This document shows positions 1 through 64,000 of a stretch of DNA of 64,000 nucleotides, piece after piece. Position numbers and translations under genes: made by a program. The stretch is taken from contig NC_049979.1 in assembly GCF_000003815.2 (NCBI RefSeq), forward strand, positions 33,443,506 through 33,507,505, read 5' to 3'. The DNA comes from Branchiostoma floridae (lineage: Eukaryota; Chordata; Leptocardii; Amphioxiformes; Branchiostomatidae). The number at the start of each line of letters is the position of its first letter. Position 1 is the first letter of the stretch. The notes beneath the pieces are model-generated. The model worked only from the letters and a program-made list of their open reading frames with translations. It was not told where the DNA came from and ran no database searches.

Positions 1-1993
1 CAAAATGCCATTAGTGTGGTGAGGTCAGCAATTACCAGGAATACACTCATTTGCAGCTACGGACCTTTATAAAACAGCTGTTTGATGTATTGATGAATGA
101 ATAGATGATGAAGGGAATGAAGTGATTGCACAAAGCAGTGTGGCCCAAGGTCTATTGATACGGAGATAAGTAAAAGTCTGATTAGAAAGAAAAATAACTA
201 ATAAAAGGAAAGGGTCCTCTATATACTTAGGTAACCCTCTAAGTGAGCATCGGAGTCAATTGTATGGATCAAAATTGGCCCCTAGCAGATCATGAGATGA
301 TTGCAGAAAAAACCTAATAGCTGCAAAAATGATATCAATCGTTAGGTGGCATCAATGGCACGTGTCATTGTGCATATGTCACAGTAACTGTAAATCTTAC
401 AGGGGTGCTTAATGGCATTAGCAGATATCTATACGAATTTCAATTAATGCAATATGATTACATTTACGCAGAACTGTTATATTACTAAATTTGTCAAGGT
501 CTACTCATATCAATGACCGTACGTATAACGTAATTTGTTATCTGTATCTGTTAAAAATCGTATGTTTCTAAGCAGTGAATTATATAAATTCCGTAAACCT
601 ACAATAGAGTATTAGAGTCCGCTGTATGCATTACTTCCCAGCAGTTCTAGAGATGATTGCAGAAAAAAATTATATCTGCAAAAAAATGATATGACTCGAA
701 AGGGGTTCTCAATGACACGTAAGGATTGACGATTGTCCACATGCCACAATGACTCTGTAAAAATTACAGTTAGAGGGAAAAGGAATGTGTGGAATAAATC
801 AAAGAAGCAAAATTACGTCATCTTTTTACAAACAAAATCAGCCCATATCGAGTACTTATAACTGTGATGAGGTTACATATCTGTGTTGGCCTTGTTCATT
901 ACGAGGTTATGACCCTGATGCCGACGAAGATATTGCAGAGTTCCCCCCTTCCCGTCAGGGCCATGCCTCCTCGTAATTTAGAGCTCGCAGACTGGTCGTT
1001 CGATCGAATCGCGCCTAATGTGAGGGGGGTATTACTGCAGTATAATTAGTGCCAAGGTATTTAGGCGAATGTTCTGAAATTGATACAATCTACTTCTTAG
1101 AAACACGCGAATTTACTGAATTCAAACAACCCACCACCTTTGCGAAGAATCATACGAATAATATTGAATGTATGCAATATACATAAATACCAAACTACTA
1201 TTCATATGTATATATTACGGTTCATCTACCAACATAGACTGAGGATTTTACATCAGCTATATCCATTGATGATCTTATGGATGCTAGGCACAATCAGAAG
1301 TATGGAAGCCCAATATTAATCGCTAACATTAACGGTAATGTTTACAGCAGTCATTGTGACATGTGGACAATCGTCAATTCTTACGTGTCATTGATAACCC
1401 CTATCGAGTCATATCATTTTTTTGCAGCTATTATTTTTCTGCAATAATTTCTTGAACTGCTGGGAAGTAATGCATACAGCGGACTCTAATACTTTATTAT
1501 AGGTTTATGGCATTTTTACAACCCACTGCTGAGAAACATACGAGTTTTAACAGATACAGATAACAAATTACGTTATGCGTCCGGTCATTGCTATGAATAA
1601 ACCTTGAAAAAATCAGTTTTTAGTTTTTACAGTTACAGTGACGTATGGACAATGCCACGTGTCATCGATGCCACCTGACGATTAATATCGTCTTTGCAGC
1701 TATTATAGATTTTTTGCAATCATTTCACGATCTGCTAGGGGACAATTTTGATCCATACAACTGACTCCGATGCTCACTTAGAGGTGCACCTTAGTATATA
1801 GAAGACCCTTTCTTCTTTCTTTCCCTTTTCCGTTCTCTTTCTTTCTTATCATCATTTTATCTACCGATTCACTCCTTTCATTATCTATTCATTCATTCAT
1901 TCATACATCAAACAGCAGTTTTATAAAGGTCCGTAGCTGCAAATGAGTATATTCCTGGTAATTGCTGACCTCACCACACTAAGGACATTTTGA
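1..1993. mobile_element. Large palindromic (foldback) element, arms about 0.8 kb
   Basis: The first bases of the window, reading into GTGTGGTGAGGTCAGCAATT, return as their reverse complement at about 1950-1990. The pairing continues inward: 640-770 (GATGATTGCAGAAAAA, TGACACGTAAGGATTGACG) mirrors 1340-1480. The arms are imperfect, with small indels, and meet around position 1000. The inverted repeat runs to position 1, so the true left end may lie outside the window. No transposase-like reading frame is visible, so it is best described as a non-autonomous foldback or MITE-like element. Confidence 0.75.
911..1036. repeat. Rearranged copy of a CCCCGTCAC-type small MITE
   Basis: This segment at the centre of the large palindrome shares GCCTCCTCGTAATTTAGAGC and flanking bases with the element at 51726-51847. 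Relative to that copy, its left half (containing GCCGACGAAGATATTGCAGA) is inverted while the right half is in the same direction. Either the element inverted partly after insertion or two copies recombined. Confidence 0.6.
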
Positions 1994-3146
1994 CAGTGTC
2001 GTAAATTCATATTCTATTATCAGCATATAAATGCACATATGACCGAAAGTTGTATAATGGAAGTGGTGTTCCTTCAAATAGATTTTCCTCTTTTTGTGTA
2101 CATCTTTTACAAATCTACCTGCATGCCTAAAATCATGCAAATCTGCCGTTCTTTAATTATCCTTCTGTAAGCTTCTATTCTATCCTAATTCGTTTTTATA
2201 ATTCTTACCTACTATTGATCGCTACCACATTAAGTTCATCACCTTATTCATTGATTGTCATAAATTTAGTCTAGTATGAAGAAGGAGGAATTAGTTTAAG
2301 CTACGTTCGCTTTTCCCTCCTCCTGCACCTACTTTATGTATTGCTTCGTATTGTGTTTTATGTATTTAGTTCTGTAAATAAATGACACAGCACGAAATCT
2401 GGTATTTTAGCAAGCTTAAACTCAACGTAAACGCGACGTTTCTGCAGCCTTTCCGCAACTTAACGACTTCTATCCGTGAATGTAAAGATTTCCCTTCATT
2501 GTCTCTTTACATTGGCACTTATAAGCACGTTTCGGCCCTTTTACGTGCTTTCCGCAACTATTAGACGCTAAAAAGTGTCGTTAATGCCAGTATTTATGTA
2601 TCATTTACGGTCGGACAGCATACGTTTTTAAGACCTTTCCCTGGTCTTTCTTTTTACACCCGATTTCCGTCACGTTTATTTGTCGACCACACCACCTGAA
2701 CGGCACGTGAAGAAATGTAGAAAAGTAAAACAAAACAAATAAAACGAAACAAGTGCAGTACAAGATAAAGTTGCAGGTGCCCTCTTTGAACCACCGAAAA
2801 AACACTTTAAGCAATAACATAGTGCAAAATGTACAATCACCGCTAGAAGTCCTCTTTGACACGTGAATGCCAACCGTTCTGAAAGATAGCGAGTCAGAGA
2901 GTAATACAAAAGACCCAATTAGTTATCAAAGTGAAGCTGGCAAAAAATCAAGTTATCTTATATCTCAGGTATGCTGTTAGTATCATCAGTGAAATGAAAT
3001 TCTTACATTCTATCCTTGCATTTATAGAACCGAATTATTGTTATAGTTCCGAGTAGTTATTGTCTATTCATTCGATACTGGTCTTTTAGCCTCCCAAGTC
3101 GTACAACAATTTTTATTGAAATATTCCAGTAAACGGATTTGACATG
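1994..3146. other. Intergenic, no gene recognised
   Basis: This is AT-rich sequence between the palindromic element and the first gene. Open frames here (for example minus-strand 2605-2918) have no recognisable domain and look random. No RNA gene or clear repeat unit is seen. Confidence 0.5.
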
Positions 3147-5379
3147 TTATTTTACTGAACGTCGATAAATAGACCAAACCCTAGCCATGTACCTTTGTCT
3201 GTTAACTATGGAGAACATGCAGGACGGTAGTGGCGAGTCTGGATCGAAGTGAGTCGGCATGAGCGAGAAGCTTTTCCGCATATAATAGTCTCTCTCAAGA
3301 CGGAGCTCTGCCCACAGCTTGTCGACTGACGACATGGCCACTTCGTACTGAGGACCTTCTGCTTCCTTGTGTTTGGGCGATAGGGTGGTTGTTGTAAGAG
3401 ACGCTCCTCCTTCAGTAGACGTTGTCGTCTGACTATCTATACCAGCGCCACTGTTGTCGGGTGCTTCCATCTCTTCTCCACGGACAATTGAAGGATGACA
3501 CTCTGGGACATCACCTTCTCCGGCAGCAGGACGTTTGTCTGCTGTATCTGGAGCTGTGGCTGGTAGGCCGGATGCCGAGCTTGTTGAAGACACCGATTTG
3601 ACGTCTGCGGCGTCACCGGCAGCGGCTGGTGGTGAGCTGACCGTGCCGCTGTTGTCTGATGTTGCGTCCGGCTTTTTCCTGGGAAACATTGATCTTGTCA
3701 TTCTCCAGCTCTGGTTTCTCCTACAGCTCCGTCTTGACTGTCCCGTCGGAAGTGGCCTGGTCTAAATAGGAGAAACGTATACACATTCTATAAAATGGTT
3801 TCGTCCGATGTCTATTGTTCACTGCTTCATCTTAAGTTAAGGTATACATGCATATTTTTACCACTTTCATCTTAAGATGGAATTGAAGGGAAAGGACTTT
3901 GAAAACTTATCTCCTCTTACCTTGACCTTTTGGTAGCTCATCCTCGTTGACGTCTCTGTCTTCGTTGACAGCAAACTCATCCGCTGCGTCTGAAGTTGAC
4001 GTGTATTTTGTATTATTCAATTTTTCAAGGTAAGATGTAGACTGGTTTATTTCATGGGGACTTTTCAAGCAAATACGATAGTTTCCTCCAAGTATGTCTT
4101 CACTTTTTGCTTTGAAAATGTTCATAGAGTGGTCATTTCCATGTATGTATCCTTACCGTGTGGTAGAATTAAAAGGTAATTGATTTCTACCCTATCAAGA
4201 AAAGTATCTTTAACTGCCACGAAAAAACGCGGAATTAACAGACGAAGGCTAGTCAGAAGTTGCAAGTCGAAAGGGATTCTAGATAACAACCCTTTACAGA
4301 GGGAAAATCTGACGCCTCTTACACTGACCATTTGGTAACTCACTCTTCCTCTCCGGATCCGGGCCGTCAGCAGCACCGGACACTTGAAGGGGCGTCACGT
4401 CCGTGTAACGTGTAAATTTTCGTATAGGTCATTTTCGTATTAACCATGCCCTGTAGTAGCTAGCTGATTCATACCATATCAAGGCATTTATATGACCATG
4501 AAAGCTTAACCTAAAAACTCACCCTGCATAGGAACAGAAACAGACGCCTCTTACCCTGATTCTGTGTAGGCTGACTGTTCACCTCCGTGCCGTCGAGAGT
4601 AACGGACACTTGTAAGAACACTTCCTCATTCCTCCGCCCGCCTTTGCTGGGCCGGTCCATGATGTACCACCACTTCTGTGGTAAACCGTCCGCTGACTCT
4701 AGTGCGGCTGCAACATCGATGGAGAGCTCACCAACTGTGGTGTCTTTGCAGCGCTTCGCCTTACGAAGTTTCAGAACCAGTCGGTCTGTTGGCGACCATG
4801 GTACAAACTCCGTAGAATGCTCCCAGATCAGTGCATCTGATTTTTTCTTAGCGGTTTGTAAACAAAAAGCCTGTTACCTCCCTTGTGAAATGATAAGTCC
4901 CTCTGGAGTCGTTCGCTACTTCACTTTTGTATTGCAACATGTCCTTTTAATGCTTGTAGGATGTAATTTTGAATTGTAATGTGTACATGTGGTTGATGTG
5001 TTAAAAGAACAATTCTTTATCTTAATAATTTTAGACGTGTATATGATGTGATAAGTAAAGTTAGATGTTGTGAATAGTAACAAATTTTTAACGATGTAAG
5101 ATATGTAAAAAAAAACATTTGTATACCAGTTCAATTCAGTGCACGAGTTTTGTGCACTGCGATGCTGTGTATTTTGTACAAAGAAAGAAAGAATAATAAA
5201 CCACATCATTCATATCTTTACCTTGCCATGGCGCATTGTCACTAGATACTTGCCCTGACTCTAGCGACCAACTTTCCCCTCGTGGACAGTTACGCTGAGT
5301 TTTGTCTCGCCGCTTTGTCTTTTACCGCCAGGACTGAACACTGAAAGCACGTCACGTGTACCACTTAAAGGAACGCTGA
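3147..5379 (-). CDS. Rab11-FIP-like C2-domain paralogue, partial, with in-frame TAG
   Basis: The minus-strand exons I can support are: 5379-5222 (5' end lost in the N gap; KLSVTVHEGK, then GKYLVTMRHGK), 4870-4555, 4382-4323, 4109-3921, and a downstream 184-codon frame 3701-3147. Exon 4870-4555 reads ALIWEHSTEF, LVLKLRKAKRC and VFLQVSVTLDG. It aligns with the C2-like domain of the gene at 19770-20971 (SLIWEESAEF, IVLKLRKAKKC, VFLEVSVTID). Phases fit from one exon to the next up to 3921. Three consecutive exons end with similar codons (PTQNQ, ELPNGQ, ELPKGQ) and a GTAAGAGG donor, which suggests internal exon duplication. An in-frame TAG at about 5260-5262 interrupts the first C2 strand pair, so this copy is a pseudogene, a null allele or a sequencing error. 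The join to the last frame is uncertain: the obvious acceptor near 3763 gives an early stop, and an acceptor inside that frame is possible. Role by family, if functional: binding of a Rab GTPase during endosome recycling. Confidence 0.5.
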
Positions 5380-5479
5380 NNNNNNNNNNNNNNNNNNNNN
5401 NNNNNNNNNNNNNNNNNNNNNNNNNNNNNNNNNNNNNNNNNNNNNNNNNNNNNNNNNNNNNNNNNNNNNNNNNNNNNNN
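5380..5479. other. Assembly gap (100 N)
   Basis: Exactly 100 N bases, the conventional size for a gap of unknown length. It removes the 5' end of the minus-strand C2 gene. Confidence 0.99.
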
Positions 5480-5760
5480 AAAAGGGTTGCTCCGCCTGCA
5501 GTTCCAATGCCGTCCGCTGGTGGCGCGTCTGAAAGGTCGTCGTCTTAAAGGTTAATCATGTTGTGCCCATGGTGCAGTTGTCTACTTCCCACCAGGCTTA
5601 ACTGAGTGAGACGTACGCATGCCAGTAACGAATATAAATCCGTTCTACATGTTCAGTGATATCTTTAGTCACTCAGTTACGCACGTGATGATGTCCTGGG
5701 TCACTCATTGGACGCTATAAATATATATTGTGAGTCACTCATTAGGCGCATTATCTAGTC

Positions 5761-6020
5761 AGTCCATCCATCCATCCATCCATCCATCCATCCATCCATC
5801 CATCCACCCATCCATCCATCCATCCATCCATCCATCCATCCATCCATCCATCCATCCATCCATCCATCCATCCATCTTTATTGGCCTATGTCTATATACT
5901 TAGATATGTATCTATATCCATATCTATATATATATATCTGTCTATATATTTACATCTGTTATCTACCCATGTCTGTTTCTACATTCATAGATATGTGTGT
6001 GTGTGTGTGTGTGTATCTGC
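5761..6020. repeat. (TCCA)n microsatellite and TATA/GT-rich tract
   Basis: About 115 bases of nearly pure TCCA tetranucleotide repeat end at about 5876. They are followed by TATATCTA-rich sequence and a (GT)n run at about 5993-6014. Just before it, TAGTCACTCA/GAGTCACTCATT motifs recur three times between 5660 and 5750. Confidence 0.9.
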
Positions 6021-6079
6021 AAGGGGTGAGTCACTCATGAGTGAGTCATTTTAATTGCATTTGCACATATGTGTGACTG

Positions 6080-6420
6080 CAATCATTTCTTAAGAGTTGT
6101 GAAGCACGTGACGTACATGGTTAACATACCCAATCGGCCATAGTGTTGTGAAGCACGTGACCTACTTTAGAACCATATCCAATCGATGATAGAGTTATGG
6201 AGCACGTGGCCAACTTGACAAACATACGCCAAGGTCACTGTCAGTTTCAGCTATGGATAAATTTATTATTAATTGTGAATAAGTCTTAATTATGCATAAA
6301 TTGATAATTGATTGTAACTTGATTAATCAAACTATGCATGAATTGATTCCACATACAATGGAGCATGTGACCTAATTCACAAACATGCGTCACTGACAGT
6401 TTTAGTTATGAATGAATTGA
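6080..6420. repeat. Degenerate tandem repeat around GAAGCACGTGAC
   Basis: Three units of about 50-55 bases share GTTGTGAAGCACGTGAC / GTTATGGAGCACGTGGCC followed by CATACCCAATCG-like sequence. A fourth, weaker one (GGAGCATGTGACC) lies at 6359. No coding potential is seen. Confidence 0.6.
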
Positions 6421-6890
6421 TTCTAAAATTATGCAAAGATTAATTATTCGTTATGTATAAATTGATTGTTCGCTATGCATAAATTAATTCTAAATTATGC
6501 ACAAATTAATTCTAAATTATGCACAAATTGGTTCAAAATTTTGCATCAATCAATTCTAAATTATGAATAAATCCATTCTTAATTATGCATAAATTAATTC
6601 TAAATTATGAATACATTAATTCTTAGCCATACATAAATTAATTCTAAATCATGAATAAATTGATTCTTAGTTATGCATACATTTGCATATCATAAATTCG
6701 TTTGTATATCATGAATACATTTGCATATCATGAATACATTTGAATATCATGAATACGTATGCATATCATGAATACATTTGCATATCAGGAATACATTTGC
6801 ATATCAGGAATGTATTTGCATATCATGAATACTTTTGCATATCATGAATACATTTGCATATCATGAATATATTTGCATCTCATTTGCATG
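6421..6890. repeat. AT-rich minisatellites (two unit types)
   Basis: First type: units of about 20 bases like TTAATTCTAAATTATGCACA at 6421-6660. Second type: about ten units of about 19 bases, TGAATACATTTGCATATCA, at 6670-6880. The second type merges into the first through shared ATGCATA motifs. Confidence 0.85.
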
Positions 6891-7647
6891 AATTCGTCTG
6901 GGTCACCCTAATTACTACTGACCTGGCCCATGGACTAATTGGCCTTCGAATGACTGTCCTGGACCTGGTGAAAAATGAATATGCTAAAAATTAGGACATA
7001 TTTAGCCTGGTTACCATACCATTGAGGCGCTCGCCGTTATGCTCTACGGCCCTGTGGGGATAGCCTGCCCGAGAAAATAATAAGCGCAGGTCGGGGGACT
7101 TCTTTCTTACGAGGTTGGGTTAGATTTCGTCGCTGGTGGCTTAAACTCAAATGGCCGACTACAAGCTTTAGCGGCGAAATAATAAAATAATAATAATAAT
7201 AAAATAAGCAAGCGTTTCGTGTTTATGTATAAATATGGGGCTGTTTTCTGATTTCCAATGGTCATCATTTACGCGATTGGTGGCATTTTGTACCAAATTT
7301 AGGTACTATAAAGGGCAAACGTCAGCTTTTTCAAAAGCACTTATTTCACATAAGGGCGCCTTGTCGATTCGATTATATTTGGAGAACATCTCATCTCACA
7401 GGGCGCTAATTTTCGCCCGTTCTAAATATTACCATATTGTCAATCGCACAAATCAACAGTTAAAAGGTTCAATACATGATGAAAATTTAAAAACAAAATC
7501 GAAAAATGGATACTTATGGCGAAGAATGGCATTGTTGATTGAAAGTGTTTTCAAACAAAAACATTTCCCACCTTCTCCTAATATTTACTTTTTGGGAGAA
7601 ACTCATTTATATAATTGAATCAACAGATGTCTTGGAGGGATTTCCTT
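6891..7647. other. Intergenic, probable 3' flank of the minus-strand gene at 7648
   Basis: No recognised gene. A 127-codon plus-strand frame at 7235-7618 has no known motif and lies in AT-rich DNA. The stretch includes GCTCTACGGCCCTGTGGGG near 7032, which looks repeat-like, and an (AATA)n run at 7180-7205. Confidence 0.4.
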
Positions 7648-7934
7648 TCAATCAAGTGTACAGAAAACCTGAGGCCCGGAATCCGTCTCAATCGTCCTGC
7701 ATTCTCTTGTTTTCTTGATGTTCTTTCCGTAGTTAACACAGCCGCGGCAGTCACAGTGGTAAAGCGAGTACCCGCACCAGTTTGCATCGGAGCAGCATCG
7801 ACGTTTACCGTCAGGATCACATTCAGCAGGGTTACCATCATCTGCAGGGTAACCCTGGCCGCATCGCAAGTCGTCTCTCCACTTCTTCTTAGGAGCTATT
7901 GGACGAAAGAATTTTTCAGTCATCAATTCCAAAA
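7648..7934 (-). CDS. Terminal exon with hevein-like cysteine-rich (chitin-binding type 1-like) module
   Basis: This minus-strand frame begins after an AG acceptor (ACTATAG) and ends at TGA. It encodes about 95 residues. The core has eight or more cysteines in the order WRDDLRCGQGYP, NPAECDP, RRCCSDANWCG, HCDCRGCVNYG. The CCS..xWCG.....HC pattern is that of hevein-like (chitin-binding type 1) domains, and an extended form with GYP...NPAEC occurs in invertebrate chordate proteins. By analogy it could bind carbohydrate outside the cell, but that is inference. The upstream exons are not recognised within the next 1.2 kb; repeats begin by about 8157. The exon enters in phase 2, so it must join an earlier exon. 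Confidence 0.6.
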
Positions 7935-8156
7935 CTATAGTTCCAAGACCTCATACCTTTGCTAAAATATATAGACCTTTTCGACTGATGAATCATTGAA
8001 GGTTTCTGTCATTATACAAGTAGGATCCTCATTGGCAGAAATAATGAGTTGATCATTTCATAATTTTATTCTAATGTTGTTTAAAGTATAAAGTTTCATT
8101 CTATCCAAGAAAGTAAGTGTAGCATTTCCTTGTAAGCTATATGTAAGAGGCTGGTA

Positions 8157-8545
8157 TGCATTATGTAGTGTAACCCTAACCCTATCGGAGGGCTTTTGAG
8201 GCCAGCAGTAACTTTCATGTCGCATAACACCCGAACGGCTTGCGCCAGAGCCACCAAAATCTGGTTATATCACAAACATGTAACAGCAAGTGCAGATAGA
8301 ATAAAGTCTATGGTTTGCGCAGTATTTGAAAACGTACCTCAAGTTCAGACCGGGCTCTTTTGGTCAATCTGGAACCGAACCTTCTAACTCCTATATCTCC
8401 AAAACGCATGATTATTGACCCACATATTGATAGACTAATAATGTCTGCTACGACTTCTGTTGTCAATAGCAATGACGTCAAAATGTCACCATATAAAGAC
8501 GTCATACATATTAAAGATACCACCATCTTGGATTTGCCAACTTGA
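8157..8545 (+). repeat. Dispersed repeat, inverted relative to the copy at 11630-11912
   Basis: It shares long blocks with 11630-11912 in reverse orientation, including CCCGAACGGCTTGCGCCAGA, AACAGCAAGTGCAGATAGAA and TAATGTCTGCTACG. The two copies flank the 9143-11163 gene. A further fragment (GGCCTCAAAAGACCC) is at about 8972-8990. Confidence 0.8.
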
Positions 8546-9142
8546 ATTTTCAAAATATTTCTTTAAGCAATCACAAAAGACATCGTAAGTAGAGTAAAAA
8601 TGTTCATTTGAACGTTTCTTGGTGAAAAAAACGACAACAACAGGTAGTTACGAATTTCAAGGGGCAATAAGCTAATTGATATGGTACAATGTTCCGCCAT
8701 CTTGGATTTTGACCGATGATGTCATCAAATTAGCATAATTGATGCATTTTGATGTGTAAATAAAACCTAATTTGAATTAGATTCTATTAATGTAATAAAA
8801 TAGCAGTAATGTAGTAAGAAAATCTGAAAAATATATTGTTAGAACCGAAATTAACGACTATCATCAGAAATGCCTGTTAACAACCGGTTACCATGGAACA
8901 CAAAAAAAACTTTGTGAAATTGTTGCCAACTTAATGTTAGGAAAGTCACTAAATTTGGCGACATGAAAGTTGGTGCAGGCCTCAAAAGACCCCCCCCCCT
9001 CCTCTAAATAGGGTTAAACATCAATAAGTAAACTGCGATCATAATCACTCGATTTTATCACATGCCATTGTTTCCTTGCGCGACCTTCTATAAGCGCTAC
9101 AAATTTCAGGTCATCACATGAGACTTTTCACAGTTTACTTTC

Positions 9143-11163
9143 CTAATATAGCAGCTGATAATATATATAAAGCCGAAATAACTGACCAGGGATGTAGGTA
9201 GTGCCCGTAACAGCGGTATCAATGGTGTAGGTAATGTCCACATCAAGCTGACCATGGGTAAAGGTACTGTCCGCAGCATTCTGGCCATGGGTGTAGGTAG
9301 CGTCCAAATCACGATGACCATGAGTGTAGGTAGTGTTCAAAGCAGGCTGACTAGCGTTGGTGGTATCCCTTGTCTGTAGATAGGAGAGATTCTAGTTTGT
9401 ATAGCTCATACAATTAACAGAACTGGTGACGAATGTAAATGCGGACGGTCCTTTCCATATTGTGTAACATGATATGCAATCAACAATGCCCTCCTAAACA
9501 TGTTTACAAGACACAGACTCACAGAGACATGCACGTAGACTACATTCCGGAACGGAATTAATACGTATACCGTTTTCTTACCTTTTGAACGTCCCGAACA
9601 TTGTTGTTGAAATAAGTCCATGTTCCCAAAACAACCGATGTCGTCAACAAGACAGTTACTATCACGACAACGCCAATCCTTCTATAAGTGCACTCTGAAA
9701 ATACATGTAAACGTCAAGGTGTTGGTGTTTATGACCCTTGTATCCAGGATACGTATGTACTTGCATTACAGATGTTCATGAGAAGAGAGAATACAAAAGC
9801 TATTTTTCATGTAGTGCGACCCCTGCTTCTGTACTTTTGTTTATGGGTACGATATTAGAACAAACAGTTATTATCATAACTCTTCGAAAATAACTCATTG
9901 AAATTCATGAAACAAACTTAAGTCAAACCTTTTTACACTTTTTTCAAAAACAAATTTAAAAAAAATACCAAACGAAATAAGTTTAGTTTAAAAATGATGG
10001 CCATCAACTAGTTTTTGAATGCAAGACCATAAATATGTCTTGAATATCCATAAGACATACAATGTAACATAAAACAAAGCCGAAAACATAACATACAGCT
10101 ATAAGGAACAATTAGAATCATCGAAAATACAATTTTTTTCTGGAATCTATCATGTTTACTCTTTTATTTAGATTTCTGAGACTTAACCATAAGAAGAAGA
10201 AAAAAACTTACGGCAACGTGCTTGTTGCAGCATGTTTGGCACATAAATCGGATTCCTGTTCAGGCCGTCTCGCGAGTAGCTCGGATCTGAACTCGGGATA
10301 TGTCTGTTTTGAGGTAAGCCAGTGTTATCATTTCCAGGAACCACCTCGTCAGCATCTTTTTCAGTGGAGGTGTATTCTGACCTGTACAATGGTGTGGACA
10401 CGTATGCGACAGCAGATGGCATATAGTCATTGTCTTCAGTGACATCGATTGGCTCTTGAATCTCATCTTTAATGTCGCTTTGGCGGATTACGTTTATGCC
10501 ATAATCATGGTTGTTTGTTGTTGTAGTTGCATTTTTTGCTGCATATGGTTCGTTGCAACTACGCATGTTTGTTGTGTATCCAGAATTAGGTTGATCCAAC
10601 GCTTTTGAGCGACATACCGGGTCCCTAAAAGTGTTTTGATCATTCTTTTGACTGTACACCGGATTTGGGCTCTGGATCTTTTGTGGAGAGATTGGATGGG
10701 TGTCTGATTTCGAAGCCTCCATGTCATTCTGGCGTATGTTTTGCTCTGTTATTGGTATTAACTTATCATCGGTGATCTCGATTGCCTGTGCGGTATCATC
10801 TGCATCTTCAGTTATATCAGGTATATGATTGCCATCATCATGTTCATTACACCTCATATGTATGGAAGGGTGTCCGTCCTCCTCATAGTTCCTGTGCTTA
10901 GTCTGATTCTCATATGTATTTTGGAAATATCGAGTTTCAGGTACGGTCGGGCTATCTTCGACAGGAACCGATCTGTCAGCATCATTTTCAGATGGGCTGC
11001 ATGATGTTTCGTACATCGGATTTGGCAGCAAGTTGGAAAACGTATGTGGATCTAAATCTTTATGTATTCCGGGATCTGAAGCTACTTGCGTCAAACCAAC
11101 TTCTGAAATATCGTTTGTGTCGACCCTTGGTACATTGTCGGGGGTGATGATGTCTTCAGCCAT
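9143..11163 (-). CDS. Type II membrane protein with NPxY-like cytoplasmic tail and 11-residue extracellular repeats
   Basis: Three exons join cleanly: 11163-10212, 9694-9582 and 9346-9143, giving 422 residues. Exon 1 (about 317 residues, starting MAEDIITPDN) is hydrophilic and acidic with NPMYE, NPVYS and NPIYVPN motifs, as in cytoplasmic tails that bind PTB/SH2 adaptors. Exon 2 encodes basic RR followed by a transmembrane helix (IGVVVIVTVLLTTSVVLG), so a signal-anchor with the N terminus inside is likely. Exon 3 encodes about four and a half 11-residue repeats of the type TYTHGQNAADS, then a short hydrophobic end and a stop. Donors are GTAAGT and GTAAGA; acceptors are TTTCAG and AGTCAG. I do not recognise a named family. 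Similar lancelet proteins often continue into lectin or fibrinogen domains, which are not seen here. Confidence 0.65.
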
Positions 11164-11339
11164 GCTTATTTGTCACCCTGTATGTGTATGACATTTCACA
11201 ATTCCTAGTTAGGACATGTAGTCACCATTATGGTCCCTAAACTTTTACTTTTGACACAGAGCATAACTCTATAGTACATGCAGAATAAGAACTGTTAAAC
11301 GTAGATATTAAGAACTTAAGCTTAGCTCAAAATTAATAA

Positions 11340-11544
11340 TACTGTAAATGTATATAAGTTCGGGGGGATTTAATTTCGCGGTAGCGGGAAAATGGACTTT
11401 TCGCGGTGGTTTCGCGGTAGCACCATGCACTGTAGTCTCTTACTGTTATGGAAAATGTTCGCGGTGGTTTTAAATTCGCGGTGAAGCGGCCGCCGCGAAA
11501 ACCGCGAACATTAATCCACCGCGAACATTTCTGCATTTACAGTA
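11340..11544. mobile_element. MITE with TACTGTAAATG terminal inverted repeats
   Basis: The ends TACTGTAAATG and CATTTACAGTA are perfect inverted repeats, and the flanking TA fits a Tc1/mariner-like target duplication. The inside is rich in TTCGCGGT repeats and its reverse complement. No coding frame is visible. Confidence 0.8.
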
Positions 11545-11629
11545 TATAATGGACAACCAGATACTTTAAGCAAGATTTTTTCAGTCTATTTACGATGTCT
11601 TTTGCGATTTTTTCCAGAAAGAAGTGTAC

Positions 11630-11912
11630 TTTGGAAAATTCATGTTGGCATGGCGGACTCAACTGGTACATAAAAAAACGTCATTTTGATATCATTGATA
11701 TTAAAAAAAAACGTCATTTTGATATCATTGATATTGCTATCGACAACAGAAGACGTAGCAGACATTATTATTCTATCTGCACTTGCTGTTACATCTTTGT
11801 GATATAACCGAATTTTGATGGCTCTGGCGCAAGCCGTTCGGGCGTTATGCGATATGAAAGTTGCCTCAGGCCTCAAAAGCTCCCGATAGGGTATTGGGGT
11901 AAGGGTTATGTA
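11630..11912 (-). repeat. Dispersed repeat, second copy (inverted partner of 8157-8545)
   Basis: The homology is as described for 8157-8545, on the opposite strand. It also carries a local tandem duplication of AACGTCATTTTGATATCATT at 11677-11735. Confidence 0.8.
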
Positions 11913-12000
11913 CTCACAGCAAGGCGTACGTGTCTGTGGGAGCGACTCGTATAAAAACTCTTCTTCGTCTTAAGAATTAGTCTCAGCTGCAAAGACATAC

Positions 12001-13783
12001 CCGCAGAGGAGATCAAGGGTCCCTCTACAGGACTCTAAGGACCCTCGCAGGGAGGACAACTCCACCTACTGCTTGTGTGAAAGCCATGGATGGAACAGTC
12101 CCAGACACCCCAGACCAACAGCTGGCAAGATGGAGGGAGCACTTCGAGAACCTGCTCAATCGACCAGCACCACCACCCTCCCCTCAGCTAGATGCACTAG
12201 CCGCCGCAGCCAGCGAGGACGACTCTGTTCCTACTGGCCCCCCCACGCGAGAGGAAGTGGTCAAAGCCATACAGAAGCTGAAGCCTGGCCGGGCTGCAGG
12301 AGCTGACGGCATCACACCTGAACTGCTGCTCCACGGAGGCCCTGCACTAGCAGATCAGCTCTTACAACTGTTCACTGCCATCTGGAGCAGCGAGACCATC
12401 CCGGAAGACTGGTTGCAAGGTGTCATCCTTCCCTTCTGGAAGAAAGGGTCAAAGGATCTCTGCAGCAACTACAGAGGAATTACCCTACTTAGTGTTCCCG
12501 GGAAGGTGTTTGCAAACGTCATCCTTGGAAGGCTGCGCCCACTCCTTCTTCGCAAACAGAGAAAGGAGCAGAGCGGCTTCACACCGGGTCGCTCGACTGT
12601 TGACAGGATTTTAACTCTGCGACTGCTGGCCGAGAAGAGAAGAGAATTCCGGAGACCCCTCTTCGCAGCCTACGTTGATCTGAAGCAGGCCTTTGATTCT
12701 GTTGACAGACAGGCCCTGTGGAAGATCCTCAAGACTCTCGGTGTTCCAGCAAAGCTTCTGACTCTCCTATCTCTACTCTACTCCAACACCTCGTCCTCTG
12801 TGAGAGTTAATGGACAGATGTCTGACTCCTTCCATATCAACAGTGGTGTCCGCCAGGGTTGCGTCTTAGCACCATCTGTGTTTAATACAGCCATTGACTT
12901 TGTCATGAGCAGAACTGTGGCTCAGTGTGCCTGCGGTGCAAGCTATGGGAATGTCACTGTCACTGACTTGGATTATGCGGATGACGTGGCTATCCTAGCT
13001 GAAGTCATGGAAGCCCTCCAACTTGCCCTCCAGGCCATGGACATGGAAACCCATCCGCTGGGCCTGCAGGTCAGCTGGGGAAAGACCAAGGTCCAGAGCC
13101 TCAGCGACTACGAGCCTCCTCCACCAGGACTGGTAATCAACTCTAACCCGGTTGAAGCCGTTGACAAGTTCTGCTACCTTGGAGGCACCATAACATCAGA
13201 CTGCAAGAGCGACACAGACATCCAGCTCCGCATCGGCCGGGCCGCCGCGGCAATGGCCAGTCTGGACAGGGTTTGGACCAGCAGCAAGATCTCTGCGCAG
13301 ACAAAGATAAGGCTCTACAACAGCCTTGTGCTGTCCATCCTTCTCTACGGGGCAGAGACTTGGACTCTCACTGCTGCCCAGGAGCGTCGACTCGACGCCT
13401 TTGATACTAAGTGCCAAAGGAGAATCCTGGGGATCAGGTGGCATGACTATGTATCCAATGCCACCCTGCGCGAGACCACCAGTCAACCCCAACTGTCCAG
13501 TAAGGTGCGCCAGGCCCGTCTACGACTGTTTGGTCACATCGCCAGGACGGAGCCACCTCTGGAAACAGCTGCCCTTCTGAGGGAGCCGACCCCACCCAAC
13601 TGGTCCCGCCCCAGGGGCCGTCCCAGGCATACCTGGCAAGAACAACTGAAGGACGACCTGAGGGCTGCCGGCCTCGACCTTACCACCGCCTGGGTGCTGG
13701 CCCTCAACAGACCTATGTGGAGATCTGTGTGTGCAGGCGCTACGCTCCATCCCGGAGCATGCGGACCTGAGTGAGTGAGTGAG
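12001..13783 (+). mobile_element. 5'-truncated LINE with perfect 13-bp target-site duplication
   Basis: The element is bounded by identical TGCAAAGACATAC at 11988-12000 and 13784-13796. Its 3' end is a short (GTGA)n tail starting at the stop codon, as in RTE-like LINEs, rather than a poly(A). The body is one uninterrupted reverse transcriptase frame, so the insertion looks young. The clade assignment is tentative. Confidence 0.9.
12002..13774 (+). CDS. Non-LTR reverse transcriptase (partial, 5' truncated)
   Basis: The open frame covers 590 residues from the truncation point to TGA, with no internal stop. Motifs in order: GRAAGADGITPELL (RT0/1 region), NYRGITLLSVPGKVF, GFTPGRSTVDRI, AAYVDLKQAFDSVDR (first catalytic aspartate), SGVRQGCVLAPSVFN, and LDYADDVAIL (catalytic YADD at 12974-12985). 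The GKTKVQ thumb motif and the ILLYGAETWTLT and GIRWHDYVSNATL C-terminal segments follow. The endonuclease part is missing because of 5' truncation. This is a retrotransposon gene, not a host gene. Its GC-rich, clean codon use contrasts with the AT-rich surroundings. Confidence 0.92.
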   Translation, partial: RRGDQGSLYRTLRTLAGRTTPPTACVKAMDGTVPDTPDQQLARWREHFENLLNRPAPPPSPQLDALAAAASEDDSVPTGPPTREEVVKAIQKLKPGRAAGADGITPELLLHGGPALADQLLQLFTAIWSSETIPEDWLQGVILPFWKKGSKDLCSNYRGITLLSVPGKVFANVILGRLRPLLLRKQRKEQSGFTPGRSTVDRILTLRLLAEKRREFRRPLFAAYVDLKQAFDSVDRQALWKILKTLGVPAKLLTLLSLLYSNTSSSVRVNGQMSDSFHINSGVRQGCVLAPSVFNTAIDFVMSRTVAQCACGASYGNVTVTDLDYADDVAILAEVMEALQLALQAMDMETHPLGLQVSWGKTKVQSLSDYEPPPPGLVINSNPVEAVDKFCYLGGTITSDCKSDTDIQLRIGRAAAAMASLDRVWTSSKISAQTKIRLYNSLVLSILLYGAETWTLTAAQERRLDAFDTKCQRRILGIRWHDYVSNATLRETTSQPQLSSKVRQARLRLFGHIARTEPPLETAALLREPTPPNWSRPRGRPRHTWQEQLKDDLRAAGLDLTTAWVLALNRPMWRSVCAGATLHPGACGPE

Positions 13784-13916
13784 TGCAAAGACATACAGTA
13801 TTCAGTTCTCAGCAGAAAGGAGTAAATCTATTGCTTAATATATGACGATATTTTAGCAAATAAAGTGTTCAAATGAGGAAAAGTATCAATGATGAAATAA
13901 AAGCTGCATGGTCTTT

Positions 13917-14445
13917 AAGCTAACGTCACATTTTCACAAAGGGGCCCGGCAGGGTAGGTTAGGGGATGATTTTTGCACTTTCGGCTGGGGCCCTTTTGAG
14001 AACCCCGTCGGCTGTCGGGCTATTTTGGGGCTCGGGCGTCGGACTAAAAATCAACCAGTGTCCCGGGCAGGAAAATACGCCGATTCAACCCGTCAACTAA
14101 ACGTGAACACATCGACAGGGCCCTCGACGGTACCCGCCCGGACAAAGGTCCAACCTTCTTACATTACAAACCATTGCATCCGTTGAGTCATCCCAGGACA
14201 CCGCCAGGGCCGCTGACGGGTCCCCCGGTCAATAAAGAGGACAATTTGGGCCATGTTCACATTTCCACATAGGGACCCGGGCGGTTAGTTTAGGGACTGT
14301 TTGGGGGCACTTCCGGTCGGGGTCCTGTGAGTCTCCCAGCGGCTGCCGGGTTATTTTTGGTGTCGGGCGGGGTCCCGGTGAATTTTAAGTCGGACTTAAA
14401 ATGAACCAGGGGCCCGGCGGGGAAAATACCCTGATTCAAGTTTTT
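13917..14445. repeat. Two diverged GC-rich tandem units
   Basis: Unit 13917-14097 and unit 14250-14445 share order and motifs: CACATTTTCACA/CACATTTCCACA, then GGCCCGGC, TTAGGG, CTGCCGGG-like, and GGGGAAAATACC plus GATTCAA. They differ by many substitutions. Function unknown. Confidence 0.6.
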
Positions 14446-14567
14446 CGTTTTCATAAACAGCCCTGCCGTTGTGAATATGATCATGGCTTTCATGCCATAA
14501 TTTGGTTTGTCATAAGTTACGGTTGTTTACTTTCAGTTTAATGTTACTGACAGGGAAATATTAAAAA

Positions 14568-14741
14568 TCACTTTCTCCCTTTCTCAATGGAAGGTCCCAC
14601 ACGCATGAGCAGGTCATAAAACATCTGGGGCTCCATGCGTAAGACGGACTTGAGGTCGCAACGATGTTCTCGCATTAGCTCGCTCATCAGCGTATCGTAG
14701 AACCCAAACATGGGTCGGCGCCTCAACCAGGGCCGAGCCCG
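14568..14741 (-). pseudogene. PIF/Harbinger-type transposase N-terminal fragment
   Basis: The frame is open between TAG at 14744-14742 and TGA at 14570-14568. It reads PWLRRRPMFGFYDTLMSEL, then MREHRCDLKSVLRM, EPQMFYDLLMRVGP and SIEKG. The pattern (W..RRP..G.Y..LM.EL, then F/LRM....FD.LL.RVGP.I.K) is that of the N-terminal region of Harbinger/HARBI1-like nucleases. The DDE catalytic part is absent, so this is a fragment. It is too short to prove from sequence alone. Confidence 0.55.
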
Positions 14742-14860
14742 CTACCATCTTCTTCTCTGGCGCTGCCATTCTGAGCTTAGGCTCAATCGGCACTTGCTCG
14801 GCCTGTCGGTTGAAGTGAAGTGGCATTTCCCGCTTTGTTACTTCCACGTGTCAAAAGTCA

Positions 14861-17385
14861 ACGAAGTCGGGCCAACCAGTGCTTAATATACCCCCCCCCC
14901 CAACCCACACACACACAAAAAAAAAACCATGACGATCGCTCGAAAAAAGCCCAGAGGATGCCTGGTCGTGGTTCGCGGGGCGTACGACAGGGACCATACA
15001 GTTATCTACCCGGGGTGAACGGGCCGCCCCCCCGCCAGACCACTACGGGGTACCTGGGGACATCCCCAGGGTAGCTGACGGGTGCCTGCCGGACATCGAG
15101 CGATAAAGCCTTAAAGCATACGACGAAAGCCGCCGGAATTCCCATCGGAGCCCCCCGGAACCTCTAACGGGACGCGTGAAGAAAAAGTTATTTGTGACTA
15201 TGTGAGCCGATGTCTACCCGGCTTCAGAGCCCGGCCGGGGCCTAGATCGGTTTGACACCGTGCGGGACCCCTAGGTAATGTGACGTAGGCTTAAGGATAC
15301 CGCCCCTCGGACTTTCTGTGTAGAAACAATAGTTGCATCGTGAGATGGATGAAATGTCAGGCTCGCTAATGTTTATGCGCGGTGATATTTGTACCCTTGA
15401 CATCTAACCGCTACCACGTGATAGAGAAACCGTATCATTCTACTAGTTTCAACACTGTTTCACAAAATTAACTAAAAGGCCTTTAACATAATGTGATTAG
15501 GAAAAAAAATTGACTTACGTTTTGGTTTCTTGATATTCCATCCACTTAGCCCGGCCCCTTAACAAAGCTTATCTTTCGGTTATCATATGACAACATGATG
15601 TAATATGACAACATATTGTGTGTAAGCACACAACTTCAAAGGCAAACTACTACAAAAGCCGATGATTTAACCGATTCAACACAAATAGATGAGGTATAAA
15701 TCGCATCGTTATTAAGTCAACATCTCTAAATTACATGTATATAAGGCATAACGTTATATCAAAAGTATATGTCGAGATGTCTAGTCCACTGAGTCTTCTT
15801 ATAAAAGCATACAGACTTCACATTAATTGACAGCTCATTGACAGCTCAGCTCATATAACGATATATGTATATAACACACCAATACATGGTTTTCTTCTTT
15901 ATGTGACGGTCCTTTTGACAGGTACGTTTCACATTTTCTTCCGTTTTAAGCGTTGGTAAAATACATGTAAGCAATCATGGCAAAGTAGTCTACGACTACA
16001 GTGTCTACCAGAAATAAGCTAGCCGCGGAAAATGAACGAGATTCCCGAAGCGACCCGCAACATCCCAAATACCCCGGGCCCCCCCATCATTTCACCCCAC
16101 CCCACCCCATCGCATTACACCCCCAAAATTACTTTGCTTTATTTTTTTATCGCTCAGATGCACAATACAAATATGTACGTACCTTTAGTCAGAAACTAGA
16201 CATAAGATATTTAGATTGAAAAACAGCTGTATGGATATCAATATGAGGATATCATTTTAGCAAAAGAAATTGTTTTAGTTGGGCGTACTCACTCAAGTAA
16301 ACGATTAGACAGACTATACTCACCGGATAACGTCTATGGTGGTGCCTCACTGCAGTTTTATCAGGACTCCAACCAAACTATAGATATAACTGTGATATTT
16401 GCTCCTAGGTAGACAGATTTCATTCCCAGTGTCAGTTGCCTGAAATGAATTATTCAAGACTCGGGACGAACCATTTCGCGGATGCCCAACATCGACTTTT
16501 GATGCTAATATTTATGCTCTCTTGTTGGTATATTTGGAATGAAGTAAATTAAATTCTCGTCTTAATAACAAGGGTGTACCTAATTACCAGACACATTTGA
16601 TTGTGTCACAATAAAAAGTGTATATATGGCGTATACAAACCCCTTTCATTCAAAAATAAACTTGCCCGGTCATGTTTATAAACACAAGACAGATGAAACA
16701 TCAGGTTCCTGAATAGTTATCACTGAGTTACGTAAGGTAAAGCCTACGTCTCTATTTGTCAACATTGTGATTTCAAACTTTGGCTAAAATGTTTGGAAAC
16801 TTCTCAGCCATTTCCCAATGTATCATAATGTACAGATTTGATGATCAGTAACTGAACTTGTTAAATGACCCTTCTTTAGTACTTTATCTCAAACCTTGTC
16901 TCAAAGTACATACTCTTCGAAAAATTAGTCTCCTCTTTCAAAAAAATACAAAAGTGCAAAGTGAAATCGAACTCTTACATAAGAACAAAGATAGCCCTTC
17001 TGCAGACTTATCACAAGATTGCTTCTTGATATTCATATTTCTTTGGCTAGCAAAAGACGGTGGGCGGTGATCATGGAAGCTCATCTGTGTTGGTAGTAAT
17101 CATAGGGCGATGTTAAAATTTCTCCCAACACAAGGGCATACACAGATGGGCAAACATGCAGAAACACACACGTGCACAATCACTGCTTCACCTGTCATAA
17201 ACACGGTGCGAGGCCACTAACCGTGCTCCACACACACGGAAAGATATGATGATGATAATCGGACGGGAATTTTATCGTCCCTCTTCACTGTGCTGCGCCG
17301 CAAACCTGGCGTATTGTCGTAACATTCAGTGCACAAAAGCAAAATTCTCACAGGTGTCCAGTCTGGCAATGTGTACCGCTTCTTT
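14861..17385. other. Long intergenic stretch without a recognised gene
   Basis: The stretch contains homopolymer runs (C and A near 14890-14930), GC-rich sequence at 14950-15300 with repeated GGGGACCC-like motifs, then AT-rich DNA. Short open frames (16001-16219, 16858-17070) show no domains. Confidence 0.4.
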
Positions 17386-17415
17386 CCTCCGTAGTAACCG
17401 CGGTTACTACGGAGG
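17386..17415. repeat. Perfect 30-bp palindrome
   Basis: CCTCCGTAGTAACCG is followed directly by its exact reverse complement, with no spacer. It could form a cruciform or be a dyad binding site. No matching copy was noticed elsewhere in the window. Confidence 0.9.
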
Positions 17416-18229
17416 ATGATACTCAGGCTACAAATGGCTCTGGCACTTACAAAAGTTCTGATGGGCATAACAGGGGTAACCACACTAATAGGCGCAACAG
17501 AAACAGGTACTAGCAGCAAGTTGCAAAATAAACTGCCCAACTTGGTACTAAGAGAAACAGAGGAGTCTTTATCAGAAAACATAGGGAAGCTAAGGAAAGT
17601 ATGTGAGGCACGGGGGAAAGCGTGAAGGACGGAGAACCCGTCCTGGCCACAGCTACGGCCGTCATGGAAACAACGACAACAACCAACAACAACAACAACA
17701 ACCCGTCCTATCGTTGTACTACAGCCCGTCCTAAAGTTATCATTCTCATATACGAAATTCATCACATTAGTCGAAGGGCCAAGCATCGAATATTCGGTTC
17801 TACTTCCGGGGTTTTACAAAACGGCTCAGATCATATAGAACGCGTTGTTCTCTGAAGACACGGCGGACGTCGGGGCACAGCTTGAGGCCGTTGCATGGAT
17901 GTAAACAACTGTCTGTGGTGCAACAAAGAGACCTTAGACTTGTATAATGTTTATACTTTTTCATATCTACAGGATTTTTCCAGCACAACTATGTACACAT
18001 TTTGCGCGTTACAAAATGACATCTGGCACTATGGCTTTTGAAACTTTAGCAATTTTTGTCCAGTTTACTTGTCCTTATCTGTTTTACAATTCACCTAGAT
18101 CCGATTATCTAATGCCACAGTGTGATAGTCCATTTCATTGCCTTTACAATGATACCAAAGTTTCCTGGTTAATTTCAGGAGCAACGAGTTTACACCAGAA
18201 AACCTGCGACAACACGTTGGGCAACCTCG
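17416..18229. other. Unassigned region between palindrome and satellite
   Basis: Overlapping frames on both strands (plus 17416-17625; minus 17217-17786) lack recognisable domains. The minus frame includes the complement of an (AAC)n run at 17675-17700. I see no gene I can support. Confidence 0.35.
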
Positions 18230-19130
18230 TTCCACGGTAGAACGTACGGGGCGCAGCGTCTTCGACAGAGTGAACATTTTTATATGCCAGTACTATGCTA
18301 GTAACCAATAGCGTCGACAATAAATTATACATCAAATGAAAGCTAAGGTTTCCGTGAACCAACACAGAAATTTCAAGAGGGATAGAGAACTCGTCATGAC
18401 TGTAACGCCGTTACAAAGTTCTACAGCTACACGATGAGATACTACGCTCCGCGGTAGAACGCCCGAGGAGCCGCGTACTTTATAACGGAGTGAAAATCTT
18501 CTATTTGGGTGCTGCGCTATCAACCAATCAAGTAGACAAAATGCTATACATCAAATGAAAGGAAAGGTTTCTAGAAATCATTACACACATTTTCAAGAAT
18601 ATTCATGAACTCTACGTGCTTACAACACCGTGACAAATTTGACCGTCTAGTTCCGTGATTGTATGCAGAGCGACCGCGTTCCGAGTTAGAACACGCTAGG
18701 TGCCGCGTCTGTATAACGAGGTGACAATTTTCAGCGTTGTACCATAGTGCAACAAACCATTTAAAGAGACATATAGATATATATCAAGTGAAAGCTAAGT
18801 TTTTGGAGAATCATCATATCAACTTTAAGACGGATGGAGAATTTTAGGAGCTTACGATCCCGTGACAAAGATTAACATAAGTCCCGTGCTTTCTACTTGG
18901 CCGACGCGTTCCAATTGTGTTCGGAACGCGCGCGGCGCGGCGTCTTGATTTCAACAGAGTGGCCATTTTCTATTTGGGTGCTGCGCTATCAACCACTCCA
19001 GTCGACAATAAGCTATATGTCAAATGAAAGGTAATGTCTCTGAAAATCAGCACACCGATTTTCAAGAATTTTCATCAACGTTTTATGCTTGCTAAAAGCC
19101 AACAAACTTCCCGTGAAGTGTGCGATGTTC
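18230..19130. repeat. Four-unit diverged satellite, period about 235 bp
   Basis: The anchor sequence ATACATCAAATGAAAG (or variants) recurs at about 18330, 18549, 18782 and 19018. Each time it is followed by a weakly conserved segment including CGTGACAAA and a CGCGTTCC/GAACGCG dyad, and a CTATTTGGGTGCTGCGCTAT block precedes two of the units. Units differ by 20-30 percent by eye. Confidence 0.75.
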
Positions 19131-19428
19131 ATGGAACGATTTTTCAAAGTGTAACTCAACAAATACCAATGATTTGACCATGATGAGACGCGCTGAATCC
19201 TGCGCTTTCAGCATGCCAAATCTCATGGACCTGTAGTCAACCAACTTTATGCTATGAGTACTTAAGTAAAGGCTAGTTTCACGGGAGAGGCGCGTGGCGT
19301 CGTTTTCGCTGTTTTGTAAAATAAGCGTGTTCTAGAGCATTGGCCCTTCGACTAACATAACAGGTCACCCTTTCAGTCGTGGCCATGGAAACAATGACAG
19401 AAGAAAATATGACTATCTCGGAAGAACT

Positions 19429-19661
19429 GGGTTGTGCACCGTTCAGCACCAAGGACAGGTTCACAATTCGAGGACAACGGTATTCGCTACAGCATGCACT
19501 TGTGACGCAGCAAAGTACAGATGAAATTCAATTAAGATCGAATAAACATACGTTATATTGTGTACAAAATCGAGTTACACAGTATTGTTCCACGATGGTC
19601 CAATGTCATGTCAAAAAAGGTGTTCCAGAACACTGTTGCGTCATAGAGCGCCATCTAGCGT
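19429..19661 (+). repeat. Dispersed repeat copy 1 (GTTCAGCACCAAGGACAGGT family)
   Basis: It starts GTGCACCGTTCAGCACCAAG and ends GCGTCATAGAGCGCCATCTA. The same ends occur at 42768-43017 (+) and 46386-46643 (reverse). Internal blocks such as ACAGTATTGTTC are shared. Confidence 0.75.
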
Positions 19662-19769
19662 CCCGGCAACGCGGGACAACATTACAACACTGAACTTTGT
19701 ACAGAGGACACGCATGTTCGTGTCTTGGTACTTCTCAGTTTTCTATAAGTGATAGATTTTCTCGCCACG

Positions 19770-20971
19770 ATGAGTCGAGTGGCAGACAAATGCCTCAGCG
19801 GCGTATTTTACGTCCTGACGGCGCTATCACTTGTGAAGAAGTCCAAGTCAGCAGCACAGAAAAAGCTACGAGTCACGGTTCACGCAGCGACTGGTCAGGG
19901 GAGTTTTGGCCCCGGCAAGTTCATGACAACAATCCGGCTGGGCGAGGAGAAGTTCAGAACCGGACTGAAGAAGGCGACATCTCTGATATGGGAGGAGTCC
20001 GCAGAGTTTCAGTCCCCGGCGGATCCTGACGACAAAGAAAATATCGTCTTGAAGCTGAGAAAGGCAAAGAAGTGTACCGAGCGAACGGTTGGGATCGTCA
20101 CCATCAACGTGAAAGAAGCTCTGGAGACCAACCTCCACCTGCCGATTAAGAGGCGTTATTTGGTGACGCCTAGCGACAAACAGCAGAAGTGCAGGGTGTT
20201 CCTGGAGGTATCCGTGACTATTGATGAAGGGGAGAAGCCCAGTAAGGGAGAAACCGCAGGTGAGAATGGGTCGAGGTTTCCGTCAGTTTTCTAAGTTTTC
20301 ATTGTGAAATGGACTGCTGGTTTACTAATCGTTCGACAGACGGTGACACACTCTCCGCACACGTGACTCTTGGCGATATGTATGTAAAGTAAAAGTTTGG
20401 GTTCGTTGCACTCAGTTACATCTGTATTTTGTAATCTGTAACTTTGAGTGGTATTTCAGACAAGCCCTGCTCTTCTCACAAGAATCGTAAGGCTGATATC
20501 AACTCTACGTCCTCAGGGAAAATCACAGAAGGAGAGGCTGCTTTCGCATCAGTTTTGACCAAGTCCACGGGTGCACAGGCAGTAGCACCACCTGCCGAGA
20601 TCAATCCACACTGCAGGGAGCAGATCTCCGCCATCACCAGCCTGTATGAGGAGCTGACAGCGAAGCAGTCATCCTCGGCGGACTTGCTGACGTACGTCGA
20701 CGGGCTTCGCGCCAAACTGGCTGTAGCGGCGCCGCACGTGTTGGACAATGTCGTCATCAAGAACATGGCAGCAAACGTTCCAGACCTCACACACTATGAA
20801 CTTCCAGACATGGCCGGTGAGAGTCTGGAGGGACTTGAGAAGGTTCTAAAGGTTGTGCAGAGGTTGAACGATGAGGAAGACGCCCGACTTCATTTCATTA
20901 AAAAATGGTATGTGGAGGAGTTATGCCGGCAGGCGATGGAGGAAGCACCCGAAGTGTTGGAAGGCGGCTGA
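19770..20971 (+). CDS. Rab11-FIP-like protein: C2 domain plus C-terminal RBD-like helix
   Basis: Two exons, 19770-20259 and 20460-20971, join through a GTGAGA donor and a TTTCAG acceptor to give 333 residues. I chose ATG 19770 (MSRVADK). The in-frame codons upstream have no ATG. Residues about 30-140 look like the C2 domain of class I Rab11-family interacting proteins: KLRVTVHAA, TTIRLGEEKFRTG, SLIWEESAEF, ENIVLKLRK, VFLEVSVTID. Exon 2 ends with a predicted coiled helix containing TSLYEELTAKQ and LTYVDGLRAKLAVAAPHVL, which resembles the FIP-RBD signature (Y-[IV]-D-x-L ... P-x-[IV]-L). About 75 residues follow it, longer than in typical FIPs. By family it would link Rab11 to recycling endosome membranes through the C2 domain; this is inference. 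A diverged, interrupted paralogue lies at 3147-5379 on the other strand. Confidence 0.6.
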
Positions 20972-21764
20972 TGTACTGTGTAGTCACGCCACCACGCGGC
21001 AGATATAGACTGCTGCAGCTAGAGGGTTTCTTTAAAGCCATTTTGTTCATTAAAATGTTAAATTGTTAAGGTTCACATAATTTTGCAAGACTTATTCATG
21101 TTAATACCTTTCATTACATTTGAGTGCTGTGCATTGAATCATTCTACTACTACTGAACCAAGACCTTTAATGTTATATAACTACACACGAGTTCATCCTA
21201 TATAGTAGGATTTGACTTGTCAATCTTTGAAGTGTTGCAGTTTATATTCACTATCTTTATATTGTGTAAAACCATAATGAAATTAATGACATTGTTTACT
21301 CTGCCGTTGTGGGGTTATAACGTTACAGGTTTGTGCAATGCGTTCATTATTAGCTTTTTTACAATACAATTTACAGTTCACTTACGCTACTTGTATTCTG
21401 GCTATAATTGAGGTATAGGAGAGGAAGCTGGGTGCTGTAAGGCGTAGAGTGTTTTCTGTTGATACTTTGATACCCTATGGTGAAAAAAAGACACATTAAC
21501 CTGTTTGTAGCCTATACAAATGTGTATGTCGCTCCCATAGCAGGAAGTTGAAGAAATTATTTGGATAACTACTACATGTATCCTTACACGATTGTATGGC
21601 AAATAACCAAACAAAAGTAAAAGAGGCGTTTTCGTAATATGGGAAAATTGGGTGTTGTATTCTTTATTCAAATTACAAGACAAACAAGAATAGATATAGC
21701 ATAAACGATCTACTGCGAAAAGCTACATGTCTAATGCAATATCCAGCGTGAAAGTCCGACATTT
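20972..21764. other. 3' flank of the Rab11-FIP-like gene
   Basis: AT-rich sequence with no further gene recognised. No canonical AATAAA was noticed close to the stop. Confidence 0.4.
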
Positions 21765-24260
21765 GCTTAAGACCAAATACAGCATATTTCACCATACCCC
21801 TACCCAAGCAACATTGGACTGTTCCAGTTCACCCCTGCGCGAAAATGGAACATTTAAAACAGTAAAAGTGAACTAATATTGTGAATTGATTCCAGGCCGA
21901 AACGGGGCTGTACTATCCCAAATGTGCTCTATCCCAAAAGCGCTTTTAGGATAGAAGCACTTCTGGGATAGGCCTGCATCCTAAATGTGCTTCTATTCTA
22001 AAAGCGCTCTAAACCAGAGCGCATTCAGGATATCCCAGATGCGCTTCTTTGTCGCCGTCAATCATGGTGATTGACAGGACCGTAAGCGGCGATTGTTTCC
22101 ATATTTGGTTCGACCTCGCGATCGCGAGACGTCGCGACAGTCTACTTGCGATAATTGCGCTGAATGCTGGCTGATGTGCGAATTCCACCATTTAGAGTCA
22201 TTTATTCAAGACATCTTGTTACTGAAATAAAAACATGGAGGGACTGAATGTGATGATATATATCTGCAACAGTCTTTTTAGTTAGAGATGAAATTTCTCA
22301 AAGCCCTGTCGTACTGTATAGTAGCTTTTATTTCTCCTTCATGGATATGAAAAGAAAAGATGACACATCTTCTAATGGAAGTTATCTTTATTGCAAGTTA
22401 ATGCACAGATGTAATCATACACTGCGATATGTATACAGTGTACACAGATAATGGGACATTTATCAAACTTAATTCCATGCAGATTAAACACTATTTTGTC
22501 CTTTTGATTCTCACTATATCATTTTCATCAATCTAAATGTGCATGAAAGACACAAAAAGCAATTCTCAATAGTGCATCCCAAGACGTACTACAAAATGTA
22601 CCATATAAAATGTATTACAAAATGTACCATAATAAAACATGATGACAGTCAGTGAAAACGTCCAGCTGCACATTGATCAGCCATTCAGTTCCCAGGTTGT
22701 ATTCTATCGCAAAAGTGCTTCTGGGATAGAAGCAGATGTTCGTCTAACAAGAAAAGTATCTTGTCGTCTATCCTAAAAAGCGCTTCTGGGATAAAATGTG
22801 CTTCTATCCCAAAAGCGCTTCTGGGATATCCAGAATACGTCGCAAGCGAATATCCTAGAAGCGCTTTTGGGATAGAAGCACATTTGGGACAGATCTGCAT
22901 CCAAAATCTGCGTCTATCCTAAACGCGCTTCTAGGATATCCAGAACACGTCGAAAGCGAAGAAGCGCATTCTGGATATCCTGAATGCGCTCCTGTCGAAG
23001 GCGGCCGACATCTGTCTTCTCCTGTGCAGACTTTGTTAATGGCTTGCTGAATTTCAGCTTCTGATTTTGTTTCGAACTATCGAACCGGAGATAGCGATAC
23101 TACCTCGGTGTGTTGGGTCCATGCAGTCAACACGTCACGAGAAAATGGCAGCGGTCACTTCTGGCGATTGTTTACACCAAAGTTTACATATTTAGTTCGA
23201 CCTCGCGACACCTGCCGTAATCTACGTGATGGAAATACGCAGTTTATAAAGCAAGCGCTGAACCTAGATTTTACGTGATTATGTGAGGGTTAGATCGTGC
23301 CACGGAGTCCCCAAAAATGATTTGGTTTGTGCAAACTACGTTGATTTGGTGTAAGTATATGCGATCTACTATCACAATCAAACCCGGAAGTGACCTCGTG
23401 GGAGAACAAAGATGGCGGCCTCAGGTTGACTACGAAAAATCACATACAAGATAGTCTCCGCCTCCTAAGATATTAAGCTCCTCCCACAAGTGCACGTTCT
23501 GGATAAACACGTCGGCTTATCCTGAATGCGCTCCGACAGAAGCGCATTCAGGATATCCAGAATGCGCTCCTCGCTTGCGACGTGTTCTGGATATCCCATA
23601 AGCGCTTTTAGGATAGAAGCACATTTTGGATGCCGGTCTATCCTAAAAGCGCTTCTATCCTAAAAGCGCTTTTAGGATAAACGACATTCTAGGATGTAAC
23701 AGGGCTTACCCAATATGCCCCTGGCCCCTATGGATTAATGTACTCTTCCACAGGAGCTCCTTTTTATAGACAGTGAAAAAATCACCACACCTTCCATTCA
23801 TACAATTTTCATCATGAAATTACTGTGAAGCCATTCAACAATTTCCAGTACGATAACTAGGTCTAAGTACCGTTATAAGCTCTTTGTGATGCGGGTATAT
23901 TTATTATTGCAGTGAACTTTTTTTTTATTCAATCAGGGCATACCTTACCTTAGACCTAAGTTCCTCCCGCAACACCGTTACATTGGTCGACTCGGCGAGC
24001 ATACTTTCTCCAAACGGTGGAAAATTCTTGAGCAGCTTCTGCCATGCTTTCCATGTTTTAATAATTTTCAACAAGCAGATGCAGCTACTATGTAGGAATA
24101 GTATTTGTTTTCTTCCAGCTGAAAACTTTTCTTCGTCTTGTTTTGTTTGAGCCCTTACCTTTACTCTAGAATCTTTAAAAGAACACCTCAACTTATTGTA
24201 ACTTTATATATTTCATTCTCCTAAACTGTTCTACTTTGTTTGCGAGCAGCTATTCTTAGT
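21765..24260 (+). repeat. Dispersed repeat family R, copy 1 (split by a later insertion)
   Basis: The left part (CAAATACAGCATATTTC, GCAACATTGGACTGTTCCAG) and the right part (GCCCCTGGCCCCTATGG, CAGTGAACTTTTTT, TACTTTGTTTGCGAGCAGC) match copies at 26783-27470 and 31957-33130 in the same order. In copy 1 they are separated by the palindrome-rich element at 21910-23701. The right part runs into the 5' flank of monooxygenase copy A, and the equivalent sequence flanks copy B at 63840-64000. Confidence 0.75.
21910..23701. mobile_element. Palindrome-cluster element built from TATCC...AGCGCT motifs
   Basis: This 1.79-kb insertion splits repeat family R and is flanked by GGGCT on both sides (21905-21909; 23702-23706). 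Its ends, GTACTATCCCAAATGT and the complement of ACATTCTAGGATGTAAC, are imperfect inverted repeats. It has three dense blocks (about 21915-22040, 22700-23000, 23510-23700) of short perfect or near-perfect palindromes: TATCCTAAAAGCGC paired with its complement (24 bp, 23656-23679), GGATATCC, and GAATGCGCTC pairs. Two internal segments (about 22070-22150 and 23155-23235) are related (GGCGATTGTTT, TTCGACCTCGCGA). No transposase frame is seen. Confidence 0.75.
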
Positions 24261-24430
24261 ACAAAGTACATTTACAGAGCTAAAAGTTTCAAAACAACAC
24301 TAAGTTCGTCTGTTTGCACTTGTACGTCATCATGAGTCAGCATCCCGTGGCCCTTACTGTCAAGCAACAACATGACAGCCGGTTGCGGTGGAAACGCATA
24401 CGTCATACATCAAACATTTGTTACACAACC

Positions 24431-24454
24431 AAGGACTTTATATATAATGTCCTT
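24431..24454 (+). promoter_or_regulatory. TATA-bearing palindromic insertion upstream of copy A
   Basis: AAGGAC, a TATATATA core and GTCCTT form a near-perfect dyad about 45 bases before the ATG. Copy B lacks the whole stretch of about 33 bases: its flank passes directly from the CATACGTCATACATCAAA block into AACTGACCAAGC. The TATA core could act as a core promoter element specific to copy A, which is inference. Confidence 0.4.
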
Positions 24455-24487
24455 GACACAACTGACCAAGCTAGTACAACAGTCAGT

Positions 24488-27400
24488 ATGGCTAGAATTT
24501 TCCAGACTTTATGCGTTGTAGTTTTGGCCTTAGTCCCTCATCATGGGGGGCAGGCTATAGCTATAGGATCCGGTGATTTTACTCACCATGAGGCTCTAGA
24601 CGAGGAGGATAAGTTTCACCTGTTCTGGAAGTTTGATGAGGAGAAGATTGAGTTCGAAGCTCACGTGCAGACGACAGGATGGATCGGGTTGGGTCTATCC
24701 CCGAACGGAGGCATGCCGGGATCCGATATCGTCATCGGCTGGGTTAAAGACGGGACTGCGCACCTAACGGTACGTACCCCATCGTTATCGCTAGTTCACC
24801 TTTATTCGCGGGGTAACCTATATGCGTTGTATCTAAAAACATGCTATTTAGAGCTATGGAGTCAATGGACGCTGGTTTGAAATTGATATATTTTCGAAGC
24901 ATTGAAACCACCGGCCTTTGACTTGATAGCCCTAGATACTATAGTACCCTGCTTTAAAATACAACGGATATAGGTTGCCCCGCGGATAAAGGTGAACTAG
25001 CGTTAACTCGTAGGTATGCTGAACAACTTTCTATGCATTTCAGCAGTTCACATAATGATGACACGCTAGTAACTTAGGTTTGGCAATTTTAGTTGTTTTT
25101 TTTTATTTCTAGGGGCGACTGGCAGAATAATTAAATCTCTCAGCACTCTAGGCGAAGACACATATTACATAATGCCTCATCAAATATTGTCCGAAATATT
25201 TGCTTTGTATAACCCTTGAGAGTATTGTGTACTATTTCCTGTATTTTGTAGTGTTATTCATTGGTCGTATTGGTTAAATACTATTCGTCAACTCCTTGCA
25301 AGGAACCTGTTTATTTATTTTATTTATTTATTACACTTCCCATATAAAAATGGTGGGGAGACAAAACAGGTGAGATGCCACCTCTGCAAGTTGTCTCCCC
25401 GAGACAGAAAAATACACATTCAAGTAAACAATAAGAATCAGAAATGGTATACACAGTGATAATCGGAAACAAAATACAACTTATATACAAGATACACAAT
25501 GAATAGATACAAAATGAAACGATTAACGTGCTCTTGTTGCGAAGCACGTCGAATAGGAGCAGAACGACGCCCAAGTACACGGGGTGGCTGTATCTTAGAG
25601 CTGTGTGAATCGGTTGTGTAGGTGTTTTAACAACTGACGTTTGAAGGTAGATATGTGTGAGGAAAGTGGTGCCTTTAAAGCTAGATCTGAACGAAATATA
25701 TCCATAGAAATATGACTTAATAACTGGTGACAGGGATTTGAAGAGGTTGACTTGAGCCAGGTATGTCACGCTAAAGCACACATTCCGTCTCACACATAAA
25801 ACACTCTTGTCAACGTCCTGTAGGTATATTTGCTCTGTCTTTACATACAAACAGTATCGTCAACGAGTCATTTATTCCACGTACACTGTAGACAAGGGTC
25901 AATGAACTGTCGCAGCTTAAAATACATCGAAAGTTTACAGGTCACAAACAGCAAAATCACTGAAGCGTAGTAACCGTACCAGGCCCTACCTGGAACTTAG
26001 AAAATATTTGTTTTCGTTTAATTTTAAAAAGATCATTTTGTAATAGCTACAGATCACTAGAAGATATCAATTTGCGCAAATGTGAGTTTGTACATTTCAT
26101 CATTATGCACATGAAAACATAGTTGTATTGCAGTGGTATGTACACCAAAGTGCTGTATTTTCTCATATCATAGAAAACATAACATTAGGGGCAATAAAAC
26201 CTGATGACGTCATCAATAAGGCCCTCAAAAAATCAGATTTAGAATTCTTTCATCACCATCTATCAATATTCGTTACAGCTCCATTCTTTCTTAATTCATA
26301 AAGAAGAAAAACAATGGAATCTCTAAATGTCAATTTAGCCAGGTGAAATACCTTAATTCTAACACATGTGTGTGAATGACCAACAATAAACAATTTAACT
26401 TTGAACAGCAACAACTGGTTGTCCCAAAACCTAAGCGAGAGACCTTCAGAAGATCAATAGCCTACCCAGTGTTTGGAACAAACTACCACCAGACACACGT
26501 ACGGCTCTAAATCTGACCAGCTTTAAGAGACTCTTGAAGTAAAAGTAATTGTCCAAAACGAACGGACACGGACTATGAACACTGAGCTTCTTGCACCACT
26601 ATATGTTTTGTACCATGTATGTGTATGTGTAGTGATATAGGTTGAAGGATTTATTAGTACTCAATGTAATCTATATCTGTATTATATTTTATCTGACCCT
26701 GACCTCCCTCATGACCTCAATGAAATCGGCCTGCTGGCCGTTTGAGCTTCTCATGAATAAATAAAGGTTCAAACTAGAAAGGCCGACATTTGCTTAAGAG
26801 CAAATACAGCATATTTCAGCCATACCCCTTCCCACGCAACATTGGACTGTTCCAAATCACCCCTGCGCAAAAATGGAACATCCTCTTAACAGTACATTAT
26901 CCCCCAAAGTGGACTGGTATTGTGAATTGATTCCAAGTAAAAACAGAGCTTGCTTCTATTTTTCAGAAAATGACAATAATCACACCTTCCATTCAGAAAA
27001 TTTTCATCATGACTGAAAATTGTTGAATGACTTCATGTAATGTCATTAACAATTTTCAGTACGATAACTAGGTGTAAGTTTAAAAAAGTATAAGCTCCTT
27101 GTGATGTGGGTACATTTATTATTGCAGTGAACTTTTTTATTCAAGTAGGGCATACGATTTAATAATTATCAAGCAGGTGCAGGTACTGTAGGAGCGTTTG
27201 TTTTCTTCAAGCTGTAAAACTGTTAAACTGTTTGACTTTGTATGCAATCAGCCATCGAGCCTATTCTTATTTTAGTTGAACAACTTCCTGCCAGACCCGG
27301 AAGATACGATTGAACCTTGTTCGAGGATTTACTTTCGTCTGTCTGGTCAGTCTGTTCATACCCTGGCGCTGAGAGTGTTTTATTGGGCTGAAACTCTGGC

Positions 27401-30400
27401 AGTTTAAAGTTACTTACAATTTAAATGTTCAAAGTTTATGTCAAACAACAACAGCACTAGGAAATGTGGCCACTATAGACAGGTGGTCACTATAGAGAAA
27501 ATGCTGATCTATTGACTAGGAGCCATACGTTACACATGATTTCAGTACACTGATCATTAATCATACATGTATAAACATTGCACAGGTAAGCCAATTGTTT
27601 AGATGTACAATTAAGTTCAAATAATTCTGAAGAGAAATATTGATGAGAAAATAATCATTCTCGCCACTGTCTAACTTATAATTACGTATCAAAACTAAAC
27701 GCAGATTTTCTAACTAACGCACCTTTCGCCGACTTCATCAAAGGACCGCCGGCTATCAATCAAACACGGCTGTTGATTAGACTTAGAGCTTCAAACCGTC
27801 ATGTGCTGTGTGCCAGTTGACAGCAAACTTCATGCTACGTGATGTTTTACATTGCTTGGACCTTCTTTCCTACAGCGGTGCTTCTACAAAATATTTAGAC
27901 TGTAACACTGAGTCCCACATGTTTTATAGAATAGAATTTGACGCAGAACAGCGTTTTTTGCTGGGTATTTTTCTTGAAACATGTCCGTGGGAATATCAGC
28001 GAGGCGGCGACGTAGGGATATCAGACCATCAACAAAAGTCGCACGGCGGCTAACGGCGCAGCGAAGATACTAGCGCTATAAATAAGCGCTTCAACTAAGG
28101 ATGGCAACCCGTACAATATTTTTGTATACTGTTGAGCTAAGTAAAGTTTGTTGTTTTTGAGGTTTTAGTTGTCATTGAAGCTTTGACCCGAAATATTTTA
28201 AAGTCAAACTGCTGAAGAGAAGTAAGTGACTGCTACGATTATCGTAGATATGGCCCTAAAAAAACTGATAAAAGAAGCCTTCTCAATAGTCTAAAATGCA
28301 AGAGCTTCAGGGGGGGCTTCGCCCACCTGGGTCCCCCCCACAGTGGCCCTGCCCCTGGACCCCGCCTGGGACATTCGGCGGCCCCCGGACCCCTGTCCGA
28401 CGCTTTGAAAAAATCCTGGCGAGAAGTCTGTACGGCCTGAGTCTTCAAGTTAACGTATTGTGTGGTCCCGCTTATGAATATTAATTAGCCTTCGCTTTCC
28501 TCTTCGCTGATTGGCTGAACCATTAATTGAATGAACTCTTCCTGCCGGCTAGACGCAGGTGCAGATGTCGGCTCTGTGGGGTGAACGTCCGAAAGGTCAT
28601 GGCATGGAGAACGAAAGAAAACCAATTTCCCCTAAAAAAAAGTGCTGTAATTAAGCCTTTTACAGTACTTTATGCCAAAAATTTTACTTGGATCATTTTA
28701 CCAACTATCTTATGCCTATCTATACCAAATGTTACTCATACCAGGGTACAGGGGTGCAAAATATACCGTTATAAGACCGTCAACAACAGTCGCACGGAGC
28801 TAACAGCGCAGCGAAAATACCATCGCTAGCGTTTCAACTTCGGATAACAAGTTATAAGTACTGTTGAACTCAGTAACGTTAAAGTTTGTTTTTAGTTGCC
28901 TTTGACGGTTTGACATGAAATAGTGTTACGCTAAACTCCTGAAGAGAAGTTAAGTGACTGCTGCGATTATCATAGATATGCCCCTAAGAACTGATACAAT
29001 ATAAAGCCTTCTGAATAGTCTAAAATGCGAGAGCCTTAGGCGGGCTTCGCTCTCCCTGGCGGGAACACTGCTATATACGGGATCATGAGGCCCCGCTTAT
29101 GAATATTAATTAGCCTTTGGCCTCCTCTTCGCTGATTGGCTAGGTCTTTGATTCAATTAACTCTCCGGCTGACGCGCACAGGTGTGGCTCTGTGCGGGGT
29201 CACGGAAGGTCACGTCAGGAGGCCAAAAGAAAACAAATTTCCCCTCAGAAAAGTGCCAAAATTAATCATTCTAAAGTTGTTTATGTCAAAAATTTTACTT
29301 GAATCTTGTTACCAAGTATCTAATACCTATCTATACCAAATTTCAGGTCATTTAATTGTAATACCAGGGTACAGGAGCCAAAAGTGTCCTTTTTTGGTCA
29401 AAAATTGGCCAAAAATCGCAAAAATAAGCATTTTGTTGCACTGTACACCAAAAGTGTTATTGAATTTATATGAAGGGATTATCAAGGCACATCTGTGTCA
29501 AATTTCAGCTCATTCGGTTGCAATACCAAGGTACAGGAGCCAAAAGTGTCCTTTTTTGGTCAAAAATTGGTCAAAAAATCGCAAAAATAAGCATTTTGTT
29601 GTACTGTACACCAAAAGTGTTATTGAATTTATATGGGGGCATTATCAAGGCACATCTCTGTCAAATTTCAGCTCATTTGGTTGTAATACCAGGGTGCAGG
29701 GGCCAAAAGTGTCCTTTTTTGGTCAAAAATTGGTCAAAAAATCGCAAAAATAAGCATTTTGTTGTACTGTACACCAAAAGTGTTATCAAATTTATATGGA
29801 GGCATTATCAAGGCACATCTCTGTCAAATTTCAGCTCATTTGGTTGTAATACCAGGGTACAGGGGCCAAAATATACAGTTTTGGTCTAAAATTGACCAAA
29901 AAATCTCAATAAAATCATTTTAGAGGCAGATATGAAAAAACTGAGAAAAAAGCATCAAGGTATTGGCCCATTCTACCCCTGTGCCAAATTTCAGGTCATT
30001 CAGTCCAGGAACGGCGGAGATGAATCACTTTGAAGATTTGACAGGAGAAAGAAGAAAGAAAGAAAGAAAGAAAGAAGAAACATTACGAATACAATATATT
30101 TCACCATACTATGTATGGCTGAAATATAACAAACAAACAGGCAGCTCCCAGCCTCTATATAACTTGTAACATGCTGTATATCATTGCAGGACCGGTATGC
30201 TGAAGCCAAGGCAGAGCCCACTGTGGACGAGAGTCAGGACTGGGACCTGGTGTCTGGGTACGAGAACGGGACTCACACCGTCCTGAGGTTCAACAGGAAG
30301 CTGACGACATGTGACGAGAGGGATCGTGTCATTAACGTTAGTACTGACATCACAGTGGGAAAAATAGCTTCGCTAATTGCTATGTGTCGACAATAATAAT

Positions 30401-33400
30401 CTATAATAATCTTTATTGCAAGTTCATGCCAGAGGGCTAATTGCAAACAAAGTAAAGTAGTGGTATATATAATTGTATACTTTACAGAGAAGGAAAATTA
30501 GATCTATAGATAAATCAAAAGAGAAATAACGTCTAATCTATATCTATTTCTACTTAAAGCTATACTACGTAATTTTAAAGTATCCTATGCTATACTACGT
30601 AATTTTAAAGTATCCTATCTCAAATAAACACAACTATTTGCCTCTGTTTTAGACCAAGTTTGACAGTAGAAATTTTCGCTTTTGTTGTTTTCTTGGACCA
30701 GTATGCCTCTAAACACGTAAACGCCTGCCGGTATGATATGTTCATTTTCGAATCTGTCTAACATCCGGTCTACTGATTTTTTCGGGTCCGGTTTTTCTGG
30801 ATCGTTCAAACAAGAAAACCCGGTTTTGTACCGGTACATCGTATCGGTACCCACCCCTATTACATACATGTCGACAAATGTTTGCCGTACCAGGAGGATA
30901 GTAGTACCGTGAGTAGATAGATGTGTTGATAAATGCATGTCGACAAATGTTTACTGTACCCAGGAGGACACCATGCGTGTGATATGGGCGTGGCATGACG
31001 AGGACCCTGAAGACGAGTCTGGGGCGAGCGGCCCCACCTACCATGGGCCCAACAAGGGGGCCAGGGCTACCCTTCTTCTGGAACAGATCGTCCCGGACCA
31101 GACAACTTCAATAGGAACAGCCTACACCGTTGATCTCCTAATGAACAATGTAAGGTTTATCTTCTTTCACTTTATGCTGTCATCTTCGAAAGACAATCAG
31201 TGCCTTATAACGCTGGTTAACGTTCATCCGCGGGGTAACCTATATCCGTTGTTTCCTAAAACAGTACATCAAGTCGACACACAATTAAAACGGCAATATT
31301 TTGAAAAATGCAGTTTGCAATCACCGTCCGTCAATTTGATATCCTAAAATGCACAACGGATATAGGATACCCCGCTGATAAAGGTGAACTAGCGTTACAT
31401 CATATCTGGCATTGATGCGGTGAATACTTAATATTCAAAGATCGCGTGGCGTAATCGGCAGAGCTTTTGGCTCCGGCCCAAGAGGTACCGAGTTCGAAAC
31501 CTGACATGTCACCGATCTTGTATCCTTGGGAAATGCACTTTTCTCACTTCACTCAGGTGAAAAATGAGTAGGGCCATTCCTCGGATAGGACGTTAAATGG
31601 AGGTCTCGTGTTCGAGGAGATCCAAACCTCGAGCACATTAAAGAGCCCACCACACTTATCGAAAAGAGTAGGCATCGTTCCCGGTGTGAGTGGCTCAAAC
31701 CTACAGTCTGGTCTCCGGGTTGACATCTTGCAAAGGTGACAGTCACCTGTTATGTCAATCCTCCCACAAATGTGGAGAAACTGAGTTAAAAAATATCATC
31801 ACTATCATTTGCTTATAATAGTCAAGTTGACACTTCAACTTGTCAACTCATCACGTATTACACAGTTTTCTTACAATCACATAACGCTTGATAGGCAAAA
31901 ATATAACCATTAATTTTTCTACCTGATATAACGTTAGGACATTAACCGTAAACTAGAAAGGCCGACATTTGCTTGGGTGCAAATACAGCATATTTCAGCC
32001 ATACCCATTCCCACGCAACATTGGACTGTTCCAAGTCACCCCTGCGCAAAAATGCAATATTTAATGTAAGTTATCCCCAAAAGAGAACTAATATTGTGAA
32101 TTGATTCCATGTCAAAACAGAGCTTGCCCAATATGCCCCGGGCCCATATGGAAGAATATAATCTTCCACAGGAGCGCCTATGCATAACTGATTGGTTTTT
32201 AGAATTGCGGCAGCTCCTATTTTTCCGAGAGTGAAAAAAAAACGCATCTTCCGTTCAGAAGATTTTCGTCATGAAATTACATGACGCCATTCAACAATTT
32301 CCACTTCGATAACTAGGTCTAAGTACCGTCATAATCTCCTTGTGATGTGGGTGCATTTATTATTGCAGTGAACTTTTTTTTAAGCAAGTAGGGCATACGT
32401 TTTAATAATTGTCAGGTGCAGGTACTGTGTAGTAGGAGTGTTGTTGTTTTTTTCAAGCTAAAAACTTCAATCTTCTTCTTGTTTTGTATGAGCCATTACA
32501 TAAACGGAGACGTCTCGAAATTTTACAAGAATTTTACCACCCTGTCGCTTCATTTCTTTTCTGAAAAATCCCAGGACGAACAAGTTAACTTGATTTGGCT
32601 TTATCTATATATTTCATTTTCCTTCGAATTCTTTGTTAAGTATATGCCCCTGCATACCACTGTTAAATTGTTTTACTTTGTATGCAATCAGCCATCGGAC
32701 GTAATCTTGTCTGAGTGTTATAATTTGCTGCTCGTAGCGTGCGAGACCTGGAGGATAGGTGTTTCTACTTTGTTCGGGGGTTTCTTTTCGGAGGTCAGTG
32801 GTGATACTCTGGTATTGAGAGTGTTTTATTGGGCTCAAACTCTGGCAGTTTAAAGTTACTTACAATTTGAATGTACAAAGTTTACGTCAAAAAAGAACAA
32901 CAACAACACTAGAAGTACCTACATTTGTTCGGGGAAAAATACATGCATTCTCGCCACTGTCAAACTTACGTATCAAAACTAAACGCAAGCCGTCCAATTT
33001 TCCCTGTCCAAATCTGCCGAAAATGATTGATAGTGCCATGCGGAATGTTGGTAAATTCATCGACACTAACGTTCAATGCACGCGTACCGTCCGCTACCGC
33101 TCAAATGACCCTGTCTGAACTCCAAATCCTCGCAAACTACAATTTCAAACCCGGCAAAGGGGACCATATGGCCACTGTAAGGCTGTAATATGCATCTGTT
33201 TGTGTATATACGGGATTGCAAGGCCCCGCTTATGAATATTAACTAGCATTCGCCTTTCTCGTCGCTGATTGGCTGGCGTCCATAAAGTAATTATCTCTCG
33301 CTCTCCCCAGACCGCTGCCACCTGGCACGTGTGGGCTCTGGGGTCACTGGAGTTCACGGCAGGAAGCCGAAAGAAAACCAATTTCCCCTCAGAAAAGCGC

Positions 33401-36400
33401 TGAAATTAAGCATTTTAAAGTAGTTTATGCCCAAAATTTTACTTGGATCATTTTACCAACTATCTAATGCCTATCTACACCAAATTTAAGGTCATTCCAT
33501 TGTAATTCAAGGGAACAGGGGGCCACAATATACCGTTTTGGTCAAAACATGACCTTTAAACTTCAATAAAATCATTTTAGAGGCAGATATGAAAGAAATG
33601 AGAAAACAGCACCTCGGTATTGACCCACTCTACCCTTGTGCCAAATTTCAGGTCATTCGGTCACGGAACGACGGAGATGAATCGCTTTGAAGATTTGACA
33701 GGAGAAAGAAAGAAAGAAAGAAACATTACGAATACAATATATTTCACCATACCATATATGGTATGGCTGAAATATAATAAAGGAGATACATTTGACGGTA
33801 GGATACCAGTATTTTCCTGTGTGTCTGTTAACGCTAGTACACCTTTAACCGTGAGCAACCTATATCCGTAGTTTAAAAAAGAACAGCGTATATTTAGGGA
33901 TATCAAGTCAACAGACGGTGGTTTCAAATTGTAATATTTTCAAAATATGGCAGTTTGAACATACCTTTTTTCGACTTGATATCCTTAAATACGGTGCTTG
34001 TAAAAACAACGGATATAGGTTACCCCGCAGACAAAGGTGACCCAGCGTTACACGTAACATCTTTGAACTTTACAATTTACCTCTCCCCAGGTCACAATTC
34101 CTGGTAACCAAGACACGACGTACTGGTGCCATGTGTTTGAGATGCCTCAGCTGACCAGTAAACACCACGTTATAAAGGTGTGTGATAACTAATGGTAAAC
34201 GCACAAGGCTTTCCAATTGCTCTAAAGAATTTGCTACTTTTCATTCGATAGATAAATTTAACATTATTCTCCCACTTACTGTGTACAAGTGGTCAAATAT
34301 ACCAAATGTTGACTTTGTCCGTTTATAGAGAGATAACTTTATTGCACAACAATTGTACGAGGTACAAAGTATGGCATCTACATAACTACAGTTCTATAGC
34401 TTAACTAACTAATACAGGAGTTGTAGTATGGGATAAGCTTCTTACAATCAGTTGAGGAGTTTCTAATATCCAAACCTTCTTTGATATATTTTCCTATATC
34501 TGCCATGCAGGGATTGTCACATGTCATGATGTATTTGAATTTGCACTTCGGGTCCATTGAGATAAATCCTTGTGTATAAAATGACAACCTTCTGTATAGA
34601 GAATTGCGTATTTCAGAATATTTGGGACATACAATCATAAAGTGATATTCGTCTTCAATTAACTCTGGACAGAATGGACAAACCCTCTGGTCGATAGGGA
34701 TTTTTTTTAATCTCCCGGTTTCTATATTTAATTTGTGACAGCTAATTCTGAGTTGTGTGATTGCCCTACGAACGTCAAGGCTCTTTATGGTTGAAATGTA
34801 ATTCTCTTGCTTATAATGCTTGTTCAATGTAGAAAGAGAGGAGAGTTTAGAATTGGTTCGAATAGAGGTTTATATGTACTATAGCAGTTTATAGACATTA
34901 TGAAAGAATTGATTTATTTCAAGGTGTTGACAAGGGAACGGTGAACAGTGTGTATGGACTGCCGTCGATAACAGTCTCACTAAACACTGATGTCTCTCTC
35001 TCTTCCCCTCTCTCTCCCTCTCTCTTTCTCTCCTCTCTTTCCCTCTCTCTCTCTCTTTCTCTCCTCTCTCTTTCCCTCTCTCTCTCTCTCCCTCCCTCTC
35101 TCTCCCCTCTCTCTCTTTCTCTCCTCCCTCTCTCCCTCTCCCGCTCTCTCTCTGACTTTAGGCTGAACCAATCGTCCAACCTGGTAACGAGGGTACGGTT
35201 CACCATTTGCTGATGTACACCTGTAAGAAGAACCCGAACATGACCATCATGCCAGAGGGACATCCGGGACATGAATGCTATACTCCCAACATGCCCAGCG
35301 ACTGGAGGGAGTGTTATGAGGGAAGCATCCTTGTGGCATGGGCCATCGGCTCTGGGGTAGGAACAAGTTTGAACTCCATGTGGTCCGATATAATAGACGA
35401 AGGGATGCTTAAGTATTCGCTCGAATTTGATGAGATTCTCAGTACGAATCTCATAAAAAACGCACGATGCGAAAACGTAAGAACCTTATGTGATACGCAC
35501 GAATCTCATGAGATACGAAGTCATTTTATGAAAACAGTAAGAGCATATTCGGTGGGTACTTTTAAAGAATACTTCCAGATAGATCTGCAAAAATTACGTC
35601 TGACAGGTCCTTCAGCGTTATATAACCAGCTGCTGATGCGCCGCGTGCCTGCGAAGCTGGTGTGTTGACCTTTCCATTTATCGACCCTATTTTTCTAACC
35701 GAAAGGCGTTTATACCGGCTATATACATGTAGATACAGATACACATACAGAGACCCAAGCGGACCGCTACGGTGGTTTACGTAAAAGAATGCGTATCATA
35801 TAAGATTCGTGCGTTTTTCATAGTGATTCGTGCGTATCAGACAACTTTCGTACTTTTTCGCATAGTGATTTGTTTCATTGTCCTAAAATTCATACGAATT
35901 CAATAAAATTTTTGCAAATGCTTAGGCACCCCTGAAGTCACCGCTCACAAATATTGCGATGGCAGCCACATGTCTTCAGTTATCAATGCAATTGCATACA
36001 AATACAGTACATAAATGCAATCGAAATAAGTTGGGTTTACATTTGCAGCAAAACTAGGTACCGTGTTATAGGGCCTTCACACTGAAAACGAATTGACAGG
36101 AATCGAGCAGATCCAGCCGGAATGAAGAATTTGCAAAATTCGTACCACATTCGGGTGGGAATTCCAAATGAACCATATATCCCCTTCACACGAGAAGGAA
36201 TGAGCCGAAATGCCATCAGACTGACTATTCTTTGTCTATTTCTGGGTATTTATTATGCATTTTAGACATTCTCAATTCATTCCAGATATTGATTTGGCCA
36301 CATTCTGGTAGGATTTGAAGTGGCTTGCCGTTTTGGTTCTCCATCGAATGAGATCAGAATGTTTCGAATAATGTTGGAATGTCTTAGAATGAGGTCGTAC

Positions 36401-39400
36401 TGCAGTTAGATTAGTTAAAATACACTTTGAATGCCGTTCGATATTTCTCAACTCATACAAATGCAACTCGAAAGTTTTTAGCATGACAAAAACATTTCGG
36501 GACGGCCCAAAGATGGGCAGAAATATATGGAACGCAGTGAGAATTTCCAGAATGCACTACGAATACCCAGGAATATGCAAAGAATAGTCATTATGACGGC
36601 ATCCCGGCTGATTCCGCTTCTCGTGTGAAGGGGCCTTTAACAGCGCTACTCTTCCCTGCACATCCGTGCAGGTAGTGTTTCTCACTGTTTTTAACAAGCC
36701 ATGATCACTTCTTTTTTGTCTGTCTCCAGGATGTTGTTTACCCCGAGCATGTTGGTTACCCCATCGGTGACGAAGACGACAGTGGTTACATAATGATGGA
36801 GATGCACTACGACAACCCTCTGTTGGTTTCAGGTCAGAGATCAGGGGTGACTAAGCATTTGCATGAACCTTATGAAATTCGTAGGAATCTTATGTTATAC
36901 GCACGAATCACTATGAGAAAACGCACGAATCTCATGAAACCGCACGAATCACTATGCGAAAAAGTACGAACCTTATGTGATATGCACAAATCACCATGTG
37001 ACACACACGAACCTTATGTGATTTGCACGAACCTTATGCAAACCGGCGACCGCTACGGTTTGCATAAGGTTCGTGCTTATCATATAAGATTCGTAAGTTT
37101 TCGCATAGTGATTCGTGCGTATCACAAGAGATTTGTACGATTATCATAAGGTTCATGTAAATGTATGTAAGTAGATTTTCATAGAAGATTGGAAATCGAT
37201 GACTGCTTCAAAAACTTTCCGGATCACATTTCTTGTTATTTCTTGTTTGACTGAGAAGCATTTAGCAACGCACGTTCCCATGTAGTATTCGTGAAGGGTA
37301 TGGCTTCTCCTTTATGGTCCAATGTTACTCTGTGACCGGAGGGTAACCTCCGATGACAGAGTATTGTTTTCGAGTGTCTGCATCTGTAACTCTATTTTCC
37401 CTTTGCCGCATTCGTATGTAGTTTAACATATCGTCTGCACTCAGTTGCACGATGATTCGCGTTGTTTTTACAATCGATGTAATAATTTCAGAAATCATTG
37501 CTATATCCCTGGCCATCTATGAACCCCATAAACTTTACTTTTGGTCGAGCAACTACCTTTCTGACCAGTAAGAGTCAAATGAGACATTTGCTGGACAAAA
37601 AATGTAATCTAAACCTTGAACTATACATTCTGGTTGAAACCCCCTTGAAACGAAAAATCCGTGACATAATAGATTACCTTCCTCATTAGAATGATCACTT
37701 AGTCTAGCACGTTAAGAAAAATATGTGCGACGACTGCTTAATTTTTCCCAGATAAATATTTTCCGAGAATTTGTCAAGGTAACAGTATATGTTACCCTGT
37801 GCACACAGGTATCCAGGACAGTTCAGGCATCAGACTGACGTACACGCCTGAGCTGAGAGACAATGACCTGGGAACCTTAGAGGTGGGGGTGCTGGTGAAC
37901 AAGTACCACGTCGTCCCTCCACGTGTCCCCGAGTTTACATCAGCAGGATTCTGCAACCCGCAGTGCTTGAACGCGGTAAGTACACACGGAGAACAATCTG
38001 GCTTTGGTCATGAGGTTTACCTGACTGAAGAAACCCCAGTCCGTGTGCATCTGGCACAATCTGCCGCTTTTGCCTTACCACACAGGGTTGACTCTCGCGG
38101 CAATGCATATGCCTTACGATATCAACCCAGCCTTTTCAGCCTCAGAAAAACGGTACTAGGGACGCCTTGCTTATGAATATCAATGAGCTTGCCTGATTTG
38201 TTGCTTGCCAATCAGCGCCCAGATTTTCGAACAGACAGCGTACGGCCCGGCGTGCACAAAGATCTGTTTATTTTTGCGTGATGATAATGATTTTTGATAC
38301 CTGAAAGAAAGAAAGCCAGGGCACTGAAAGAACTGTGAAACGTCATGCCGGTACTGTAAACATGCTCTTGAATATTGAGGAGACGACTTATATGGCGTCT
38401 TTGGACAACACTAAGGCATTTCTCTGATTGGCTGACTGTTGGTTATAACAAATTAGTAACCACGCCCCTAGTACTAGTTTTCTGAAGCTGAAAAGGCAGG
38501 GTTGATATCTTAAGGCATTGTCCTGGCAAGGCCGCAAGAGTCAGCCCTGTGTAGGGTGCTAAGATAATGTGAGAGCATTGAGCTGCCTGACAGACACAAA
38601 ACTTCTCTTCTCTAGTTCCTGGAGGAGCAGGGACAGCCTATCCACATCATCGGTGTTAACCTCCACTCTCACCTGCTGGGGGTTAAGCTGAACGCCCGGC
38701 TGATCCGGGACGGCGTGGAGACTGACATCGTGCGGGACGACAACTACGACTTCAACCTGCAGTTCATGCGGATGTTGAAGGAGGAGCTCACAATCTACCC
38801 CGTGAGTTGGTAACATTTCTGTACAATTTCGTGAGATAGCGTGGCACAATCGCCAGCGCGTTTAGTGTCCATCTTCCTATTCCCCGTCCCCAACATCTGA
38901 CTGCCCATATAAGGGTAAGCTCATTAATATTCATAAGCAGGGCGGTCAGTAACTGATCTCAGTGCACCAGATAGCAGAGGTGACCACAAGGAGTTTCGAC
39001 ACGACTGTGGTCCCTCTGCGTGGGAGAATGTTAGGCTCAGGCCCAAAAGGTCACCGATCTTGTGCCCTTTGGGAAAGACACTTTACACGACTTTCCTCAC
39101 TCCACTCAAGTGAAAATGAGTACCATTCACCCGGACTCCAGGAAGAATAGTGGCGTATCAGTCACCAATGGAGATCCTAATTAAAACCAAACCAAATTTC
39201 CACATTCGCAGATTTGGGGAAAATATAGATATAGTAATCCCGTTGCAATCATCAATATATGTCGGGTATGTGTTATTTTCATTTCATGGGTCATTCCTCT
39301 TGCGCTTATATGGACCAATTCATTTCAAGCAAAAAAAAATCCCATAGCACGAGGAAGAAACATCTTTTCCCCATTTTTATGTAAGGCCATGTTAATTTGA

Positions 39401-42037
39401 TAATGTGGATGGCATCTGCAAGCGTATCAATTTTCCTCCTTTTCCAGAAATAAATAAAACGTTTTCCACCATGCTTTGAATCGTACAAAGCAGCTTAAAA
39501 GGAGCAAGCAAATACTTGACATACATTAGAAAAAATATATCGGGAAACATACACTAATATCAACGTCAATTTCAATGTCAAAGAAGAAGACAAAAACAAA
39601 AACCAAGAATCTATTGTTCGATATTCAATGCTCTATTTCTATCATTTGTTCCGCCTTCTAGAATACTTAGATTTCATAATGAATGCAACTTTTTTTGGGG
39701 CCGAACTTTTTTTATTCGCACGCTCGCATCAGTTTTCGGATTCCTAGAGGATGTCATCCATATAATCAAATCAACATGGCCTGATAACTGGTGATATTCC
39801 CCAACGTAACGCCACGCCTACTCGTTCACTACTTTCTTGAAATTGTTGAACTGTAATTTCCAACACCAAAATTGGACTCACCCAAATCGTTCACTACTAT
39901 CCTCTGTACCTTGTCTTCAGGGGGACATTCTAATTACAGAGTGCGTCTACGATTCGTCACACAAAGACTCCATTGTGTATGTAAGTAGACCTTTCAATCT
40001 TAACCTCTTTTCTATTGTTGCTGCCTTATTGGAACAAATTGAAACACGTGAAACAAATACAGATGTCACTTATGCAAATAACAAGTATAATTCGTATACT
40101 TAATGTGAAATTGGCTTATTTACTAAGAGACTTATTTATTCTCCTCTCTTATAAGCAATAGAATGTATGAACATATGATAATTCAAACTTTTCATTTCAA
40201 CCCTTAATGCAGTGACGTCAGGAACAGACCATTTTTGTAGGAGGGGTCATAATTATGAGGAAATCTATACTTATGACCCCCTCCTGCAAAATTGGTGCGT
40301 TCCTGACGTCACTGCTGGAGATAGAAAGGGTCATTCTGTGAACAAGGTTGACGGAGATTGACCGAAAATTTAGAGGGGTAAGTCTCTATAGTTTAATTCA
40401 GTGTTGGAAGTAAATTGTTAGCAATTTTCCATGATAAGAGAAACCTTTATGATATATTAGTTATAAAATCAAGGTTAATACATCGTTTGGCGAAAGTATG
40501 AGGTCGTGGAACTCTCGTTACTTTTATTCAGGGCGGTCTCGGTACACCACAAGAGATGTGCGAGAGCTTTTTGCTGTACTACCCGAAGTTCAACCTGAGC
40601 AAATGTGACAGTATGGTAAACATCGGCCACACTGTCGGCTACGCTGGAGTTCAAGATTTTGAATTGTGAGTATAATGAATTAGCGTTATGTCAGTAGTCT
40701 CAACACGCCATAGGGCGAAAATGATGGTCCATACGATGATTACTTCTTTGCAAAATACACAACGGGGTAACTAGTGTTAACCTGAGCACGGATGTGAAAA
40801 TTACATTTTACATTGCATTTTAGCTATGTTGGAGAGTTAACAGTTAGAAATCTGTTTGCTTTAGCTATCGATGTGTGGGTCATGCGCAATAGCCATAAAA
40901 CCAGCAGATCTCTTGTATTGTGTTATTGTATATTATATTGTGCCACGAATGTATTTTATGTACGGGAGGGCAGGTGTATTTAGCACCTGTTTTGCCTTTC
41001 TCTTAACTCTGTGAAAAATCGAAATAAAGAACTAAAAGTTTTCCGTCAAAAGTTACAAATCATATGGCTGAGGGATATGGTTTGCGACCCAGCTAACTCA
41101 TTTGGAATGGTTATCTGTCTATACATTTGTCCAATTTGTACTATTTTTCCACTGACATGTGGAGCCTGGTAGAGACTTCTATACGGACCTCATACGGACT
41201 TGAATTTATACGCACGTACGAACCCACACATTTTTGTGAGAGTTCTCCATTTGGTGTTTACAGTAACAATCGTTTTGATATGGACATCACGGCCCCTGCA
41301 CACTTGGTCAACATGTCCTATGAGGAAGTGATGGAGGCAGTGCCCTGGACGACTGAGAACGGACAGATCTTCTCTGACTACCTGATGAATTCAACCTTCT
41401 ACTCGACTTGTCAGGGCACCCACCAGTCTAATGTCGATACTGTAAGACCAACTATCTTAAAGTAATATGTATCAAAAATGGTCATTGATAATTTCTTATT
41501 GATAGACGATCACTAAATCTGACATCTTCATGGAATCTGTGCTGGTAGTAATCATAGTACAATGCTAAACTTTTTTCCAACAAAAAGGTACAGACATATC
41601 AAATTTTCAACGACCAATGTTGCCTTCTTCAGGATCAATACTGATTACCAATCACTTCAGAACGTAAACTCGCGAGAATGATGAAATATCTTTGCTACTT
41701 GGTTTATGGATAATGTTACTTGTATGTACTAGTAGTATTATATTGTTTTATGTTTGACATGATATGTATGGGAGGAATGGGACCCAACTTGTCTTTGTTT
41801 TTCGTGATACCAGAATGTTCTAATGTTTATCTCCTCTGGTATCGGGAAATATAGGATGCTCTGATAGGGTGGATCGACCCCTTTCCCCGCGGAGTCAAGC
41901 GGGCTACAGAAGACATCTGCAGCCGGGGCTCTACACCAACCCCTGACCCTGTGGGCGGCTCCACAGCATTACGGCCACGGTTCGCCGCAGTTTATGCTTT
42001 CGCCACTTTCCTCTTGTCACTTGCAATTATGGGGTAA
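24488..42037 (+). CDS. MOXD1-like: DBH-like (MOXD1-like) copper monooxygenase, copy A, 12 exons
   Basis: Exons: 24488-24769, 30190-30336, 30964-31149, 34091-34177, 35162-35356, 36730-36832, 37809-37975, 38616-38801, 39921-39980, 40532-40665, 41264-41441, 41855-42037. They join in phase to 635 residues (human MOXD1 is about 613). A signal peptide (MARIFQTLCVVVLALVP) is followed by a DOMON domain (residues about 30-140; FHLFWKFDEE, SDIVIGWVKDG), then the two copper type II monooxygenase domains. Expected ligands are present: HH at 248-249 (VHHLLMYTC), H325 (EMHYDNP) for the first copper, and H406/H408 (NLHSHLLG) and M480 (QEMC) for the second. The last exon ends in a hydrophobic stretch (FATFLLSLAIMG), so a GPI or membrane anchor is possible. 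By family it hydroxylates an unknown substrate in the secretory pathway using ascorbate and O2. ATG 24488 is chosen because copy B starts at the same codon and it gives a signal peptide. Exons 1-5 end in phase 0. Confidence 0.93.
24785..25010. mobile_element. MITE family M (CGCTAGTTCACCTTTATCCG ends), copy 1, intron 1 of A
   Basis: CGCTAGTTCACCTTTATTCG near the left end pairs with CGGATAAAGGTGAACTAGCG at the right, continuing inward as GGGGTAACCTATATGCG and its complement. It lies just after the exon 1 donor. The copy B intron lacks it. Confidence 0.85.
25316..25665 (-). mobile_element. LINE 3'-end fragment in intron 1 of copy A
   Basis: The reverse strand ends in (AATAA)n after a short 3' UTR. 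Its upstream part encodes a decayed tail like STFKRQLLKHLHNRF typical of non-LTR ORF2 C termini. Copy B intron 1 (62640-62740) continues across the site without it, so the insertion is specific to arm A. Confidence 0.6.
26395..26780 (+). mobile_element. LINE 3'-end fragment with ATGAATAAATAAA tail
   Basis: Three-frame reading gives a decayed ORF2 end (RRSIAYPV, LPPDTRTALNLTSFKRLL), followed by a 3' UTR. That ends CCTCAATGAAATCGGCCTGC ... ATGAATAAATAAAGG. Confidence 0.6.
26783..27470 (+). repeat. Dispersed repeat family R, copy 2
   Basis: It shares GCAACATTGGACTGTTCC, TATTGTGAATTGATTCC, CAGTGAACTTTTTTATTCAAG and GAGTGTTTTATTGGGCT with copies at 21765-24260 and 31957-33130, with internal deletions. 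Confidence 0.75.
28020..30110 (+). repeat. Tandem pair of a dispersed repeat family (S), with internal 162-bp repeats
   Basis: Unit 1 (28020-28770) and unit 2 (28771-30110) share GCTAACGGCGCAGCGAA-like starts, GAAGAGAAGTAAGTGACTGC, GCTTATGAATATTAATTAGC and AAAACCAATTTCCCCT. Unit 2 contains three 162-bp tandem repeats and ends with CAGGAGAAAGAAGAAAG and CATTACGAATACAATATATT. A third copy is at 33200-33780. Confidence 0.75.
29381..29866 (+). repeat. Tandem repeat, 3 units of exactly 162 bp
   Basis: AAAGTGTCCTTTTTTGGTCA starts at 29381, 29543 and 29705. Each unit continues with ATCGCAAAAATAAGCATTTT, ACACCAAAAGTGTTAT and CATTATCAAGGCACATCT. Because 162 is divisible by three, the repeat keeps frames open, which explains long but meaningless open frames here. 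Confidence 0.9.
30559..30618 (+). repeat. Exact 30-bp tandem duplication
   Basis: Two identical adjacent 30-base units, beginning GCTATACTACGTAATTTTAA, lie in intron 2 of copy A. Their identity suggests a recent slippage or repair event. Confidence 0.95.
31205..31397. mobile_element. MITE family M, copy 2, intron 3 of A
   Basis: GGGGTAACCTATATCCGTTG on the left pairs with CAACGGATATAGGATACCCC on the right, with outer AACGCTGGTTAACG / GAACTAGCGTTAC ends. It is absent from arm B at the matching site near 60920. Confidence 0.85.
31440..31795 (+). mobile_element. tRNA-derived SINE, intron 3 of copy A
   Basis: The head has box A-like TGGCGTAATCGG and box B-like GAGTTCGAAACC, followed by a body with TTGGGAAATGCACTTTTCTC, GGTCTCCGGGTTGACATCTT and a simple-repeat tail. 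A related copy lies at the corresponding intron of copy B (60419-60745), so it predates the duplication. Confidence 0.75.
31957..33130 (+). repeat. Dispersed repeat family R, copy 3 (most complete)
   Basis: It contains GCAACATTGGACTGTTCC, GCCCAATATGCCCCGGGCCC (an uninterrupted junction where copy 1 carries its insertion), CAGTGAACTTTTTTTTAAGC, AAATCCCAGGACGAACAAG and GAGTGTTTTATTGGGCTC. The AAATCCCAGGACGAAC block also lies upstream of copy B at about 63920. Confidence 0.75.
33200..33780 (+). repeat. Dispersed repeat family S, copy 3
   Basis: It starts at GCCCCGCTTATGAATATTAA and ends with a (GAAA)n run plus CATTACGAATACAATATATT and the dyad TTTCACCATACCATATATGG. It matches 28771-30110 without the 162-bp tandem expansion. 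Confidence 0.75.
33826..34055. mobile_element. MITE family M, copy 3, intron 3 of A
   Basis: CCTATATCCGTAGTTTAAAA and TAAAAACAACGGATATAGG mark its ends, with outer TTAACGCTAGTACACC / CCCAGCGTTACAC. It ends about 35 bases before the exon 4 acceptor. Confidence 0.8.
34330..34886 (-). mobile_element. 5'-truncated LINE tail with 9-bp target-site duplication, intron 4 of A
   Basis: GTTTATAGA flanks both sides (34321-34329; 34887-34895). The minus strand encodes 140 residues of a reverse transcriptase C-terminal region with a CCHC-like finger: AITQLRISCHKLNIETGR, VCPFCPELIEDEYHFMIVCP. Arm B carries the uninterrupted site (AGTTTATAAACC near 59550), so the insertion followed the duplication. A related copy is at 44878-45452. 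Confidence 0.85.
34991..35157 (+). repeat. Polypyrimidine (TC)n microsatellite at the exon 5 acceptor of A
   Basis: About 165 bases of almost pure CTCTCT/TCCCTC lead into CTGACTTTAG, the exon 5 acceptor. It is the polypyrimidine tract of this intron. The matching tract in copy B is about 475 bases. Confidence 0.9.
35425..35880. mobile_element. Foldback element with ACGCACGAATCTCATG-type repeats, intron 5 of A
   Basis: Left-arm motifs (ACGAATCTCATAAAAAACGC, ACGCACGAATCTCATGAG) recur as complements on the right (CATATAAGATTCGTGCG, TAGTGATTCGTGCGTATC). The middle contains a shared segment (GCGCCGCGTGCCTGCGAAGC, GTTTATACCGGCTATATACA). The related element in copy B is at 58375-58770, so it predates the duplication. 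Confidence 0.75.
36066..36645. mobile_element. MITE with CCCCTTCACACGAGAAG ends, arm A only
   Basis: CCCCTTCACACGAGAAGGAA (36183) pairs with TTCCGCTTCTCGTGTGAAGG (36615-36634), about 45 bases of inverted repeat, with a shorter related end (GGGCCTTCACAC) at 36070. Arm B runs from CTCTGCACATCCGTG straight on without it. Confidence 0.75.
36845..37170. mobile_element. Palindromic array of about 21-bp ACGCACGAATCxxTATG units, intron 6 of A
   Basis: About ten imperfect units (GCACGAATCACTATGCGAAA, GCACGAACCTTATGTGAT) face their reverse complements across a centre at about 37030-37050 (AAACCGGCGACCGCTACGGTTT). Copy B passes from GTCAGAG directly to TTTTCCATAGAAG, so this is specific to arm A. Confidence 0.75.
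38075..38560. mobile_element. MITE with about 85-bp terminal inverted repeats, intron 7 of A
   Basis: Left end: GGGTTGACTCTCGCGGCAAT, GCCTTACGATATCAACCC, GCCTTTTCAGCCTCAG. The right end repeats these in reverse (CTGAAAAGGCAGGGTTGATA, GCCGCAAGAGTCAGCCCTG). The same element is in intron 7 of copy B, where a LINE split it. Confidence 0.85.
38960..39180 (+). mobile_element. tRNA-type SINE fragment, intron 8 of A
   Basis: TTAGGCTCAGGCCCAAAAGG, GATCTTGTGCCCTTTGGGAA and CACTTTACACGACTTTCCTC match the SINE at 46790-46935. The box A region is disrupted; a separate box A-like piece (AGCGTGGCACAATCGCCAG) is at about 38836. Confidence 0.6.
40140..40320. mobile_element. MITE end with a second small hairpin MITE (40209-40315)
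   Basis: 40145-40208 (CTTATAAGCAATAGAATGTA, GAACATATGATAATTCAAAC) is one end of the MITE seen whole at 43124-43410. Next to it lies a 107-bp hairpin with perfect 17-bp ends, GCAGTGACGTCAGGAAC and GTTCCTGACGTCACTGC. Confidence 0.75.
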
Positions 42038-42122
42038 AACGCAAGGTGGCGTCCATGAACGGCAACCGTCGAATGGAAAGCCACCAGTGCCACAGGAGTA
42101 GAGTGAACAATTGTTCAAAGAA

Positions 42123-42128
42123 AATAAA
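42123..42128 (+). terminator. Polyadenylation signal of copy A
   Basis: AATAAA lies 86 bases after the TAA of copy A. The homologous AATAAA is found at the same place in copy B. Confidence 0.6.
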
Positions 42129-42767
42129 GCATTATTTTGCAAAACTGACATGGCTGAAATAGTGTTATGTATAGGTACTTTAGCTATGTCTTATGTATAG
42201 GTAAATAGGAACACTGGCGTGGGGTGGTTATGCGAGATGTGTGGAGATGTTTTCAGAAGAAAACAGGTTTCTTCAGTAGAAAAAAAGTCGCACCCACCCC
42301 GAACTGCGTCGATTCTGCAAGTATCACTCAGTTGAAGAGCACAGAAAGGAAAGAGACTGGAAGTTGTCATTTATTGTTTCCCACTGAATCGATATCATGC
42401 CACATTCGGGCTAAACCCCTGGGCACACAAAAGCCTTACTCCATTATCCTACTCCATTATCAATGATCCTATTACTTCAAGAGTTGTGGGTACTAACCGC
42501 TGCCCACCTACAGGATGGCGGACAGGGAGTAGCGCCCCTGAACTTGAGGAACTAGGCTCCCCGTCTACCATACCACCCCACCCCCTCACACACACACACA
42601 CACAAACACAACGAACAAAAACAAAAGGCGACCACAGCGTCTTCAACCAAATGACCATCGTCCCAATCCGTGTCCAGAGTCTTCAACCAAATGGAGTTGG
42701 ACACGTATATGGAAGAAGATCCAAAATAGACGGGGACTACCTTGGACCTCTGTCGCAGTTGGGTCGG

Positions 42768-43100
42768 ATTGTGCACCGTTCAGCACCAAGGACAGGTCCA
42801 CATTATGCGGACACCTGTATATGTGTACACTACAACATCCACTGACGTAACAAATTACATAACAAAATAAAATTCACGTAAGACCGAATAGATACACTAA
42901 CACAATTGTGTACAAAACTAGATTTAACACAGTATTGTTCTACGAATGTCTAAGGCGAGGTCAGGAAAGGTGTTCCAGAACATTGATTGTTGCGTCATAG
43001 AGCGCCATCTAGCACCAAGGACAGGTGTATCTACCTGTTTTTTGTGAATGGCTTTCAGCACAAGTGTGTTAACATGTGTGTGGTTGATGTTCAGCACCAA
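42768..43100 (+). repeat. Dispersed repeat copy 2 plus two minisatellite units
   Basis: GTGCACCGTTCAGCACCAAG to GCGCCATCTAGCACCAAGGA matches 19429-19661 and, inverted, 46386-46643. From 43015 two units of the GCACCAAGGACAGGTGT minisatellite follow; arm B has about twelve. Confidence 0.8.
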
Positions 43101-43123
43101 GGACGGGTCTTTTGAAACTTAGA

Positions 43124-43410
43124 ATGTATGAACATATGATAATTCAAACAGATTTTCATTTCAATCCTGAATCAAGTATACCTATAAATAAGTGGTCATA
43201 AGCATCAAAATTGAGACATAATTTAACTGTAACTCAGTATGATTTATTCTCGTTTGTAAATTATACTGAGTTACAGTTAAATTATGTTTCAATTTTGATG
43301 CTTATGACCACCTATGTTAGTTTATAGGTATACTTGATTAAGGATTGAAATGAAAGTCTGTTTGAATTATCATATGTTCATACATTCTATTGCTTATAAG
43401 AGTGGAGAAT
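43124..43410. mobile_element. Palindromic MITE in the central spacer
   Basis: The arms GAATGTATGAACATATGATA ... and the complement ending TATCATATGTTCATACATTC pair over about 130 bases each, around 43255 (TTATTCTCGTTTGTAAATT). It interrupts the inner end of the left arm. Confidence 0.85.
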
Positions 43411-43767
43411 ATATAAGCCTCTTAACTTTCTGTCTGTACTTGCTTCATTTCTCATAATGCGTTGTATCTATACGTGTGTGCAAATAAACAGTAACAGTTA
43501 TGAATAATCGAACTAGTCTTTCTTGTACTTCGTCAAACATTTATTGTCTCGTTGACTATGGAATGTTCATGTTAGCGTCACAGTTTGTTCATGACTTGGT
43601 AAGACGAAGGCACAGCCATATGCATAACCTTCAGTTTGTTATTTGAATATTAGAAAATTTATCTCGATTTTGTCAAAAATGGATCATTTTCGAATCAATA
43701 CCAGTTGCCTAGAGAACTCAACAGGGTGCGGGTGGGCTTGCATTACAATATGGTGTATATGATGAAA

Positions 43768-43824
43768 GTGATGAAAAGTAAGATTTTGTTTAGAACTTCT
43801 AAACAAAACCTTACTTTTCATCAC
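43768..43824. repeat. 57-bp near-perfect hairpin
   Basis: GTGATGAAAAGTAAGATTTT and its complement occupy 28 bases on each side of a single C, with one mismatch. No homologous copy was noticed elsewhere in the window. Confidence 0.9.
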
Positions 43825-44624
43825 GAGGTATGAAAGAATGACCAAAAAAAAACGATTTTGCCAACCTAGCAAATAGTAGATAGGACGTAAGCAGGAAAAA
43901 CGAGAGACAGCTCTTGGAACACAACAAGAGTTCGGAGACCTCATACCTCTATGAAATATTCTGATGCAAATGACTTTCACGTCTGCATTGTTTATGCTTG
44001 GTTATGTACACCTTTAGTTAACTTACACAGGTGACAATGTTGACTAAGAAGAATTAGGGCACTTTCACATTAATTATGCAAATCATGTATTTATTTACAA
44101 GGTTGGTACTACATGTGTTAAATGTATTTGAGTCCTATAATGGAAAACACTGTAAATATAGATTTTCCTCATTAAAGTATGCAAATTAAGCCAAAATTTG
44201 CATAACTAGCACTCTCTGTTTGGACAATGCTCCAGCCGCGCTTAGTCTGGGAGCCTGCATATAAGTTATAATACAGAGGGTATCACATAAAATACCTTTT
44301 GTAGTTTTGTAAGATTACTCAAACAAATCATGTTCCTTCACTAAAGAATGAATTGGTCCAACCCCACTGTAAGAACCACTCTATGAATATGGCTATGAGG
44401 TGCCTTTGAAATTTTATCAAGCTTGTTTTCAAACAAAAAGTGCTATTTTTGTATCAAAATTATCTTTGGAGCATGCTGTCTTTGTATACACTTAACATGT
44501 ACATTGTACAGTACTGACTGTAGATATTGTAAATGGTCGCCAACGGCTAGATTCGAATAAAAGAATGTGCCATTGTTACGTCACCTTCATAAATTCGTGT
44601 GTTTGGGGATCTACGTATTTCAAA

Positions 44625-45712
44625 GTCAAGTTTGAAGGATTTTGAGCTTGCCCCATTTTACTATACAATTCTCTGTGATTACAAAACTGTACATGTATAT
44701 AGTTACAAGTCCTACTATTGAATCTATGTAACTGGACTTGTTGCAAACAAAGCTCTAACAGTTTTGAAGTTTGGCCTTGTCATTTATCCTGAAATGTCTG
44801 AAATGTACTTTAATATAGATGTCCAAATACACACTAAGTTCGCTAAGTATAAGTTGCATCATCTTGGTTATATATTATAGATAGAACTTTATTGCTCGAC
44901 ATTTGTACATGGTACAAAGTATGGCAACGACTGTTACACAAAGTACAAAATAGGTGTAGAGAATAAGACTTGATATCCTAATTAACGTAACAAGAAGGGC
45001 TGACACATTAGTCTTTGATATAGTGTTACAATCGAGTTGGGCTATACATGAGATTCATTACTCTTTCTAATAGCAAAGCAGTCTTTGATATATTTGCCTA
45101 TCCTTGCATTATGGGAGTCGTGGCATCCAAAGATATATACAAATCTGTCTGTAGCATCGAGTCTCTTGAAATCTGCTGTACTGGATTCAAGAAATGTAAA
45201 TAGCTCATTACGTAAAATAGCGTATCTAGAGCATTCCATTAAAAAGTGAAATTCATCTTCAATATGCTTTGGACAGAAAGGACAGAACCTTTGGTCAGGG
45301 GCTACATTGTAATATCTACCTGTTTCAATATTCAATTTATGGCTGCTGATTCTTAACTGAGTAATCGCTTTTCGAATTTCAAAATTGTTTATATCATAAA
45401 GGTATGTTTCATGTATATTTATGTTCGCTGTGAATAGAGGGGAATTCATCTTCTAAGGCAAGTTTGAAGGAATTCGAGCTTGCTACATGTCATTTTACTA
45501 TACAATTCTTTGTGATTACAAAACTGTACATTTATATCTTTACAAGTTCTACTATAGCATTTGAGTAAACTGGACTTGTTGCAAGCATGTCTCCAACAGT
45601 TTTGAAGTTTGGCCTTGTCAGTTATCCTGAAATGTCTGTACTTTAATATAGATGTCCAAATACACACTATTGATCGCTAAGTATAAGTTGCATCATCTTG
45701 GTTATATATTAA
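44625..45712 (-). mobile_element. LINE fragments (same family as 34330-34886) in the spacer
   Basis: Minus-strand 45449-45042 encodes a reverse transcriptase C-terminal region: AITQLRISSHKLNIETGR, FCPFCPKHIEDEFHFLMECS. Upstream, 45667-45446 gives KLQNCWRHACNKSSLLKCYS, ending in a stop before the next frame. A 255-bp segment (45453-45712) recurs as a direct repeat at 44625-44877 on the far side, so two fragments of one family are juxtaposed. Confidence 0.75.
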
Positions 45713-45863
45713 TGTTCACTGTGATATACCTTTATGAAGTACACTATTATTATGTGCTATTCAAATCAGTGCTGACAACAGTAGAGCTTGTTACTGTAGA
45801 GATGTTCTATATGCTCAAGGCAACAACACACCTTAAAGTTTTCAAAAGACCTGTCCTTGTGCT

Positions 45864-46385
45864 GAACACCATCCACACACAGGTAAACACACCTGTCCCT
45901 GTGGTGTACACAATATATACACAGGTGGACACACCTTTCTTTGGTGTTGAACACCATCCACACAGGCAGACACACCTGTCCTTGGTGCTGAACACCATCC
46001 ACACAGGTAAACATACCTGTTCTTGGTGCTGAACACCATCCACTCAGGTAAACGTACCTGTTCCTGAACACCATCCACACACAGGTAAACACACCTGTCC
46101 TTGGTGCTGAACACCATCCATTCAGGTAAACACGACTGTTCTTGGTGCTAAACACCACCCACACAGGTAAACATACCTGTTCTTGGTGCTGAACACCATC
46201 CACACAGTCAATCACATCTGTCCTTGGTGCTGAACACCATCAACACACCGGTAAACACACCTGTCCTTGGTGCTAAACACCATCCACTCAGGTAAACGTA
46301 CCTGTTCCTGGTGCTGAACACAATCCACACACAGATAAACACGCATGTCCCTTTTGCTGAAAACCATTCACAAACAGGTAGACAC
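45864..46385. repeat. Minisatellite, about 12 units of 41-47 bp
   Basis: Units read CACCATCCACACAGGTAAAC, ACACCTGTCCTTGGTGCTGA. Each contains a small dyad, CAGGT...ACCTG. It is an expansion of the end of the adjacent dispersed repeat (46386-46643); arm A has only two units. Open frames here are products of the repeat. Confidence 0.9.
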
Positions 46386-46643
46386 ACCTGTCCTTGGTGC
46401 TAGATGGCGCTCTATGACGCAAAATCAATGTTCTGGAACACCTTCCGTGACCTTTTCTTAGACATTCGTAGAACAATACTGTGTTAAATCTAGTTTTGTA
46501 CACAATTGTGTGAGTGTATCTAGTCGGTCTTACCTGTATTTCATATTTCATGTAATTTGTTACGTCACAGGTGCATGTTGTAGTGTATACAGGTGTCCTC
46601 ATAATGTGGACCTGTCCTTGGTGCTGAACGGTGCACAACCCAA
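46386..46643 (-). repeat. Dispersed repeat copy 3 (inverted partner of 42768-43017)
   Basis: It is bounded by TAGATGGCGCTCTATGACGC and CCTTGGTGCTGAACGGTGCA. It matches copy 2 in reverse, as expected for the other arm. Confidence 0.8.
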
Positions 46644-46789
46644 CCCAACTGCGACAGGGGTCCAAGGTAGTCCCCGTTTGTTTTGGATCAAGGAGTAAGG
46701 CGTTTGTGTGCCCAGGGGTTTAGCACGAATCTGGCATAAAATCTATTCAGTGGGACCTTGGGACAATTAATGGCAATTAATTGTTCCTG

Positions 46790-46935
46790 AGATCGCGTGG
46801 CGCAATCAGCAGCGCGTTAGGCTCAGGCCCAAAAGATCCTGATTTCGAACTCCGCCATGTCACTGATCTTGTGCCCTTGGGAAAGGCACTTTACACGACT
46901 TTCCTCACTTCACTCAAGTGAAAAATGAATATATA
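46790..46935 (+). mobile_element. tRNA-derived SINE, downstream of copy B
   Basis: Box A-like GTGGCGCAATCAGCAGCG and box B-like GATTTCGAACTCC are followed by TTGTGCCCTTGGGAAAGGCA. Arm A lacks it at the matching point near 42381, so it inserted after the duplication. Confidence 0.75.
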
Positions 46936-47232
46936 AGCTACAAAGTCTTCAGTCTTCAGCAAGTTGAAGTTGGTATCCTCAAACGAAAGAAGAAGAAGAA
47001 TGACAAGTCTATTTTCCAGTCTCTTTCCTTTCTGCGCTCTTTAACTGAGAGATAACTGAAGAATCGACGCAGTTCGGGGTGGGTGCGCCTTTTGTTTCTA
47101 ATGAAGAATTCTGTTTCTTTTCTACTGGGAACTTTCAAAGATCTCGCTTAACCACCCCAGGCTAGTGTTCCTATCAAGCTAAACTACTACCTAAACATAA
47201 CAATATTTCAGTCATGTCAGTTTTGCATATGC

Positions 47233-47238
47233 TTTATT
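47233..47238 (-). terminator. Polyadenylation signal of copy B
   Basis: AATAAA on the minus strand lies 86 bases after the TAA of copy B, homologous to 42123-42128. Confidence 0.6.
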
Positions 47239-47324
47239 CTCTTTGAACAAATAGTTCACTCTACTCCTGTGGCACTGATGGCTTTCCATTCGACGGTTGC
47301 CGTTCATGGAGGCCACCTTACGTT

Positions 47325-50300
47325 TTACCCCATAATTGCAAGTGACAAGAGGAAAGTGGCGAAAGCATAAACTGCAGCGAACCGTGGCCGTAATGCTGTA
47401 GAGCCGCCCACAGGGTCCGGGGTTGGTGTAGAGCTCCGGCTGCAGATGTCTTCTGTAGCCCGCTTGACTCCGCGGGGAAAGGGGTCGGCCCACCCTCTCA
47501 GACTATCCTATTTTTCCCGATATCAAAGGAGAAAGGTGTTACTGTTAGAAGATTATGATATCACGAAGAACAAAGACATGTTGAGTCCCATTCCTCCCAT
47601 ACATATCATGTCAAACATAAAATAATATAATACATACAGTTAACATTATCCATAAACTAAGTGGCAAAAAGATTTCATCACTCTCGTGAGTTTACGTTCT
47701 GAAGTGATTGGTCATCAGTATTGATCCTGAAGAAGGTGACAGTGGTCATTGAAAATTTGATCCTTGTGTACTTTTGTGTTGGAAGAAAGTTTAGCATTGT
47801 ACTATGAGTACTACCAACACAGATGAGCTTCCATAACAATTTCATTATCAATCAGATTTAGTGATTGTCGATCAATAAGAAATTATCAATAATCATTTTT
47901 AATACATATCATTTCAATGTAGTTGCTCTTACAATATCGACATTAGACTGGTGGGTGCCCTGACAAGTCGAGTAGAAGGTTGAATTCATCAGGTAGTCAG
48001 AGAAGATCTGTCCGTTCTCTGGTGTCCACTGCACTGCCGCCATCACTTCCTCATAGGACATATTGACCATGTGTGCAGGGGCCGTGATGTCGATATCAGC
48101 ATAAAAACTGCCACCACTGTATACACCAAATGGATAACTCTTACTAATACATAAGGTTGGATAACATGTCCGTATAAATTCAAGTCCGTATGAGGTCCGT
48201 ATAGACGTCTTAGCCTCTACCAGGCTCCACAGGTCACTGGCAAAATAGTTTAAATTGGACAGATCTAGACATATACCATTCCAAATGAGTTAGCTTGGTC
48301 ATTGATTGGTTTTGTTTGTCCAATTTCTACTATTTTTCCAACGACTTGTTTAGCCTGGTATAGGCTCCATACGAACCTCACATCTGATACACGCACGTCT
48401 GATCCCACCTATACAAGAAACATGTGCAATGGCTTTGCCGGAAAACTTGCAACTTTTAGTTCCGTTGGTTTTATAGCCATGACACATGACCCAAACATTG
48501 ATAGCTAAAACAAACAAATTTCTAGTTGTTGAATGTCCAACATAGCTAAAATGCAATGTAAAATGTACTGTTCACATCCGTGCTCAGGTAAACACAGCAT
48601 TTTGCAAAGAAGGGTCTTCGTCGTATGGACCATCATTTTTGCCCTATGGCGTGCTGAGACCGGTGTACCGAAAGTGCGAAAAGGAACGGAAAGGAGCGAA
48701 AACGAAAGAAAAGGAACGAAAAAGGAGCGAAAAGGAACGAAAGGGAAAGAAAATGCAAAAATAAAGCCCGTTTCATATGCATTTGCGCGGTGTACCGAAA
48801 GTGCGAAAAGGAACGAAAAGGAACGAAAAGGATTTCGCACTTTCGGTACTTTCCTTTTCGTTCCTTTTCGCACTTTCGCTACCGAAAGTGCGAAAAGGAG
48901 CGAAAAGGAACGGAGTATGAAGCAAACTTAAATAAAATCAATGAGAATATAAGGAATCGGTACTGCGGGCGTTAGAAGCCTATGAAACGTGTTTTATTTT
49001 ACCGAGAATTTGACATTATCAAATTTTTACAGCGCTGTTTCAGGCTGTTGTTTTTGTGTGGCTAAATTATTCTTTGAAGATCTGCGAAATACAAAGAAAC
49101 GGAACTGAGATAAGAAAGTAAGGACTAAAATTCAGTGGGTGGTAGATGAATATCGATTATTATACATTTTCAGGATGAGGCAAGATTGTAACGTTGTTGT
49201 TGTATTTGGGTGGCTTTTATTCTCCCTAGAGGGGAGCGCCGCATGCAAATGACCCGCGAAATCCGGTCAGGAAAGATATGCTAATAAACTGCTGCCCCAC
49301 GACGAGCATGACAGCTCCTTTCAACAGGGCCAACAACATGGTTTTCTGGAGACTGGAGACATATCTTCTCGCTCGTTCACAACGAAAGAAAAGCTGTAAA
49401 ATGAGAGACATATATACATTGTACCAAAGAGATTTCATCAAGTTGTACAATGAGTATTCATCATTTTGGCGGGAAGAAAGGTGCCAACGTGAGGAATTTG
49501 TGCAAAGGATATTGGGAAATACAATTTCTGTCAACAATTTTCCGTCATATTCAATACAAATAAATTTCTGCTTCTTGCGACCGACATCAGGCCCTCGCTG
49601 ATGATAAAAAAATCCCAATGCCGGGTTTAGATGTCCTGGTTGCAAAACGAATTTAAGGCGTTGTATTGATATTAATGAAAGTGTGAAAAAAAGGAAGGAA
49701 GAATAATTCCCAACATGCTGGGCTCGAACTTCCTATCGTCGACTTCCCTGGGTTCGAACATTCGACCTATATTTCTCTAAGGTCAAGTTCTTACAAATTG
49801 TGCAATACATATACTTGTAACTTTACTATCATTGCATTTTTTAAACAACTATATCCACATAGCATGGCTTTTTATGATAAAATATGCGCAATCGTTCTCA
49901 ACATAATCCATTTCTTCTTGTGAAATTTTATAATATAAATGTAATATGGATATTCTAAGGAATGTTATAACCACATTAACACGTACATGAACATAGATAT
50001 GCATAGATAGGTCTCATCAATATTAATTCCTCCATTGAACCATTGCTATAGGAATTTCGTGGAACAAGCCGCAAAATGCATTTGCCGATCACAGTTTACC
50101 TTTTCCTAATATTACCATCGATTTTATTTGAATTTGCTTCATACTTCGTTCCTTTTCGTTCCTTTTCGCACTTTCGGTAGCGAAAGTGCGAAAAGGAACG
50201 CTTTTCGTGCCATTTCGTGCAGGAAAGTACCGAAAGTGCGAAAAGGAACGAAAAGGAACGAAAAGGAAAGTACCGAAAGTGCGTTCTTATCCGATCTTTT

Positions 50301-53300
50301 CGTTCCTTTTCGCACTTTCGGTACTGTCCTTTTCGTTCCCTTTCGCACTTTCGGTACTTTCCTTTTTATTCCTTTTCGTTCCTTTTGGTTCCTTGTCGTT
50401 CCTTTTCGCACTTTCGGTAGACCCGTTGAGACTACTGACATAACACTAATTCATTATACTCACAATGTAAAATCTTGAACTCCAGCGTAGCCGACAGTGT
50501 GGCCAATGTTTACCATACTGTCGCATCTGCTCAGGTTGAACTTCGGGTAGTACAGGAAAAAGCCCTCACACATCTCTTGTGGTGTACCGAGACCGCCCTA
50601 AATAAAAGTAACTAAAGTTCCATGACTTCATACTTCGCCAAACGATGTTAAGCTTGATTTTATAACCAATGTATCATCTTATTGATTAGGTAATTTTCTC
50701 ATTTGCATATACAAAATATGAATGGTGTTGTCTACCCAAAGTATGAAAACCTTATCGTAGAAAAGAAAGCTATTTTCAAATATGCAAATTATGGTTTTGA
50801 TTTTCATGATTTATGTTTGAGGATCCATGTTCACATTTTGTCTGATTAACTTGTAGATACTGCCACTAACGAATTCCCTCCATAAAGCACTTAGGTGTAA
50901 TGCTATTTTCTAATTAGATATTCAAATGGTGGAATTTTGTAGATTTATTGTTTCATTTTTGTCTCATTGGTTATGCAAATAAGGCTGTAATAAGCGTACT
51001 CTATTTTGCTGATGATGGCCTTCTTAACCGAGAATAGATATATTGTATGGGTGTTACTCGTTTCGTTTAACAAAATTCCACGTTCCCATTCTATCATAAA
51101 TTATGCAAAAGACTTGCACATTTACATAATCTATGCATCGTGGTGTATACAATAAACTAAGTTACATTTGTCACAAGTAGGTAACCCCACCATTAACCAC
51201 TATGGACTCATGGCACTTTCACCTTGAGTACGCAAATTCTTATTTGCACAAATGATATCTGTAATGTTTTCACCTGTTTCAGTTTGGTCCAATAAGGCAG
51301 CAACAACAGAAAGATGTTAAGATTGAAAGGTCTACTTACATAGACAATGGAGTCTTTGTGTGACGAATCGTAGACGCACTCTGTGATTAGAATGTCCCCC
51401 TGAAGACAAGGTACAGAGGATAGCAGAGAACGAGTAAGCCTGGCTTTAAGAATATCACTCGTTGAGAAGTACACCAGCTATTGCATCAAAAATGGGAAAA
51501 AGGATGTTTCTTTCTAGTGCTGTGAGGGGTGTTTTTTGCTGGAAATGACTTGTTCTATATACCTGATATATATTGATGATTGCAACAGGATTATCATTTG
51601 CTTGCGATATATATTTATACCCAAAATCCTTTGATTTCATTTACTGCGAATGTGGAAATTTCACAAAAATGTTGATAACACTAGTTAACCTTTATCCGAA
51701 GGGTAAATTATATCCGTTGTCTTGATACCCCGTCACGGAAAGGGGGGAACTCTGCCATTTCTTCGTCGGCATCAGGGTCATGCCTCCTCGTAATTTAGAG
51801 CTCGCAGACTCGTCGTCTGATCGATTTTCGCTACATGTGACGGGGTATTAAGAGCAGGGTATCTAGGGGTATCAAGTCGATGGACGTTGGTTTCAAACGG
51901 CATTATTTTGAAAATATGACAGTCTTATATAACAATGGGTAAAAGTAACCACATCATTTGGAAATATTGCAGTTTGATACAACAACGGATATAGGTTGAC
52001 TTGTGGATAATAATGATAATAATATCGGGTGTATTTTGCAGCCAGTAGGTACCCAAAGTGTGGGTAATGAGGCTGTTTAACGTGACACCTCCTCGAGCAC
52101 GGGACCCCCGTTTTACGTCCCTCCCGGAAGACGATTTCGTGGAAAGCTTCGTGAGGCTACAGCAATCCGGACGTCCTTGGTTGGTCCCCCATCCAAGAAC
52201 TGTCCGGACCTCGCGTTGCTTAACTTCCGAGATCGAGGGATCGGATGTACCAACGCGGATAAAGGTGAACTAGCGTTAACTCACGGGGTAGATTGTGAGC
52301 TCCTCCTTCAGCATTCTCGTGAACTGCAGGTTGAAGTCGTAGTTGTTGTCCCGCACGATGTCAGTCTCCACGCCGTCCCGGATCAGCCGGGCGTTCAGCT
52401 TAACCCCCAGCAGGTGAGAATGCAGGTTAACACCGATGATGTGGATAGGCTGTCCCTGCTCCTCCAGGAACTAGAGAAGAGAGGTTTTGTGTCTGTCAGG
52501 CAGCTCAGAGTTCTCACATTATTTTAGCACAAAACTGCCACTCTCCCACACAGTGTTGACTCTCGCCAGGGCAATGCCTTACGATATCAACCCTGCCTTT
52601 TCAGCCTCCGAAAAACAGTACTACGGGCGTGGTTACTAACTAACTGTCAGCCAATCAGAGAAATGCCTTAGTGTTGTCCACAGGTGCCATATAAGTCGTC
52701 TCCTTAATATTCAAGAGCAATATTACAGTAACGGCATAACGTTTCACAGTTCTTTCAGCGTCCAGACTTGCTTTCAGTTTCAGGTACCAAAAATTATTAT
52801 CATCACGCAAAAATAGACAGATCTTTGTGGACGCCGCGCCGAAAATTGCCATGTGAACGCTTATTAGCCCACGACAAATCAAGCAAGCTCATTAATATTC
52901 ATCAGTTAATTAATATTCACCATTTTTTGAGGCTGAAAAGGCAGGGTTGATGTAGTAAGGCATTTTTTTAATTTTTTTTTATTGGTATACAAGTCATATA
53001 AGACAAGACACAGTGGTAAATGCACTCTAGCAAAGCTAATATTAACATTACCACTAGGACATTTGAAAATAAAATAAACAAAGGACAAAACAATGTGAGA
53101 TCAAATAAAGCAGTAGTACAGCAGTGGGGTGACGGATCCAATAAATAAATATACATACAAGATTTAAAGCAAAATGTTCAATCAGACTGAAAACGGTTGG
53201 TCTGGAGTATGTATGTCTGTGTAATCTGCATAATATGGGTATTTGTTTCTGTTGGTAAAGTGGGTGAACCCCTGAGTAAAAGTTGAGTTAAGACTGGGTC

Positions 53301-56300
53301 AGACATAGTTTTCAAATCAAGGGTTAAAAGGCCTTGAAGATTGCAGAGAAGGGTTTTTCTAAGTTGGTTGTAGTTAGGGCAGTACAATAAATAGTGGACA
53401 ACGCTTTCACATCGGGAGCCACAGCTACAAGAAGGACTATCGATTAAATTACGTGTATATAAGCTAAAGTTCAAACTACAGGTCCCGATGCGGAGGCGTG
53501 TGAATAAAACGCAGGCGTACCTGGGGCCGTGACTAAAATGTGTGTTAGGGGAAGGGCGAACCAATTTTATTACGTAGTTTTTGAATGTTGAAGGATTAAA
53601 TGACCTTACAGCTATATCAAGACCATTCCAGTGATATGTAGAATACGGAATAAAGGACCTTTGGTAACGAGTTGTGGTACAAGTCGGTGGCTGTAAATTG
53701 TGTTTGTTACGAAGGTTGTACACTCGTTCTCATTGAAATGTCGAAAATGCCATTTTTTTGGTCGAAAAATAAATCGGCTTCATTTTCAGTGAAAACTACC
53801 TGGTTCTTTAGGAAAATTCCTCTTTTAACCAAAGCCAAAAAATGGCAACTTATTATTTTCGGTCCCATTGGTAATACATTACAGGGCATGTAACAAACGT
53901 TACCGGTAACGTTTGTTACAACAGTAAACTTAACCCTGTTTTCTTCTAAAGGACTTACCTTATTGACTACATCATTTAGGTATAAGTGGATGTCCCATGG
54001 AACATTTGAAAAGTGGGCAGCTTTTTACACCAGGTCAAATAGAAAGCTTAGACAGCATGGAACAATGGTAACGTTTGTTACAGTCATTTCCGTGCAACAT
54101 TTTGTTAAGCAAGGTGGGATACAAATAACAGTCAACAACCCTTTCTTGTTTCTTTAGGAAGCCAGAAAAACTGTACAGCGTCACAAAAATGGTCATTTCC
54201 AGTCTTATACGTGAATAATAAAACCGTGGCAACCATCGTACTCGTGGTGGTAACGTTTGTTACAGAATCTGGCGACAGGCATAAACCACCTCACACAGCC
54301 TCCAAGATCAGTGACAGGAGCGATCTGACGTGATCGTGCAGAGGGCCTTGGTAGCTGGTTTCACCTGCCGAACAATCATTCTAGGAACTGAATTGTTACA
54401 TTTTTGGCTATTATTTGAATTCTTCGTTTCTTCTCAGGCGACAGCCATTTTTTAGGGTGTGAAACCCGACTCGTGGCTATAATAACCGTTTAAGCCATCA
54501 ACCAATACGAATGTTGTTGTGCATCTTTTGTAAAACATTACAGGGAATATGGAAAAATGAAGGAGCCAGTGATATTGTCTATAATTTTCTCCATATCAAG
54601 CCGTAAAGTCAGGCGACAGCATTTCGACATTAAAATGAGAACGAGCCTGTAGGGAGTAGAGGCAGAGACTTCAGGAGTGATCAACTCCTGAAGATACTGA
54701 CGAGTGTGACCATGAACAGTTTTATGAAACATTGACAAAGAGTGAATATGGCGACGGTCAGACAGTTTTCCCACCCAAGTTCAGAAAGGAGTGACAAATA
54801 TGAGGATCCTCTCACAGCACCAGATACTGTGAGTGAGCAATCATATTGTACTCTCTCTATACGTCGGGAGTCCGATATAGTGCAGCCATGCCATACTATG
54901 TCGGCGTATTCAAGAAGTGGACGAATGAAGGACTTGTAGATAACTTCGAGTACATGTCGTGGCAATTTAAATTTAAGTTTGTTCAGTGTGGACACACGTT
55001 TTGATACTTTGGCAATCATGTGTGTAATATGTTTTTCCCAAGACATGGTGGACGTGAGAAAAACACCAATGTGCTTGTGGTCTTTTACAGATTGAATGAC
55101 ACAGTTGTCAAGAAAAGGGGGAGGATGGCAAGGGGGATCGATTTTCCTGGAAAAACACATTTCCTCAGTTTTTAAAGGATTCAGTTTCATAAGCCACGTG
55201 GAAGCCCAAGATGATATCTTACTAAGATCAGAATTTAGACTTGACGCAGTTTTGGTTGGGCTATCCACTATATCTACTAAAGAACTATCATCTGCAAAGA
55301 GAAATGGGCAAGATGATAAATCGTCCACCATATCATTGATGTAAACAAGAAATAAGAGGGGGCCTAATACAGAACCCTGTGGTACGCCTGCGCGAATATT
55401 ACACCAATCTGAGTGCTGGCCATCTATAACTACTCTTTGTACACGATCAGAAAGATAGCTGTGGAACCAATTTAGGACCGGACCCTCGACCCCATTTCTT
55501 TGAAGCTTGAAAATAATGCCCTTATGCCAAACTTTGTCAAATGCACGTGAAAAATCTAAATAAACCGCTCGGACCTCTCTATTAGAGTCAAGAGCTTCAA
55601 GAATTTTGTCAGTTACACAAACAAGTTGGCCTACTGTTGAATCTCCACGGATAAATCCAGACTGGAGAGAATATAATAAGTTTTGGGACATCAGGTGGTT
55701 GTACAAGTGTTTAAATACATTTTTTTCAAGGATTTTAGACAAACAGGGGAGTAGGGATACAGGTCGGTAATTCGACACATCCTCGGGGTCCCCCTTTTTG
55801 AAAATTGGTACCACATTTGCTCTTTTCCAGGATTCAGGGAAGACTCCGTGATTTAGAGACAAGTTAAAAACATATGCAATTTTGTCAGAGATATAGGGAC
55901 ATATGGATTTAAGAAAACGATTGTCTACATTATCATAGCCACATGCTTTAGATACTTCTAAATCTGAGACATAAAGTTCTATCTCAGCAGCTGATGTAAC
56001 ACACTGTGTAAGACGAGCACTAGTAAGGAAATCAAGGGGTGGAAGTCTAGCACTGTAGTCATCCACTGAGGCCTGAGAAGAGAAATACAAATTAAACATA
56101 GTTGCCTTTTCTCTTGAATCGGTTATAAAACAGTTGCCATACTTAAGCGGTGGAATAGTAGAATTAACTTTACTTTGGTAGAAATGTTTCACAATGTGCC
56201 ACCACTTTTTGTTGGATGAGGGGGGACTACTTAAGGAAGCAACCAGGCGGTTGTGATAATTAGACTTGGCTAGTGATAACTGATGGACAAGTTTATTTCT

Positions 56301-59300
56301 AATAAGACGATATGAAGACCAATGAATAGGGCTGTTCGTTAACTTGGCTTTCTTATGCAACTTGTCTCTCTGGTGCATTAAGCGTCTAATGTCAGGTGAA
56401 ATCCAAGGTTTGTCACGAGGTCTAACGAGAATGTCCTTATGAGGCACACTTTTAATTTTGGCTTCCAAAATCAGTTCCATCAACTTCTTGCTAGCTTCTT
56501 CAACAGTATCACAATAGAAAACTTCATGCCATATTGGCTCAGACGAGAAGAGTGCCAGCAAGCTGTGATCGGTTTTGGAATAATCCCAGATGGTACGGAC
56601 ATAAGGACGAGGGGGCCTGAGTGACAAGTTAATAGTAGCGACAATAGGGCTATGGTGGCATCCGGAGAGGGGAGATAACACAGAGGTAGACTTGATAAGT
56701 TTTTCTCGTTGATGAATAGAAGGTCAATCAGGGAGGGAGACCGTGACAAATCGCACGTTGGCTCCTTTATCACCTGTGTGAGATTTAACATTTTAGAAGC
56801 TTGCAATAGTTTTGTGCCGACCGAAGTGATTGGGTCATGGGCCCACCATGCCTCGTGTTTGGCATTAAAGTCACCTGTGACAATGATGCCATCGTGTTGA
56901 GAGGATTCAGCTGTGAATACTGAGTCACTAAACAAGTCAACAAATTCATCAACAGTTTTGGAATCCTGGCCAGGTGGCCGGTAGTAGACAGAAAAGAGTA
57001 AACGGCTGCGTCCTACAAAGAGTTCAAGCCAAATGCATTCGACAGACGGTGATTCCAGATCTAAGCGTCGCTTGTACGCTATCTGGTCAGATATGTAAAT
57101 GAGGACACCGCCACCATGCCTATTTCTGTCACGACGGACTGGCAACTGAAAACCGTCAAGAGAAATTGCAAAAGAATCAACAGGATCTCCCAACCAAGTT
57201 TCTGATACAGCAATAACATCGAGGTTGAGTCTAACAGCTAGGGCAGATAGTTCGTCCATCTTAGTGCCAGCCAGTAAGGCATTGCAGCAAGAGTCAACCC
57301 TGTGTGGTAGGGTGGAAACTGCAAATTGTACCAGATGCACACGGACTTGGTTTTCTATAGCCAGGTAAAACTCATGACCAAAGCCAGATTGTTCTCCGTC
57401 TGTACTTACCGCGTTCAAGCACTGCGAGTTGCAGAATCCTGCTGATGTAAACTCGGGGACACGTGGAGGGACGACGTGGTACTTGTTCACCAGCACCCCC
57501 ACCTCTAAGGTTCCCAGGTCATTGTCCCTCAGCTCGGGCGTGTATGTCAGTCTGATGCCTGAACTGTCCTGGATACCTGTGTGCGCGGGGGGTAACATAT
57601 AATGTTACCTTGACGAATTCTCGGAAAATATTTATCTGGGAAAAATTAAGCAGTCGTCGCACATATTTTTCTTAACGTGCTAGACTAAGTGATCATTCTA
57701 ATGAGGAAGGTAATCTATCATGTCACGTTTCAAGGAGGTTTCAATCAGAATGTATAGTCCATTGAGGTCAAGGATTAGATTACATTTTTGTCCAGCAAAT
57801 GCCTCATCTGACTCTTACAAGTCAGAAAGGTAGTTGCTTGACCAAAAGTAAAGTTTATGGGGTTCATAGATGGCCAGGAATATAGCAGTGATTTTTGCAA
57901 TTATTACATCGATTAAAACAAACAACGTGCATCATCGTGCAACTGAGTGCAGACGACATGCGAAACTACATACGAATGCGGCAAAGGGAAAATAGAGATA
58001 CAGATGCAAACACTCATCACATCTGACAAAAACAATACTCTGTCATCGGAGGTTACCCTCCGGTCACAGAGTAACAATGGACCATAAAGGAGAAGCCATA
58101 CCCTTCACGAATACTACATGTGAACGAGCGTTGCCGAAGGCTTCTCAGTGAAACAAGAAATAAAAATAAATGTGATCCGGAAAGGTTTTGAAGCAGTCAT
58201 CGATTTCCAAACTTCTATGGAAAACTCTGACCTGAAGTCAACAGAGGGTTGTCGTAGTGCATCTCCATCAGTACGTAACCACTGTCGTCTTCGTCACCGA
58301 TGGGATAACCAACATGCTCGGGGTAAACCTGATCCTGGAGACCAAAAAGAAGTGATCATGACTTGTTAAAAACAGCTGCAGTGAGAAACGCTACCTACAC
58401 GGATGTGCAGAGAAAAAGTACGAACGTTATGTGATACGCACGAATCTTATATGATACGCATTCTTTTACGTAAACCTCCGTAGCGGTCCGCCGGCTTCTG
58501 TATGTGTATCTGTATCTACATGTGTATAGTCGGTATAAATGGCGTAACACACCAGCTTCGCAGGCATTCGGCGCGTCAGCAGCTTGTTATATTAAGCTGA
58601 AGGACCTGTCACGCTTAATTTGCAAGTATTCTTTAAAACTATCCACCGAAGATGCTCCTACGTTTGCATAAAAAGACTGCGTAACTCATGTGTGAGATTC
58701 GTGCGGATCACATAAGGTTCGTTAACGTTTTCGCATGGTGCGTTTTTTTATAAGATTCGTACTGCAAATTCGAGCGAATACTTATTCAGCATCCCTTCAT
58801 CTATTATATCGGACCACATGGAGTTCAAACTTGTTCCTACCCCAGAGCCGATGGCCCATGCCACAAGGATGCTTCCCTGATAACACTCCCTCCAGTCGCT
58901 GGGCATGTTGGGAGTATAGCACTCATGTCCCGGATGTCCCTCTGGCATGATGGTCATGTTCGGGTTCTTCTTACAGGTGTAGACCAGCAAATGGTGAACC
59001 GTACCTTCGTTCCCAGGTTGAACGATTGCTTCAGCCTAAAGTTAAAGAGAGAGAGAGAGGAGAGAGGGGGGGAGAGAGGGAGGGAGAGAGAAGGGGAGAG
59101 AAGAGAGAAAGAGAGAGAGAAAGAGAGAGAAAGAGAGAGAAAGAGAGAGAAAGAGAGAGGGGAAGGAGAGAAGAGAGAAAGAGAGAGGAGAAAGAGGGGG
59201 AGAGGACAGAAAGAGAGAGGGGGACGGAGAGAGAAGAGAAAGAAAGAGAAAGAGGGGCAGGGGAGAAATGGAGGGAGAGAGAGGAGAGAAAAAGAGAGGG

Positions 59301-62300
59301 AGAGAGAGGAGAGAAAGAGAGAGGGGAGAGAGAGGGAGGGATAGAGAAGGAGAGAAAGAGAGAAAGAGAGAGGGGGAAGGAGATTAAGAGAGAGAAAGAG
59401 AGAGGGGCAGGGGAGAAAGAGGGAGTGAGAGAGAGGAGAGAGAGGATAGAAAGAGAGGGAGGGAGAGAGATAGGAGAGAAAGAGAGAGGGGAGGGGAGAG
59501 AGAGGGAGGGAAATAAATGAACTCTTTTTTGACACAGCGACTTTCGTAAGGTTTATAAACTACTTACTGCATATATAAACACACACATATAAATATCTAT
59601 CGATAGGAATAAGTCAACATATTGAGTCTAGCGTGGCATTTTCACTATCGTTCTGCGGTATAAACATTCTTTGGTAGTGGGCAAATAATGTTGTTAAATT
59701 TATCTATCGAATAGAAAGTAGGAAATTCTTTAGAGCAAGCGGAAAGAAATGTGCACAGCCTTGTGTGTTTATCATTAATGCTAGTTCACCTTTATCCGCG
59801 GGGTAACCTATATCCGTTGCTTTAAAAAACAGCGTTTTAGGGCTATCATGCGAAATGTGAGTTCAAACTGCTATATTTTGAAAATATTACAATTCGAAAC
59901 AACCGTCCGACGACTTGATATACATAAATGTGCTGTTTTGAAAAACAACGGATATAAGTTACCCCACAGATAAAGGTGAACTAGCGTTATCACACGCCCG
60001 TACCTTTATAACGTGGTGTTTGCCGCCCAGCTTAGGCATCTCAAACACATGGCACCAGTACGTCGTGTCTTGATTAGGAATTGTGACCTGGTGACATGTA
60101 AATTATAAAGTTGTAAAGTTACAAGATATTAAGTGTAACAGTCACACATTCAATAACATGCTGGTACCCTAGTTCCATGTGTATCTCCTTTACGGTTAAA
60201 ATCCTAAAGTTATATCAGATAGAAAAATTAATGGTTATATTTTTGACTATCAAGCGTTAGCTATGTCGTGTCAAAGATATTGCATGGGATGGTGACTGCT
60301 ACTGTGCACTGGTTACAGCTCTAATTTCTACAATGTTTTGATTGTAATTAACTGTGTAATATGTGGTGAGTTGACAATTAAGTTGAAGTATCAATTTGAC
60401 TATTGTAAGCAAATGATACTTTTATTCAGTTTTACCACATTTCTGGAAGGATTGACATAACAGGTGAATATCACAATTGCAAGATGTCAACCCGGAGACC
60501 AGACTGTAAGGTTTGATCCACTCATGCCGGGAAGGACCCCTACTCTTTTCAATAAGTGCGGTGGGTGCTCGAGGTGTGGCTCTCCCCGAACAAGTACGGG
60601 ACCTCCATTTAACATCGTATCCGAGGAATGGCCCTAGCCTAAGCCATGTACTCATTTTTCACCTGAGTGAAGTTAGGAAAGTGCCTTTCCCAAGGACACA
60701 AGACACACCTCTTGGGCCTGAGCCCAAAGCGCTGCCGATTACGATCTTTGAAGATTGTTTAGACTTACGCAGAATTTATCTATTCTCCAAGCAGAGGTTG
60801 GTTCACGGGGATTAGATAGTAGTGGCCTGGATTTTTACCTGCTCGCTTCCCTCCCAGTGTATCAAGAATTTTAATTTTGATTTGAGTTTTCATCGCATGA
60901 ATGTCAGACATGATGGCATGAATGTTAGGACTGTTTGTCTTTCGAAGATGACAGTAAAGTGAAAGAAGATAAACCTTACATTGTTCATGAGGAGATCAAC
61001 TGTGTAGGCTGTTCCTACTGAACTTGTCTGGTCCGGGATGATCCTCTCCAGAAGAAGTGTAGCCCTGGCCCCCTTGTTGGGCCCATGGTAGGTCGGGCCG
61101 TTCACCCCAGACTCGTCTTCAGGGTCCTCGTCATGCCACGCCCATATCACCCGCAAGGTGTCGTCCTGGATACGGCAAACATTCGTCGACATGTATGTAT
61201 CAACACATCTATCTACTCACGGTACTACTATCCTCCTGGTACGGCAAACATTTGTCGACACGTATGTTATCGGGGTGGGTATTGGTACGATGTAACATAA
61301 CAGGTACAAAACCGAGTTTTCTTGTTGGACCGATCCAGAAAAACCGGACCTGAAAAAAATCAGTGAACCGGATGTTGGACAGATTCGAAAATGAACATAT
61401 CAATCCGGCTGGCGTTCACGTGTTTTGAGGCTTACAGGTCCAAGAAAATAACAAGAGCGAAGTAGAGGTGATTGTCATTTTTACCAAGTTTCTACAGGGA
61501 AACTTGGTCTAAAACAGAGCCAGTTAGTTTTGTTTACATGAAGATAGGATCCTTTAAAAACGCCAATGGACGTCGGACACTGCATCAAACAGAATCCTTT
61601 GTAGTGAAATGGACCATTGTTTTGAGTATAGCCCATTCACAAAATTTTCACAGATAGGTTCAGGTTCGGACCTGGACCTGATCCTCTGGAACTGGACCGT
61701 CGCTGCACCTGAATTTTTCTGTACCGGTACCAACCCCTAGTATGTAACATTACTAACTCGGTATCTATTCACAATTCTACTATCGACACATAGCAATTTG
61801 CGAAGCTATTTCTCCCACAATGACATCAGTAACGTTACGTACGTTGATGACGCGATCCCTCTCGTCACATGTCGTCAGTTTCCTGTTGAACCTCAGGACG
61901 GTGTGAGTCCCGTTCTCGTACCCAGACACCAGCTCCCAGTCCTGACTCTCGTCCACAGAGGGTTCTGCCTTGGCGTCGGCATACCGGTCCTGCAATGGTA
62001 TATAGTATGTTACAACTAACAGGGAAGCTTGAGAGCAGAATGGTGTTTTGATATTCCTCTCTTTTCTGTTCAACTGTTCGTTTATTTTTGGTCACTCGTG
62101 AACACGCATGTGTTAACATGTACACTAATAGCAACAGTGGCCCATGGCTAGTCGGGCCTAGTACGGTTAAGGCGGAATCTCACTGCACTTGCGTCAAGCT
62201 TGCGCCATTGCGGGGTTCGTTCTCTGTGTCAATGTTTTGTTATTTTCACCGATTTTTTTAATTATTTAGATATTGCGTAATACGTAAAAGTATGACATAG

Positions 62301-63600
62301 AAGACGACAAACTACACAAAAAGTAAGAGAATTCGTTCTTTATCTCTGAAATTCGTCTAGTATCTTTCGAACTCCGCAGTGACGCAAGCGTGACGCAAGT
62401 GCAGTGAGATACCACCTTACGCTCCAGTGATTTTATTGTTTGTGACCTGTAAAATTTTGATGTATTCAAAGCTGTGACAGTTCATTGACCCTTATCTGCG
62501 TGGAATAAATGACTAACTGACGATACTATTTGTATTTGTATTTGTAACGGCAGAGAAAATAAACCTACAGAACTTTGACCAGGCCAGGGTGTTTGACAGG
62601 GGAGGCGGAATGTGTGCTTTAACATGTCATATCTGGCTCAAGTCAACCATTTCAAATCCCTGTAACCAGTTATAAAGTCATATTTTTCTGGATATATTTC
62701 GCTCATATTTAGCTATATAGGCACAACAGGTTCCTTGCCGGTAGTTGACGAATAGTCTTCAATCAATACGACCAATGAATAACTACAAAACGCAGGAAAT
62801 CGTACACAATACTATTAAGGGTCATAAAAAGCAAATGTTTCGGACTTTATTTCGCCTAGAGTGCTGTGAGATTTAATTATTCGGCCAATCCTCCCTAGAA
62901 AAAACCTAAAACTATCTGTATCTGTATAGCTGGTATAACCGCCCTTCGGTGTAACACACCAGCGTAACACACTTTCTGTATCCATATAGCTGGTATAACC
63001 GTCTTTCGGCGTAACACACCAGCTTCGCAGGCACGCGGTGCGGCAGTAGCTGGTTACCAGTATATTACACCGAAAGACCCGTCACACCTAACTTTTGCAT
63101 ATCTATCTCTCTTTTGCATATATATCTAGTTTTAAGAAGTGTTCTTTAAAACTACATGACATATCTAGCTCAAGTAAACCTCTATAAAAGGGCAAAGTGC
63201 AAATACCAAACCTAGGTTACTAGCGTGTCATCATTATGTGAACTGCTGAAATGCCTCGATAGTCGTTTCGCATGAGGAGATAGATGCAACACCTGGTAGC
63301 TATCGGTGGGGTACGTACCGTTAGGTGCGCGGTCCCGTCTTTAACCCATCCGATGACGATATCGGATCCCGGCATGCCTCCGTTCGGGGACAGACCCAAC
63401 CCGACCCATCCTGTCGTCTGCACGTGGGCTTCGAACTCAATCTTCTCCTCATCAAACTTCCAGAACAAATGAAACTTATCCTCCTCGTCTAGAGCCTCGT
63501 GGTGAGTAAAATCACCGGATCCTATAGCTAAAGCCTGCCCCCCATGATTGGGGACTAAGGCCAAAACTATAACACAAAAACTCTGGAAGATTCTAGCCAT
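47325..63600 (-). CDS. MOXD1-like: DBH-like (MOXD1-like) copper monooxygenase, copy B, 12 exons
   Basis: Minus-strand exons: 63600-63319, 61989-61843, 61165-60980, 60087-60004, 59035-58841, 58334-58232, 57576-57410, 52470-52285, 51399-51340, 50597-50464, 48116-47933, 47507-47325. They join to 636 residues with the same phases as copy A. Exon 4 is one codon shorter and exon 11 two codons longer. Six of 94 residues differ in exon 1. The signal peptide, DOMON (WVGLGLSPNGGMPGSD) and both copper domains are present. The ligands are conserved: HH at 247-248 (VHHLLVYTC), H324, H405/H407 and M479. No stop or frameshift was seen, so both paralogues look functional. Intron 7 is about 4.9 kb because of nested transposons, and intron 10 carries a 1.76-kb element; intron 1 is 1.3 kb against 5.4 kb in copy A. 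The gene faces copy A tail to tail. Function as for copy A: secretory-pathway copper monooxygenase, substrate unknown. Confidence 0.93.
48661..50424. mobile_element. 1.76-kb DNA transposon with 8-bp target duplication, intron 10 of B
   Basis: Flanks GCTGAGAC (48653-48660) and GTTGAGAC (50425-50432) are 8-bp duplicates with one change. In arm A the site is single (GTCTCAAC at about 40699). The terminal repeats read CGGTGTACCGAAAGTGCG and, at the other end in reverse, GGGTCTACCGAAAGTGCG. Both subterminal regions (48661-48915; 50140-50424) are packed with CGAAAAGGAACG repeats in both directions. No transposase is recognised. The 8-bp duplication fits hAT-like elements. Confidence 0.85.
51726..51847. 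mobile_element. 122-bp MITE with TACCCCGTCAC perfect ends
   Basis: TACCCCGTCAC and GTGACGGGGTA are exact inverted repeats with TA at the borders. The inner sequence (GCCTCCTCGTAATTTAGAGC) is shared with 911-1036. Confidence 0.85.
52011..52256 (-). mobile_element. 5S-rRNA-derived SINE (SINE3-like) with GGATAA target duplication
   Basis: The minus strand begins CGTTGGTACATCCGATC, then CTCGGAAGTTAAGCAACG (5S box A-like, 52214-52226) and CTTGGATGGGGGACC (5S box C-like, 52184-52197). A non-5S body and a (TTATTA)n-like tail follow. GGATAA flanks it at 52005-52010 and 52257-52262 within the MITE. The internal promoter order is that of 5S rRNA genes, but the 3' half is unrelated, so this is a SINE, not a 5S gene. 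Confidence 0.8.
53721..54647. mobile_element. 927-bp DNA transposon (CACTCG ends, TGTA duplication) inside the LINE
   Basis: TGTA at 53717-53720 and 54648-54651 flank it. The ends CACTCGTTCTCATTGAAATG and (reverse) GGCTCGTTCTCATTTTAATG are inverted repeats of about 28 bases. It splits the LINE frame at a point where the two halves agree in phase once one TGTA copy is counted. No transposase is seen. A 4-bp duplication with CAC ends suggests a Chapaev/CACTA-like relative, which is tentative. Confidence 0.85.
53889..53920. repeat. Perfect 32-bp palindrome and recurring GGTAACGTTTGTTACA
   Basis: TGTAACAAACGTTACC meets its exact complement. The half-site GGTAACGTTTGTTACA recurs at 54065-54080 and 54249-54264 in the same element. 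It is probably a transposase binding motif or hairpin. Confidence 0.85.
58375..58770. mobile_element. Foldback element, intron 5 of copy B
   Basis: It shares ATGTGATACGCACGAATC, CGTAAACCTCCGTAGCGG, AACACACCAGCTTCGCAGGC and GCGTTTTTTTATAAGATTCG with the element at 35425-35880, in reverse. Confidence 0.75.
59041..59515 (+). repeat. (GA)n-rich tract of 475 bp: polypyrimidine tract of copy B exon 5
   Basis: The tract is almost pure purine on the plus strand (GAGAGA, GGGAGA) and directly abuts the minus-strand acceptor (CTTTAG then GCTGAAGC). It is three times the length of the copy A tract. Confidence 0.9.
59780..59990. mobile_element. MITE family M, copy 5, intron 4 of B
   Basis: GCTAGTTCACCTTTATCCGC, GGTAACCTATATCCGTTGC and their complements at the right (CAACGGATATAAGTTACCCC, GATAAAGGTGAACTAGCG). 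It is not at the same place as any arm A copy. Confidence 0.85.
60419..60745 (-). mobile_element. tRNA-derived SINE, intron 3 of copy B
   Basis: On the minus strand: GATCGTAATCGGCAGCGC, CTTGGGAAAGGCACTTTCC, GTCTCCGGGTTGACATCTTG. It corresponds to 31440-31795, and the box B region is deleted here. Confidence 0.75.
62164..62427. mobile_element. MITE with TCTCACTGCACTTGCGTCA ends, intron 1 of B
   Basis: GGAATCTCACTGCACTTGCG, GCTTGCGCCATTGCGGGGTT pair with AACTCCGCAGTGACGCAAGC, GACGCAAGTGCAGTGAGATA over about 50 bases. Confidence 0.85.
62925..63160 (+). repeat. Dispersed repeat with tandem AGCTGGTATAACCG units
   Basis: TATAGCTGGTATAACCGCCC and TATAGCTGGTATAACCGTCT stand about 60 bases apart. 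Then AACACACCAGCTTCGCAGGC, GTAGCTGGTTACCAGTAT and a tail TAAGAAGTGTTCTTTAAAAC. Related segments form the middle of the foldback elements at 35550-35760 and 58490-58650. Confidence 0.7.
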
Positions 63601-64000
63601 ACTGACTGCTGTACTACTGCTGTACTGCTTGGTCAGTTATGTAAGAAATATTTGATGTATGACGTATGCGTTTCCAAAGCAACAGGTCATGTCAGGATGA
63701 TTGACAGTGAGGGCCCTGGGATAGCCATACAGGGAGATGGAACAATGAGTCATGATACTGAATCATGATGACGCACAAGCACAAACAGACGAACTTAGTG
63801 TTATTTTGAAACTTTTAAGTGTGTACAATGCACTCTGTACTAAGAATGGCTGATCGCAAACAAAGTAAAACAGTTTTAAATGAAATATATAAAGCTAAAT
63901 CAAGTTAAGGTGTTCGTCCTGGGATTTTTTTCATAAAGCGACGGGGCGGTAAATTAAGAAAAATTGAAAATGTCTAGAGTAAAGGTGGGGGCTCAAACAA

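What the first reader, a model, noticed from the sequence alone, without database searches (positions are those of the whole stretch)
24146..64000. Tail-to-tail inverted duplication with two intact 12-exon copper monooxygenase genes
Every exon of copy A has a phase-matched partner in copy B on the opposite strand, and both frames run from signal peptide to stop. The arms are about 19 kb each with a 2.7-kb spacer and run off the right edge. Protein divergence of about 6 percent in exon 1, two codon-length changes and different intron insertions argue for paralogues rather than two alleles misassembled in opposite orientation, but the latter is not excluded.
Basis: partly seen in the sequence, partly recalled or inferred. 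Interest (0 to 1): 0.8.

Follow-up and report, generated by a model that had tools for sequence, protein, structure and literature searches.

The report
Inverted pair of copper monooxygenase genes
Two complete, slightly different copies of an enzyme gene related to dopamine beta-hydroxylase sit tail to tail in what is most likely a lancelet genome, an ordinary recent gene duplication whose inner edge hints at how it formed.

Summary
Copy A (+ strand, 24488-42037) and copy B (- strand, 63600-47325) each splice into an open 12-coding-exon gene (635 and 636 aa) with GT-AG at 22 of 22 introns and matching phases. Both have DOMON and both Cu2-monooxygenase domains, six of six copper ligands of human DBH, a hydrophobic start and a hydrophobic C-terminal tail. 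They share 587 of 634 aligned residues; dS 0.13, dN 0.04; aligned intron sites differ by 10.8%. Matches to mir-2060, a microRNA named in amphioxus, point to a lancelet. Silent divergence is about two to three times published amphioxus synonymous diversity, and protein identity (92.6%) lies below that of 11 allelic globin pairs, on a stretch without gaps, so paralogues are far likelier than misassembled alleles; reads are still needed. The 2.7-kb spacer is bounded by inverted copies of a dispersed repeat, which suits, but does not prove, formation by fold-back at inverted repeats. Verdict: real, an ordinary young duplicate in a known family; low to moderate interest.

The parts
24143..43120 (+). 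Arm A of the inverted duplication (outer end as far as homology can be followed before the window's right edge cuts its partner)
45836..64000 (-). Arm B of the inverted duplication; still homologous at the window's right edge
43121..45835. Spacer of about 2.7 kb; no match to the arms among the rows listed, but an internal direct repeat 44619-44877 / 45451-45711
24488..42037 (+). Gene A, 12 coding exons (24488-24769, 30190-30336, 30964-31149, 34091-34177, 35162-35356, 36730-36832, 37809-37975, 38616-38801, 39921-39980, 40532-40665, 41264-41441, 41855-42037), 635 aa
47325..63600 (-). Gene B, 12 coding exons (63600-63319, 61989-61843, 61165-60980, 60087-60004, 59035-58841, 58334-58232, 57576-57410, 52470-52285, 51399-51340, 50597-50464, 48116-47933, 47507-47325), 636 aa
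42720..43120 (+). Copy in arm A of a dispersed repeat, ending in a few minisatellite-like units; inner edge of arm A
45836..46687 (-). Inverted copy of the same repeat in arm B with a minisatellite of about 41 bp per unit (45849-46402); inner edge of arm B; matches Rfam mir-2060
52964..57278 (-). Insertion in intron 7 of gene B only (ends approximate): non-LTR retrotransposon with endonuclease and reverse transcriptase domains, A-rich tail, flanked by a direct repeat of 9-11 bp

Best explanation
This is a genuine segmental inverted (tail-to-tail) duplication, most likely in a lancelet, that made two paralogous genes for a DBH-like copper monooxygenase. Shown: the inverted structure, two open frames, the metal ligands, and fewer replacement than silent changes overall. 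Inferred: both proteins enter the secretory pathway, are held to the membrane by the C-terminal hydrophobic tail (GPI-type signal, as described for MOXD2), and hydroxylate an unknown substrate with two type-2 coppers and ascorbate. Inferred for the origin: a broken or stalled DNA end folded back at inverted copies of a dispersed repeat and was copied back through the gene, leaving the 2.7-kb loop as an unduplicated spacer; this step I put at about 0.3. The split is roughly ten million generations old if the amphioxus mutation rate applies. Insertions and deletions then made the introns unequal. The confidence given is for two paralogues in true inverted order.
For: Inverted collinear match; exons, phases and splice sites intact in both copies; Pfam DOMON, Cu2_monooxygen and Cu2_monoox_C above cut-off in 2 of 2 proteins; phmmer of copy A to human DBH 4zel E 1.3e-90; ligands at H248, H249, H325, H406, H408, M480 in A and H247, H248, H324, H405, H407, M479 in B (motif positions), facing DBH His262, His263, His333, His412, His414, Met487 (matched by eye). 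dN/dS 0.30, Fisher p 4e-9 on rounded counts. Introns differ at 10.8% of 4,275 aligned sites. No N between the arms. LINE present in B only, with a flanking direct repeat. Spacer bounded by inverted copies of one repeat, third copy at 19.4 kb; in human inverted duplications 21 of 21 sequenced junctions have an unduplicated spacer, median 3,428 bp, and 3 of 21 have inverted LINE or SINE repeats at the edges (PMC3907307).
Against: No reads, depth or second individual could be examined, and the own-genome search did not complete. Fourfold-site divergence (22 of 269, 8.2%, uncorrected) is only about twice the mean synonymous diversity reported for B. floridae, so a very divergent haplotype pair is not excluded by divergence alone. 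Coding constraint is uneven: dN exceeds dS in exon 6 (0.084 versus 0.078), is 0.72 of it in exon 12 and about half of it in exon 11. The outer end on the right is out of view. The repeat copies at the inner edges could simply be part of the duplicated segment, so they do not prove fold-back; no jump in divergence marks a switch point there.
Confidence: 0.85

Rival explanations
1. Two divergent alleles of one gene were placed in opposite orientation in one scaffold by the assembler, joined through the minisatellite repeat.
For: Amphioxus heterozygosity is given as 3.2-4.2% (PMC12862219), and high heterozygosity can lead to alternative haplotypes being assembled as separate loci (PMC9673378). 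A minisatellite, a plausible place for a false join, lies at the inner edge of arm B. The globin paper reports one gene pair whose orientation in the draft assembly disagreed with paired reads (PMC3087553).
Against: Silent divergence about two to three times the reported mean; protein identity 92.6% against 95-100% for 11 allelic globin pairs; no N between the arms; a false join would also have to supply a 2.7-kb spacer without a partner in the arms.
Confidence: 0.1
2. A true inverted duplication, but one that is polymorphic in the population: some chromosomes carry one gene, others two. This is a version of the best explanation, so the two confidences overlap.
For: No direct evidence; nothing here excludes it.
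Against: At about 11% noncoding divergence the duplication is old relative to mean allele age, so fixation is likelier (inference).
Confidence: 0.15
3. One copy is a decaying pseudogene.
For: dN exceeds dS in exon 6 and is high relative to dS in exons 11 and 12; B carries a LINE in intron 7.
Against: No stop, frameshift, lost splice site or lost copper ligand in either copy; overall dN/dS 0.30.
Confidence: 0.05

Closest known systems
Dopamine beta-hydroxylase (human DBH, PDB 4zel)
   Same: DOMON plus two copper domains; six copper ligands; ten cysteines facing DBH cysteines of intramolecular disulphides, matched by eye
   Different: No cysteine between residues 496 and 565 of copy A, where the DBH interchain cysteines C528/C530 lie; ends in a hydrophobic tail; substrate unknown
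MOXD2 / MOXD1 (monooxygenase, DBH-like)
   Same: Same domains; MOXD2 has an N-terminal signal peptide and a C-terminal GPI signal, like the two hydrophobic ends here (PMC4125168, passages)
Peptidylglycine alpha-hydroxylating monooxygenase (PHM)
   Same: Shares the two copper domains (1opm, E 9.1e-14)
   Different: The match starts at residue 196, after the DOMON part, and is far weaker than that to DBH
Human fold-back inverted duplications with unduplicated spacer
   Same: Inverted arms, spacer of a few kb, in some cases inverted repeats at the spacer edge (PMC3907307, passages)
   Different: Those are large rearrangements in patients, with terminal deletions, translocations or rings; here an old one of about 19 kb, with no such loss tested

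Membership tests
Copper type II ascorbate-dependent monooxygenase family | Both Cu2_monooxygen and Cu2_monoox_C domains | tested here: met
   Both above Pfam cut-off in 2 of 2 proteins
Copper type II ascorbate-dependent monooxygenase family | Three CuH and three CuM ligands | tested here: met
   6 of 6 in both copies, read against the human DBH alignment by eye
DBH/MOXD branch (not PHM) | N-terminal DOMON domain | tested here: met
   DOMON E 1.7e-34 and 6.8e-35; the related CDH-cyt domain also matches weakly, 1.5e-7 and 2.9e-7
DBH proper | Interchain cysteines C528/C530 | tested here: not met
   No cysteine between residues 496 and 565 of copy A or 495 and 566 of copy B; the alignment to DBH is weak in that stretch
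DBH proper | Hydroxylates dopamine | not testable with these tools
   Needs an assay
MOXD type | Membrane attachment by a C-terminal tail | tested here: inconclusive
   15-residue windows at the C terminus reach Kyte-Doolittle 2.13; no GPI predictor was run
MOXD type | Groups with MOXD sequences in a tree | not tested
   No MOXD sequence was at hand; the solved-structure search listed DBH and PHM only
Fold-back inverted duplication | Unduplicated spacer between the arms | tested here: met
   About 2.7 kb, no match to the arms among listed rows; copies outside the window could not be searched
Fold-back inverted duplication | Inverted homology at the spacer edges that existed before the duplication | tested here: inconclusive
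   Inverted repeat copies lie at both edges but may be part of the duplicated segment; an unduplicated relative is needed

The most novel reading that the evidence does not exclude
A dispersed lancelet repeat that carries the mir-2060 minisatellite served as the inverted-repeat primer for this duplication, and the same repeat may have seeded other inverted gene duplications in lancelet genomes.
Probability: 0.2. Interest if true: 0.45.

Novelty: new member of a known kind. Interest (0 to 1): 0.25.

Why it matters
It is a clean, datable example of an inverted gene duplication with both copies open and the spacer preserved, probably in an animal group whose high heterozygosity makes recent paralogues hard to tell from alleles. 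It could serve as a test case for that problem and for how inverted duplications start, but neither the gene family nor the arrangement is new.

Tried and rejected
Recent gene conversion between the arms: weak at best. Noncoding divergence in 18 windows of up to 300 aligned sites ranges from 0.067 to 0.143, heterogeneity p 0.015, with low values around 35.4-37.7 kb, 30.8-31.5 kb and 42.3-42.9 kb; the longest identical run is 103 sites, against a median of 68, a 95% value of 92 and a maximum of 120 in 500 shuffles. Not claimed.

Further copies of the gene in the window: 0 of 48 tblastn matches at E up to 1 failed to overlap one of the 24 exons.

tRNA genes: none found. Own-genome copy number: not completed. 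No structure was predicted, because the spliced protein is not a contiguous translation of the window and the tool asks for that; no folding call was made.

Literature on this gene pair or on DBH-like expansion in amphioxus: the lists (14, 10 and 7 papers) show no title on it; the library holds open papers only. One search (12 of 55 listed) gave the MOXD2 paper; (12 of 55 listed) the fold-back papers; (10 of 62 listed) the amphioxus microRNA papers. Of papers cited, passages were seen for PMC9673378, PMC4125168, PMC12862219, PMC3087553, PMC3907307, PMC10766186 and PMC5650284; passages and one section for PMC4846438. PMC2728532 (passages) held no mention of 2060 in its main text, and PMC5359183 held neither term asked for; neither is used. 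Other papers were seen in search listings only.

Full report
What was checked. The window was compared with itself on opposite strands. A collinear series of inverted matches joins 24181-43108 to 63915-46300. A further 28-base match, 24143-24170 with 64000-63973, 26 identical, carries the homology to the window's right edge; on the inside it ends at about 43120 and 45836. The spacer is about 2.7 kb.

The genes. Translating conserved blocks in both copies and placing splice sites by eye gave 12 coding exons per copy, GT-AG at 22 of 22 introns, matching phases, and open frames of 635 and 636 aa. Exon 4 differs by one codon and exon 11 by two. Intron lengths differ greatly: intron 1 is 5,420 versus 1,329 bases, intron 7 is 640 versus 4,939. 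Untranslated exons were not looked for.

What they encode. Both proteins carry DOMON, Cu2_monooxygen and Cu2_monoox_C. The best solved relative of copy A is human DBH (4zel, E 1.3e-90), then PHM. The six copper ligands named for DBH (section 8 of PMC4846438) are present in both copies (matched by eye on the alignment). There are 13 cysteines in each, one in the signal-peptide region; by eye ten face DBH cysteines named in its intramolecular disulphides, the last two lie beyond the alignment, and the two interchain cysteines of DBH have no partner. The six most hydrophobic 15-residue windows listed for each protein all lie at its N or C terminus. MOXD2 is described with the same domains, a signal peptide and a GPI signal (PMC4125168, passages), so a membrane-anchored MOXD-type enzyme is the likeliest reading; no signal-peptide or GPI predictor was run, no MOXD sequence was compared, and the substrate is unknown.

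Divergence. 587 of 634 aligned residues are identical; 108 of 1,902 aligned coding bases differ; Nei-Gojobori dS 0.131 and dN 0.040, ratio 0.30; 22 of 269 fourfold sites differ (8.2%, uncorrected); introns differ at 10.8% of 4,275 aligned bases, Jukes-Cantor 0.117. Synonymous against nonsynonymous change: Fisher p 4e-9 on rounded counts. The pair as a whole has thus been under coding constraint; by exon it is uneven, with dN above dS in exon 6 (0.084, 0.078), 0.047 against 0.065 in exon 12 and 0.086 against 0.170 in exon 11 (few sites per exon). Without an outgroup the two copies cannot be judged separately.

Which animal. Three stretches of a minisatellite at the inner edge of arm B reach the Rfam threshold for mir-2060; in a permissive local search 5 of 6 mir-2060 matches pass it. 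A mature B. belcheri miR-2060c is printed in PMC5650284 (passage), the one paper that a search for mir-2060 listed, and its first 19 bases occur 11 times in the window with at most two mismatches. That mir-2060 is confined to amphioxus is my recall. I take the window to be from a lancelet, species not determined.

Alleles or paralogues. B. floridae synonymous diversity is given as 0.0397 and amphioxus heterozygosity as 3.2-4.2% (PMC12862219, passages). Allelic copies were found for 11 of 15 B. floridae globins and share 95-100% of residues (PMC3087553, passages). The pair here is more diverged: 2.1 times that diversity by raw fourfold sites, 3.3 times by dS, and 92.6% in residues. It is also in reverse order on a stretch with no N; the only gap in the window is at 5380-5479. 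Different insertions in the introns add little, since lancelet alleles also differ by insertions (recall). Against this, a globin pair is reported whose draft-assembly orientation conflicted with paired reads, so such errors happen. I put paralogues in true inverted order at about 0.85.

After the duplication. An insertion with endonuclease and reverse transcriptase domains lies in intron 7 of B only; read by eye, both flanks carry AATGCCTTACT, next to an A-rich tail on the 3' side, so the target-site duplication is 9-11 bp. It entered B after the split or was lost cleanly from A; the former is simpler.

How it may have formed. Both arms end inside a dispersed repeat: 42720-43120 in A and its inverted partner 46687-45836 in B; a third, more distant copy lies at about 19.4 kb. 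In human inverted duplications 21 of 21 sequenced junctions have an unduplicated spacer, 766-70,466 bp with median 3,428; 3 of 21 have LINE or SINE repeats in opposite orientation at the edges, 13 have short microhomology and 5 have insertions (PMC3907307, passages). The structure here fits that picture. An alternative replication model, ODIRA, also yields inverted copies with spacers (PMC10766186, passages). The repeats may instead be simple passengers; the choice cannot be made from one sequence. [quoted passage not shown] this assumes the B. floridae rate and ignores ancestral polymorphism.

Verdict. The finding is right and its main interpretation is supported. It is an ordinary kind of event in a known gene family: tandemly duplicated genes are reported to be more abundant in B. 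lanceolatum than in vertebrates (PMC9673378, passages).

Noticed in passing
45849-46402 (-), also 42778, 43089 and 19441 (+): The sequence that Rfam names as the microRNA mir-2060 is here a unit of a roughly 41-bp minisatellite inside a dispersed repeat; hairpin matches from two searches overlap in different registers. The miRNA family may be repeat-derived or a repeat artefact.
   Followed up: partly
24786-25006, 31207-31397, 33823-34050, 59776-59989, 51673-52279: A short element with inverted ends (CGCTAGTTCACCTTTATCCGCG) was found five times, each time within 58 bases of a splice site of these two genes; random placement in their introns gives this with probability about 1.5e-5. The cut-off was chosen after seeing the data, and the fifth copy is pieced from separate matches. 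An insertion preference near splice sites is worth testing genome-wide.
   Followed up: partly
52154-52270 (-): 5S rRNA-like sequence in intron 8 of gene B, within the fifth copy of that element, 37.3 bits against a cut-off of 38, perhaps a 5S-derived SINE.
   Followed up: partly
11981-13771 (+): Open frame of 597 codons with a reverse transcriptase domain, another retrotransposon.
   Followed up: no
4514-4873 (-) and 19749-20291 (+): Two open frames on opposite strands that look alike by eye; no Pfam match. Possibly another duplicated gene to the left of the finding.
   Followed up: no
34408-34869 (-) and 45045-45452 (-): Two open frames, one in intron 4 of gene A and one in the spacer, that look alike by eye and resemble the C-terminal end of retrotransposon proteins (recall); no Pfam match.
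   Followed up: no
29337-29921: Tandem array of a 163-bp unit, 3.6 copies, in intron 1 of gene A; one search lists no such array in intron 1 of gene B.
   Followed up: no
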